A DNA stretch of 44,636 nucleotides. Origin: Clostridia bacterium (lineage in GTDB: Bacteria > Bacillota > Clostridia > Oscillospirales > CAG-272). Both the position numbers and the translations under genes were made by a program. Below the pieces are notes generated by a model that was not told the origin of the DNA, ran no database searches, and saw only the letters and a list, made by a program, of their open reading frames with translations. Within the stretch, counting starts at the first letter, position 1; each line of letters starts with the position of its first letter. Positions 1 to 44,636 of the stretch are shown in pieces. The stretch covers positions 1 to 44,636 of the forward strand of contig JAFUPM010000027.1 of assembly GCA_017481225.1 (NCBI GenBank), in the 5' to 3' direction.

Positions 1-250
1 ATACAACCTCCTCCTCTGCCTTCTCCCAGGAGAACTCGGATTTAAGCCTTCCCTCATACTGCGACTGCCTTCTTCTGACTGCCGCATCCCAGCTTCCCTC
101 GGTGTAGAAATTCTTCTTTATAAACCTTTTCAGCTCCTCGAACTGTCGGGGAGCATATTTTTTTATACCGTGGCCACACTCGTGAGTGAGGGCTGCCTCG
201 AGAGCATAGTTGCCGATATCTCTGCCCTCTCTTCCGGCTTCGATATTTAT
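1..250. repeat. Direct repeat, left copy (pairs with 40121-40370)
   Basis: The first 125 bases match 40121-40245 exactly. Differences then appear at 126, 191, 209, 211, 212, 245 and 247, and similarity ends at about 250. The repeat lies inside the giant polyvalent gene and encodes a metalloprotease-like HECGH motif at 170-184. The changes between copies are either synonymous (GCC/GCT, GGC/GGA) or conservative (R/K, N/D, N/H). This looks like divergence under coding constraint rather than sequencing error. Confidence 0.93.
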
Positions 251-2452
251 ATGTATGACGGGCACTCCGCCCTTGGTATCGTAATTTATATATGCGTTAG
301 TGTCTCGCAGGTCGGAATTCTCTTCCACGGTCTCAACGCGGAAAGCAAAGCCGTCAAGCACACGCGCAAGCAACTCCACCTTCTTCACGCCTTGCTTCTG
401 CGTGGGAGTGAGCTTTCGTCTCTTAACCCCCTCGCTCGTGATATCCGCGTGTCGGGAGCCGCTTTCGCTCCTCTTCTCCGCCTTACCGTCGGTATCGCTT
501 GCCGCGCTCTCCCTCTCGGCGCTTGCCTTTTTCTCTGCGGCTTTTTGTTTCGCCAGGTTTATTATTCCCTGCTCCGCGTCAACGGCTCTGTTGTAATCAA
601 CTCCTGCTCTGAAGGCTGCCGCAACAGCTCCGGAAGGCATAGACAGCACGCCGCGGCGGTCTCTCTCGGAGAGTGTATTCACCATATCCGTCAGTCTCTT
701 GCCGCGCGCCTCAAGTCCGAGAGAGTAGGCAGTAGTCCACCAGAGGCGGTATTCGTCAGCGCTTCCCTTGAATTGTTCAAGCCCCTCTTTGTATGCCTTA
801 AGAGTCTCGCCCTTGTATTTCTTCTCGGGGTCTGTCTGTGCCTTTGATGCCTTTATATCCTCCGTGAGTAGGATTTCCTTGAGCGCATCTCTTTGAGCCA
901 TCTTTCTCATAGCGCCGAGATTTTCTGCCTTCTGTTCAAACTCCGTCATATCGGCATAGTACCTCTGTACGCCCTCGTCGCCCTCGAGGTGCCTTACCTC
1001 GTCCTCGGTAAGGTATTCGCTCTCCCTCTCTGCCGCCAAATCAGCAACCTCGCGCGCAAGCTTTCCCGTGTATTTTGCCTGCTTACGCGAGCCTAATTTC
1101 GCGCTCTGCGCCTTTTCGAGAGTTCTACCGATATTCTCTACCCCCGAAGCCTTTGCCGCCTCGTAGAGTAAATTTTCCGTATGCTCAAGGTCTAGTATCT
1201 CCCTGCCCGACTTGACGTCAGCGGAGCCTTGTCTGATACTGCTCTTGGCAGCGCCTAAACCGCCAAAGCCGAGACCCATAAGCGCGCCGCTGGCTCCCGA
1301 CAGAGCAACGTCTCCGAAGCTATCAAGCACAGCCTTGCCTATTGCCTCGCTCTGAGACATACCCGACTTAACGTACTCTTCTACGGAGAGCATAAATTCC
1401 GAATTCGCGCCCGCGACAGCGATATCTGCTATCTTATTCAGCGCCTCGGCTGTTGCTTCCTCAGCTGCGTTAGAGCCGACGTTTTTCCAAAGGTAATTAA
1501 CTACCGACTGCTTGAAAAGCTTTGTATCAAACAGCGCGTCAAGTCCTGCTTTCTCGGTTACAGCTTCAATCGTGCCGGAGAGAACGCCGAGAAAGAGCGC
1601 TTTACCGTCGTCAAGACCTCTCTCTTTCGCTCCCATAACGGCGCTTGACATAGCCTCGCTGCCCATCATAGCTAAGGATACGGCTCCGCTAACCGCGCTG
1701 CCTGCTCCGCCGCCTAAGAGTGTGCCGATGCCTATGCTTATAGCGCTATCCGCCATAGACATACCCGTGTTATAGAGGAATTTACCAAAGCCCGACATAT
1801 CCTCAGATACCCCTGCTCTTTGTATCTGCGACGTCATTGTGTGGTATGGATTGTCCTCAAGCTCCTTACCTGCCACGTATCTCATAAGCTGCGTGGGAGC
1901 TTCTGTTAAGCCCGACGCTGCGGTATGGTAGAGCGACTCAAGCGATACGCCCGCCTTCTCCCAGAACCCGACAGCGTTTTCAGCTCTGTACTTTTGGTCC
2001 GCAAACGCCCTTCTCTTAAGCTCCTCGTCGTATTCCTTGTAGAAATCCTCGTATGCGTAGATACCTCTTCCGTCTTTGCTTATAACGAAATCAGCAAGAG
2101 CTCTCTCCTCGTCTGTCATATACGCGTACTGCTCGCCCGAGGTTCCTTGGAGCCACTCCTGAAATTTGCTCTTCGGCTTCCATTTTGCCGCATATTCCTT
2201 AAATTCCGGAGACTCCGCTACTTCCTTATACTTTTCCGGTATATACGTCTCGTAGGTCGGCGCACTTCTCGCCCTCTCAATGGCTTCGTTAATAACCTTC
2301 AGCTTATAGCGCTCCGCCTGTTTCGCATCATATTTCCGTATAGCCTCCTCCTTTGTGATTCCTGAGGAGACGGGCGAAGCAGCCTTAGCCACTCCGCCCC
2401 CTGTTGAATGTTTTTTATTATAGGCTGCAATCGCCTGTTCTTTCGTATACAT
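1..2452 (-). CDS. Giant phage polyvalent (ejection) protein, N-terminal part, runs off the left edge
   Basis: The reading frame is open from an ATG at 2452 (first residues MYTKEQAIAAYNKK) to position 1 and encodes 817 complete codons. The start follows the upstream gene's stop by nine bases. The N-terminal about 200 residues are charged and helical. Two Gly/Ala-rich hydrophobic stretches (about residues 231-270 and 379-400) could touch membrane during DNA ejection. An HECGH zinc-protease-like motif is at residue 757. If position 1 is joined to 40120 the split codon becomes TGT and the frame continues into the 34419-40082 piece, giving about 2,717 residues. Very large late-gene proteins of this kind in podoviruses are ejected internal virion proteins carrying several domains. 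That role is inferred from position and size. No transglycosylase or RNA polymerase motif was recognised. Confidence 0.8.
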   Translation of the reverse strand, partial: MYTKEQAIAAYNKKHSTGGGVAKAASPVSSGITKEEAIRKYDAKQAERYKLKVINEAIERARSAPTYETYIPEKYKEVAESPEFKEYAAKWKPKSKFQEWLQGTSGEQYAYMTDEERALADFVISKDGRGIYAYEDFYKEYDEELKRRAFADQKYRAENAVGFWEKAGVSLESLYHTAASGLTEAPTQLMRYVAGKELEDNPYHTMTSQIQRAGVSEDMSGFGKFLYNTGMSMADSAISIGIGTLLGGGAGSAVSGAVSLAMMGSEAMSSAVMGAKERGLDDGKALFLGVLSGTIEAVTEKAGLDALFDTKLFKQSVVNYLWKNVGSNAAEEATAEALNKIADIAVAGANSEFMLSVEEYVKSGMSQSEAIGKAVLDSFGDVALSGASGALMGLGFGGLGAAKSSIRQGSADVKSGREILDLEHTENLLYEAAKASGVENIGRTLEKAQSAKLGSRKQAKYTGKLAREVADLAAERESEYLTEDEVRHLEGDEGVQRYYADMTEFEQKAENLGAMRKMAQRDALKEILLTEDIKASKAQTDPEKKYKGETLKAYKEGLEQFKGSADEYRLWWTTAYSLGLEARGKRLTDMVNTLSERDRRGVLSMPSGAVAAAFRAGVDYNRAVDAEQGIINLAKQKAAEKKASAERESAASDTDGKAEKRSESGSRHADITSEGVKRRKLTPTQKQGVKKVELLARVLDGFAFRVETVEENSDLRDTNAYINYDTKGGVPVIHINIEAGREGRDIGNYALEAALTHECGHGIKKYAPRQFEELKRFIKKNFYTEGSWDAAVRRRQSQYEGRLKSEFSWEKAEEEVV

Positions 2453-2461
2453 AAGCGCCTC

Positions 2462-3700
2462 CTATATTGACGTCATAAGTATTATTATCTGCTCACTTGT
2501 GAGCTTTTTACCGGATTTATCCGTAAACGCCGAAAGCTTATCGTATAGCTCCTCTCCGCTGATACCGCTGTCCGCAAGGGAGCTTACGTAGTCTAGCAGC
2601 TTTACTCCGTCCGCGCTCTCCAAAGCGGAAATATATGCAATCTCCCTTCGGCCCATTATCTCATTTACAAGATAATCCACCTGTTCGCGGCTCATGTGGT
2701 TGCCCTCTTTGTCCTCCCAGGTCATAAGGTCAGAGCGAATCTCAGCCTCCGTATAATTCTTATGCTCGCCGAGATACTTTTCTTTAACGTTACGGTTGGT
2801 GCCCGTTGCGACTCCTGCATAAATCCTCATAGCCTCGTCGTACCAGGTTGCCCCGGTATCGTTTTCGCCGTCAAAGTCGTAGATACCCTTGGTAGTCCTG
2901 AGGCTCTGCAATAATTCGTATTCCTCATCACCGCCGTTTTCGTTCCCCAGAGCAGCCACCGCCGCCTGATACTCGGGCGACTCCTTGTAAAGCATATCAC
3001 CGTATGCCCCTGCGCGCTCCGCTTCCGTAAGCAGTCTCTCTCCCTCGGCATCGTGGCGCTCCTTTGCGGCATTATAGAACTCCAGCGCCATCGCGTCGGC
3101 ATTTTCCATAATATCATTGTACGCCGCCGTACCCATAGCCGCAGCATAGGAGGAGCCGTAGCCGCCCGTAAGACCTGCCGCCTGGGCTACCGTATCGCGC
3201 CTTGCTCTGTCTGCACTTTTGAGAGCCTGGGCTCTGTACTGCTGATAAAGCTCATCAGCATCCGCATCGTACTCAAACTCATCGCGCCCGAAATACTTCT
3301 CGTAGTATTCACGCTCACGGTCATAGTAGTAGTTATAGTCCTTCACCGGCTCCTCGGCTGAGGCTTCCTCGGTGCTATCCACCTTCTCCTCGGCATCGGG
3401 TGCCACGGTGCCGACTGTGTCCGCAACGTCGGAGGGGCTCTCGGGAGTGTCAACCGTCGGTTCTTCTCGAGGAGTATTTAATCCCAAAGCCTTTGATACA
3501 GCATCCTCCGTTGACGTGCTTATAGACCCACTCGGTTTTCCGGAGTTCGTCTCTTCCTTTTTTGAGCCGCCAATAAGCGGGCTTATACCGTCTGATATCA
3601 GGCCGCCTACGTATTTGCCAACCTCAGCCGCAGGGGAATCTGATACCCCGCCGAAAAGCAACTTCTTTCCGGGTTGCGTTTTTCTGTTCTTTTTATTCAT
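2462..3700 (-). CDS. Phage structural/ejection-associated protein, unknown function
   Basis: This 412-residue protein starts at an ATG preceded by AAAGGAAA and overlaps the small upstream gene by an ATGA junction. Residues about 1-25 are basic, 45-120 are acidic and low-complexity, and 120-210 are Tyr/Ala-rich and helical. That part contains a block with an LTGGYGSSYA core, which I recall from uncharacterised virion proteins of Clostridia phages encoded just before large ejection proteins. The C-terminal third is a folded-looking helical region. The gene lies between a tail-hub gene and the giant polyvalent gene in one leftward operon, so it is probably packaged in the virion or used in ejection. 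No enzymatic motif is visible. Confidence 0.75.
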   Translation of the reverse strand: MNKKNRKTQPGKKLLFGGVSDSPAAEVGKYVGGLISDGISPLIGGSKKEETNSGKPSGSISTSTEDAVSKALGLNTPREEPTVDTPESPSDVADTVGTVAPDAEEKVDSTEEASAEEPVKDYNYYYDREREYYEKYFGRDEFEYDADADELYQQYRAQALKSADRARRDTVAQAAGLTGGYGSSYAAAMGTAAYNDIMENADAMALEFYNAAKERHDAEGERLLTEAERAGAYGDMLYKESPEYQAAVAALGNENGGDEEYELLQSLRTTKGIYDFDGENDTGATWYDEAMRIYAGVATGTNRNVKEKYLGEHKNYTEAEIRSDLMTWEDKEGNHMSREQVDYLVNEIMGRREIAYISALESADGVKLLDYVSSLADSGISGEELYDKLSAFTDKSGKKLTSEQIIILMTSI

Positions 3701-3831
3701 TTTCCTTTATCCTCCAGCATTGCGAAAATAACGTTCAGCTTCTCGCACAAATTAGTAACCCACCGCATCAGCTGCTCCAGCTGCTCCGCAGGGCTCCCCG
3801 TCAGTGTAGGGGGGTCAAATCTTATTCCCAT
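3697..3831 (-). CDS. Small phage protein (44 aa), translationally coupled
   Basis: A short frame beginning MGIRFDPPTLTG starts one base after the stop of the tail-hub gene. GGAGG lies about nine bases upstream, inside that gene's last codons. It ends in an ATGA overlap with the following 412-residue gene. The second half (about residues 14-40) looks like one amphipathic helix with Leu/Val/Ile spacing. The coupling at both ends and the good ribosome site support translation. Function is unknown. Position suggests a small virion or assembly factor. Confidence 0.6.
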   Translation of the reverse strand: MGIRFDPPTLTGSPAEQLEQLMRWVTNLCEKLNVIFAMLEDKGK

Positions 3832-3832
3832 A

Positions 3833-5668
3833 TTAGTAGTCCTCCGAGCTCTCAAGCACACGGGCGATACCGTACAGCTTGAATTTTCCCTTGCCCGTCA
3901 CCTTCAGCTTGAAGTGGTCGCATCTGACGGGCATAATATGTACCGTCTCGGTTTTTGGCACGGGATTTATACCCACAAGCCTCTCAAGCTCGCGCCATAC
4001 TCCGTCGGTATCGTACTGTATCCAGACGTTAAACCTTGATTTAAAATCAAGCAGAACCCGTATATCCATACGGCATATATATTTTCTGTCGGGAGTAGAA
4101 AAGCCTATCTCTCCCGTCTCAAGCATATAATCCACGACCTCGCTGCCGTCCTCCGACGAATAAGCCAAGTATCCGTCATTTACAGCCATAAGGAGCGCGC
4201 CGCCCTGCTCCGTCATTAAGGAGACCTCCCCGGGAGCTAACTCTCTATGCCAAAAGCCGTACCTCGTATCGTAGGTGAAAATATACCCATCTCCGCCGCG
4301 CTTGCAGTAGGCAACGTATTTTTCGCCCTGCGCCCCGGCGACGGCTCCCGTATATTTTAAGCTGCCAAGGTCCTCGGAAATAAGAGTGGTTCCCGACCCG
4401 TCGAAGGCGACGAAGCCGCCTCTTGAGTGATAAATAATCATATCTCCCGCGCGTGCTATGGACCTACCCGAGCCCAAAGCCACACCGCGACCCGTTACGT
4501 TGTAGACCTGGTGCGCTCCGGTGCTTGAAACGTATACCTTATGTATAATATCCTCCTTAAAAAATACGGGATTATCTCCCACAAGGCAAGCGCCGGTAAA
4601 GGGACCCGCCGAGCCCACGGAGATTACCGCAGGTGAGTCGGCAAGGATAGCATCCTCAGCCGAGGGAATAGAGAAATCCGACCAGGAGCCAAGCCGCGAG
4701 CAGTAAATTTCATTTATCCGTCCGTCCCAAAGACAGCCCCACAGCCTGTTTTTGCACTCAATAAGGTAATCGAAGGCGCGCGTACTCACCGTATATTCGA
4801 TAACAGCGCCACTGTTCAGATACGAATAGACTAGACTTCCGTCATATTTTTCGAATTGCAGGAAATGGTCCGCATTATCGTGATAATACCCCTCCACAAG
4901 CAGAGTATCCATTATTCCCTGAACGAGAAAATAACCGCTTTTGCCACTGATGAGGCTCGGTGCAGACGTATTAAGTTGAATTTTCAGCGTCTCGGGGAAG
5001 GAGTGCATATCAAAGCTTGTTACCTCGTCGGCGTAAACCCCCGCGCCCGACACCTTGATATACACCTGCGCAGCATTTACAGTCCTATCTCCCGTTACCA
5101 GCCAGTTGGTCCTCTGTTTAATACTAGGCTCACCCGTATCGGAATTAACGGATAAGTAATACTCACCGCTGGCAATTAAAGCGTCCCCCTCGCGCTTCGT
5201 CACCTCAATCACGTTGTCGCCACTGCTGAATACAACGCAGTTAACCAGCTTGAATTCCCCGACGGTATAGGTATGCTCACGCCTTTCGGACTTCCCCGTG
5301 GAGGTGTTATACGCGAAGGAGTTAGGATATACCACGATATTCGCGCCCATACGCACCATCTGGTAATTTACCCCCTCAATATATGCGCCGATATCCTCAT
5401 CATCGTCAAGCCTACCCACGTAGCGGAACCATACCCTGCCGTCCTTCGTATAAAGTATAGCCTCGTCCCCGAGCATACCGAGTATCCTGCCCGGCACCGT
5501 TCTAATATCTCCTCTCGGCGCTCTGGCAGTCAGCAGCGGATATTCGTCGCTCGTGACGTTATAGCCGTCGTAAATCTCCTTTTCCGATATAACGCTCCTG
5601 TGGTTGTAGCCGCGGAACTCGTTTATATAGCTTCGGGATTTGTCGGTCTCTTCAATATATGGCATCAT
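3833..5668 (-). CDS. Tail hub / stabilisation-type beta-rich structural protein
   Basis: This is a 611-residue, strongly beta-rich protein. The N-terminal segment NEFRGYNHR, followed about 25 residues later by LTARAPRG, is the kind of opening seen in podovirus tail-nozzle and packaged-DNA stabilisation proteins (P22 gp10-like, T7 gp12-like beta-propellers). Repeating YxxxxGxxxxF-type strands run through the middle, as in a propeller. It starts with two Met codons seven bases after the stop of the connector gene, and a GAGGTG ribosome site precedes the first. Its place between connector and ejection proteins fits a tail tube or nozzle. Assignment is by order and fold impression, not by an active-site motif. 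Confidence 0.62.
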   Translation of the reverse strand: MMPYIEETDKSRSYINEFRGYNHRSVISEKEIYDGYNVTSDEYPLLTARAPRGDIRTVPGRILGMLGDEAILYTKDGRVWFRYVGRLDDDEDIGAYIEGVNYQMVRMGANIVVYPNSFAYNTSTGKSERREHTYTVGEFKLVNCVVFSSGDNVIEVTKREGDALIASGEYYLSVNSDTGEPSIKQRTNWLVTGDRTVNAAQVYIKVSGAGVYADEVTSFDMHSFPETLKIQLNTSAPSLISGKSGYFLVQGIMDTLLVEGYYHDNADHFLQFEKYDGSLVYSYLNSGAVIEYTVSTRAFDYLIECKNRLWGCLWDGRINEIYCSRLGSWSDFSIPSAEDAILADSPAVISVGSAGPFTGACLVGDNPVFFKEDIIHKVYVSSTGAHQVYNVTGRGVALGSGRSIARAGDMIIYHSRGGFVAFDGSGTTLISEDLGSLKYTGAVAGAQGEKYVAYCKRGGDGYIFTYDTRYGFWHRELAPGEVSLMTEQGGALLMAVNDGYLAYSSEDGSEVVDYMLETGEIGFSTPDRKYICRMDIRVLLDFKSRFNVWIQYDTDGVWRELERLVGINPVPKTETVHIMPVRCDHFKLKVTGKGKFKLYGIARVLESSEDY

Positions 5669-5675
5669 AACAGCG

Positions 5676-6050
5676 TCACCTCACCTTATATCTTCTGACT
5701 CCGCCGGGGCGGTATCTGCGGTTTAGCATAATTTTATAATCCTTAAGAAGCGAATTATATAAAAATACCTCATTGTTATAATGCTTCTGCTCGTGGAGCT
5801 TCAGCTGTATCTCTGCCGCAAGGAAATGCACGTACAGCTCGTCATAAGGCATAGGCACGCAAAGCTTTGTCTCTTTATTATCTGCCGTAAAGCCCGTGAA
5901 CTCCCCACCCCTTGCAAGCTCGGGATATCTTGAATGTACCTCGTCAATTATTCTTTTTTCAACTCTTGAGAGCCAGACGAGCTTTTCCCTCTCGTCAACC
6001 CTGTTCTGCAGGTAGCCGTCCACCTGCAGCAATGCTTCGTTTACAGTCAT
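5676..6050 (-). CDS. Head-tail connector/adaptor protein
   Basis: This 124-residue, mostly helical protein sits directly after the capsid block and before the tail-hub gene. That is the usual slot for the dodecameric adaptor that binds under the portal (P22 gp4 / T7 gp11 role). It has an N-terminal helix, a central segment with VPMPYDELYVHFLAAEI, and a basic C-terminus ending in several Arg and Tyr. The VPMPYDELY... pattern is common in small adaptor proteins of Clostridia phages. An AAGGAGTAG ribosome site precedes ATG 6050. An intrinsic terminator at 6127-6158 lies between it and the head genes. Confidence 0.6.
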   Translation of the reverse strand: MTVNEALLQVDGYLQNRVDEREKLVWLSRVEKRIIDEVHSRYPELARGGEFTGFTADNKETKLCVPMPYDELYVHFLAAEIQLKLHEQKHYNNEVFLYNSLLKDYKIMLNRRYRPGGVRRYKVR

Positions 6051-6126
6051 ATGTCTACTCCTTATCTTTTAAATTGCCAAAGGATTATGGATATCGCGGA
6101 GAAATTCACAATCGTTTGGTAATTTA

Positions 6127-6158
6127 AAAGGGGCGCCACCTACAGCAGCGCCCCTTCC
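6127..6158 (-). terminator. Intrinsic terminator after the head genes
   Basis: In the leftward direction AAGGGGCGC and its complement GGCGCCCCTT form a GC-rich hairpin followed by TTAAATT. A second small hairpin (AGCGGT/ACCGCT) at 6163-6180 overlaps the stop of the gene just before it. Since the tail genes continue in the same direction 75 bases further on, this probably reduces rather than ends late transcription. Confidence 0.75.
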
Positions 6159-6178
6159 TTTTCAGCGGTGAGGACCGC

Positions 6179-6499
6179 TTAATTATTACCCTTCTCAAGC
6201 TCGCGGCGGAGCTTCTCCTTATAGCTGTCGTCCATATCGCGGAGCGCAGCCTTTTCGACAAGCATAAGCTTGTATTTGAGAGGTATCTTAACAAGCTTAC
6301 CGCGAGGCACCTTGATACTCTTACCGTTAAGAGAGAGCCTCATAGTCTTTGACTTTTTCGCGCTGTCGTCTCTGGGGATAAATGCATCGACAAGCCGGTT
6401 GTAGTCCACCTTTTTGGGCGCGGTATCTTCAACCTTTGCGGGCGTAGCTTCCTCAAGCTGCGCGACGGTATCGGCAGTATTTGTTTTTTTATTAGCCAT
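6179..6499 (-). CDS. Small head-associated protein
   Basis: This 106-residue protein is encoded 55 bases after the major capsid gene, with AGAAAGGAAAAAT before ATG 6499. The first about 30 residues are Ala/Thr/Glu-rich and look disordered. Residues about 40-80 are basic and include SIKVPRGKLVKIPLKYK, a beta-hairpin-like segment. The tail is a charged helix. Its place between capsid and connector suggests a decoration or head-completion role. I recognise no named family. Confidence 0.5.
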   Translation of the reverse strand: MANKKTNTADTVAQLEEATPAKVEDTAPKKVDYNRLVDAFIPRDDSAKKSKTMRLSLNGKSIKVPRGKLVKIPLKYKLMLVEKAALRDMDDSYKEKLRRELEKGNN

Positions 6500-6554
6500 T
6501 ATTTTTCCTTTCTGCTCCGCAGAGCAAGCTGCTCACCCTACGGAGCTTTTAAAT

Positions 6555-7622
6555 TCAGGCAGATTCTTCCTCTGCCGTGATAACAGCCTCGGCATCGTCA
6601 ACGCCGTTGAAGCTGGAGGTGCAGCGGTAGTTTACGAGATACTTGGGAATAAGCACTCTCGTAACGGTTGTTGCCTTCCAGCCGACAGAGCCTCTCTGGT
6701 CGAGGGGGTCGGCAGTACCGGAGGAGCCAAGCTGCTTGACGATGGTGCGAAGACCGCCGCCCTCCAGCTTAACCGTACCGTAGGAGCCCTCACCGATAAG
6801 AGTGCCGTGGTAGATAGCCACGCCGTTTTCATTTTCGGTTATAAGGGCGTTGGTAGTCTCGTAGATACGTGCGCCTACCACGTCGCCAACGTAGCCGGAT
6901 GCGAGATGCTGGGGCTTCAGGAACTTATAAAGCTCCTTGTATTCCTCGTCGGCAGTAAGGTCCGTAGCCACGTCGGTATGAAGGATGAGAGGATATGCAC
7001 CGTTTATCTTAGGCGCATTGACTCTCTTGAGAATGTTTACGAGGCGTCTGATATCAGCCACGCTGATTTTGTGGTTTTCCACGGTAAGCTCAGCCTCGGC
7101 GTCAGCGCCGCCTGCAAGTGCATCGTTTACCTCGTCGTCGGTGACGAGAGTGTTACGGATAAGCTTATCGAGCACCGCGTGCGCCTGGGTGGACAGCACG
7201 TCGATTGCAGAGGTTACCATAGGGTCGATAGAGGTAGTAATAACCATATCGTTGAGAGGCACCCAGCCGCCGTAAGAATCGACCATAGCCGAGATAGTAT
7301 ACGTAGCGAGCTTCTGACCCTCGGGTGTCTGACCCTCCTCAAGCTTACGCGCCGCCACGTCGGTATCCAGCTCATGGAAGCCGCGGAACTCGATAGTCTT
7401 ACCTCTGCCCTTGGGGAGAGGTCTCTTTACCGCGAACTGCTCGTATACGAGATTGGGGCCTGCCTTCTTGATAAGGCGGTTATCGTAGTAGGTTTTGAAC
7501 TCCTCGGCAATGCCGGGGTCCGTAGAGGGCTGATTCTCATAGAGAACCGCCGTGTCGCTCTCTTCAAATACGAAGAGATTAAACGGATTGAATTTAAATC
7601 CGCATATTCCGATATTTTTCAT
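6555..7622 (-). CDS. Major capsid protein, N4-gp56 family
   Basis: This 355-residue protein has the N4-gp56 capsid signature. Near the N-terminus is TYYDNRLIKKAGPNLVYEQF, then KGRGKTIEFRGF, then an LEEGQTPEG loop, and LNDMVITTSIDPM at about residue 120. A long helix follows that ends in a TLD/VLDKLIRNTL-type segment. Family knowledge: these proteins form the HK97-fold shell of N4-like and many other short-tailed phages. The start ATG 7622 has AGGAGACAGAAAA upstream, a leader also used at 15184 and 17100. The scaffold gene lies directly upstream. Confidence 0.9.
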   Translation of the reverse strand: MKNIGICGFKFNPFNLFVFEESDTAVLYENQPSTDPGIAEEFKTYYDNRLIKKAGPNLVYEQFAVKRPLPKGRGKTIEFRGFHELDTDVAARKLEEGQTPEGQKLATYTISAMVDSYGGWVPLNDMVITTSIDPMVTSAIDVLSTQAHAVLDKLIRNTLVTDDEVNDALAGGADAEAELTVENHKISVADIRRLVNILKRVNAPKINGAYPLILHTDVATDLTADEEYKELYKFLKPQHLASGYVGDVVGARIYETTNALITENENGVAIYHGTLIGEGSYGTVKLEGGGLRTIVKQLGSSGTADPLDQRGSVGWKATTVTRVLIPKYLVNYRCTSSFNGVDDAEAVITAEEESA

Positions 7623-7674
7623 TTTTCTGTCTCCTGTTAATTTTGTTTTTCCCGCGGAGACAAAACGTCGGTTA

Positions 7675-8748
7675 TTATCTGAAGGTACCCAACGTGACGG
7701 GCTCTCCGCGCTCCAGCATATCTTCTATTCTGGCATAGTCTGCATCCGTCATATTGCGGACGTCAATCTTGGGAGTGCTCTGGCCCTTTCTTGCCGCGCT
7801 TGCTCCCTCGCGGATACGTGCTTGGTTTTTCTGCACAGCCTTGGCGGCGTTCTGCTCGGCCTGTCTTTCGATAGCCGCAGTCTCTTTCGCCATAATCTCG
7901 TCAAGGTGCGCGTGTCGGTAAGCCTGCGTTACTGACATCTTGTCTCTCTGCAGGTACTTCATAAATTCGGGGTTCCTAAGCTCTGTCTTAATATCGAAGT
8001 CGGGATATAGCTTCACAGTCTCCTTTGCCTCGGCTGCCCACCTGGCAGCATCAGCGCGGAGCTCCTTATCCTTTTCCTCCGCATCAAGCTTTGCTCTGAG
8101 GTCCTCGAGCTCTCCCTTGGTGCGGGTCAGCTCGTCTGCCTGCTTCATTGATTCTCTGAGCGATTCTACACTCGTGCCCTTCTTGTAAGCCTCTGCCTCA
8201 AGAAGAGAATCGTCGGCGGCAATAGCGGCAAGTATACCCTCGGTATCGTCGGCGCTCTTACCGTACTTTGAAGCAAAGGCGCCAAGAGCTGCGCGGTATC
8301 TGTCAGCATCAGCCTTGTGCTTGTCTGCCTCGCTTTTTGCATCTCTTTGAGCTTTGAAGCGGTCAGCTATGGCGGCAGATATTTTTTTGCCATAGATCCC
8401 CTTATACTTATCCGACCTGATAAGCTCGTCGAACTCCTCCTCGGGAGTCCTCGTATCCGCGGTTGGCTCTGTCGGCTCTGCAGCAGCTGCACCCTCGTCA
8501 TCTGCTTCCGCGTTGCCGGCTTCTTCGGAGTGAGCGACGCTCCCCTCGGCTCTTACCGCCTCTGCAGCCTGTGCACTTGCCACACCGTCGGTAATACCGT
8601 ATTTCTGCTCCATTCGTGCCATGAACATATCCATGTCATCCGAATTCTCTGTACCAGACTCAGCGCCTTCGCCGTCTGCGCCTCCCTCAGCTCCTTCCGC
8701 AAAGAACTGAAGAGGTAGCCTGATAAGTCTTTTCTTCAAGATTTCCAT
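7675..8748 (-). CDS. Capsid scaffolding protein
   Basis: I place the start at ATG 8748 because AGAAAGGAGT precedes it and the product then begins with the typical short basic stretch and LPLQFFAEG motif of Bacillota phage scaffolds. The product is 357 residues: an acidic, Gly/Ala-rich region (about 20-110), then a long highly charged coiled coil (about 125-250), then a basic C-terminal segment that probably binds the capsid. Scaffolds assemble the procapsid and leave before DNA packaging. It directly precedes the capsid gene and is the first gene after a terminator/promoter element at 8833-8896. An ATG 36 bases further upstream is in frame but lies within the promoter-leader region. Confidence 0.8.
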   Translation of the reverse strand: MEILKKRLIRLPLQFFAEGAEGGADGEGAESGTENSDDMDMFMARMEQKYGITDGVASAQAAEAVRAEGSVAHSEEAGNAEADDEGAAAAEPTEPTADTRTPEEEFDELIRSDKYKGIYGKKISAAIADRFKAQRDAKSEADKHKADADRYRAALGAFASKYGKSADDTEGILAAIAADDSLLEAEAYKKGTSVESLRESMKQADELTRTKGELEDLRAKLDAEEKDKELRADAARWAAEAKETVKLYPDFDIKTELRNPEFMKYLQRDKMSVTQAYRHAHLDEIMAKETAAIERQAEQNAAKAVQKNQARIREGASAARKGQSTPKIDVRNMTDADYARIEDMLERGEPVTLGTFR

Positions 8749-8832
8749 AATACTCCTTTCTGCCCGTATGGCGGGCGACTCCACTTGAAGCTATCACAGT
8801 CCGAGAGCTCCCTCTCGGCTTCTGTCGGTTAT

Positions 8833-8867
8833 ATTCTACAACAAAAAAAGCCCGAAAAAAACCCCCC
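8833..8867 (-). promoter_or_regulatory. Putative late promoter with G6 box (copy 1 of 3)
   Basis: Leftward, a run of six Gs (8867-8862) is followed 23 bases later by TAGAAT (8838-8833). The same G6 then -10 arrangement is found at 13644-13679 and 34326-34360. There is no TTGACA-like -35 at normal spacing. Inference: a promoter for the head operon that may need a phage activator. Confidence 0.45.
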
Positions 8868-8868
8868 T

Positions 8869-8896
8869 AAAAAAGCCCGAAAAATCGGGCTTTTTA
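8869..8896. terminator. Bidirectional intrinsic terminator (copy 1 of 3)
   Basis: GCCCGA, four As, then TCGGGC, with A-run and T-run flanks on both sides. It separates the packaging unit (ending with the Prp-like gene) from the scaffold/capsid unit. Flanking bases match the copies at 13680 and 34361 while the stem sequence differs. Confidence 0.82.
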
Positions 8897-8897
8897 T

Positions 8898-9234
8898 CCC
8901 GACCTCGTCGGGTATGAAATCAGCCGTAGGCTGTATGGCATCACGGCTCTGCCGTGGATGGAATCCCGACCTCGTCGGGTATATACTCCTTGCGAGCTTG
9001 CCGCTGTCGCGTCGACGTTTCACTCCTCTTTTGCTCTCGCAAAATGCTCGCGGAGCAATCGGCGCGCGGCTCACTTGTGCCAGCACAGATTCACTCGCGC
9101 TTGATTATCATCCGTCACAAACGAGTATATCTCGTTTTGACGAGTATATCATCAACGGGCTCGCCCGTTGTATATCATCCAAGCTGTGCTTGGTATATCA
9201 TCAGTCGCACAGCGACTGTATATACCCCCTGCAT
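8898..9234. repeat. Array of short palindromes with constant linkers (array A)
   Basis: This non-coding 340-base stretch is built from perfect small hairpins: CCCGAC/GTCGGG twice, CAGCC/GGCTG, ACGGC/GCCGT, AACGGGC/GCCCGTT, CCAAGC/GCTTGG, AGTCGC/GCGACT, and a longer one around 9115-9143. They are separated by GTATATCATC, TATGGCATC or GTATATACTCC. A complex 133-bp unit at 8980-9112 recurs at 21073-21205 with three changes. The array ends at the stop codon of the Prp-like gene. I see no gene in it. Confidence 0.88.
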
Positions 9235-9235
9235 C

Positions 9236-9577
9236 CTACTCCGTCACAAGCGCCACGTGCTCGGGATATATCCTCGACAGCATTATAAAGCCGTTGACAA
9301 CCGTAGCGTAAACCGTTTTTAATACGCTGTAGCATTGGGGCTTAGGCTTGCAGAGTATTCTTGCCTTACCCTCAGCATCGTCTCCTATGTATATGGTCGC
9401 CTCCTCCTCAAGGCAGCCGCCCTCGTCCATAGTCATAACACTCATAGCGAGAGTATTGGCAAGAGTCGTAGCCGCCGCGCACATAACGTCGAGTCCCTCC
9501 ATATTTCCGAGGTCACCGTGTCCGAGCATATCCACGCGAAGCTCTCCCCCCGCATCAGTAAAATAAACCTGTATCAT
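9236..9577 (-). CDS. Prp-like cysteine protease (DUF464-type), putative prohead/processing protease
   Basis: The 113-residue sequence fits the Prp fold: an N-terminal beta strand, then LGHGDLG with the catalytic-type His, then VMCAAATTLANTL with the catalytic-type Cys in a helix. Bacterial Prp trims the N-terminus of ribosomal protein L27. Phage homologues between portal and scaffold have been proposed to act on virion proteins. The two key residues are present here. It starts at ATG 9577 after GAGGTGAAGAA, 39 bases after the portal stop. Host Prp lies next to rpmA, so this gene is unlikely to be a misplaced host copy. Confidence 0.7.
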   Translation of the reverse strand: MIQVYFTDAGGELRVDMLGHGDLGNMEGLDVMCAAATTLANTLAMSVMTMDEGGCLEEEATIYIGDDAEGKARILCKPKPQCYSVLKTVYATVVNGFIMLSRIYPEHVALVTE

Positions 9578-9583
9578 TTCTTC

Positions 9584-9616
9584 ACCTCTTCACTTTTCAC
9601 TCTTCACTTTTCACTC
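9584..9616. repeat. CTTCACTTTTCACT tandem repeat
   Basis: A short direct repeat of CTTCAC/TTTTCAC units fills the gap between the portal stop and the Prp-like gene and supplies its leader. The same repeat type occurs at 22969-22994, where it encodes the last codons of another gene. Confidence 0.7.
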
Positions 9617-11575
9617 CTACCTCGGCACCGTAGTCTCCGCGCTTCTCGCCCTCGCCTTTTTGGTAACGTGGGACTCCTTGGCTACGACACCCTCCTTGTT
9701 CTGCTCGGGCATCTCGGCATCAGCCGCGGGAGCTGTGCCGCCCTTTGCCGTCACGCCGCCTCTCTGCTGTAATCCAAGCAGGCTCTCCGCTGCCCTGAGT
9801 CTCTCCGAGAGTACCTTAACCATCTCGTACATCGTGCCGTTACGGTTAATAAGCTGCCTCATCTTGTCTTTGTCGCGAAAATCCATCATCTCAAGCACCG
9901 CAAGCGACGCATCCGCCCTCGCAGGCTCAAAGAAGCCGGCATTGTAGAACTGCAGCGCCAGCTCGTTCTGCGCCATAGCGGAATAAGCGGAAGCCTTCTG
10001 CGCCGATACTGCAACGTCGTATATAGGCTCAAACTCGATAGACTTCCCGTCGGTCCTCGTCACTCGGCGGTTAGCCATATCCTGCCGGGATATCTGAACG
10101 TACTCGTTCATTCCTCTCTCACCGGTTATTCTGAAGGTGCGAGGCAACGTGTAGAATTCACGTATAAGCTCGATAATGCACCGCGCAACCCGCACGAACA
10201 CCCTGTAGGAATCGCTTATGGCGGAGCGCGACGTCTTGCCTGCCTGCTCCTGGAGCGCCGCAATAGCGGAGGCGGCAGTCACACCGGAGGGCGCGTTACC
10301 CGTCGTAACGTCGTGATTACCCGAGGTCTCCTTCATATGGTTAACCATCTGGCTCATAACGTTCATATACGTTTCCGCGTTCGCCGACGACTGCACCGTG
10401 CGGAAGTTGCTATCGTCAAGAGAGCCGGAAAACTTCACTATTTCCACGTTAGGGTCGGCAACGTCCTTTTCGTTGACTCCTGCCGATTCGCCTATATAGG
10501 TCTTTGACCTTGAGGAGCCGAGGACGTTGCGAAGCATAGCGCGCTTCGTGCGGTCCATAAACTCCTGCTCCGACTTTTCCGTGTCAATAAGTCCAAAGCC
10601 TGCAGGCGAGCCCTTGATGCTGTAGTAAACGTCGAAATAGAAGGGATACTCTCCGTGGGCGTATATTCCGTGAGGATAAGCCTCAGGATCGTTCTCGGTA
10701 GCAGAAAGCACAACCCCCTCGGCAAACTTGCACAGATGCAGTACTCCCGACTTCTTGTAGTACCAATCCACCACCTCAACCTTGCCGGAGGCATCTACGT
10801 AGTCGTCGCTTGTGTACTCCTCAATCGTACCCGAGAGAGCGCCGCCGCGGAGTCTGTCAGCAAGCTCGGGATAAGCATCAAGCAACGCCGAGCGCGATAT
10901 CTTCGTAACGTAGAAAAGGTTTTCGGAGTCCTGAATATCGTCAACTCCACCCTCCCAGAAAAGATTAAGGCAGTCAACCTCTCTCATTCCGATATCGCCT
11001 ATGCCGCGGAGCTTATCGGGGTCCCAATATACGTGATATATTCCCGTGCCGTGCTTGACCTTCGCCTGCGTTACGTCGTGGTAAATATCTACGAAATCGT
11101 TTTGCTCCAGGATTACGGGCAGCACCTGGGAGAGCATTTTCGCGGCTCTCTCATCCTCAAGCTCTCGGGGCAGCACCGCAACCGTAGGTATAGCATCCAT
11201 ATAGTCGGCATGCTTACTCTCTATGTTGGAGAGCAGCCACGCGGACTTTGGCTCTATATCGTCCTCGCCCTCGCCTCTTGGCTTTTCACCCTCAATCTCA
11301 TTCCAATGGCGCATACGCCACCACTCCTCGGCGGCAACCACGTGAGCATCAAAATTCGCCTTCTGAGCCTTATATTCCGCAAGCACCCTCTCAGCATATT
11401 TAACCTGTTCGGTACCGACGGGCAGCCCCTCCTCCCTGTCTTTTGCCCGCCTTGCGAGGAGGGGCTCCTCCCTCTCGGCGCCAAGACCTTCAGCGGCATC
11501 GGGGCTCACCGTTTGCATATTCATAGCCCGGGCAAGCACAGGCCCAAGGCTTACTTCTTCTCTTCTTACGTTCAT
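9617..11575 (-). CDS. Portal protein (podovirus type)
   Basis: This 652-residue protein is encoded right after TerL with a TAATG stop/start overlap, which indicates translational coupling. It has portal features: an N-terminal helical part with a WRMRHWNEIEG segment, a central beta/alpha domain with KHGTGIYHVYWDP, a long helical stem rich in Ala/Gln (SGVTAASAIAALQEQAG) at about residues 425-440, and a charged C-terminal crown. The LPRELEDERAAKMLS region is common in P22-like portals of gut phages. The portal forms the dodecameric DNA channel at one capsid vertex and binds the terminase motor. The last about 40 residues are low-complexity. Confidence 0.87.
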   Translation of the reverse strand: MNVRREEVSLGPVLARAMNMQTVSPDAAEGLGAEREEPLLARRAKDREEGLPVGTEQVKYAERVLAEYKAQKANFDAHVVAAEEWWRMRHWNEIEGEKPRGEGEDDIEPKSAWLLSNIESKHADYMDAIPTVAVLPRELEDERAAKMLSQVLPVILEQNDFVDIYHDVTQAKVKHGTGIYHVYWDPDKLRGIGDIGMREVDCLNLFWEGGVDDIQDSENLFYVTKISRSALLDAYPELADRLRGGALSGTIEEYTSDDYVDASGKVEVVDWYYKKSGVLHLCKFAEGVVLSATENDPEAYPHGIYAHGEYPFYFDVYYSIKGSPAGFGLIDTEKSEQEFMDRTKRAMLRNVLGSSRSKTYIGESAGVNEKDVADPNVEIVKFSGSLDDSNFRTVQSSANAETYMNVMSQMVNHMKETSGNHDVTTGNAPSGVTAASAIAALQEQAGKTSRSAISDSYRVFVRVARCIIELIREFYTLPRTFRITGERGMNEYVQISRQDMANRRVTRTDGKSIEFEPIYDVAVSAQKASAYSAMAQNELALQFYNAGFFEPARADASLAVLEMMDFRDKDKMRQLINRNGTMYEMVKVLSERLRAAESLLGLQQRGGVTAKGGTAPAADAEMPEQNKEGVVAKESHVTKKARARSAETTVPR

Positions 11576-13008
11576 TACGTCCTTCTCCTACTCTTGTTTA
11601 TCATATCAAGTGGGTCATACATAACCCTCGCCTCGTTTGCAACGCGGCGCAGTGCGGGAACAGGCCGCGCCATACACATATATCTCACCTCGTCGGCAAT
11701 ATGGTCCTCTCCCGTGGTATCCAGGTCCTCAACAAAGGTCTCGGAATGTACGAGAGTGGGTATAGTCCTTATAGCACTGCGGCAGGTCGTGAAGAAATAT
11801 ATCCTGGTATATCCCTCTTCGTCAAACTGCATACGGTTATGAACCTGCGCCCAGCCCGCAATACGCGCGTTATCTCCGGGCGTGAATATTACCTTGTTTT
11901 TAGCCGCCGTCGCCGCAATACTCTCTCCGCGGCTGGAGTCCCATATCGAGGGGTCGGCAATTCCGAGTATCTGCTTACCCCTCAGTAAGGGATGCTCCCT
12001 CTCAACTCTCGCAATCTCCTTGAATTGCTTGTCGGGCGGCCACTTAACACCCTCGTTAGGTGTGCCCGTACAGCCGTAAAGCTCGCATATTCTGTAGAGT
12101 ATCCCCTCCTCGTCGCACGCCCACCAGCCGCAGGAAAAGGGCTTAGCGGAGCCGAAGTCGTAGGAACGGTATATTTTCCAATGCGCGGGTATATCAAAGG
12201 GCTCGATAACGTGAGTCCACCGTCTGTCAAGGTAATGCTCGGGGTCGTTCTTCCACTCTGAGAAATACTGCCCCGTAAAGCTATCCCAATTGCCGTATAA
12301 GAGAGCCTCCCTCTCCGCCTTCGGCAGTGATGCCAGCTTTGTAAGATACCCGGGGTCGTTTGCAAGCAGCGCAGGATTATCAAATACCGTCGAGGGCACG
12401 AACACGCGTGAGCTCCACCCTATTTGTCGCTCACCGCTTGGCAGATTTATCTCCGCCCTCTCCCACATCGTCGAAAGAGGCGGCGCAGGCGAGACGAATC
12501 TCTCCTTTACCCAGCCGTGACCGATGCCCCCGGGGTTAGCCGTTGCTCTTATATAGCACCTTGTGCCCGGCCCGTTAGGTCTGTTACGGCTTTTTAAATA
12601 CTCGTATTCCACCTTTTCAAAGTGCGTCAGCTCGTCAAAGCCGATAAAGTCAAAGGCTTGTCCCTGATACTTAAATCGGTCCTTAGGCCTGTGCATATCG
12701 CCGAAAATTATCTTTACCCCATTTGGGAAAAACCAGGTATGCTTTGAGTCGTTGTAGTGCGCTCCCTTTTTGACTTTGGGATACAAAAGACAGCTTTTGT
12801 CTATAAGCTCGCGCAGCTCCGGATAAGTTTTACGGAAAATTATACCCTTGTAATGAGGTATATGTATCTGACGGAGAGCCTCCGCAATCATCGCGTCGCT
12901 CTTGCCGCCGCCTGCAGCTCCTCCGAAGAGTGCCTCGTCTTCACCACGCGACATAAACACCGCCTGCTTAGGCTGCGGACTCCAAACTACGTTATCACTA
13001 TTAACCAT
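11575..13008 (-). CDS. terL: Terminase large subunit (TerL)
   Basis: This 477-residue packaging motor has Walker A GGAAGGGKS (Lys36), Walker B FIGFDEL (Asp125-Glu126) and a coupling-type ATANPGG motif. The C-terminal nuclease domain contains YDFGSAKPFS and GIADPSIWD, which would supply the metal-binding acidic residues of the RNase H-like fold. It cuts concatemeric DNA and drives it through the portal. It lies between TerS and portal. The palindrome array at 13027-13141 separates it from TerS. Confidence 0.95.
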   Translation of the reverse strand: MVNSDNVVWSPQPKQAVFMSRGEDEALFGGAAGGGKSDAMIAEALRQIHIPHYKGIIFRKTYPELRELIDKSCLLYPKVKKGAHYNDSKHTWFFPNGVKIIFGDMHRPKDRFKYQGQAFDFIGFDELTHFEKVEYEYLKSRNRPNGPGTRCYIRATANPGGIGHGWVKERFVSPAPPLSTMWERAEINLPSGERQIGWSSRVFVPSTVFDNPALLANDPGYLTKLASLPKAEREALLYGNWDSFTGQYFSEWKNDPEHYLDRRWTHVIEPFDIPAHWKIYRSYDFGSAKPFSCGWWACDEEGILYRICELYGCTGTPNEGVKWPPDKQFKEIARVEREHPLLRGKQILGIADPSIWDSSRGESIAATAAKNKVIFTPGDNARIAGWAQVHNRMQFDEEGYTRIYFFTTCRSAIRTIPTLVHSETFVEDLDTTGEDHIADEVRYMCMARPVPALRRVANEARVMYDPLDMINKSRRRT

Positions 13009-13026
13009 TCGTTACCTCTTCGTTCC

Positions 13027-13141
13027 CTCATCAACGGGCACGCCCGTTGTATATCATCCGCTTTTTCGAGCATAGCTCGCTAAAGCGAGTATATCATCAG
13101 TCGCCGCGCGGCTGTATATCATCAACCGCAGGTTGTATATC
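13027..13141. repeat. Palindrome array B, running into the terS coding end
   Basis: Units are AACGGGC/GCCCGTT, a longer imperfect hairpin around GAGCATAGCTC, an imperfect CAGTCGC/GCGGCTG and AACC/GGTT, each followed by GTATATCATC or a close variant. From 13097 the repeats are translated as the last residues of TerS (IQPAVDDIQPRGD). Confidence 0.85.
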
Positions 13142-13600
13142 CCCTTCCTCCGGCGGCGTAAGCTGCTCAACGTCGGCGAGAATAACTACGCCTCCGGTAT
13201 CTTCATCCCCCGTCTCCGCGGGAGCCGACACCAGACCCTCCATAGCCCGTAGCTCCTTCAGTGAGGACACCAGCTGTCTTATTGCCAGAGTGTTTGTAGG
13301 CGATACCTTCTTTATGCCCTCCGCAACCTTGGCGGCGAGCTTATCCTGAGAGTCGTAGAGCTTCTTTATCCTCTTAACAGCCCCACGAGCTCGCTCCTCG
13401 GTGAGTTTTTCGAGAGTTTTTGTCTCAAGATTGTTCGCAAACCGTTCTCTTTTCCCTGCCCAGCCGTCCTCTTTTGCGCGACGATGAATCGCGGACGCGG
13501 AGATTCCGAACTCTTCACCGAGAGAACGGAACGAGGTCTCAGGCTCGGAAATATACCGATTTTTTACCGCGTTCCAATCAATATTCTTTTTTTCCGCCAT
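13097..13600 (-). CDS. terS: Terminase small subunit (TerS)
   Basis: The start at ATG 13600 is chosen because GAGGAGG lies about eight bases upstream; an upstream ATG would place that site inside the gene. The 167-residue product has an N-terminal helix-turn-helix (about residues 8-40: SFRSLGEEFG, then SASAIHRRAKEDGW), a helical oligomerisation region (about 45-125) and an acidic tail. TerS recognises the packaging site and loads TerL. The extreme C-terminus is encoded by the intergenic palindrome repeats, so it is probably recently acquired or dispensable. Confidence 0.85.
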   Translation of the reverse strand: MAEKKNIDWNAVKNRYISEPETSFRSLGEEFGISASAIHRRAKEDGWAGKRERFANNLETKTLEKLTEERARGAVKRIKKLYDSQDKLAAKVAEGIKKVSPTNTLAIRQLVSSLKELRAMEGLVSAPAETGDEDTGGVVILADVEQLTPPEEGDIQPAVDDIQPRGD

Positions 13601-13643
13601 ATCCGCGCCTCCTCTCTGCGTCAAAAACCACGCTTTTATCGCA

Positions 13644-13679
13644 ATTATATAACAAAAAAGGGCTCAATTTAAACCCCCC
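13644..13679 (-). promoter_or_regulatory. Putative late promoter with G6 box (copy 2 of 3)
   Basis: Leftward, G6 (13679-13674) is followed by TTTAAAT and, 24 bases after the last G, by a perfect TATAAT (13649-13644). It lies 44 bases before the TerS start. It aligns base for base with the elements at 8833 and 34326. Confidence 0.5.
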
Positions 13680-13708
13680 TAAAAATCTCGGGAAAACGAG
13701 ATTTTTTA
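13680..13708. terminator. Bidirectional intrinsic terminator (copy 2 of 3)
   Basis: ATCTCG pairs with CGAGAT, flanked by A- and T-runs. It would end leftward transcription of the replication operon just before the packaging operon. The stem sequence differs from copies 1 and 3 but pairing is kept. Confidence 0.82.
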
Positions 13709-13709
13709 T

Positions 13710-13800
13710 CCCGACCTCGTCGGGTATGGAATCAGCCGCAGGCTGTATGGCATCACGGCTCTGCCGTGTATGGAATCCCGACCTCGTCGGGTATATACTC
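13710..13800. repeat. Palindrome array C
   Basis: Four hairpins (CCCGAC/GTCGGG, CAGCC/GGCTG, ACGGC/GCCGT, CCCGAC/GTCGGG) in the same order as the start of array A, with linkers TATGGAATC, TATGGCATC and TATATACTCC. It sits between the terminator and the end of the rep gene. Confidence 0.85.
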
Positions 13801-13859
13801 CCCGTACCCCACGCCGAAAAGAACGGCGTTTCAATTCCGTTCTCTCCTGCGCCTATTCG

Positions 13860-14717
13860 CTATTCCCTCTTGCCTTTCTTCTCGCGCCGCCGCCGCATCC
13901 GCACGTGCAGGTACCAGCCGCCGTTTTCGCTGTTGTAGTTAGATTCACATCGTGAGAAGGAATATCCAGGATATATCTTCTCAAAAGCCTCACAGCTGGC
14001 GGAATCCACCGTAGCCAGCTCCTCAACTCTTTTCTGTGAGATATACCCCTCCCTGCTTTCGCACTCTGGACGGACAAGATTTTTTGAAGCGCTCCACCGT
14101 CTTGCTCCCTTTTTGCGATATTTCTTTTTCGATTTTTGCTCCTTGATTTCTCCGGTCTCAAAATTCACGTCATACTCAGAGAATAGATCCTCTCCGTCAA
14201 ACCAGTCAAGCTCATCAAATTGATTTGAGTTGTAATGAGCGAGACCTGCGATACCGTTTTTATCGAATTCCAGACGACGGGTATTTGCTGACCCTTTCCC
14301 CCATATTTTCTCAAGCTCGTCTCGTAAAAGCCCTCCTGTCATGACAATGTGAAAATGAAATCTTCCAGGGCCTGGAGCTATAACATATCGCAATTCGGGA
14401 AGCCCACGCTTTTTTCGGATCCTCTTCACTCTCCTAATAAAGTTTACCGCATCACTTGCCGCTGCTTCGTAAAAATCCGGAAGATGTTCATCATCATATT
14501 TAAGTGTTATTTCAGTATCCCCTGTCTCAAAATTTGCGTTAAGGAGTCTGATGAGTGAGTGCGTTGATTTTTTTTGATTTAATCGCCTTTGCATCGCGCT
14601 CGTGGGCTTATATTTAGCTCTGCGGCGGCTCTTTCCGCCCTTATGGAACGTGGGAAATATATCTATCTCCATATATTCGCCGCACTTATATATATTCTCG
14701 CGGTATCTGCACCTCAT
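13860..14717 (-). CDS. HUH-type replication initiator (G2P/Rep-like)
   Basis: This 285-residue protein carries FHFHIV with the metal-binding pair His121/His123, preceded by a TLKYDDEH strand (motif 1) and followed by HYNSNQ with a candidate nucleophile Tyr162. An RRWSASKNL segment at about residue 207 is typical of this phage/plasmid Rep family, as is the Cys-containing N-terminus (CRYRENIYKCGEY). HUH endonucleases nick one strand and stay joined to the 5' end to start rolling-circle-type replication. The usual Lys after the Tyr is not seen (YNSN), which is odd. It is the last gene of the early operon, with AAAGGAAAAGGAT before ATG 14717. No helicase or polymerase gene accompanies it. Confidence 0.78.
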   Translation of the reverse strand: MRCRYRENIYKCGEYMEIDIFPTFHKGGKSRRRAKYKPTSAMQRRLNQKKSTHSLIRLLNANFETGDTEITLKYDDEHLPDFYEAAASDAVNFIRRVKRIRKKRGLPELRYVIAPGPGRFHFHIVMTGGLLRDELEKIWGKGSANTRRLEFDKNGIAGLAHYNSNQFDELDWFDGEDLFSEYDVNFETGEIKEQKSKKKYRKKGARRWSASKNLVRPECESREGYISQKRVEELATVDSASCEAFEKIYPGYSFSRCESNYNSENGGWYLHVRMRRRREKKGKRE

Positions 14718-14743
14718 ATCCTTTTCCTTTCCGTAACCAAGTC

Positions 14744-15184
14744 TTAGTCTGCTCGGCTGTTCAAATGGTGATTTAGCCTGTTGCCTATATGTGAGTTAAC
14801 CGTAAACACGGAATTGTATAGCATCGTCCTGAGGTACGCCTTCACGTTACGTATCTCGTCGGTCTGACGCTCGTACTCCTCCATCACACACGTTATATGC
14901 TTGTGAGTTATCTCTCCGAACACCTCGGCTACTACGTGGCCGTCAAGCCACTCGCCGGATATGCGGATAGGCTTCTTGGGGTCCATCAGATATACCTCGG
15001 CTATGATCTTACACAGCTCGTGTGCCATATACTCCTCCTGCGCCGTGTAGCAGTCGGGATACTCCGCCTGTTCCTCTGCTCGGCGTATCGCCTCGCGGAA
15101 GGAGGGACGGGAGGGAAAGAGGGACGAGAGCATGCGCTGAGAGTATTCTCTCACGTCTTTTTGGTGATCTTCTCCAGGTCTCAT
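14744..15184 (-). CDS. DUF6017-like replication-associated protein
   Basis: The C-terminal two thirds of this 146-residue protein resemble the DUF6017 region found at the end of RepA_N-type initiators: an IRISGEWLDG strand, a helix containing ITHKHITCVMEEYE, then IRNVKAYLRTMLYNS, and a final NRLNHHL helix. Here it is free-standing without an initiator winged helix. It lies 26 bases upstream of the HUH Rep gene in the same operon, so a role in replication is likely. The start ATG 15184 has AGGAGACAGAAA. Confidence 0.65.
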   Translation of the reverse strand: MRPGEDHQKDVREYSQRMLSSLFPSRPSFREAIRRAEEQAEYPDCYTAQEEYMAHELCKIIAEVYLMDPKKPIRISGEWLDGHVVAEVFGEITHKHITCVMEEYERQTDEIRNVKAYLRTMLYNSVFTVNSHIGNRLNHHLNSRAD

Positions 15185-15313
15185 TTTCTGTCTCCTATTT
15201 CTTCGTGGTTGATTTGTTAAGATACTGATACCAGCCTGAACTCGCGCACACGCATACGCATATAACGCGAATTCAAAAGCTTAAATTTTTCCTTATTATT
15301 AAGTAACAGCACA

Positions 15314-15342
15314 GGCGCCCCGCGCCCACGCACGTAAGTGCG
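15314..15342. other. Two adjacent GC-rich inverted repeats upstream of the replication genes
   Basis: GGCGC/GCGCC (15314-15326) and CGCAC/GTGCG (15329-15342) lie within a non-coding, partly AT-rich 180-base gap just before the DUF6017-like and Rep genes. No T-run follows, so it is not a terminator. It could be a replication origin or Rep-binding site, but this is inference from position only. Confidence 0.35.
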
Positions 15343-15362
15343 ATTTAATATAAAGGTTGGCT

Positions 15363-15815
15363 TTATTCCGAGGGCGGCTCAACAGTACCTTCAAGCTGCT
15401 CCTTTGATACGTCAATTATGTTCTGCCTTATAACCCCGACAGCAACGTGCATATCGTCGGTAATTCCTTCACCGCTGTAGAGCTCGAGTAGCCTGTCCCT
15501 CATATCCTCCACAGCCGATTTTCTTGACAGCGAGCAAGCCTTCAATGCAATGCTTATCGCTTTATCGCCTTTGATACTTCCTTGCGCCATATCATAAATC
15601 TGACAGCACGCATCCCGCAAGGCTTTGTTTTCCCGGGTCAGCTCCTTATTTTCACCCCGCAGCTCCAAAATTACCTCATAGGCGAAATTGTGACAATTCT
15701 GAGACTGTGCTCGCTCGTCTTTGATAGCAGACTCGTATAAAGTGCACCCGAAGCAGCTCTCCCCGGGCTTGCACTTCCCAAGCGCCTCAATTTTCTCGTC
15801 TAACGTCATCTTCAT
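15363..15815 (-). CDS. Cys-rich coiled-coil early protein, unknown function
   Basis: In this 150-residue protein the N-terminus carries Cys residues in CKPGESCFGC spacing, with a further Cys at about 40, which suggests a small metal site. Residues about 45-70 (ELRGENKELTRENKAL) form a leucine-zipper-like coiled coil. The C-terminal half is helical. GGAAAGGAAAAA precedes ATG 15815. Not recognised. Confidence 0.5.
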   Translation of the reverse strand: MKMTLDEKIEALGKCKPGESCFGCTLYESAIKDERAQSQNCHNFAYEVILELRGENKELTRENKALRDACCQIYDMAQGSIKGDKAISIALKACSLSRKSAVEDMRDRLLELYSGEGITDDMHVAVGVIRQNIIDVSKEQLEGTVEPPSE

Positions 15816-15844
15816 TTTTTCCTTTCCAACGCCTCAAAGTAGGC

Positions 15845-15932
15845 ATTTCACGCCGCCCCGCGGTATTTCATTCGCACTCCGGGCGAATTTCACGCACAGC
15901 GGCGCTGTGCATTTCACTGCGGCTCTGCCGCC
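15845..15932. repeat. Palindrome array with ATTTCAC linker (array G)
   Basis: TTCGC/GCGAA, GCACAGC/GCTGTGC and GCGGC/GCCGC hairpins plus an imperfect GCCGC/GCGGT are separated by ATTTCA or ATTTCAC. The design matches the GTATATCATC arrays but with another linker. It overlaps the stop codon of the 53-residue gene at 15914. Confidence 0.75.
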
Positions 15933-16075
15933 ATCTCCTTCACCGACGTAATCTCGGCTTTCGGGTGCTTCATATAAAACCTCTTTTTCGCGTCGTACTT
16001 CGAGCGAGCGACAACCGTCACTTCCCTCTCGTATCCGGATACGGTTTTGAATTTAATCTTATATTTCTTTTCCAC
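15914..16075 (-). CDS. Small basic early protein (53 aa)
   Basis: A GTG start at 16075 has GGGAG about eight bases upstream and overlaps the end of the preceding 225-residue gene in another frame. The product begins MEKKYKIKFKTVSG and contains a VVARSKYDAKKRF segment. This beta-hairpin plus helix pattern (V.A.S..DAK) is common in very small phage early proteins. The last two codons fall in the palindrome array. Function is unknown. Confidence 0.55.
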   Translation of the reverse strand: MEKKYKIKFKTVSGYEREVTVVARSKYDAKKRFYMKHPKAEITSVKEMAAEPQ

Positions 16076-16736
16076 GGATGCGCTCCCTAGCCTTGCGAAT
16101 ATCCTTTTCGGGCAAGCATAAGCTGCTCCCTACCTCGTACATCTCGCGGCTCTCGTCTAAGGCGTAATACCTTCCTTCAAAGAGCGCGACTCCGCATACA
16201 CGCCACGTGAGAAGCTCCACAACGTGGTCCTCGCCCTCAAGCACCGATATAACGGTATCTCCGACCTTCACAGGACAGCCCTCAAGAGTCGGCGGAGCCT
16301 TTACAGCATTTTCTTCGCCAACAGGCTCGAGCTTGAGGCTTTCTGACTCCGTATCACCGAGCTTTGACTCCGTCTCTCCATAGATACCCTCCTCGCACTT
16401 GGCGCGACCCTCCGCACAGCAGAGCTGCTTTTTTCTTATTAGGTGAGCGATAACGTCGGCAAGGTCTATGTCCTCAATCTTTGCGCGCACCTCCAGGCAG
16501 TGTAAATATTCGCCCATAGCGCGCTGTTGCTTCTCGAGAAGCTCCAGAGGGCAGTCGTGGTCTATCATATCGTCAGAGAGCATCCACCTCTCAGCCGCCT
16601 CAATAGCCGCAATGAAGCTCTTTAGCCTCTCGTATCGGATAGCAGTCTGCACGTACTCCCCGACGAATCTGTCTCTGTAATCCGCACTGCTCATCAGCTC
16701 CTCGGTATCACCGAGCGTAAGTAAATCCTTTATCAT
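16059..16736 (-). CDS. crAss001_48-related domain protein
   Basis: Residues about 18-100 of this 225-residue protein match the small domain I recall as crAss001_48-related: YRDRFVGEYVQ..IRYERLK, then CPLELLEKQQRAMGEYLHCLEVRAKIE. An acidic linker follows (about 110-150), then a beta-rich C-terminal domain (about 150-215) with a KVGDTVISVLEG start. That could be an SH3-like barrel fused to the first domain. Biochemical role is unknown. It starts four bases after the stop of the upstream gene, with GAGGAG before the ATG. Confidence 0.6.
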   Translation of the reverse strand: MIKDLLTLGDTEELMSSADYRDRFVGEYVQTAIRYERLKSFIAAIEAAERWMLSDDMIDHDCPLELLEKQQRAMGEYLHCLEVRAKIEDIDLADVIAHLIRKKQLCCAEGRAKCEEGIYGETESKLGDTESESLKLEPVGEENAVKAPPTLEGCPVKVGDTVISVLEGEDHVVELLTWRVCGVALFEGRYYALDESREMYEVGSSLCLPEKDIRKARERIRGKEI

Positions 16737-16740
16737 AGCC

Positions 16741-17100
16741 TTACTCCTCGCGCTTGCCGGACTTTATTCCGTCGATGATCTCCTCTGCAAGATGCTCCAC
16801 AGCATTTATAACGTCGTTAATCTTTGCATCACCGGGAAGCTCACATATCACGGGACTTTCTGCAAAGGTTAGCGTTCTGTTTTCCGCCGTTCCCACTCTT
16901 GCAGCAACCTTAAGCCCTACCTTGAAGCCGTCGGCAATTTGGGTGATTATAATGTTTTTCTTAAAGATATGGGCGCATCTTGCCTCATCAATCACGATCA
17001 CCCCAGGGATCTTGTCCTCGCAAACGGTGCTTAAAAATGTGACGTCATATCTGACCTTCTTCTCTGTGAGTTCCTCGACCTTAATTACATTCTCTTCCAT
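16741..17100 (-). CDS. Hypothetical early phage protein
   Basis: This 119-residue protein has an N-terminal beta-rich half (VRYDVTFLSTVCEDKIPG) and an amphipathic C-terminal helix (INDVINAVEHLAEEII) that could mediate oligomerisation. ATG 17100 is preceded by AGGAGACAGAAAA, nearly the same leader used by the capsid gene. I do not recognise the family. Confidence 0.5.
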   Translation of the reverse strand: MEENVIKVEELTEKKVRYDVTFLSTVCEDKIPGVIVIDEARCAHIFKKNIIITQIADGFKVGLKVAARVGTAENRTLTFAESPVICELPGDAKINDVINAVEHLAEEIIDGIKSGKREE

Positions 17101-17136
17101 TTTTCTGTCTCCTGTTTTTTGTTTGTGTTTTTGAGG

Positions 17137-17424
17137 TCATACCTCATCGAGCCCGCACTCAGCTACGGGGTAGCAAACGTTCTCGAACTTCTTGTAGGCA
17201 TCGAAATACAGCTCGTCCTTGTCGCCGTTGTAAGTAATTTCGTAGTACATACCGTCAGGCAAGGTCGTGCTGACAAGAGCCTTGTTATTCTGCAGAACCT
17301 TTGAGAGCCACACGATAAACACGTTGTCCTCGGTGATCTGCACTCCGTCTGTCTTGTCAATATGCTCGTTTGCATACCTTGCCACAAGCTTCTTACAGAG
17401 CCTTATAAACTTCTCGTTTCCCAT
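17137..17424 (-). CDS. DUF6275-like protein
   Basis: This 95-residue protein matches the DUF6275 pattern that I recall from Bacillota phages and conjugative elements: FIRLCKKLVARY..EHIDKTD, VQITEDNVFIVWLSK.LQN.KAL, DGMYYEITYNGDK, and a final YFDAYKKFEN. Function is unknown. The strong aromatic and Gly pattern indicates a compact folded protein. AAAGGAGG precedes ATG 17424. Confidence 0.75.
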   Translation of the reverse strand: MGNEKFIRLCKKLVARYANEHIDKTDGVQITEDNVFIVWLSKVLQNNKALVSTTLPDGMYYEITYNGDKDELYFDAYKKFENVCYPVAECGLDEV

Positions 17425-17428
17425 TTTA

Positions 17429-17581
17429 TTAACCTCCTTTCACTGCGTTTTTTTGATATTCGATTTCTTCTCCGCTTAAATATTTGTGCCGAACCATATA
17501 TCTCTCAACTGCATGCTCCGGGTAGTTGATGATCTTGTTAAAGCTTCGCACGTAAACGTCGTAGCTTGGAGGGGAGCCCAT
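17429..17581 (-). CDS. Small hypothetical protein (50 aa)
   Basis: The start at ATG 17581 is preferred because GAGAGGAG precedes it. An ATG 42 bases upstream is in frame but has a poor ribosome site. The product begins MGSPPSYDVYVRSF and has a YPEHAVERYMVRHKYL helix. It ends five bases before the DUF6275-like gene. Not recognised. Confidence 0.45.
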   Translation of the reverse strand: MGSPPSYDVYVRSFNKIINYPEHAVERYMVRHKYLSGEEIEYQKNAVKGG

Positions 17582-17657
17582 AAGACTCCTCTCCCAGCAT
17601 TTAACCACGACACCTATTGACATTCGTCAACTACGACAATATCGCCAAAACATAGCT

Positions 17658-17906
17658 TCATCTCTCTCGCACCAGCACGCAGTTTTCACTATGTACAAGA
17701 TAGACGGTACCATCTTTAGCTTTAATCTGAATTTGATCTCCGTCCTCGAAATCAGTCCAACCTGCCAGCTCTATCCTCTTCGACGTTCCGTCGGGAAATG
17801 AAACTATGGCATAGTCAAATTTTATCGTCGTGTCTATCATCTTATTGCAGGAGCAAATCGAGAGAATTACTCCGAGCAAAAGAATAAAAGTAATTACTTT
17901 TTTCAT
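17658..17906 (-). CDS. Small phage-encoded lipoprotein
   Basis: This 82-residue protein has a Lys start, a hydrophobic helix and an ICSC lipobox at about residues 17-20. It would be lipid-anchored on the outer face of the cytoplasmic membrane. The mature part is a small beta-rich domain with FDYAIVSFPDG, GWTDFEDGDQIQIK and TYLVHSENCVL segments, a pattern I recall from small lipoproteins of Clostridia mobile elements. It overlaps the DUF3102 gene by TAATG. A surface lipoprotein made from the early operon could block superinfection, but nothing in the sequence proves that. Confidence 0.68.
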   Translation of the reverse strand: MKKVITFILLLGVILSICSCNKMIDTTIKFDYAIVSFPDGTSKRIELAGWTDFEDGDQIQIKAKDGTVYLVHSENCVLVRER

Positions 17907-18910
17907 TACAACGTACCTCCAAAAGCCCTCATAGCCCCGGCGAGCTTCTCCGCCGTCTCGGGGTCAGACTGCCTTATTTTTTCTATCTGTCCTTTGCACT
18001 TTGCCGCCTGAGACTGCAGAGCGTCAAACATCACCTTGAAGGCGTTGACCTCGGGAGCCGCAGTTTTGAGCCTAGCCTCTGCCTCGTGGAGCTTCGCTTC
18101 TGCTTCTGCCTTCTTGCGCTCTGCTTCAAGCTGTGCCGTCTCTGCCGCCTTGAGAGCTTCCCTCGCCTCTTGGAGCTCCTTCTCCGAGCCCTCTGTAAGC
18201 GCCTTTTTTGCCTCCTCTGCAGCTTCCTTTTTGATAGTCTCCAGCTTGTCCTTTGGGATTTTCGGGTCAGATCTCGCGCGGTCAAGCTTCGCCTTCAGCT
18301 GTGTTGCCTTATCATTTGCCTCGGCAAGCTCGCCCTCGCAATCCTTGAGCGTTTTCTCAAGCTCCTCGCACCGTAAGCGAAGCTCCTCAGCCTTACCGCC
18401 CGCCTGCTCTGCCTCTGCCCTTGCCGCATCAGCCTCACGGACACGAGCCTCCAGCTCCCTGGCGCGCTCCCTCTCGGCGTCTCTTTCCTTGATTACTCTC
18501 TCAAGCTCCTTGACCGACAGCTCCTCGGCGCCTACCTCCTTGGCAAACTCCTCTCTCTCCGAGGCTGGCACCGCAAGCAGCGCCAGCGCCTTTGAATAGG
18601 GCAAATTCCCAAGCGTTTGTGAATTTACAACAGCGCCGAAAATAGTCATCTGACGGTCTCCGTACTCCTCAAAGAGCTTCATATAATTGTTTGCCGTAGA
18701 CTGAGAAAATCCTACCTCTTCTTTGAGCCAGCCGCCCCACTCTCCGTGGTCCAGCGCAGCCTTTGCCTCAACGAGCCTTCTCCCGATCTCAACTATGTAC
18801 GCAAGCGCCGTCGCCTGCGCCTGTCTGCACAGCTCGTGTATCTCACTTGTTATTACGCCGATATCACGCCCCGGCGCGAGTTGCCTTGTCTCTACTACCG
18901 TGTTTTCCAT
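17906..18910 (-). CDS. DUF3102 protein with long coiled coil
   Basis: This 334-residue protein has an N-terminal DUF3102 domain (about 15-110), seen as EIGRRLVEAKAALDHGEWGG and FSQSTANNYMKLFEEYG. That motif occurs in phage and plasmid proteins with a KfrA/ParB-like helical DNA-binding region. Residues about 120-290 are a nearly uninterrupted Ala/Glu/Lys coiled coil. The C-terminus is a short helical domain. It overlaps the end of the PcfJ-like gene by 47 bases and couples to the lipoprotein by TAATG. A DNA-binding or structural role in replication or partition is likely. Confidence 0.75.
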   Translation of the reverse strand: MENTVVETRQLAPGRDIGVITSEIHELCRQAQATALAYIVEIGRRLVEAKAALDHGEWGGWLKEEVGFSQSTANNYMKLFEEYGDRQMTIFGAVVNSQTLGNLPYSKALALLAVPASEREEFAKEVGAEELSVKELERVIKERDAERERARELEARVREADAARAEAEQAGGKAEELRLRCEELEKTLKDCEGELAEANDKATQLKAKLDRARSDPKIPKDKLETIKKEAAEEAKKALTEGSEKELQEAREALKAAETAQLEAERKKAEAEAKLHEAEARLKTAAPEVNAFKVMFDALQSQAAKCKGQIEKIRQSDPETAEKLAGAMRAFGGTL

Positions 18911-20582
18911 TTTTCTTTCCCTTCGTTTTTATCGTTTTGATATTGTTCAGCCATTTTTCCTCAAAAGCTTTTACCTCAGGAGTTCTGGAGCAGTTTTTGC
19001 GCCCTCGGTTTTGCACCACTTTCCCACTCTGATATTCAAGTGTATAATATGGCTCGTCGGGCGCGGAAAGCTTGCGTATAAAGAATATAGTCGTGCCTCC
19101 TGCCGCGTGACTTTTCGCATATCCGCCTACGCAGTGCGAGAGCTTCTTCCCTTCGTCTATCATTTCAAGCTGGCTTCGGCACACCCTTATGAGCAGTCCC
19201 AGCTCCTCATCAGAAAATGTAAACGGCTCCATCTCGGCGCATCTCTTGTCGAATTTCTCTTGCAGCTCCGCGGATTCCTTCTCCTGTCTTCTCCGAACCA
19301 TAGCGTCGTGAGCTACTATCAAGTCCCTTGGATACAACTCGCTTTCTACCATAGAGCCGTATACCTCGTATAGCATATTCCAATAATCAAGCAGATACCG
19401 CGCTCCTACGAGGTCGCCCTTGCGCTTAGCCTTCTGCTTCGTTATGTAATTGAGTGTACGGATAAGCGGCACCTTATAACCGTTCACGTCCTCTACTGCA
19501 AATGCATAAAAGTACCTTTGGTCGCCACCGATAGCTTTAATCTGCTCCACCGTTAGCCTTATCCCCCGCGCGTCTCTTATTTTCCTATAAAGCAGCAGCT
19601 CTTCCATATCACAAGACCTTGCGATTTCACTCTCGCTCTTTTTAAGCCCGAGCATTTTAAGAGGCTTGACCTCTTTCCAATTGATAAATAACCCCGTCTG
19701 TGAAATTTTAAAAACCGACGAATAGTAGTTATCAATTACAGTAGCCGAGGTCAGCACCGACGTAACGTACCTTGAAAATCCCTGTCTTACAAGGTTTTCG
19801 ACCTGTGGGTGCTTTAGCCAGGTCTGCAAATACCGCGCCGGATACGCGCCCTTGTCTGAAGACCCCCCCGCCCTCATATACTCCACGAGTGCAGAATTCG
19901 CGCAATTTGTTTTTTCCACAATACTGCGCCGAAAGTTTATAAGCTCGGGTGTATCCCACCCATAAAGCTCATCGGAAAACTTTTTACGGTATTCCCACTT
20001 GTCAAGCCAGGAATAAGAGCTCATAAATTTCACAAATTTAACTACGCGCACGCATACACCGTCAACCACAACGACGCCCTCATATCCTCTAATTCCATAG
20101 AATACCGAGCCGTCGCGTCGAACGTATTTATTCGCTATCCATTCAAGCACAGCGAGATGCCCCTTGATGTTATGCACGGTAAGAAAGCATTTATCATCGA
20201 CGCCGTAAATCGACTTAAACGAGCCGATGTGTAGCGCCTTCATCCCTTTTCCGCAAGCAGGGCATATACAAGTGTTACCGTCTCCCTTTACGCAGTTGTC
20301 TGCAGGATCAATAAACCCATAAGATGCGCGGGAATACCTGCACCCAATATCTTCACTTGCGGAATGTTCCAAGTATGAAGTTGTGCCGCAAGCGCTACAG
20401 GTTGCGGCAACGACCTTCATTTTCTTTTTGGTTAGTGGGTTAAGTATATACTCAATTCTATAGAGCAAAACGTCTTTTTTTAAGTATCCGCGCCTTTTGA
20501 GTATCTCCACCGAATTGTCGGGAGGCTCTTTCGGAAACAGTGGCATAAGCTCTTCGAGCTTCTCTATAAGTGAGGCTTTCAT
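18864..20582 (-). CDS. PcfJ-like protein
   Basis: The C-terminal part of this 572-residue protein carries the PcfJ signature: LSHCVGGYA, then IFFIRK, then YYTLEY..GKVVQNRG and KNCS. The N-terminal third has two Cys pairs, CSACG (about residue 61) and CPACG (about 111), that look like a zinc ribbon. PcfJ was named in conjugative plasmid pCF10 and occurs in many Bacillota phages. Its biochemical role is not established. It follows the PcfK-like gene by eight bases, with GAGGTGAT before ATG 20582. Confidence 0.8.
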   Translation of the reverse strand: MKASLIEKLEELMPLFPKEPPDNSVEILKRRGYLKKDVLLYRIEYILNPLTKKKMKVVAATCSACGTTSYLEHSASEDIGCRYSRASYGFIDPADNCVKGDGNTCICPACGKGMKALHIGSFKSIYGVDDKCFLTVHNIKGHLAVLEWIANKYVRRDGSVFYGIRGYEGVVVVDGVCVRVVKFVKFMSSYSWLDKWEYRKKFSDELYGWDTPELINFRRSIVEKTNCANSALVEYMRAGGSSDKGAYPARYLQTWLKHPQVENLVRQGFSRYVTSVLTSATVIDNYYSSVFKISQTGLFINWKEVKPLKMLGLKKSESEIARSCDMEELLLYRKIRDARGIRLTVEQIKAIGGDQRYFYAFAVEDVNGYKVPLIRTLNYITKQKAKRKGDLVGARYLLDYWNMLYEVYGSMVESELYPRDLIVAHDAMVRRRQEKESAELQEKFDKRCAEMEPFTFSDEELGLLIRVCRSQLEMIDEGKKLSHCVGGYAKSHAAGGTTIFFIRKLSAPDEPYYTLEYQSGKVVQNRGRKNCSRTPEVKAFEEKWLNNIKTIKTKGKKNGKHGSRDKATRAGA

Positions 20583-20590
20583 TTATCACC

Positions 20591-20935
20591 TCACAAAAAC
20601 GCACCGATATCAATATATCCGCCGTCTGTAACCGTAACCTTACCGGAGGACTCATCTCTCGGAGACAGCCCGTAGAACTCGCGCAGAATACCGTCTGACA
20701 CCTTCGGCGACACACACACGCAACCCCCGACCTTCTTTTGCTTATCCGCCCACGCCTTTATCTTCTTTTCCGCGTGAGCAAGATCCATCTCCTCAATCTG
20801 CAAGTCCTTCGTAATAAGCTCAAGATTCAGCTGACTTTCCGCCGCTATATCAAGGAGCTGCTCCCCCACCGTCCATACGGGAGAGTCTTCCTTGCCCTTT
20901 CTCTGCTTATCTATAATTTCCCTTAATTTTTCCAT
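20591..20935 (-). CDS. PcfK-like early protein
   Basis: This 114-residue protein directly precedes PcfJ, which is the PcfK position. Its middle part (MDLAHAEKKIKAWADKQKK, then CVCVSPKVSDGILREFYGL) resembles the helical phage family that accompanies PcfJ. Some members of the wider PcfK group have been reported as type II anti-CRISPRs (AcrIIA9), but similarity here is by position and general pattern only. A good AAGGAAAGGA site precedes ATG 20935. Confidence 0.55.
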   Translation of the reverse strand: MEKLREIIDKQRKGKEDSPVWTVGEQLLDIAAESQLNLELITKDLQIEEMDLAHAEKKIKAWADKQKKVGGCVCVSPKVSDGILREFYGLSPRDESSGKVTVTDGGYIDIGAFL

Positions 20936-20958
20936 ATTCGTGATCCTTTCCTTTACAA

Positions 20959-21205
20959 AATCAGCCGTAGGCTGTATATACTCCTTGCGAGCTTGATTAT
21001 CATCAACGGGCTCGCCCGTTGTATATCATCCGTCGCAAAGCGACGAGTATATCATCAGCTGCTACGCGGCTGTATATACTCCTTGCGAGCTTGCCGCTGT
21101 CGCGTCGACGTTTCACGCCTCTTTTGCTCTCGCAAAATGCTCGCGGAGCAATCGGCGCGCGGCTCACTTGTGCTAGCACAGATTCGCTCGCGCTTGATTA
21201 TCATC
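20959..21205. repeat. Palindrome array D
   Basis: CAGCC/GGCTG, AACGGGC/GCCCGTT, CGTCGC/GCGACG and an AGC..GCT unit are joined by GTATATCATC or TATATACTCC, then comes the complex 133-bp unit shared with 8980-9112. From 21173 the unit encodes the end of the coiled-coil protein. No other gene is seen in the gap. Confidence 0.87.
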
Positions 21206-21481
21206 AATGGGCTCCCCCTTTTCCTCATCGAATACTACCCCCATGACTTTCGCCGTCACCTCTAATGTTTTATTTAAAAGCAGTAACTGCGTTTGTAAGC
21301 TCTTCACCTGAACCTTCAACGAAGTATTTTCGTTTTTCAACGCAGTATTTTCATTTCTTAATATCTTGCTTTCCTTTAACCAATGATCCACATACTTTAC
21401 TGTGTATTCCTCGGCTGCCACACGGTCAAAACGTTGACCATGACTCTCGTATACTTCCATCAAGCGTTTTATCAGTGACAT
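21173..21481 (-). CDS. Coiled-coil early protein
   Basis: In this 102-residue protein residues about 38-75 (ILRNENTALKNENTSLK and following) are a Leu/Asn-rich parallel coiled coil. The last about 12 residues (DDNQARANLC) come from the intergenic palindrome unit, as happens in TerS. Its start overlaps the stop of the upstream 87-residue gene by ten bases. Function is unknown. A dimeric scaffold or regulator is possible. Confidence 0.55.
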   Translation of the reverse strand: MSLIKRLMEVYESHGQRFDRVAAEEYTVKYVDHWLKESKILRNENTALKNENTSLKVQVKSLQTQLLLLNKTLEVTAKVMGVVFDEEKGEPIDDNQARANLC

Positions 21482-21735
21482 TTCACACTTCCCCTCTTTC
21501 TTTCATTCACCCTCTCCGCCGAAACAAACTCCGCGCGGATAAATCCCTGCATTACAGCGAGATTATCAAGAAAAGAAGCAACCACACCCCCGAAGTATCT
21601 CTGTACGTACTCGCTCTTATCCTGCCACTCAAGGATATGCTCACCAAGCCGCCTCTCGATAGGCACGTCTATACAGGAGAGCTGCTCCTCGTTCTCGCTC
21701 GCGTGCGCGAGATAGGCTATTCTTACGGTTATCAT
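21472..21735 (-). CDS. Hypothetical early protein (87 aa)
   Basis: The start is placed at ATG 21735 (MITVRIAYLAHAS); upstream in-frame codons would run through the plus-strand promoter region at 21745-21773. The sequence has one beta-rich and one helical half (FLDNLAVMQGFIRAEF) and a basic C-terminus. Not recognised. The ribosome site (AAGTGCGGAAA) is weak. Confidence 0.45.
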   Translation of the reverse strand: MITVRIAYLAHASENEEQLSCIDVPIERRLGEHILEWQDKSEYVQRYFGGVVASFLDNLAVMQGFIRAEFVSAERVNERKRGSVKCH

Positions 21736-21744
21736 TTTCCGCAC

Positions 21745-21773
21745 TTGACAAAACCTCCGAAATATGGTACAAT
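21745..21773 (+). promoter_or_regulatory. Sigma-70-type promoter, plus strand
   Basis: TTGACA (21745-21750), a 17-base spacer, then TACAAT (21768-21773). It points away from the surrounding leftward genes, and no open frame of useful length follows. It is therefore assigned to the small RNA candidate at 21780-21851. Confidence 0.72.
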
Positions 21774-21779
21774 AAAGGC

Positions 21780-21851
21780 GCAGATGTCCCGTCTGCAACC
21801 TTCAAGAGCTTCAGTACGCCCCCACGGCAGCGAGGCTCTTTTTTCTTTTAT
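21780..21851 (+). ncRNA. Candidate small RNA (about 70 nt), plus strand
   Basis: The predicted transcript starts just after the promoter. It has a 5' hairpin (GCAGA/TCTGC) and ends in a hairpin whose base is AAGAGC/GCTCTT followed by a T-rich run (21839-21850), a good intrinsic terminator. No start codon with a ribosome site lies inside. It is antisense to the leader and extreme 3' end of neighbouring early genes, so it could act on their mRNA or elsewhere. Confidence 0.5.
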
Positions 21852-22297
21852 ACAAGCTTTACGCATAATATCACCTTTTTCTTGATAACCTCGGGGTGCA
21901 GCGCGTCAACCGCACTCGGGTACTCTCTTCTGTAGGTCGCACAAGGCATTGCCATCTTTACAGCAAGCTCACGCACGCAGTCACAGAACACGAGCGCGCG
22001 CTCCGTATTCTTGAAGCTATGTACTCTGCCCTCGTGCCTTACTCTTATCTCGCCGTCGCGTCTATCCATATTCAGCATTACCTTAGGAGCTATCAGCATA
22101 GCGGCTCTGCGCTGACCTCTCCGTCTGCCGTATGCAGCACGCCTTCTGTGTAGAGCGCGTATAATCTCGGAGACTACGTCCTCCCTCTCACCCTCGTCGA
22201 GAATGTCAAGCATCTCCTCCGCATCCTCAATTGACAGCGCAAGCATCTCCTCCGCTATCTCGGCAAGCTCTCTTTTACAAAATCCGTGTTCAGTCAT
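21848..22297 (-). CDS. Hypothetical early protein with conserved acidic helix
   Basis: The start is ATG 22297, overlapping the previous stop as ATGA, with GGGGAG upstream. A longer frame upstream conflicts with the Cys-rich gene there. The 149-residue product has an N-terminal acidic helical segment (LAEIAEEMLALSIEDAEEMLD), a very basic middle (RRRAAYGRRRGQRR) and a C-terminal beta-rich part with two Cys. The mixture suggests nucleic-acid binding. Family not recognised. Confidence 0.55.
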   Translation of the reverse strand: MTEHGFCKRELAEIAEEMLALSIEDAEEMLDILDEGEREDVVSEIIRALHRRRAAYGRRRGQRRAAMLIAPKVMLNMDRRDGEIRVRHEGRVHSFKNTERALVFCDCVRELAVKMAMPCATYRREYPSAVDALHPEVIKKKVILCVKLV

Positions 22298-22575
22298 TTT
22301 TCTAACTCCCCTTCTTCGTATTGTTTGTTTAGCATCTGAGCCATAGGACACCCCTGCCAGCATCTTGAATAACAGAAGCTCTCCGTATACTCCCGTCGTT
22401 CCTCCTCCGTCGGGAACTCTATGTATATTTTTCCTTTCGGTGTCAGCCCCTCGCACCTTATACGCCGCCCGCAAAGCCGCCTGTGCGCTGCTTTCAGCTT
22501 CGGTGTCAGCTTTCCGCAGCCGGGCTCCTCGATAAAGAACGGGCACATCGCCCTCTTATCCGTTCCTCGCCCCAT
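22294..22575 (-). CDS. Cys-rich zinc-binding-like small protein
   Basis: This 93-residue protein has eight Cys in spaced pairs (MCPFF, GCG, LCG, RCEG, FCYSRCWQGC), a pattern suggesting one or two zinc sites. The arrangement resembles small phage proteins with an N-terminal zinc ribbon. It is coupled to the gene below by ATGA. GGTGAT precedes ATG 22575. Function is unknown. Confidence 0.55.
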   Translation of the reverse strand: MGRGTDKRAMCPFFIEEPGCGKLTPKLKAAHRRLCGRRIRCEGLTPKGKIYIEFPTEEERREYTESFCYSRCWQGCPMAQMLNKQYEEGELEK

Positions 22576-22583
22576 AGCATCAC

Positions 22584-22814
22584 CTACGAGGAGAACCTGG
22601 CGAGCGACTCAACCGAAACGCGCCACGCAGCATTTTCCTTACCTAAGCCAACGTTGACAGCCGTAAGCCGCCCGCGCTCAATAAGAGCAGTAACCTTGTG
22701 TCTGTCGCACTTGAGCCACCTCGCCGCCTCCGATACCGTCAGCATCCCCGCATTTGGGAACATCTCCACAATGCGGGAAAGATTTGCTCTGTAATCAGCC
22801 TTTTCTCTTGCCAT
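22584..22814 (-). CDS. Excisionase/MerR-type helix-turn-helix protein
   Basis: In this 76-residue protein residues about 24-60 form a winged-helix DNA-binding unit: LTVSEAARWLKCDRHKVTALIERGRL, then a short strand with NVG and a WRVSVESLARF end. This is the HTH_17 layout used by excisionases and small phage regulators. It is in the early operon rather than beside the integrase, so it may be the Xis or an early gene regulator. GAAAGGAGAG precedes the ATG. Confidence 0.75.
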   Translation of the reverse strand: MAREKADYRANLSRIVEMFPNAGMLTVSEAARWLKCDRHKVTALIERGRLTAVNVGLGKENAAWRVSVESLARFSS

Positions 22815-22831
22815 AGCTTCTCTCCTTTCTT

Positions 22832-22966
22832 ATATCATCAACGGGCTCGCCCGTTGTATATCATCCGTCACAAACGAGCATATCTCGTTTTGACGAGTAT
22901 ATCATCCGCTTTTCGAGTATAGCTCGCTAAAGCGAGTATATCATCACGCCGTCGGCGTGCATATAC
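22832..22966. repeat. Palindrome array E
   Basis: AACGGGC/GCCCGTT, the long hairpin with inner TATAT (also in array A), a GAGTATAGCTC unit and CACGCC/GGCGTG are joined by GTATATCATC. It fills the gap between the HTH gene and the next upstream gene. It is followed by CTTCAC repeats at 22969-22994, which encode the last codons of that gene. Confidence 0.85.
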
Positions 22967-22976
22967 TCTTCACTCT

Positions 22977-23339
22977 TCACTCTTCACTTTTCACCGCAAC
23001 CTCCATCTGCAACTGCCCCTCTATCCTCGAGGGCTTCGCATCCTTCCCGGGGAACGGTGAATATCTGCGCTTGACTATCTTCGGCAGCTCCTCAACCGGA
23101 GCAGGCGCAACGGGAGCCTTCCACAGCCACTCAACAGATCTGTCATTTACAGTATGCTTGCGCCTTGGCACTCTCCAGACACAGCTTGGATTATACGCGG
23201 GGTACAGCTCCACCGCCTCTCTGTTCGGATTCCAATACCCGCGCCAGAATCCGACCATGCAGCCCGCCTCATCCCTCTCAACCACCGTGAGAGCCACGTT
23301 AGGCCGCAGCTTGTCCGAGCACTCAAGCCTCGTTATCAT
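22977..23339 (-). CDS. Hypothetical early protein (120 aa)
   Basis: The start is set at ATG 23339 because AAGGAGG lies about eight bases upstream; a TTG seven codons earlier would contain that site. The product has a beta-rich N-terminal half (LTVVERDEAGCMVGFWRGYW) and a basic, Pro-rich C-terminal half. The last residues (VKSEE) are encoded by the CTTCAC repeat. It is transcribed leftward after the Cro-like gene. Family not recognised. Confidence 0.5.
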   Translation of the reverse strand: MITRLECSDKLRPNVALTVVERDEAGCMVGFWRGYWNPNREAVELYPAYNPSCVWRVPRRKHTVNDRSVEWLWKAPVAPAPVEELPKIVKRRYSPFPGKDAKPSRIEGQLQMEVAVKSEE

Positions 23340-23361
23340 AAGGCAGTCCTCCTTCCTCAAC

Positions 23362-23390
23362 TTGACATTATCAAAATTTTGTTGTATGAT
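23362..23390 (+). promoter_or_regulatory. Sigma-70-type promoter for the 71-residue plus-strand gene
   Basis: TTGACA (23362-23367), a 17-base spacer and TATGAT (23385-23390). The spacer contains the 10-base palindrome CAAAATTTTG, a possible operator. It drives the gene at 23432, which points against the leftward early operon. Confidence 0.72.
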
Positions 23391-23431
23391 ATTACAAAAA
23401 ACTGTAGTATTCTCACAGAGAGGTATTTCTT

Positions 23432-23647
23432 ATGAATTACAAAAACCAAACAGCCGCTCTCACCGTATACTGCCGATTCCAAGAGAAATACGAAACCGTC
23501 TACATTCACTACGTCACAAAAGACGGCGAACTATATCTCGTTTCTCCTAACGGCTGTGAGTCCTCCTGCTGCGGCAGAGACGAATGTAACGCCTGCCTCG
23601 TAAAAAGTGCTGAAGTATTCAAAAGAACTTTTCGAGCAACTCCCTAG
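23432..23647 (+). CDS. Small Cys-rich protein on the opposite strand to the early operon
   Basis: This 71-residue protein has its own promoter at 23362 and GAGAGG upstream of ATG 23432. The first half is beta-rich (LTVYCRFQEKYETVYIHYV). The second half holds a compact CESSCCGRDECNAC cluster that could bind zinc or form disulphides. It converges on and overlaps the 73-residue minus gene by 29 bases, so their transcripts would be antisense. The isolated plus-strand position between cro-like and early genes suggests a regulatory or lysogeny-expressed product. Not recognised. Confidence 0.62.
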   Translation: MNYKNQTAALTVYCRFQEKYETVYIHYVTKDGELYLVSPNGCESSCCGRDECNACLVKSAEVFKRTFRATP

Positions 23648-23840
23648 CCAAATCCAGCTGTAAAGCGTAGAAATTTCGCATCTCCCTCGCAGGATCCTCT
23701 ACAAGCGGACTCTCGCACTGAACGTTATCAAAAAGCATATCCAACGAAGCATTACTACGCATTATGCGCGATAATTGCTCTAACGCAATAGTTACGTTCT
23801 TCACCTCCCCCTCACCGGGGAGCTTTTTCTTTTCTTCCAT
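23619..23840 (-). CDS. Small early protein (73 aa) after the Cro-like gene
   Basis: The start at ATG 23840 (MEEKKKLPGEGEV) has an AGGTACT-type site upstream and is 25 bases after the Cro-like stop. The product is helical throughout (ALEQLSRIM, EMRNFYALQLDLARELL). It is probably co-transcribed from the leftward early promoter. Function is unknown. Confidence 0.5.
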   Translation of the reverse strand: MEEKKKLPGEGEVKNVTIALEQLSRIMRSNASLDMLFDNVQCESPLVEDPAREMRNFYALQLDLARELLEKFF

Positions 23841-23865
23841 ATTCAGTACCTGCTTTCGTGTTTGT

Positions 23866-24075
23866 TCAGCCGCACTGTACACTATCCGTAAAAAAAAGCG
23901 CATCGACAGTCGTGCCGAGTGCGCCTGCAATCTTCACGAGAGTCCTAGTAGTCGAAACGTGGTCTTCTTTACTTTCAAGTAAAGCAATTGTTACCCTGCT
24001 TACGCCTGCTTTTTCGGCAAGCTGTTCCTGCGTGAGCCTAGCTTCTTCGCGAAGTTTCTTAATTTTGTATCCCAT
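23866..24075 (-). CDS. Cro-like HTH repressor
   Basis: The start is ATG 24075 with AGAAAGGAG. The 69-residue product is one Xre/HTH_3 domain (KIKKLREEARLTQEQLAEKA, then VSRVTIALLE) with a short C-terminal strand. It is divergent from the CI-like gene across a 187-base region with two consensus promoters. The small size without a peptidase domain, at the head of the lytic operon, fits Cro: turning down the repressor promoter after induction. Confidence 0.83.
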   Translation of the reverse strand: MGYKIKKLREEARLTQEQLAEKAGVSRVTIALLESKEDHVSTTRTLVKIAGALGTTVDALFFTDSVQCG

Positions 24076-24130
24076 AAAAGTCTCCTTTCTGGTGTTGTTT
24101 TGCCATTTTGTAAAGTCTGGCTGTACACTC

Positions 24131-24159
24131 ATTATACAACAGCTTTTTTGTGTTGTCAA
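24131..24159 (-). promoter_or_regulatory. Leftward early (PR-like) promoter
   Basis: On the minus strand TTGACA (24159-24154), a 17-base spacer and TATAAT (24136-24131): a full consensus promoter. It reads into the Cro-like gene and the early operon. TTTACAA at 24166-24172 sits just upstream and its inverse TTGTAAA at 24108-24114 downstream. Both are candidate repressor half-sites. Confidence 0.88.
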
Positions 24160-24200
24160 GTCCTTTTTACAATTTTGTTCAGTTTTTTTTACAAATCTGC

Positions 24201-24229
24201 TTGACAACCCCTTTACACCGTTGTATAAT
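24201..24229 (+). promoter_or_regulatory. Rightward repressor (PRM-like) promoter
   Basis: TTGACA (24201-24206), a 17-base spacer and TATAAT (24224-24229), again full consensus. TTTACAA at 24188-24194 is 22 bases from the copy at 24166, and TTTACAC lies inside the spacer at 24212-24218. The perfect palindrome AATTCTAGAATT (24239-24250) falls right after the predicted start of transcription. Confidence 0.88.
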
Positions 24230-24262
24230 ATACTTAACAATTCTAGAATTAAAGGAAGCGTT

Positions 24263-24973
24263 ATGAAATTAGGTGAAATAATAAAAAACTACCGACGTGA
24301 GCACAGTATGTCTCTTAGAGATTTCGCGCAAATCTGCGGAATGTCTCACAGCTACATCTCAATGCTTGAAGACGGTAAAAATTCAAAAACCGGCGAGCCT
24401 ATGGTTCCCACTCTTGCCTCTCTGAAAAAAATTGCGACCGCCCTAGGTATGACGCTGAACGAGCTTATGTCTATAGCTGATGATATGCCCGTTATGCTCA
24501 AACAGCCGAGCGACGTATTTATCTCATACAAGGATGAGGACACCGACACAAGAAGGCTGTTTGATTCGCTTGGAATCCGCCCTGTAACTCGCAAGCGTTT
24601 CAGGATGCTCGGCGATATCGCTTGCGGTCAGCCTATATTCGCAAACGAAGAACACGAAACCTACGTAGATGCAAGCGCAACCATAGACGCCGACTTCTGT
24701 CTTACTGCCAGAGGCGACTCTATGATAAACGCAGGAATTAAGAACGGCGACGTTGTTTTCATCAAGCAGCGCCCCATAGTAGATAACGGAGATATAGCAG
24801 CTATCATCATCGACGGTGAAGCTACCTTGAAATATTGGTTCTACTACCCCGAGAAGAAAAAGCTGGTTCTCAACCCAGCCAACCAAAGCTACGAGCCCCT
24901 CGTCTACGTCGGCGCCGAGCTCGACGAGATCACTTGCCTTGGTAAGGCCGTCTGCTATATGAGCAAGCTGTAA
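24263..24973 (+). CDS. CI-like repressor with S24/LexA-type autocleavage domain
   Basis: The start is ATG 24263 after AAAGGAAG, 34 bases beyond the -10. The 236-residue product has an N-terminal HTH (about 4-72, including LRDFAQICGMSHSYISMLE) and a C-terminal S24 peptidase. The cleavage site is Cys121-Gly122 (UmuD-like) rather than Ala-Gly, with Ser153 in GDSM and Lys190 as the catalytic pair. Family knowledge: RecA filaments trigger self-cleavage, so DNA damage would release the lytic promoter. It is first in a rightward operon with a second S24 repressor. Confidence 0.9.
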   Translation: MKLGEIIKNYRREHSMSLRDFAQICGMSHSYISMLEDGKNSKTGEPMVPTLASLKKIATALGMTLNELMSIADDMPVMLKQPSDVFISYKDEDTDTRRLFDSLGIRPVTRKRFRMLGDIACGQPIFANEEHETYVDASATIDADFCLTARGDSMINAGIKNGDVVFIKQRPIVDNGDIAAIIIDGEATLKYWFYYPEKKKLVLNPANQSYEPLVYVGAELDEITCLGKAVCYMSKL

Positions 24974-24989
24974 AGGAGAACTCACTAGA

Positions 24990-26096
24990 ATGGCAGACAG
25001 AACTAAAAACAAATCCGGCTTTATCAGCAAACGAATTAGGGAGTTAAGATTAGAACACGGACTTACGCAAAAAGAGCTTTCACTTCTAATTAACAAAAGC
25101 GAAAGCACTGTCAGAATGTGGGAGCTTGGCAAATCAGAACCTGATATCCAAACCATTAGAATGTTATCTGAGATTTTTTCCATTAGCACTGATTATATTA
25201 TTTCTGAAGTACAGTCAAGTGTTCCACCAAAATCCACCGACAAAACAGCGCGACCCTTAACAATCGGTGACCGTATCAGATTATTGCGAAAAGAAAGCGG
25301 TATGTCACAAGAGGATCTTGCTATTCTATTGAATATTACAAAACAAGCTGTTTATAAGTATGAGAGCGGCATTGTAACCAACATTCCTATAGATAAAATT
25401 GAGGTTTTAAGCAAAATATTCAATGTTTCTCCTGGCTTCATCGCAGGTTGGCGCGAGGAATTATCGGATAATATCAATTCTAACGATTTACCCAAAAAAA
25501 TATATATATTAAGACGAAAGCACAACTTAACGCTTGAGCAGGTTGCTGACATTGTCGGAGTCGGCAAAAGCACTGTTAGAAAATGGGAAACCGGAATGAT
25601 TGCAAATATGAGGCGTGATAAAATCGCTCTATTGGCTAAAGCATTACACACAACTCCGGCTTACCTTATGGGGTGGGCCGAGAATGAGTATACTGAAAAA
25701 GCCGGTGTTGCTCTCCCTGTCTACGGCTCGGTAGCCGCAGGCATTCCCATTGAAGCCATAACCGACATTGAGGACTACGAGGAAATCCCCGAAAGCCTCG
25801 CCCGCACAGGTCAATTCGCTGCTCTGAAAATCAAGGGCGATTCTATGGAACCCAAATTCTCCAACGGCGACGTCGTTATCGTTAAGCTCCAGGACACCGT
25901 CGAGAACGGAGATATTGCCGTCGTGCTTGTCAACGGCGACGAGGCAACCTGCAAGAAAATAAAAAAGACTCCCGAAGGAGTTATGCTCATATCCACCAAC
26001 CCGGCATACGAGCCGATGTTCTACTCCAACCGTGAGATTGACGAGAAGCCTGTCCGCATCTGGGGCAAGGTCGTCGAGCTCCGCGCGAAGTTTTGA
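24990..26096 (+). CDS. Repressor with three tandem HTH domains and an S24 peptidase
   Basis: This 368-residue protein has three separate Xre-type HTH domains at about 12-70 (LTQKELSLLINKSESTVRMW), 91-150 (MSQEDLAILLNITKQAVYKY) and 168-227 (LTLEQVADIVGVGKSTVRKW). They are followed by one S24 domain with an Ala250-Gly251 cleavage site, Ser285 in GDSM and Lys322. Common CI proteins have one HTH. The three domains are related but not identical, so the duplications are old. It begins 17 bases after the first repressor with AAAGGAGAA upstream, so both are co-expressed. Confidence 0.9.
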   Translation: MADRTKNKSGFISKRIRELRLEHGLTQKELSLLINKSESTVRMWELGKSEPDIQTIRMLSEIFSISTDYIISEVQSSVPPKSTDKTARPLTIGDRIRLLRKESGMSQEDLAILLNITKQAVYKYESGIVTNIPIDKIEVLSKIFNVSPGFIAGWREELSDNINSNDLPKKIYILRRKHNLTLEQVADIVGVGKSTVRKWETGMIANMRRDKIALLAKALHTTPAYLMGWAENEYTEKAGVALPVYGSVAAGIPIEAITDIEDYEEIPESLARTGQFAALKIKGDSMEPKFSNGDVVIVKLQDTVENGDIAVVLVNGDEATCKKIKKTPEGVMLISTNPAYEPMFYSNREIDEKPVRIWGKVVELRAKF

Positions 26097-26107
26097 AAGG
26101 AGAGCCT

Positions 26108-26350
26108 ATGCTATGCTTCAATAAAAGGTTAAAAGAACTCAGGACAAGTAAAGGTCTATCTCAACAGGCTCTTGCTGATAAAATCGGCGTTTCAAAGAGC
26201 AGCATAAATATGTACGAGCGCGGAGAACGAGAGCCGAGTATCAGTATGTTATTCACTTTAGCGGATTTATTTGAGGTAGATTTGAATTACTTGCTTGGGT
26301 ATACACCTTCAAACAAGTCCAATAAATCCCCCTTTGCCGCAGAGCCATAA
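26108..26350 (+). CDS. Single-domain HTH regulator
   Basis: The 80-residue product starts at ATG 26108 with AAAGGAGAG upstream. It is one HTH_3 domain (LRTSKGLSQQALADKIG, then SKSSINMYERGEREPS and DLNYLLGYTP). It directly follows the triple-HTH gene and could form mixed dimers with its domains. A TTG-initiated longer form would overlap the previous stop. Confidence 0.8.
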   Translation: MLCFNKRLKELRTSKGLSQQALADKIGVSKSSINMYERGEREPSISMLFTLADLFEVDLNYLLGYTPSNKSNKSPFAAEP

Positions 26351-26398
26351 AGCTCCGCGCAAAGTTTTAAGTAAATTGGGTTGAAAGGAGAATTTTCG

Positions 26399-26803
26399 AT
26401 GGACTTATATGAACGAATAGATTTATTTAAGATGTTTTCCACGCAAGCCTCAAAGTATGGTATTATAATGCCTATTGTGCTTTCTGTGTTATATTTTATC
26501 GGCGCAGGGGATATAGAATACGGCTACTACACTTTTCTGCGTATTGTTTCGCTTATCTTTATTTCTATATTGATTTTCGCATATCTTTCCTGGTCCAACG
26601 TTCAACTATGCTATTGCACCGTAACCTTTGGCATTTTGCTCATCTTATTTAACCCTATTATTCCAATTAGCTTTGAGAAGGAAACGTGGGTTGTATTTGA
26701 TATTATATCCGGAATTCTTATGTTATCCTGCTCAGCTGTAACCTTTTATGCCTTTACCGGTTTACCGGAGAATGTAGAAAAGTACAAAAACACCAAAATT
26801 TAA
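26399..26803 (+). CDS. Membrane protein, DUF6804-like
   Basis: This 134-residue protein has four predicted membrane helices and a LLILFNPIIPI motif between helices 3 and 4. I recall that motif from the DUF6804 family of small membrane proteins. The start ATG 26399 has AAAGGAG. Base composition is clearly more AT-rich than the structural genes, and the gene sits in the lysogenic operon, so it is a likely moron expressed in the lysogen. Function is unknown. Exclusion or host fitness effects are possible. Confidence 0.68.
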   Translation: MDLYERIDLFKMFSTQASKYGIIMPIVLSVLYFIGAGDIEYGYYTFLRIVSLIFISILIFAYLSWSNVQLCYCTVTFGILLILFNPIIPISFEKETWVVFDIISGILMLSCSAVTFYAFTGLPENVEKYKNTKI

Positions 26804-26825
26804 AAAATATAGGAGATTATTAACA

Positions 26826-27440
26826 ATGGAAGATACGATTACACTCATACTTGTATTACTGATATCTATTTTAATTACCGCAGTAGCTTATCTTGCTTTC
26901 CCTGTATATATGAGATTTAAAAGAGGCAAATTACCATTAAAGAAAGCAAGCTTTTATTGCCTTATCAACGTTGTTGTCGTAAAAATCTTTTTTATGGTTT
27001 TATCATACGCAGTAGGTGCAACAGATGCGGGTAACCTCCTCCCTGCATTTATATATTACGCAATCGGTGTTATGATATTGAAAATCAAAGTGCCACCTCA
27101 GGAAAGGGAAAACGTTTCAGTTAAATGCAAAAGCTTACTGGAATACTATTTTGAAGAAAAGGATTTTGAAAAGTACGATTTAAAAATCATAAAAAATGAG
27201 GTGGACCGCACTATAAACGAATATTCAGAAGATTTTTCCGACGCAGAATCCGTCTCTCGTCATATTCTTCGAAAAGCATCTTTCCGTATCCTATGCCAAG
27301 ATGTACTTACAAGCCAAGTTAATTCTGAAAAAACGCTCAATATTTTCAATGACACATCCGGCTGGCTTATCTCCAACGGTCTGCTACCTCAAGAAGAATA
27401 TGACAAAAATTTAGAATATCTTGTTAGCTTAAATACATAA
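26826..27440 (+). CDS. Membrane-anchored hypothetical protein
   Basis: This 204-residue protein has two or three N-terminal membrane helices (about 5-27, 42-65, 70-88) followed by a soluble, charged C-terminal domain of about 110 residues (EYYFEEKDFEKYDLK and onward) facing the cytoplasm by the positive-inside rule. It is AT-rich like its neighbour and lies 22 bases after it, so the two are probably one unit. Not recognised. Confidence 0.55.
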   Translation: MEDTITLILVLLISILITAVAYLAFPVYMRFKRGKLPLKKASFYCLINVVVVKIFFMVLSYAVGATDAGNLLPAFIYYAIGVMILKIKVPPQERENVSVKCKSLLEYYFEEKDFEKYDLKIIKNEVDRTINEYSEDFSDAESVSRHILRKASFRILCQDVLTSQVNSEKTLNIFNDTSGWLISNGLLPQEEYDKNLEYLVSLNT

Positions 27441-27467
27441 ATTCCCAATCAATTACGAATTTCAAAA

Positions 27468-27554
27468 GGCTACTTGCTGCAACAAGTAGCCCCGAGAAAT
27501 AGCAAAAAACCAAAAAAGAAAAAAGGACCTACCCCGCTGCAACAGGATAGGCCC
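27468..27554 (+). ncRNA. Tandem GCTGCAACA-loop hairpins upstream of the integrase
   Basis: Two hairpins share a loop sequence (GCTGCAACA) and a trailing CCCCGA. The first pairs GGCTACTTG with CAAGTAGCC (27468-27491). The second pairs a GGaCCTAcCC arm with GGaTAGGcCC (27525-27554), where mismatches are in lower case. A terminator-like third hairpin follows. The repeated loop and trailer suggest a structured leader RNA rather than chance. Effect on int expression is inferred. Confidence 0.5.
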
Positions 27555-27559
27555 CGAAA

Positions 27560-27612
27560 GGTAGTACAATCCGGCTAGGAACCACACTACATCTCCATTG
27601 TACTACCTTTTT
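27560..27612 (+). terminator. Long-stem terminator before the integrase
   Basis: GGTAGTACAAT (27560-27570) pairs perfectly with ATTGTACTACC (27597-27607), followed by TTTTT. It would stop readthrough from the repressor/membrane operon into int, or act as an attenuator together with the two hairpins before it. Confidence 0.78.
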
Positions 27613-27684
27613 CCGAAAAAGTCAATAAAAATGTTCTATTTTACAGAACATAGAACAGAAAAAGGAAAGGAAAAAATAAGCACA

Positions 27685-28704
27685 ATGGCAAAAAGCACAA
27701 AACGCTCTGACGGCAGAATTGTCAGAACAATCACAGACCCACGCTCCGGCAAGCGCGTGTATTTTTACGGCTCAACCGAGCGCGAGATAAACCGCAAGAT
27801 TCTCGACTACACTCGCAAAGCCGAGCAAGGCCGCACCTTCGCCGAGGTCGCCGACGCCTGGTGGAAAATCGCCTATGATGCTATATCTCCCACAAGTGTG
27901 CGCGGCTACCGAGTTGCCAAGGAACGCGCAGTTAAAGAATTCGGTAGCCTTCCCGTCAGCAGTATTGCACCCAGAGATATCAGCGCATATCTAAACCGAC
28001 TCGGAGAGCAGGGCTATGCTAAATCTACGGTTAAAAATTACAAAATCGTGATAAGTAGGATATTCAATCGTGCTCTGCTTGACGGTGATATAAGCTTCTC
28101 TCCCACCGTCGGTGTGGAAATTCCGCGAGGTCTGCGTGCAAAAAAAAGAACCAGCGCCACAGAGGATGACGAGGAACGCATACGAAAAACCGCTGACGTG
28201 TGGATAATGCCCTATATGGCGCTTATGACCGGACTCCGCAAGGGAGAGCTGCTCGCACTCCAATGGCGAGATATTGATTTCAATAACAGAATTATTACCG
28301 TCAGCAAGTCACTGTACTACGAGGGCGGCGCGCATATCAAATCAACGAAAACGGAAGCCGGCACTCGCATCGTTCCCCTGCTTGCTCCTCTCGCCCAGAA
28401 GCTTCTCCCTCTCAAAAAGTCGCCTAGCGACTACGTTCTCTCCGACACAGGCGACAAGCCCCTCTCCGGAAAACGCTTCCGCACACTCCTCAAGCACTAC
28501 CAGGAGCAGACCGGCGTCACCGCGTCGATGCATCAGCTTCGCAAGAGCTTTGCTACGGTTTCCGTAAAAGCCGGCATCGAGCCCAAGGTGCTCCAATCCA
28601 TAATGGGCCACAAAAACATCACAACCACCTACAATATCTACGCCGACGTCCGCAAGGACTCCATCGACGACGCCGGTGCCAAGCTTACTGCTATTCTCTC
28701 ATAA
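27685..28704 (+). CDS. int: Tyrosine recombinase integrase
   Basis: This 339-residue protein starts at ATG 27685 (MAKSTKRSDGR) with GGAAAGGAAAA upstream. It has an N-terminal arm-binding domain (about 1-50), a SAM-like core-binding domain (about 55-145) and a catalytic domain with Arg185 (TGLRKGE), Lys222, His283-x-x-Arg286 (HQLRKSF), His309 (MGHKN) and nucleophile Tyr319. All catalytic residues are present. It catalyses integration and excision at att sites. The attP-like region begins directly downstream. Confidence 0.93.
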   Translation: MAKSTKRSDGRIVRTITDPRSGKRVYFYGSTEREINRKILDYTRKAEQGRTFAEVADAWWKIAYDAISPTSVRGYRVAKERAVKEFGSLPVSSIAPRDISAYLNRLGEQGYAKSTVKNYKIVISRIFNRALLDGDISFSPTVGVEIPRGLRAKKRTSATEDDEERIRKTADVWIMPYMALMTGLRKGELLALQWRDIDFNNRIITVSKSLYYEGGAHIKSTKTEAGTRIVPLLAPLAQKLLPLKKSPSDYVLSDTGDKPLSGKRFRTLLKHYQEQTGVTASMHQLRKSFATVSVKAGIEPKVLQSIMGHKNITTTYNIYADVRKDSIDDAGAKLTAILS

Positions 28705-28758
28705 AAGCAATACCCAAAAGCATCAACTTTCACTCGAAGAATAGCCCTTAAATATAAA

Positions 28759-28827
28759 AATGGTGTCAAAAAGTTGTCAAAAACCGCAAAATGCGCGAAA
28801 AAGTTAGTTTTGTAAAGGGTTCAAGTC
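28759..28827 (+). repeat. attP region inverted repeat, left arm
   Basis: This 69-base arm is repeated in inverted orientation at 29068-29136 with about three differences. It contains GGTGTCAAAAAGTTGTCAAAA, close to a copy at 28951-28970. That fits integrase arm-binding sites. Its inner end is the T-arm of the tRNA-like fragment. Confidence 0.82.
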
Positions 28828-28842
28828 CTTCTGCCCCTGCCA
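28815..28842 (+). other. tRNA 3'-end fragment (attP core candidate)
   Basis: AAGGG, the loop TTCAAGT, CCTTC, then TGCCCCT, G and CCA have the spacing of a tRNA T-arm, acceptor strand, discriminator and CCA end. The T-stem has one mismatch at its outermost pair. There is no D-arm or anticodon, so it is not a complete tRNA. Integrases of this kind often use a tRNA 3' end as attB and restore it from attP. Confidence 0.68.
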
Positions 28843-28846
28843 AACA

Positions 28847-28893
28847 AAAAAGTCTTACAAAACCTGAAAAGTCAGGCGGCGTAAGGCTTTTTT
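28847..28893 (+). terminator. Integrase terminator
   Basis: AAAAGTCTTAC pairs with GTAAGGCTTTTTT (one G-T pair) around an inner CCTGA/TCAGG hairpin. A T-run follows. It is 140 bases after the int stop. Confidence 0.78.
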
Positions 28894-28982
28894 GTGTTTT
28901 TGCGGTTTGTTTGTTTTTGCTCGTTTTTGCTTAATTTGGTGTATAAAATGTTGTCAAAAAGTTGTCAAAACTCTAGAGCAGT

Positions 28983-29015
28983 AAAAAAGAGGACTCTTTT
29001 CGAGCCCTCTTTTTT
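28983..29015. terminator. Bidirectional terminator inside the inverted repeat pair
   Basis: AGAGGaCTC pairs with GAGcCCTCT, with A-run on the left and T-run on the right. It would stop both rightward int readthrough and leftward lysis-module transcripts. Confidence 0.75.
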
Positions 29016-29067
29016 GTTTTTTTGAAATCGAAGGAGGTAAATAAGTCACCAAAACTATGTGATGAAT

Positions 29068-29136
29068 GACTTGAACCCTTTACAAATCTAGCTTTTTCGC
29101 GCCTTTTGCGGTTTTTGACAACTTTTTGACACCATT
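29068..29136 (-). repeat. attP region inverted repeat, right arm
   Basis: This is the inverse of 28759-28827 over 69 bases. Beyond the shared TTCAAGTC the tRNA acceptor part is absent on this side. Its outer end overlaps the stop codon of the membrane gene at 29135. Confidence 0.82.
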
Positions 29137-30136
29137 ACTGCGATATTTCCGCATTTTGGGGCGATTTTATCGCTGTAATTGATGCATCAGGTACGCTCGC
29201 ACACAGCTCAGCTGTCTCGCCGTTTGTGTCCTCGGGCTTTTCCGAGGGCTGCGCTTCCCTGCTCCAGCCGATGATAATGCGAATTATCTTCGTTTTGCGC
29301 TGCAGCTGAGGTATCAGAGTGTCGGTGACGTTATGCTTGCCGCTATTCGTTCCCGAAAGAGCCGCGATAGCGACGGGCAGCATCTTCATAGCCCACAGCG
29401 CAATCGTGCGCAGGCTGAAATCGTCCATAACAACAGTGATACCCACGGCGCCGGCGAGGAAGGTCGTAATGAACCTTGACACCATATTTGTGCCAAAGTC
29501 TATCTGCTGTCTCGTTTTCGACTCCATACCGAAGGTGCGGCGGATGCCGAGCAGGCGGAGAAGCTTCTCGAAGAGTGTAGTCTCCTCGCCTGTGCTCATA
29601 AGCATACCGGCGGTAACATTCATTCCGCGCATACGGTTAGCGGCAATGATGCACCTTATGGCGTCCTCGGTGAGCTTCTCCTCTCTCAGCTCTTCCTCGG
29701 TTTTGCCGAGGTATTTTTCTTTGTAGGTCTTGTAGTCAATACAGCAATCTATCAGTATGGCGGCGCGGCAGCTCTCCAGCTCCTCGGCGCGATAGCGCAG
29801 GCAATACTCCGGCATCTTCATCAGAAGCCCGCTATCAAATATATCCTTGATAGCCGCGTCGTACTCCGCCTTTACCGCCTTGTATTCCTCGGTGTCCTTC
29901 TCTCGAATCATTCCCTCGGAATAGCAGTTCTTGTATATGATAGATGCTATAACGTACATCACCGCCACCGTCATTGTGACGGTAACGACACCTGTAAGCG
30001 TGAGTGAAAACTCACCGAGAGAGACTATAGCACCAATCAGCACTATAAGTATCATCACAAGGTTTGTCGCGCCAGGCATCTTTCCCTCGAGCTTCTTTCG
30101 CGTATCAAGCTTTTCGCCAAACTCGAACTCATCCAT
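29135..30136 (-). CDS. Membrane protein of the lysis module, unknown function
   Basis: This 333-residue protein has two membrane helices at about 23-70, a cytoplasmic charged region (about 75-215) with CCIDYKTYKEKYLGKTEEELREE, and two more helices at about 220-260. A Pro/Ser-rich tail completes it. It follows the holin candidate by three bases. No muralytic or esterase motif is visible. It may be a lysis accessory or an exclusion protein. Confidence 0.55.
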   Translation of the reverse strand: MDEFEFGEKLDTRKKLEGKMPGATNLVMILIVLIGAIVSLGEFSLTLTGVVTVTMTVAVMYVIASIIYKNCYSEGMIREKDTEEYKAVKAEYDAAIKDIFDSGLLMKMPEYCLRYRAEELESCRAAILIDCCIDYKTYKEKYLGKTEEELREEKLTEDAIRCIIAANRMRGMNVTAGMLMSTGEETTLFEKLLRLLGIRRTFGMESKTRQQIDFGTNMVSRFITTFLAGAVGITVVMDDFSLRTIALWAMKMLPVAIAALSGTNSGKHNVTDTLIPQLQRKTKIIRIIIGWSREAQPSEKPEDTNGETAELCASVPDASITAIKSPQNAEISQ

Positions 30137-30139
30137 AGC

Positions 30140-30499
30140 TTACTCTCGCCTCCTATAAACGTCGCGCCACTTGAAGAGCGCCCAGCCTACCGTATTCGAT
30201 ACCGCGCCAACAACCGCAACGATGAACATCTCGGCAGCAATAGACTTCATTACGTACATAAGCAACGCAAGCACCGTCCAGAGTATAGGCGCGGATGGAG
30301 TCTTGAGCAGTGCAAGTATCTGCTTATACAGCGGCACAAGACACACAAACCCAAGAAAACACACACCCCCCGATACAGTCGCCTCCGCCGACCTCTCGGT
30401 CCACACCGGGAACTGCAAAAGAGTCGCAACGAGAGGCGGCAGTATAGAGACGAGAAGCGCCACAGCGGTGAGTATACTTGCCTTAGCTCTGTTAGTCAT
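30140..30499 (-). CDS. Putative holin
   Basis: This 119-residue, very hydrophobic protein has three to four membrane helices and a short basic C-terminal tail (KWRDVYRRRE). Size, topology and position at the end of the late operon fit a holin, which would permeabilise the membrane to time lysis. It overlaps the preceding gene by eight bases. No sequence-level family match was recognised. Confidence 0.5.
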   Translation of the reverse strand: MTNRAKASILTAVALLVSILPPLVATLLQFPVWTERSAEATVSGGVCFLGFVCLVPLYKQILALLKTPSAPILWTVLALLMYVMKSIAAEMFIVAVVGAVSNTVGWALFKWRDVYRRRE

Positions 30500-31175
30500 T
30501 GGTATGTACCTCTGCTTCGGGCGGCTTCACCTCGAGCGGCTTAACCTCGGGAAGCTTTACCTCGGCAAGGAGTCCCTTGGCGTGGTTGTAACTCTCCCCT
30601 ACTCTTTCCTTTACCGCGGCAGGTATTGTCTTGGAGCCCTCGTAAACCATATCCACCATATCGGCAATATCGCCGAGTATCTCCTCAATAGTCCTCACCT
30701 GCTCGTGAGTAACCGTCTGCACCTCAAATCTCGAGGCAAGCTCGCGGAACTGCCCGAGCATACCCTCAGAAAACTCGTCGAGCTTCTGCTTCAGCTCACC
30801 GGCATAAGCTTCCAGCGCCGCCTTACTTTGCGAGGCTGCATCCGTCATACTCTGCGCGTTGTCGCTCATTTTATCATTACCTGACTTCACCGCAAAAAAC
30901 AGCTTATTAAGCCCTGTATTTACCAGCTTTTTAAGGTAATACGCTACCGCCAACATAACGAGGGAGGCGGCAAGCCCCAGCAGCTCGTAAAGCTTGCCCG
31001 AATCCACGTATTCACGAAGCCTGTCCGCAAAGGTGGGCTCCGCCTCGGGCGCCTCCTCGGTTACGTTCTCCGTGCCGGGTGGCTCCGTGACTTCCTCGGC
31101 GGCGTAGCTTACAGTGCTGCCGAGTATCGCAAATAATGCGATAAACACAAAGAAAAGTGTAAATATCCTTTTCAT
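30492..31175 (-). CDS. Secreted or anchored coiled-coil protein of the lysis/tail module
   Basis: This 227-residue protein has a signal peptide (KR start, hydrophobic core, cleavage probably after VSYA at about 25), an acidic Pro/Glu segment, one membrane helix at about 65-82, then a long helical region (about 90-200). The tail is made of imperfect LPEVKPLEVKPPE repeats. The topology would place the helical part on one side of the membrane and the acidic part outside. A spanin-like or envelope-damaging role is possible but unproven. Confidence 0.5.
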   Translation of the reverse strand: MKRIFTLFFVFIALFAILGSTVSYAAEEVTEPPGTENVTEEAPEAEPTFADRLREYVDSGKLYELLGLAASLVMLAVAYYLKKLVNTGLNKLFFAVKSGNDKMSDNAQSMTDAASQSKAALEAYAGELKQKLDEFSEGMLGQFRELASRFEVQTVTHEQVRTIEEILGDIADMVDMVYEGSKTIPAAVKERVGESYNHAKGLLAEVKLPEVKPLEVKPPEAEVHTND

Positions 31176-31191
31176 CTTTCAAAATCCTTTC

Positions 31192-31593
31192 TTATTCCGT
31201 CTGCCACCCGTCGGTGAGCGTGGTAACCTTTTCGTACAGCTCCGCCTGGCGCTCAGCAATAAACATAAGAGCCTCATACACCGTCGTCAGCTCCTCGCTG
31301 ACACCCTTATAACGTCTGAGAAATGCGCCGTCCTTGTGCGTAAATCCGACGTAAAGCTCCTCGCCGTCGCTGTTTTTGAGAGATAGGCGAAAATCTCCGC
31401 CGAGAGACAGTATCTCATCAGAGAACACCGCAGCTCCGTCCTTGACTGTACCGACGGCATACTCACCGCCGGGAGCGCGGAGCATAACCTCCGTCCCTTC
31501 AGGTACTCCCCATATCTCTACGCGCAAAAGTCCGTTTTCGCTTACTCCCAGCTCGCGGATAGCTATTGCTTTTCCTATAACCGATATTTTCAT
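31192..31593 (-). CDS. Small late protein, unknown function
   Basis: The start is ATG 31593 (MKISVIGKAIAI), overlapping the stop of the upstream small gene as TAATG. The 133-residue product has a beta-rich N-terminal part (LLRVEIWGVPEGTEVMLR) and a C-terminal helix (VYEALMFIAERQAELYEKV). Located between the fibre cassettes and lysis genes, it may be a tail accessory. Not recognised. Confidence 0.5.
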   Translation of the reverse strand: MKISVIGKAIAIRELGVSENGLLRVEIWGVPEGTEVMLRAPGGEYAVGTVKDGAAVFSDEILSLGGDFRLSLKNSDGEELYVGFTHKDGAFLRRYKGVSEELTTVYEALMFIAERQAELYEKVTTLTDGWQTE

Positions 31594-31805
31594 TACTTCA
31601 GCCACTCCGGCTTCTTGGGAATTACAAGAGTCTCGGTGGCATTGAGCCAAGCCTCGTACCAAGCCTTAAGCTCTGCGGTCTGTTCTGCCGTGAGCGTATC
31701 GTACCATGGCTTGCCGCGATTGATGACCGGGAAGCATTCCTTTGCTCTGCGGTCACGGATGTGAATAATTCTTCCTATGGGACGAAACTTTTTTGTGTTT
31801 TCCAT
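31593..31805 (-). CDS. Small fibre-partner protein, copy 2
   Basis: This 70-residue protein is almost identical to the product of 32481-32684 from residue about 17 on (IRDRRAKECFPVIN, YDTLTAEQTAELKAWYEAW, LVIPKKPEWLK). The RDRR start, LT.EQ..EL..W helix and Pro/Trp end resemble short tail-fibre assembly chaperones. Each copy lies just downstream of a leucine-rich fibre gene. Function is inferred from that pairing. AAGGAGG precedes ATG 31805. Confidence 0.55.
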   Translation of the reverse strand: MENTKKFRPIGRIIHIRDRRAKECFPVINRGKPWYDTLTAEQTAELKAWYEAWLNATETLVIPKKPEWLK

Positions 31806-31819
31806 TATTTATTACCTCC

Positions 31820-32467
31820 TTATGCTGCGCTTTTCATCATCAGTTCAGCATCATGGCCAGCCTCAAGCGCAAGTGCATATTGCTCACGGTACTGCTCTAT
31901 AATGTTGGAATGTGTTAGATTACCAGGTATGAATGTATGATTTATCCATTCTTCATCGTTTTCGTCAATTTCGGCCTCAACATTTCCTATTAGGTGAACA
32001 TAGAGATGCTCTTCGACAAAGCAATAGACCACAGTATCCGAACCGCCGAAGCTCAACTCATTATATGTCTTACCTGTAGCCGCCGAAATTGTTTCGGCAA
32101 AATCGTCATCAAGGTTTGCCCGACAGTAAAGCTCAGTGAGGTTGGCGAGGGTCTCAATGTTACCGACTCCAACGAAAATAATGTACTTACCCAGAGTGAG
32201 CTTTGTAATCTCGGTATCGTCTTTAAATGCGTTCTCAGCAACCTCAAGCACAGGCTTACCCTCGTAGGTATCGGGAATAATTATCTCGCTGCCCTTTACC
32301 GTTCCTCTGCCCGTTACAATGTAATAGTTGCCGTCTGCAGAAAGCTCATAGGCGAGGCTGGGTACTCCCGCCGTATCCGAAGGTCCAACGTAGCCCACGT
32401 AGTCGCGGAGCTTCTTGTCTGTCATATCGTAGGTATTGGAGCCTATTCTTAATTTTGTTTTCCTCAT
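31820..32467 (-). CDS. BspA-type leucine-rich tail fibre/receptor-binding protein, copy 2
   Basis: The first about 95 residues of this 215-residue protein closely match the next fibre gene (LRIGSNTYDMTD, LAYELSADG, YYIVTGRGTVKGSEI, PDTYEGKPV). They lead into LRR_5-type units (AFKDDTEITKLTLGKYI, NLTELYC). The C-terminal half is acidic and unique. BspA-type repeats in phage tails bind surface ligands. Duplicated N-terminal part plus divergent tip fits alternative receptor binding. AAAGGAG precedes the ATG. Confidence 0.68.
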   Translation of the reverse strand: MRKTKLRIGSNTYDMTDKKLRDYVGYVGPSDTAGVPSLAYELSADGNYYIVTGRGTVKGSEIIIPDTYEGKPVLEVAENAFKDDTEITKLTLGKYIIFVGVGNIETLANLTELYCRANLDDDFAETISAATGKTYNELSFGGSDTVVYCFVEEHLYVHLIGNVEAEIDENDEEWINHTFIPGNLTHSNIIEQYREQYALALEAGHDAELMMKSAA

Positions 32468-32480
32468 TTTGAATTCTCCT

Positions 32481-32684
32481 TTACTTCAGCCACTCGGGAG
32501 CTTTGGGAATTACAAGGGTCTCGGTGGCATTGAGCCAAGCCTCGTACCAAGCCTTAAGCTCTGCCGTCTGTTCTGCCGTGAGCGTATCGTACCACGGCTT
32601 GCCGCGGTTGATGACCGGGAAACATTCCTTCGCTCTGCGGTCACGGATGTGGTTTATTCTTGAAATTTTTTTAGAATTATTCAT
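32481..32684 (-). CDS. Small fibre-partner protein, copy 1
   Basis: This 67-residue protein is a near duplicate of the product of 31593-31805. Only the first about 15 residues and one position near the end differ. It lies between the two fibre genes. The close DNA identity of the two copies indicates recent duplication or gene conversion. Confidence 0.55.
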   Translation of the reverse strand: MNNSKKISRINHIRDRRAKECFPVINRGKPWYDTLTAEQTAELKAWYEAWLNATETLVIPKAPEWLK

Positions 32685-32702
32685 CTTTATTTCCTCCGTT
32701 AA

Positions 32703-33314
32703 TTATGCATATGAAGCAATTTCAAGAGCAATATCGTCTTCGTCAATGGTGTGGACGTTACCGTCTTCTTCGTAACCACATTCAAGGTCTCTATTGATAC
32801 AATCATTGAACCTAGTGGCGCAATTTTTGGAGCCTTCACCATATCCCCACACTGGGTACATTCCGTCTCGAACGTTACCGTGTTGCTCGCAATCAATCCA
32901 CCAACCGTCATAATCATAAAGCTCTTCTTCCTCTCCACGATAAGTTCCCTTTCTTACGGTTTCCTCGCTTGTGTTAAAATAAAGCTCCGCAAGGTTAGGG
33001 CACACAATAGCACCGCCGCCTATATAGGTTACATTTGCGCCTACGGTGATTTTTGTTATCTCTTCGTCACCGTAAAAGGCTTTTACTGCCACCTCTCTAA
33101 CAGGCTTACCCTCGTAGGTATCGGGAATAATTATCTCGCTGCCCTTTACCGTTCCTCTGCCGGTAACGATGTAGTATGTGCCGTCTGCCGAAAGCTCATA
33201 GGCGAGGCTGGGAGCACCCGCCGCATCCGAAGACTCAACGTAGCCCACGTGGTTGCGCGCGCCTTCGTCGGCAATATTATATTCTTTGCTTCCTATTCTT
33301 AATTTAGATTTCAT
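32703..33314 (-). CDS. BspA-type leucine-rich tail fibre/receptor-binding protein, copy 1
   Basis: The start is ATG 33314 (MKSKLRIGSKEYN) with AGAAAGGAAA upstream; more upstream codons overlap the BppU gene. The 203-residue product has the shared N-terminal module and LRR_5 units (AFYGDEEITKITVGANVTYI). Its unique C-terminus is rich in Asp, Glu, Tyr and Cys, including a GGWWI-like DYDGWWIDCEQHG segment that could be the contact tip. Confidence 0.68.
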   Translation of the reverse strand: MKSKLRIGSKEYNIADEGARNHVGYVESSDAAGAPSLAYELSADGTYYIVTGRGTVKGSEIIIPDTYEGKPVREVAVKAFYGDEEITKITVGANVTYIGGGAIVCPNLAELYFNTSEETVRKGTYRGEEEELYDYDGWWIDCEQHGNVRDGMYPVWGYGEGSKNCATRFNDCINRDLECGYEEDGNVHTIDEDDIALEIASYA

Positions 33315-33337
33315 TGTTTTTTCCTTTCTTTTATAGC

Positions 33338-34297
33338 TTACAAGTAAACGCTCCAATTGAGGGCAAAATCCTCCCCCAAGGTATGTGCTTCGTCGCCGAG
33401 TATGCACGTCTCCCCCGAATGTCTTGTATATATCTCCGCGCAGTTTTCGGTCGCGCCGTTAAGGCACACAATATAGTATTCTTCAGAACCCCCGTGGGCT
33501 TCACACAGTCCGTAATAACCCCACTCACCGCCGTCTGCCACTTCCTTCTCTGCCTCAGTCGGCGCACGTTTGAATACGAGGCTTAAAAGATTATCTACCA
33601 TAAACGCGCCGCCGCCAACGTAGTCGACGTTACTGCCTACAAAAATCTGCTTAACGTTAGGGTTCCCGTAGAACGCCTTTGCCGCCACCTCTTTAACCGG
33701 CAAGCCGAGATAATAGTCGGGGATGCTTATCTCGTTACCCTCTACCGTGCCGGGACCCGTTACAATGTAATAAGTACCGTCGGCGGAAGGCTCGAATTGA
33801 AGTCCGACGCCAAGGTTTCTGACAAGCTCGGCAGCATCCGCCACCTTCTTAGCGTTCTCCTCCGCCGAGAGTATCAGCCCCCACGAGGGATTTGCACGAA
33901 GCGCCGCCTCAAGCTCCTGCTCCGTGACGTCGCCCTCTGTATCCGAAATCTGAAACACAAAGGTCGGTGCGCCTATCTTCGCGCCTCGCTCGTCGTATAG
34001 ATGCAGATTACAGGCAACGCACCCGGCAACGGAAAGCGCATCGGGCGTCGGGATATATGACACCGTATTATCCACGTGGCTCACGGTGCAGTTATCCAAA
34101 ACACCCTTACCGTCAGCGCCGTTATGCACGGATATCGCCGCACGCACGCCGTAAGGCAGCTTTACCGCTTCGGGCCCGTCGCGTATGCTGAAGATGACCT
34201 CAAAAGCACCTCGGTCAGTCTTGATAAACGGGATCGTCGCCTGATAGCCCTGCCGCTGTAAATCAAGCATCACCCGTCTTGTAATTTTTAATGCCAA
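33338..34297 (-). CDS. BppU-like baseplate protein with leucine-rich C-terminal domain
   Basis: The start is TTG 34297 (LALKITRRVMLDL), chosen for the AAAGGAGG seven bases upstream. The 319-residue product has a BppU N-terminal domain (about 1-135), as in lactococcal-type baseplate upper proteins, a helical linker (about 140-175), then a leucine-rich module (SADGTYYIVTGPGTVEGNEI, AFYGNPNVKQIFVGSNV) related to the two fibres below it. It is probably the base on which the fibres stand. A promoter/terminator element lies directly upstream. Confidence 0.75.
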   Translation of the reverse strand: MALKITRRVMLDLQRQGYQATIPFIKTDRGAFEVIFSIRDGPEAVKLPYGVRAAISVHNGADGKGVLDNCTVSHVDNTVSYIPTPDALSVAGCVACNLHLYDERGAKIGAPTFVFQISDTEGDVTEQELEAALRANPSWGLILSAEENAKKVADAAELVRNLGVGLQFEPSADGTYYIVTGPGTVEGNEISIPDYYLGLPVKEVAAKAFYGNPNVKQIFVGSNVDYVGGGAFMVDNLLSLVFKRAPTEAEKEVADGGEWGYYGLCEAHGGSEEYYIVCLNGATENCAEIYTRHSGETCILGDEAHTLGEDFALNWSVYL

Positions 34298-34325
34298 AAG
34301 TTTTTCCTCCTTTCTTTTTGTCACT

Positions 34326-34360
34326 ATTATAAATAAAAAAGGGGAGTATTTAAACCCCCC
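34326..34360 (-). promoter_or_regulatory. Putative late promoter with G6 box (copy 3 of 3)
   Basis: Leftward, G6 (34360-34355), TTTAAAT, a short C-rich segment and TATAAT (34331-34326), with 23 bases between the last G and the -10. It lies 29 bases upstream of the BppU-like start and matches copies 1 and 2 in order and spacing. Confidence 0.5.
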
Positions 34361-34390
34361 TAAAAATCCCAAAAAATTGGGATTTTTTAT
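34361..34390. terminator. Bidirectional intrinsic terminator (copy 3 of 3)
   Basis: ATCCCA pairs with TGGGAT and has A/T runs on both sides. It ends the giant-gene operon just before the baseplate/fibre operon. A lone CCCGAC/GTCGGG hairpin follows at 34391-34405, as in the other two copies. Confidence 0.82.
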
Positions 34391-34418
34391 CCCGACCTTG
34401 TCGGGTATATGCTCCCTC

Positions 34419-37400
34419 TCATTTGAGGAACTGGTCTATTTCCTCTGCAAGCTCCGGGAAATGCCTCTTGATAAAACCGTATATAGCGTTCCACACGTTA
34501 CGGACAGGAAGACCAACCACCTGGGAGAAAGCGAAAGCAAGCTTTCTCATAGAGCCTACGACATCACCGACGTCACCCTTACCGTCAAGGAGATTCTCTA
34601 TCGTCTTCCAGACCGACTTTACCGCACCAACAAGCGTATTCACGGTATCATAAGCGAAGTGCGATACGTCGTATCCGTCGCCTAAAAGATCGACGATATC
34701 TCTGATAAGCGGCAAGCCGCCGATAAGATTAGACCCGAAGTCGGAAAGCAGCTCACCGACGATTTCTTCATCATCGTCGAGCTTCCCTCTCAAATAGTTA
34801 AACAACAGCGCAACCACCGCCATATACACCGAGTTGCCTACAAGCACAGCGGTACTCTTCGTTACCTTTTTGCCCGCCTTCTTTATCTGCGCCTCAAGCT
34901 TCGCCCGCTTTGCCGGGTCACTTGTACGCACGAGCCGCTTCTTCGCGTAGATCACCTCTCCGACAGCATCAAGGAACCTGCCCTGTGTTTTCATAGCGTC
35001 GGATGAGAACATAGTTAAGCCGCGGACTATTTCGCTTGACGATCTCATGGCCGCCGATCTCTCAGTAGAGATAGAGTTCTGCTGTGTATCCAGGATAACC
35101 CCAGTCAGTATCTCCCCTGCTCGCACAAGGTTTTCCTCCGTGCCGACAGCTGCGCCCTCCTTCGCCGCCTGTATCTTACAAGCCTCAAAGAGTGAGCACA
35201 CCACCGCGCGGTCAACGGCGCCAATGGGCGACATCAGCACGTCCTGCCCCTTTTCTAACAGCTCGCCTGCTTTATTTTTCCTGACTACACTGCCGTCCTT
35301 TTTCTCCACAACGCCCTGGGAAAGATATGCGTGGTTCTCCTCGTTTCTTATCTTGGCAAGCTTACAGTACTCGTCTACCACCTCGCCGAGCTCTCGGAGC
35401 CTCGCCCTGCCCTTTTGCGTGAAAATATCTAAGCCGCCCTTTGCTTTGCCGACAACGGCGCCGATACCCTTCATAAGTGCGCCGGGAGACAGAACGTGGA
35501 GTGCCGCGCCGTAGGACGAAAGCTGTGAGAGCAGCACCTTGCCGTTCAAGGCGAGGCCTGCCACCACGGTGCCCTTGCGGAGCTGACCTATGGCGCCGTT
35601 AAGTATATTGTCCTCTGTAGGTCTTATTCCCTGCGCATCGGCTATGAGCTTTTTGAAATAATCGTGGCTTCCGCTCTCGATTATTTCCTCCTTGGCGTTC
35701 CTTCTCTCACCCCACACCTTGTTAGCGCTTTTCATGATGTTAACAGGCGCGTTCTTATTGCCCGACACGTCGGTATTGTATATGCGGTCAAAGAAGTCCA
35801 CAAACTCCTGCATCTCGGCGTAGGTGCACATTGCCCGGGCGTGCCTCTCGTACACCGTCATAAAGCTGATAAGCCCCAGCGCCTGTCTTGAGCCCTTGAC
35901 TCTGTCCTTGTTGGCTGATATATTGCTGACGCTCTCAAGCTCGTCCTTGTAGGCTACAGCCTCTGCCATCTTCGCAATTCCTGCGCGCTTTATGGGGAAG
36001 TAATAGCCCTTGCCAACGTTAGAGAAGCCGTGCCGTCTCATATCGGTACGCCGCTTCATATCGCGGAATATTCTATTGAAGCCCTCCTCCTCGATAGCTA
36101 TAATCTCTCGGTCAAGCTCGTCAAGGCTGCGCTCGATCTTCTCTATCTCGCGGCTGACGATGCCTTCAAGCTCCTCGGCGGAAAGTGTCTCGCTGTCAAA
36201 GCCCTCGGTAGCAAGCTCGCGAGCCTTCGCCTCTGCCTCCTCCTTACCGATACCGTTCTCCGCAAGCTCTCTTGCAACAAGCGAGCGTTTGAATTCTATC
36301 GCCGCGCCCTTGGCTACGCTGTAAGCCTCCACGCGCTTGCCCTTAAAGTCAACATACTCGAAACCGTTATAGACAAATCCCGCGTGAGAGTCCTTCTGCT
36401 TCAGAGTCATATACAGAGCTATTGCCTGTGCTTTTGGTACCTTGTGGCCGTAGATCTCAACGCTTTGAGTCTGAAGATCTCTTGCATAATTGGGGTGCGC
36501 TTCGATAAACTCGTTGTACGCCGCCAAACTCTCCGAGATTGCAACGTCGCGCTTAACGACTGCATCCTCGAGCATTCTGAATATACGGGTGAAAAATCCG
36601 TTCTCGGTATATCTGTCGTACCTTCTCACAACCGCAAGCGGATCGCTGAAGTTATCGAAATACCACTTGAATATATGGGAGTCGACAATGCTGTCAAGCC
36701 TGCCGCCGTCGCTTTCCCTCGACTCGCGCAGATCGTCCATAAAGCTTTCGGCAAGCGGAACTATATCCACCCACTTCCCCTGATAGAATACCTTATTGTA
36801 GTTTTCTACAAAGTGCTTGAAATAAGTGAGGACATCATAGAGGTTCCACGCCTCCTCGGCGGTAAGTTTGCCTTTTTTTACGTTGCCCTGCTCGTCTACT
36901 ACAAGCTCGTCAAGCAGCTCACGTATGCCGGGGAGATAGTATCCCGGATTCTGCTCGTCCTTGTATTCAAGGAACTCGTTGCCCGTATGGTACCAGTCGC
37001 GTAGCTCTGCAATCTTGGCTCTTACCTTGTTCGGAGAGAAGGTCTGCCGATACTCGAACCTCGCAAGCTCACGGAGCAGGCCCGACACTCTGTCGCCTCT
37101 GACCTCCGTCGCGTTCTCAAAGGTACCGAGCTTCGCGTCTCTGATGCTTCGCGCAACTCTGTCTAGCGCCAGGGTAGCCTTAAAGTAGTCTACCATACCG
37201 TTATACTTTTCCTTGAATCTCTCCTTGCGGGCTTCGTATATTTCTTCCATATTTTCAGCGTGCTTACGCGCATTATCGAGCTGCCTTTTGGCTTTCCTAC
37301 CTTCTTTCAGCTCTTTAACGTATGGAGATTCCAGGCCAAGCTCACGGTATGCCGAAAGCAATTCATCAACAATTTTTGAATTCAGCTCCGTTATTTCCCG

Positions 37401-40082
37401 GCTCGAAGTATCATCAATAGCTGATATGTATCTTTCTTCTTCGATAGCCTCTGTGTAAATTGCATCAAGCTCGATCAATGCATCTGCAGTATCCATCGTT
37501 CTCAAACGCATAAATTCAGGAACGTATCTTATTATTTCCTCGACAAATCGGTCAGAGTCTATTCCGCTTTCTCCTTTATGCTTGTTACTCCATCTGCCAA
37601 AATATGACCTGGCTTTTTCTTTTCCGAGCTTATAGGTAATTGCATTATATACACCCTTCTCGAACGTAAGGTGCGAAATGTACGGCTTGATTTTTTCGAG
37701 TATTTCCCTTTGTCTTTCGTATTCGGGATTATCCGCTACAGCCTCATCCAGTATCGCATCACGAATTTTATCCTTCATCATTACGATAAAATCCGTTCGT
37801 TCCAGCTCACCGTCTGCGGCATTTAATCCTATCCATAGCTCGTCCACCAGTTGAGCCCTTGTTTTTTCTCTGATTGTCTTGGTCTCCGGAATGTTTCTCA
37901 ATGCCTCTCTGGCATCAGCTTTTGAGTAGAATCTTGAATGCGTAAATTTAGCTCTGTTTTTTTCGTACTCTCCGCGGCTCATAGTCACAGTCCCGGCTGT
38001 ATTCCTGCGGTTGCCGATATTCTTCTCGTATCTCTCCACCATATCACGGAATGGCTTTGCCGCGGAAATCTCAAGGAGCTTTCTGTCCTTACGGGTTACG
38101 TCGTCGGTAATACGGTCTATCTGCTCTCTGAGCCTCTCGCGCTCACCGGCGAAGGTGCGCTTGTCCCCAATCTCGTCATATCGACGGAGCAGCCTCGCCC
38201 TCTCGGAGAGCTTATCGTCAATATCCTCGATCTCAGCTCTGTACTGCCTCATTGCCTCGCGCTCCTCGTCGGTACTAGCCAGCCCGTAGAACGCCTCAGC
38301 CAGAGCCTCTCTGTCGAGCTTGTCCGCGAGGGAAAGGCTCTTCTCGGAAGAATTTTTCAAAATTTTTTCAGCAAAACTATTGCTTTTTTCCGCTGAATCG
38401 GGTATAATAGAACTAGATACAAAGCTTGTGGCATTAGCAAGAGACCCGTTGGGCACTCCCTTTTGCGATTCTCGTTTTGTATCTTTTTTGTTTTCGGAAA
38501 ATTTAAATATGGATCCATCCGGCATCAGTATACGATGTACTTTATAGTGATTGTTTCTCATATTTACAACCACTGCCATATTGCCTCGTATTCCATTCAA
38601 TTCTACCGGTGCAGCAAAAGTCACTGTGTGCTTACCACGCAGTTTATGATTGCCGTGTTCACCTATTTGAATTCCTCTTTTCAAAACTCTGTAAATCGCA
38701 ATAATTGATACTTTCTCCTCATCAGTATCGAGATAATTCATAGCACCGCGAATGTCACTTTCCTCAAAATAAATCTTTCCGAAATTTTGTCTATCAGCCT
38801 GAAATCCGTATTTTTTTAGTTCATCTATTGCATAATTCCCAGCTTCGTATTTGTCTGAACCTATATTTGTCGGCACAGTAGAATAAAAAACAATCGGCAT
38901 TTTATTCAAGACATCCTGTGAATGTAGTAATTGCTCTCTTATTCCAGCGGTTTCGGGGTCGTATTCGTCTTTTGCAAAGAATTCAACCTCATCAGCACGC
39001 ACAAACACAACATCCTCCCGATCTATATCAGGGCGGGTGTTTTTTCTCTCTTCTTCCGTGAGGCTTATTCTGTCCGCAGTATCCCGCGCCTCAATCTCTC
39101 CGGCAGTAGCTCTATACTGCTCCATTGCCGTTCTGTTCTCTGTATTATTGAACATCTCAACGTTACTTCCGCCTGCGAAGCCTTCTATATCTTGTATTGC
39201 GTGCTGAATTTCGTGCATTAAGGTTTTCTTTAACTGTTTTATATCTGGTCTCATTCTTTGAGGTAAAGATATTTCCTTAAAACCGGGGTGATATGAGGCA
39301 GTCGCCGCATCTCCGCTATGGAAATAAACCTCAACATCTGCTAACTGCGGATATGCCTCGAAAAGCGCAGGGTGCCAAATTAAATCTCCGAGCTTGTTTG
39401 GAGTAATTGATTTGCCTTCAAGCATTTTATCGAGTTCGTCAAGTTCTCTCGATTCTGCTTCTGTTGCGGTTACAGTGAAATACACCTTTTCTACAAGTTC
39501 TGCATAGCGGCGCACATTAGCATCTCTGGAGTATTTTCCGTTAAGCGCGAGCTCAAAATCATTATCATTTATTTCAAACCTCCACTTGCCGTCATACCCT
39601 TTAAACCAGCCTGTATTTTTTCGTACAGTTTCAGAACCAACTCCGTCGGCTATCATTCGCTTGGCAATATCAAGCCTTGTAATATTGGCATTTTTTGCTT
39701 TTTCACCGGCAAAAGAATAATCCCTCTTCTCCTCGCTAACGCTCATATTATCCCCGTTTGTGTTCGTTACAGCCGGATTTTCGCCTGTTTTTGCGCTGTT
39801 AGAACCATCTGCGGTTACAACGTCTGCTTTCGCTTTCTCCGCAGCCTTGACGTCGGAGACAGCCTTAGCGGCGGTGTTTGCCTCGCGCAGAGCCGTAACG
39901 AATTTGTTTTCAAGCGCTCTCTGCAGCTTCGCGGCACCCTGCTCGACTATTCTCTGCTCCGGGGTCCTCGATGAGTATTCACCGACGCGGCGGATTCGGG
40001 AAACAAGCTTCTCGAAAAAGTCCGTCACAGCCTTCCACACACGGGCAAATATATTCCTATGCTCCGCGGCGAGCTTGTTCAT
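34419..40082 (-). CDS. Giant phage polyvalent (ejection) protein, C-terminal part
   Basis: From the in-frame ATG 40082 the frame encodes 1,887 residues, but it stays open upstream through the repeat at 40121-40370 with no start codon. The true start is therefore ATG 2452 in a circular genome (2,717 residues in all). Visible parts, numbered from 40082: a second zinc-protease-like HEIQH at residue 290; at about 395-540 an LPD3-like module ending in KVHRILMPDGSIF; long charged helical regions (about 600-1330); and a C-terminal LPD38-like part with SPIGAVDRAV, LDTQQNSISTERSAAM and one or two hydrophobic helices. Such polyvalent proteins are ejected with the DNA in related short-tailed phages. Confidence 0.8.
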   Translation of the reverse strand: MNKLAAEHRNIFARVWKAVTDFFEKLVSRIRRVGEYSSRTPEQRIVEQGAAKLQRALENKFVTALREANTAAKAVSDVKAAEKAKADVVTADGSNSAKTGENPAVTNTNGDNMSVSEEKRDYSFAGEKAKNANITRLDIAKRMIADGVGSETVRKNTGWFKGYDGKWRFEINDNDFELALNGKYSRDANVRRYAELVEKVYFTVTATEAESRELDELDKMLEGKSITPNKLGDLIWHPALFEAYPQLADVEVYFHSGDAATASYHPGFKEISLPQRMRPDIKQLKKTLMHEIQHAIQDIEGFAGGSNVEMFNNTENRTAMEQYRATAGEIEARDTADRISLTEEERKNTRPDIDREDVVFVRADEVEFFAKDEYDPETAGIREQLLHSQDVLNKMPIVFYSTVPTNIGSDKYEAGNYAIDELKKYGFQADRQNFGKIYFEESDIRGAMNYLDTDEEKVSIIAIYRVLKRGIQIGEHGNHKLRGKHTVTFAAPVELNGIRGNMAVVVNMRNNHYKVHRILMPDGSIFKFSENKKDTKRESQKGVPNGSLANATSFVSSSIIPDSAEKSNSFAEKILKNSSEKSLSLADKLDREALAEAFYGLASTDEEREAMRQYRAEIEDIDDKLSERARLLRRYDEIGDKRTFAGERERLREQIDRITDDVTRKDRKLLEISAAKPFRDMVERYEKNIGNRRNTAGTVTMSRGEYEKNRAKFTHSRFYSKADAREALRNIPETKTIREKTRAQLVDELWIGLNAADGELERTDFIVMMKDKIRDAILDEAVADNPEYERQREILEKIKPYISHLTFEKGVYNAITYKLGKEKARSYFGRWSNKHKGESGIDSDRFVEEIIRYVPEFMRLRTMDTADALIELDAIYTEAIEEERYISAIDDTSSREITELNSKIVDELLSAYRELGLESPYVKELKEGRKAKRQLDNARKHAENMEEIYEARKERFKEKYNGMVDYFKATLALDRVARSIRDAKLGTFENATEVRGDRVSGLLRELARFEYRQTFSPNKVRAKIAELRDWYHTGNEFLEYKDEQNPGYYLPGIRELLDELVVDEQGNVKKGKLTAEEAWNLYDVLTYFKHFVENYNKVFYQGKWVDIVPLAESFMDDLRESRESDGGRLDSIVDSHIFKWYFDNFSDPLAVVRRYDRYTENGFFTRIFRMLEDAVVKRDVAISESLAAYNEFIEAHPNYARDLQTQSVEIYGHKVPKAQAIALYMTLKQKDSHAGFVYNGFEYVDFKGKRVEAYSVAKGAAIEFKRSLVARELAENGIGKEEAEAKARELATEGFDSETLSAEELEGIVSREIEKIERSLDELDREIIAIEEEGFNRIFRDMKRRTDMRRHGFSNVGKGYYFPIKRAGIAKMAEAVAYKDELESVSNISANKDRVKGSRQALGLISFMTVYERHARAMCTYAEMQEFVDFFDRIYNTDVSGNKNAPVNIMKSANKVWGERRNAKEEIIESGSHDYFKKLIADAQGIRPTEDNILNGAIGQLRKGTVVAGLALNGKVLLSQLSSYGAALHVLSPGALMKGIGAVVGKAKGGLDIFTQKGRARLRELGEVVDEYCKLAKIRNEENHAYLSQGVVEKKDGSVVRKNKAGELLEKGQDVLMSPIGAVDRAVVCSLFEACKIQAAKEGAAVGTEENLVRAGEILTGVILDTQQNSISTERSAAMRSSSEIVRGLTMFSSDAMKTQGRFLDAVGEVIYAKKRLVRTSDPAKRAKLEAQIKKAGKKVTKSTAVLVGNSVYMAVVALLFNYLRGKLDDDEEIVGELLSDFGSNLIGGLPLIRDIVDLLGDGYDVSHFAYDTVNTLVGAVKSVWKTIENLLDGKGDVGDVVGSMRKLAFAFSQVVGLPVRNVWNAIYGFIKRHFPELAEEIDQFLK

Positions 40083-40120
40083 TACCCTTTGATTTGACAG
40101 CAGCTTACCGAGGGAGTTAC

Positions 40121-40370
40121 ATACAACCTCCTCCTCTGCCTTCTCCCAGGAGAACTCGGATTTAAGCCTTCCCTCATACTGCGACTGCCTTCTTCTGACT
40201 GCCGCATCCCAGCTTCCCTCGGTGTAGAAATTCTTCTTTATAAACTTTTTCAGCTCCTCGAACTGTCGGGGAGCATATTTTTTTATACCGTGGCCACACT
40301 CGTGAGTGAGAGCTGCCTCGAGAGCATAATCTCCGATATCTCTGCCCTCTCTTCCGGCTTCGATGTGTAT
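40121..40370. repeat. Direct repeat, right copy, at the phage-host junction
   Basis: Identical to 1-125 for the first 125 bases, with seven differences over 250 in all. It still encodes the HECGH motif (40290-40304) in frame with the giant gene. Beyond about 40370 similarity to the phage stops and the sequence is chromosomal, with the metK terminator only 27 bases away. Confidence 0.93.
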
Positions 40371-40396
40371 AGCTCTGCGCTTTATGCCGCAAAAGA

Positions 40397-40431
40397 AAAA
40401 GAACTCCCGACAGATGGCAGGAGTTCTTTTC
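40397..40431 (-). terminator. metK terminator
   Basis: AAAGAACTCC and GGAGTTCTTT form a ten-pair stem. In the leftward direction the T-rich run TTTTTCTTTT follows. It lies about 80 bases after the metK stop. It is the last recognisable host feature before the phage. Confidence 0.85.
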
Positions 40432-40509
40432 GTAAAGTAAGCGTAAGATAAATAATTATCATTTTGGGGATTTATTAGCGGGCAGTTTTGCCCTTGCTAT
40501 AAGTAGAAA

Positions 40510-41691
40510 TTATTTGCACAGAGAGGCGAGCTCGTCAGCAATATCGCATATTTCCCATTTTACGCCGAGCTCTTCTCTGCCCATATGGCCGTAGGCGGAG
40601 AGGGCTTTGTAAATAGGCTTTCTAAGGTCGAATTTCTTGATAATAGCGGCGGGGCGAAGGTCAACGAGCTTGTTGACCGCGTCTATAATCTTGTCCTCTG
40701 AAACGGTTGCAGTGCCGAAGGTGTCAATCATAACCGAGACGGGCTTTGCTATACCGATAGCATAGGCAATCTGTACCTCACACTTGGAGGCGAGGCCTGC
40801 CTTGACTATGTTCTTTGCGACGTATCTTGCGGCATAGGATGCCGATCTGTCAACCTTGGTGGGGTCCTTGCCCGAGAAGGCGCCGCCGCCGTGACGGGAA
40901 TAACCGCCATAGGTGTCTACTATGATTTTTCTGCCTGTAAGGCCTGTGTCGCCCTGGGGGCCGCCGATAACAAATCTGCCCGTGGGGTTGACGTATATAT
41001 TGATTTTACCGTCCATAAGCTCCTTGGGCACGACGGGGAGGATAACCTGCTCTATAACGTCCTTGCGGATAGTGGCGCCGTCAATTTCGGGGCTGTGCTG
41101 AGACGAGATAACGATGGTGTCGATACGGCTGGGCTTGCCGTCAACGTATTCTACGGTTACCTGCGTTTTGCCATCGGGGCGGAGGTAGGAGAGCTTGCCC
41201 GACTTTCTGACCTCTGTGAGGCGTTTTGCAAGCTTGTGGGCGAGGGATATGGGAAGAGGCATAAGCTCGGGAGTCTCGTCGCAGGCATAGCCGAACATAA
41301 GGCCCTGGTCGCCTGCGCCTGTGTCAAGCTCGTCCTGAAGGTCGCCCTCCTTCGCCTCAAGGCACTTATCACCGCCAAGAGCGATATCTGCGCTCTGCTC
41401 GTGTATAGAGCTTATGACGGCGCAGGTCGTGGCATCAAAGCCGTATTTCGCCCTATCGTAGCCAATTTCCGCTACGGTATCGCGGACTATCTTCTGTACG
41501 TCGAACTTTGCCGTGGTGGTAATCTCACCCATTACGGTTACAATACCCGTGGTAGCAAAGGTTTCGCAGGCAACTCTGCCCATAGGGTCTTGGGAAAGAA
41601 TCTCGTCGAGAATGGCATCGGATATTTTATCGCAAATTTTATCGGGATGTCCTTCGGTTACGGATTCGGAAGTGAATAACATTCTGTTCAT
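40510..41691 (-). CDS. metK: S-adenosylmethionine synthetase
   Basis: This 393-residue protein has full family motifs: an N-terminal [15 protein letters not shown]/methionine-binding segment, [12 protein letters not shown], and the phosphate-loop-like [16 protein letters not shown]. It makes S-adenosylmethionine from methionine and ATP in the cytoplasm. Length is normal for bacteria. Expression is controlled by the SAM-I riboswitch at 41790-41870. Nothing suggests the phage disturbed it. Confidence 0.98.
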
Positions 41692-41743
41692 TTTGTAATC
41701 CTCTCTTTTTTCACAAGCTTATACAAGTTATTTTGGCAAAGGA

Positions 41744-41780
41744 AAGGCGTTCGGTCTCGCACTGCTATCCCGAACGCCTT
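41744..41780 (-). terminator. SAM riboswitch expression-platform terminator
   Basis: AAGGCGTTCGG pairs with its complement CCGAACGCCTT around a 15-base loop, followed by a T-rich stretch in the leftward direction. It lies between the aptamer and metK, so SAM binding would favour termination. Confidence 0.88.
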
Positions 41781-41789
41781 TATACTCAT

Positions 41790-41870
41790 CTATCGGGAAT
41801 TAGCACCTTATACGAATACAGGTTGCCGGGCTTCACAGGGCCAGTCCCTCCGCCACTCTTGTTAAGCTAT
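41790..41870 (-). promoter_or_regulatory. SAM-I (S-box) riboswitch aptamer
   Basis: The minus strand carries the conserved S-box blocks in order: CTTAACAAGAGTGG, GGAGGGACTGGCCC, GAAGCCCGGCAACC and AAGGTGCTAATTCC. It is upstream of metK with a terminator after it. It reduces metK expression when SAM is abundant. Confidence 0.95.
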
Positions 41871-41886
41871 TAAATTTTACAATGAT

Positions 41887-41915
41887 ATTTTACCATACTT
41901 AGCGGCAAAAATCAA
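41887..41915 (-). promoter_or_regulatory. metK promoter
   Basis: Leftward TTGATT (41915-41910), a 17-base spacer and TAAAAT (41892-41887), about 20 bases before the S-box. The rest of the 41871-42002 gap holds nothing else that I recognise. Confidence 0.65.
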
Positions 41916-42002
41916 GTGGGTTGTCTAAAAAAATGTCGTAAAACCTATTAATTTCATATAATTTTGTCTTTACTTCCAACAAAGACACGCGTTCGCTTGA
42001 AA

Positions 42003-43235
42003 TTAAAGCACAATATGCTTCGGCATTCCTTCCTCGTAGACTGTGTCAAGCTCGCCTATGATAAGGGGACGGAGGTAATTTATTCCAGCCTCGGTTATAC
42101 CGTTACATTCCGCGTTAATATACTCCGCGGGAACGCCCTTGACTCCGTTGGCTATACCCGAGATATCGGAGGAGCCAAAGCTTACCTTATAGGGGTTATC
42201 GGAGACGCGGTCAATGGTCATCATAACACCGCTTTCACCGTCGATAGCGCACTCTACTGCGTGTCTGCCGACGCCAACCGACTCGGTGATATCCGTAAGA
42301 GAGGCAAGATGAGCTGCGGCGCGCTGAGGCAAATTAAGCTCTATTGAGCGAGCCTTGCAGCCGATTTTCTCCTTGACAAGCTCCTCAAGAACCTTGCCTG
42401 CGCCTGAGAGCGCAACGTGGCCGAAGGCATCAACCTTACGCGCGGACATACCCTCGCCTACGTATCTGCCGTCGGCAAATCTTATGCCCTCGGAGATAGC
42501 TACAACTATAGCGGGGTGATCCTTCTGAAGCTCTACAATATCCGATATGAACTTCTCGGGGTCGAAGGTACATTCGGGAAGGTAAATAAGGTCGGGGCCC
42601 TTGCCGCCCGATATTACGGGAAGTGCCGCCGCGGTGGTAAGCCAGCCTGCGTCTCTGCCCATTATCTCAATAATAGTGACAGCCTTAAGTGTATAAACGG
42701 AGGTATCGCGAATAACCTCCTTCACCGTGGTGGCTACGTACTTTGCAGCAGAGCCAAAGCCGGGGGTATGGTCGGTAACCATAAGGTCATTGTCGATAGT
42801 TTTCGGAACTCCGATAACACGCATCTCATAATCGTGATTTGCAGCGAACTGCGAGAGCTTCGAAACGGTATCCATAGAATCGTTACCGCCTATGTAGAAG
42901 AAATATCTTATATCGTATTTTTTGAAAATCTCGATAAGGCGCTCGTAGGTCTCGGGCTCAACGTCGGGAGACTTCATCTTCTTCCTGCAGGAGCCGAGAG
43001 CGGCGGCGGGAGTTTGCTCGAGTATACGGAGGTCGTCCCCGTTAGCAAAGCGCTCGGTGAGATTTATAAGATTCTCTGCCAAAAAGCCCTCAATTCCGTT
43101 GCGCATACCGTAGACGGTACCAATGACGTCGCGCGCCTCAAACGCGCCCTTTATAACACCTGAGAGTGTAGCATTTATTGCCGCGGTAGGTCCGCCCGAC
43201 TGTCCGATTACAGCGTTACCTCTTAAAATTCCCAT
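42003..43235 (-). CDS. pfp: Pyrophosphate-dependent 6-phosphofructokinase
   Basis: This 410-residue protein has the PFK fold motifs GQSGGPTAAIN (residue 11), GGNDS (116-120), PKTIDNDL (144-151) and IMGRDAGWL. Asp119 instead of Gly and Lys145 instead of Gly are the residues that mark the PPi-dependent class. It interconverts fructose 6-phosphate and fructose 1,6-bisphosphate reversibly in glycolysis. The GGND variant (Asn for the first Asp) is slightly unusual. AGGCAGGA precedes ATG 43235. Confidence 0.93.
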   Translation of the reverse strand: MGILRGNAVIGQSGGPTAAINATLSGVIKGAFEARDVIGTVYGMRNGIEGFLAENLINLTERFANGDDLRILEQTPAAALGSCRKKMKSPDVEPETYERLIEIFKKYDIRYFFYIGGNDSMDTVSKLSQFAANHDYEMRVIGVPKTIDNDLMVTDHTPGFGSAAKYVATTVKEVIRDTSVYTLKAVTIIEIMGRDAGWLTTAAALPVISGGKGPDLIYLPECTFDPEKFISDIVELQKDHPAIVVAISEGIRFADGRYVGEGMSARKVDAFGHVALSGAGKVLEELVKEKIGCKARSIELNLPQRAAAHLASLTDITESVGVGRHAVECAIDGESGVMMTIDRVSDNPYKVSFGSSDISGIANGVKGVPAEYINAECNGITEAGINYLRPLIIGELDTVYEEGMPKHIVL

Positions 43236-43286
43236 TTAAACATCCTGCCTTTCGCAAAATAAATATCACAAAGTATTATACACTTT

Positions 43287-43856
43287 TTAGAGCTCTGTGT
43301 CAAGATATGTATTTGCATTTTCACCCGAAAAGAGCTTTGAGATATCTAAGTGGGAGAGCATAGCGCGAAGAAATTTTTCTTTCGAGTAGGCATAATCAAG
43401 GAAATACACGTGCTCGTAAAGGTCTAAGGCAAGGTAAGGCGGAGAGTACAGCTTCGGTAAGGCGCTTCCGTCACCGAAGGCTAACTCGGGCTTTCCGCCT
43501 CTGTCTATACCGACGTATAAAAAGCCGTAGCTATATTCTCTCGCTGCTCTGTACAGCTCATACAGAAAGGCTGCATCGGAGGAATAATAGCTCTTGATTT
43601 CTTTACAGTTCCGAGGCTCTGAAGAAAAGGAGGAAAAGTACAATTCGTGAGATTTTATAGAGTTAATAAGCGGCAGAATTTCATTTTTCAAGCCGTCGCT
43701 ACTATGCATATTCATAACTTGGCGCAGAGTTTTACCCACTAGTGTCGGTGCGCTTTTCTTAAAAATCGAATACCGAAGCCTAAGCTCGGAAAGATGAGAC
43801 AGGTGGAGCTTAACGTTATCCTCTGACAGAAATGTTTTTTGTGCGGTTATATCCAT
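43287..43856 (-). CDS. Fe/Mn superoxide dismutase-like protein
   Basis: The start is ATG 43856 (MDITAQKTFLSE) with TTGGAGGG upstream. The 189-residue product follows the SOD pattern: an N-terminal helix with KLHLSHLSEL, NSIKSHELYFSSF in place of the N..HxFYW motif, and ALDLYEHVYFLDYA in place of DVWEHAYYLDY. The likely metal ligands (two His, Asp, His) are present. Sequence between motifs is very diverged, so activity may differ from true SOD. Confidence 0.8.
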   Translation of the reverse strand: MDITAQKTFLSEDNVKLHLSHLSELRLRYSIFKKSAPTLVGKTLRQVMNMHSSDGLKNEILPLINSIKSHELYFSSFSSEPRNCKEIKSYYSSDAAFLYELYRAAREYSYGFLYVGIDRGGKPELAFGDGSALPKLYSPPYLALDLYEHVYFLDYAYSKEKFLRAMLSHLDISKLFSGENANTYLDTEL

Positions 43857-43872
43857 TCTACCCTCCAAAAGA

Positions 43873-43913
43873 AAAAAAGTCTTTGAGACAGTTTATGCCT
43901 AAAAGACTTTTTT
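43873..43913 (-). terminator. hslO terminator
   Basis: AAAAAGTCTTT and AAAGACTTTTTT form an AT-rich stem with a T-run in the leftward direction, in the gap between hslO and the SOD-like gene. Confidence 0.75.
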
Positions 43914-43964
43914 GATTAATATTAAGGCGGAACTTACCGAAGTTAAATGAAAACAACGCTAAAA

Positions 43965-44636
43965 TCAGCCTAAGAGCTGCTTTTCAGTGAAGGTATATTC
44001 CGTATTGCAGAAACGGCAAACGGCAGTAAGCTCACGAGGCTTGCCTTCCGCGACCTGCTCGTCAAGCATATTGAGAATTTCTTTTTTGCCAAGGCTCTTA
44101 ACCTTCTCCTCCATACGCTTTCTGCTGCAATCGCATTTATATCCAACCTCAAGGGTATCGAATATATCGTAAGGTATATCGCGGAGGGCGATTTCGGCTA
44201 TCTCCTCGTTGGACAGCCCTTTCTCAAAGTAGCGCGAGATATTAACAAGCTCAGCAGCGTTGCGCTCAATAAGGTCAATAGTTTCATCGTCGGGGAAAGG
44301 CATAAGCTGTATAAGAACACCGCCTGCGGCAAGACAGCTGTAATCAACGTCTACAAGCACGCCGAGGGATAAAACCGTAGGAACCTGCTCACTCTTAGCA
44401 AAATACGTGGCAATGTCCTCGGCTATTTCTCCGCTTACAAGCTCTATGGTTCCAACCTGGGGCTCGTTTGCGCCAACTGACTTTACAAAGGATATCGTTC
44501 CGTTGCCCACAGCGGCGCCAACGTCAAGCTTACCGTTGGGCTTCTTCGGGGGATTGCAGGAGGGGTTCTGGATATAACCCTTAACGTTACCGAAATAGTC
44601 TCCTACTGCAATTACCTTGCCTGCGGGGCCGTCGCC
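43965..44636 (-). CDS. hslO: Hsp33 redox-regulated chaperone, N-terminus beyond the window
   Basis: The frame is open from the right edge to TGA at 43967 (223 residues visible). It shows GDGPAGKVIAVGDYFGNVKG near the cut, then PQVGTIELVSGEIAEDI. The C-terminal zinc motif is KCDCS, then CRFCNTEY about 44 residues later, the four Cys that release zinc and form disulphides on oxidation. Hsp33 protects unfolding proteins under oxidative stress. The first about 70 residues lie outside the window. Confidence 0.95.
   Translation of the reverse strand, partial: GDGPAGKVIAVGDYFGNVKGYIQNPSCNPPKKPNGKLDVGAAVGNGTISFVKSVGANEPQVGTIELVSGEIAEDIATYFAKSEQVPTVLSLGVLVDVDYSCLAAGGVLIQLMPFPDDETIDLIERNAAELVNISRYFEKGLSNEEIAEIALRDIPYDIFDTLEVGYKCDCSRKRMEEKVKSLGKKEILNMLDEQVAEGKPRELTAVCRFCNTEYTFTEKQLLG

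Follow-up and report, generated by a model that had tools for sequence, protein, structure and literature searches.

Gene content of the window

The window, that is, the whole stretch of DNA analysed here (44,636 bases), is one entire contig (C93) of a draft bin (G000; 1.73 Mb in 99 contigs, 63.5% complete), and its position 1 is a contig end. Positions 1-40120 carry the structural genes of a tailed phage (terminase large subunit (TerL), portal and capsid), a tyrosine integrase, a replication initiation protein, an internal virion protein and two repressor-like genes, together with a giant gene found as two parts at the two ends of this interval (Table 1). From about 40.5 kb onwards the genes are those of the host (metK and phosphofructokinase); host DNA is seen to the right of the phage, and on the left the contig begins at position 1.

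Table 1. Features of the window, with positions, strand and basis of assignment
Feature	Position	Strand	Basis or remark
Repeat, left copy	1-251	.	starts at contig base 1
Identical stretch, equal to 40121-40245	1-125	.	likely join place
Giant gene, N-terminal 817 residues	2-2452	-	HECGH in repeated segment, motif by eye
N4-gp56-type major capsid protein	6555-7622	-	gene match
P22-like portal protein	9617-11575	-	gene match
Terminase large subunit (TerL)	11575-13008	-	gene match
Replication initiation protein	13860-14717		phrog_3584; REP_ORF2-G2P match just under cut-off
Tyrosine integrase	27598-28704	+	gene match
Uncut attP core	28817-28844	+	28 bases, equal to G070 att repeat (tRNA-Trp 3' end) with one base different
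Phage gene across attP from integrase	29135-30136	-	homologue is end gene of sister prophage
Giant gene, C-terminal 1900 residues and stop	34419-40121	-	LPD23 domain
Repeat, right copy	40121-40371	.	7 differences; passes into metK-side host DNA
metK terminator hairpin	40396-40431	-	MFE -19.2, z -4.8
metK, host	40510-41691	-	gene match

As the first-pass annotation of this DNA had stated, the minus-strand frame of the giant gene runs off position 1 and is taken up again at 40120, ending with the stop codon at 34419, which gives 817 + 1900 = 2717 residues. The codon at the joint is TGT with its first base taken from either position 1 or position 40121, and the frame is broken by the contig ends alone. 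The gene encodes an LPD23 domain (E = 2e-21) and two HExxH motifs, HECGH and HEIQH, recognised by eye; none of the metallopeptidase models of Pfam and NCBIfam matched it.

A search of IMG/VR with TerL found 88 relatives, of which 80 were kept. The IMG/VR record L176 (IMGVR_UViG_3300029705_002006) is a phage about 96% identical to window positions 7705-13021, and its TerL gene (L176:1363-3768) holds an insert of about 0.97 kb that resembles a frame-broken intein (assigned by eye): its N part continues the TerL frame, a second frame contains an HNH-like ORF (by eye), and the C part and the end of TerL are in a third frame; the TerL gene of the window, unlike that of L176, has no interruption. 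Repeated elements internal to the phage are found at 8840-9235, 13026-13119, 13651-13801, 20974-21205, 22833-22966 and 34332-34408, with weaker copies in five host contigs (C23, C38, C55, C68 and C97), and duplicated segments (83-88%) occupy 31570-33257, by a tail-fibre-like gene (33338-34372).

The direct repeat and its passage into the metK region

Self-comparison of the window bore out the earlier claim that repeats with seven differences flank the phage: the two copies are 97% identical, and 7 of their 251 positions differ (126, 191, 209, 211, 212, 245 and 247 of the left copy). Counted from contig base 1, the first 125 bp are identical, and the 7 differences fall among the following 126 bp. 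Such a confinement to the last 126 of 251 bp has P = 0.007 under an even spread, and the probability of meeting an exact run of 125 bp at one given place is about 0.0008 at 5.6% divergence. A chance repeat was ruled out, the next best ungapped offset in the window having 38% identity to the left copy. The differences, which change five codons (N/H, G/G, N/D, A/A and R/K), had been called codon-aware, a weak description given that 4 of the 7 are at third positions (p ~ 0.17, not significant).

The right copy keeps the frame through position 40370 and then gives way to host DNA, and the metK terminator hairpin follows 24 bases beyond its end, in agreement with the first-pass annotation (a simple hairpin pattern scan missed this hairpin because its loop is beyond the length that the scan allows). 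With positions 40000-40500 as the query against the bin, the matches were the query's own place and positions 1-251 only. Since the sequence at 40371 is present just once in the bin, the diverged 126-bp piece is, within the bin, probably truly linked to metK; the link between this piece and the phage left of 40120 depends on the shared exact stretch. No left border of the metK-side piece was found in the bin with 40000-40500 and the C-terminal part of the giant gene as queries, and no second copy of the phage with these two queries and the portal gene.

The attachment site and the prophage of a sister species

The attP core lies uncut between the integrase gene and the gene at 29135-30136. With up to 2 mismatches allowed, the bin contains this core a single time, and no empty attB, that is, no tRNA-Trp-like core besides the phage's own, was found there at the same threshold. 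The phage has a tyrosine integrase adjoining an att core that is equal to a tRNA 3' end except for one base. Because this core is uncut between the two genes, the phage is not integrated at its own att site, and the recombined core that would mark an integrase-made prophage at metK, as attL and attR at the phage-host borders, is absent there. The att site had been placed about 11 kb from the junction; the distance is 11.3 kb (28.84 kb vs. 40.12 kb), which counts against the phage being a lysogen at this place. The adjacency of 40120 and 1 is deduced from the frame, and that of the integrase and the 29135-30136 gene is seen in the sequence itself; taken together, they correspond to a closed circle or a head-to-tail concatemer. 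A 73-bp inverted repeat (28759-28831 and 29064-29136, 95% complementary) surrounds attP, and one of its arms overlaps the att core.

A related prophage is present in a sister species (G070, matched to JAFQRL010000039.1, Clostridia bacterium RGIG2083, from goat colon). It spans from the integrase gene (C37:6434-7489) to the homologue of the 29135-30136 gene (C37:42166-43080), in the circular order of the window. Att repeats of 29 bp lie just beyond the prophage ends, at C37:6325 and 43240, the second of them overlapping a tRNA-Trp gene. The giant gene of this prophage is a single frame of 2755 codons (C37:30388-38652) in mid-prophage; two stops that were counted in a match extending to 38682 are due to the match overrunning the frame end at 38652. 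The two phages have in common the order of integrase, terminase, portal, capsid and giant gene as well as the tRNA-Trp att core, with 78% identity in TerL and 76% in the integrase, whereas they differ in that the G070 phage is integrated in tRNA-Trp with its giant gene uncut and the phage of the window has a circular arrangement. The uncut attP and the sister prophage, which lies in tRNA-Trp with its giant gene whole, argue that the phage of the window is circular and non-integrated, and that its giant gene is cut by the contig ends.

Contig ends in the bin

We examined 102 contig ends of the bin (the first 400 bases of 60 contigs, the last 400 of 40, and both ends of the window), of which 92 were usable and 10, being masked, were left out. 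Within these end stretches, four exact matches of at least 20 bp from a contig end were found besides that of the window. The start of C48 has 119 bp identical to C47:162-280, after which 7 of 120 positions differ, within a repeat of 535 bp and 95% identity; C30 and C57 have a 59-bp end-to-end terminal overlap; the other two are an exact match of 42 bp (C22 near C28) and a 56-bp repeat within C12. The default k list of MEGAHIT includes 59 and 119 and includes none of 42, 56 and 125, and the C47/C48 and C30/C57 matches look like k-mer overlaps. What the C47/C48 case illustrates is the breaking of a contig at an exact run rather than a false joining of two.

Two sister records stem from the RGIG study (PMC8199421), and by extension the bin of the window presumably went through the same pipeline. 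According to the methods described there, contigs from single-sample MEGAHIT and IDBA-UD (maxk 124) assemblies were merged by Minimus2 with OVERLAP = 100 and MINID = 100, and co-assemblies made with MEGAHIT alone were also binned (PMC8199421). Copies that are first exact and then diverged are what the joining of contigs via a shared exact stretch would give.

The metK neighbourhood in relatives

The locus was made for 19 of the 54 relatives with a metK match (flank to ~1.5 kb), and in 17 of these 19 recD2 lies 3' of metK. No match to recD2 was found in the bin of the window, in a search that ran without a control and in a bin that is 63.5% complete. In one relative (G001, matched to JAGBTM010000008.1), a decayed piece of the giant gene (L043:7960-9556, 57% protein identity) lies about 0.46 kb upstream of metK and begins about 11 codons from the breakpoint of the window. 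This piece is on the opposite side of metK from the right copy of the window, and by eye its border has no sequence in common with the 40371 junction; the right copy, which is 97% identical to the window's phage, and the G001 piece are unlikely to come from one insertion. In another relative (G030), an orphan polyvalent-type frame of 771 residues (L044:4388-6703) lies 4.5 kb from metK, flanked by genes that by eye resemble ftsZ and mreB; its start, again judged by eye, is upstream of the peptidase, so that the breakpoint is not shared.

Origin of the junction

We consider it likely that a 40-kb circular temperate phage has been fused, in assembly, with a metK contig on which a short, diverged part of the giant gene lies. 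Positions 1-40120 would be one full turn of a free circular temperate phage (excised, replicating or in particles), a short segment of the giant gene, slightly diverged, would lie near metK in the chromosome, and the two would have at least 125 bp exactly in common; by way of this shared stretch the assembly would have gone over from phage sequence to the metK contig, leaving the phage opened inside its giant gene with host DNA next to it. By one possible route, a circular contig would have been opened at the shared stretch and then merged through it with the metK contig, which would produce just this window. The att sites are in circular arrangement, the sister gene is whole, the 125-bp run starts at base 1 and the right copy abuts metK; the link between the metK-side piece and the phage left of 40120 we infer to be false. 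The apparent split of the giant gene is most likely an assembly effect, arising from where the contig was opened, and the piece adjoining metK is probably a small phage remnant. Several points stand against this reading: the pipeline is deduced from sister records of a study that also binned co-assemblies made with MEGAHIT alone; 125 is no default k of MEGAHIT; the C47/C48 case is not a false join; a false join predicts that the metK-side piece has a left continuation of its own and none is in the bin, although the bin is 63.5% complete and recD2, the usual neighbour, was not found in it either; and a 125-bp run is improbable (the chance of ~0.0008 given above) unless the joining step selects such runs.

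Of the alternatives that the first-pass annotation had offered, the circle of 40,120 bp is supported, with the frame linking 40120 to 1 and the integrase adjoining the 29135-30136 gene across the uncut attP, and so is the join artefact with a phage remnant beside metK, for which the uncut attP, the whole giant gene of the sister, the exact run from base 1 and the similar contig start elsewhere in the bin all speak. The remaining alternative, a lysogen in which the late gene is broken and would be rebuilt solely by excision between the repeats, is compatible with the letters alone and found no support of its own. A lysogen may also be made by homologous recombination, through a single crossover between the circular phage and the chromosomal giant-gene piece near metK inside the shared stretch; hybrid repeats would then flank the phage, attP would stay unused, and release would proceed via recombination between the repeats. 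Such a crossover would yield identical letters, including the sharp shift from identity to 5.6% difference, the right border fits, and related giant-gene pieces do occur in chromosomes, that of G001 being close to metK. However, the phage has its own integrase and an attP that is uncut, tRNA-Trp is where the sister prophage integrated, the junction with the host on the left was not seen in the bin, and the circle junction is explained equally well by a free phage, and we regard the crossover as unlikely. It seems quite improbable that a second, closely related variant forms a lysogen ending at 40371 by metK via a site within the giant gene, with the contig mixing both forms. A variant at about 96% nucleotide identity does exist (L176, over window 7705-13021 only), the right copy has kept its frame and the G001 piece starts near the same breakpoint, but the 40371 junction and the border of that piece are without common sequence (by eye), the attP on the integrase side fits tRNA-Trp, and the giant gene would be cut in the lysogen.

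In two species a giant-gene piece lies less than 0.5 kb from metK, and the starts of the two pieces are no more than about 11 codons apart in the gene. That a targeted process repeatedly brings the peptidase segment of the giant gene to the metK area, and that the species of the window has a lysogen using it, strikes us as very improbable; if true, it would imply that the gene contains a second recombination site or that a peptidase cassette has been retained. A linear phage genome with true terminal redundancy would account for a full-length phage with a direct repeat at both ends, but the right copy continues into chromosomal metK, and a packaged genome should have direct terminal repeats without differences; virion redundancy, to which we give practically no weight, is ruled out by the 7 differences in 251 positions.

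As such, the split gene is of small importance. It serves as a warning that, in a bin, a short exact match may link an entire circular phage to host DNA, and that a gene seemingly broken in a 'lysogen' may be intact in nature. What is gained is tRNA-Trp as the likely att site and, for a phage group with sister host records from ruminant-gut Clostridia, a complete circular genome.

Comparison of the giant gene with known systems

Among 12 IMG/VR records examined for the giant gene, 3 matched at all, and in one of them (G110, 41.9 kb) the related gene is a single frame of 2455 codons. Scans of IMG/VR with both gene parts, with an alignment of the repeat segment and with a 21-bp repeat pattern found no relative, and a scan of genome contigs with the repeat segment gave 2 matches. 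Relatives of the repeat segment occur in 5 of the 69 genomes of the genus that were searched, the window's own included.

Judged by its sequence, the product of the giant gene resembles the polyvalent proteins of phages and conjugative elements (PMC5512222), with which it has in common a giant, multidomain build, HExxH motifs (by eye) and LPD23, a domain that does not appear in the available part of the text of that paper; most of its domain make-up is without an assignment. In the best 20 of 42 records, proteins of F116-type Pseudomonas and related phages are 31-34% identical to it over about 250-280 residues of the C part, and these matches span just 13-15% of the query; among the same 20, the Baskent_P6 protein is annotated as a PLxRFG domain protein, and some others as 'structural protein'. 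The phage of the window is a new representative of an ordinary, already known kind, and no new mechanism is required.
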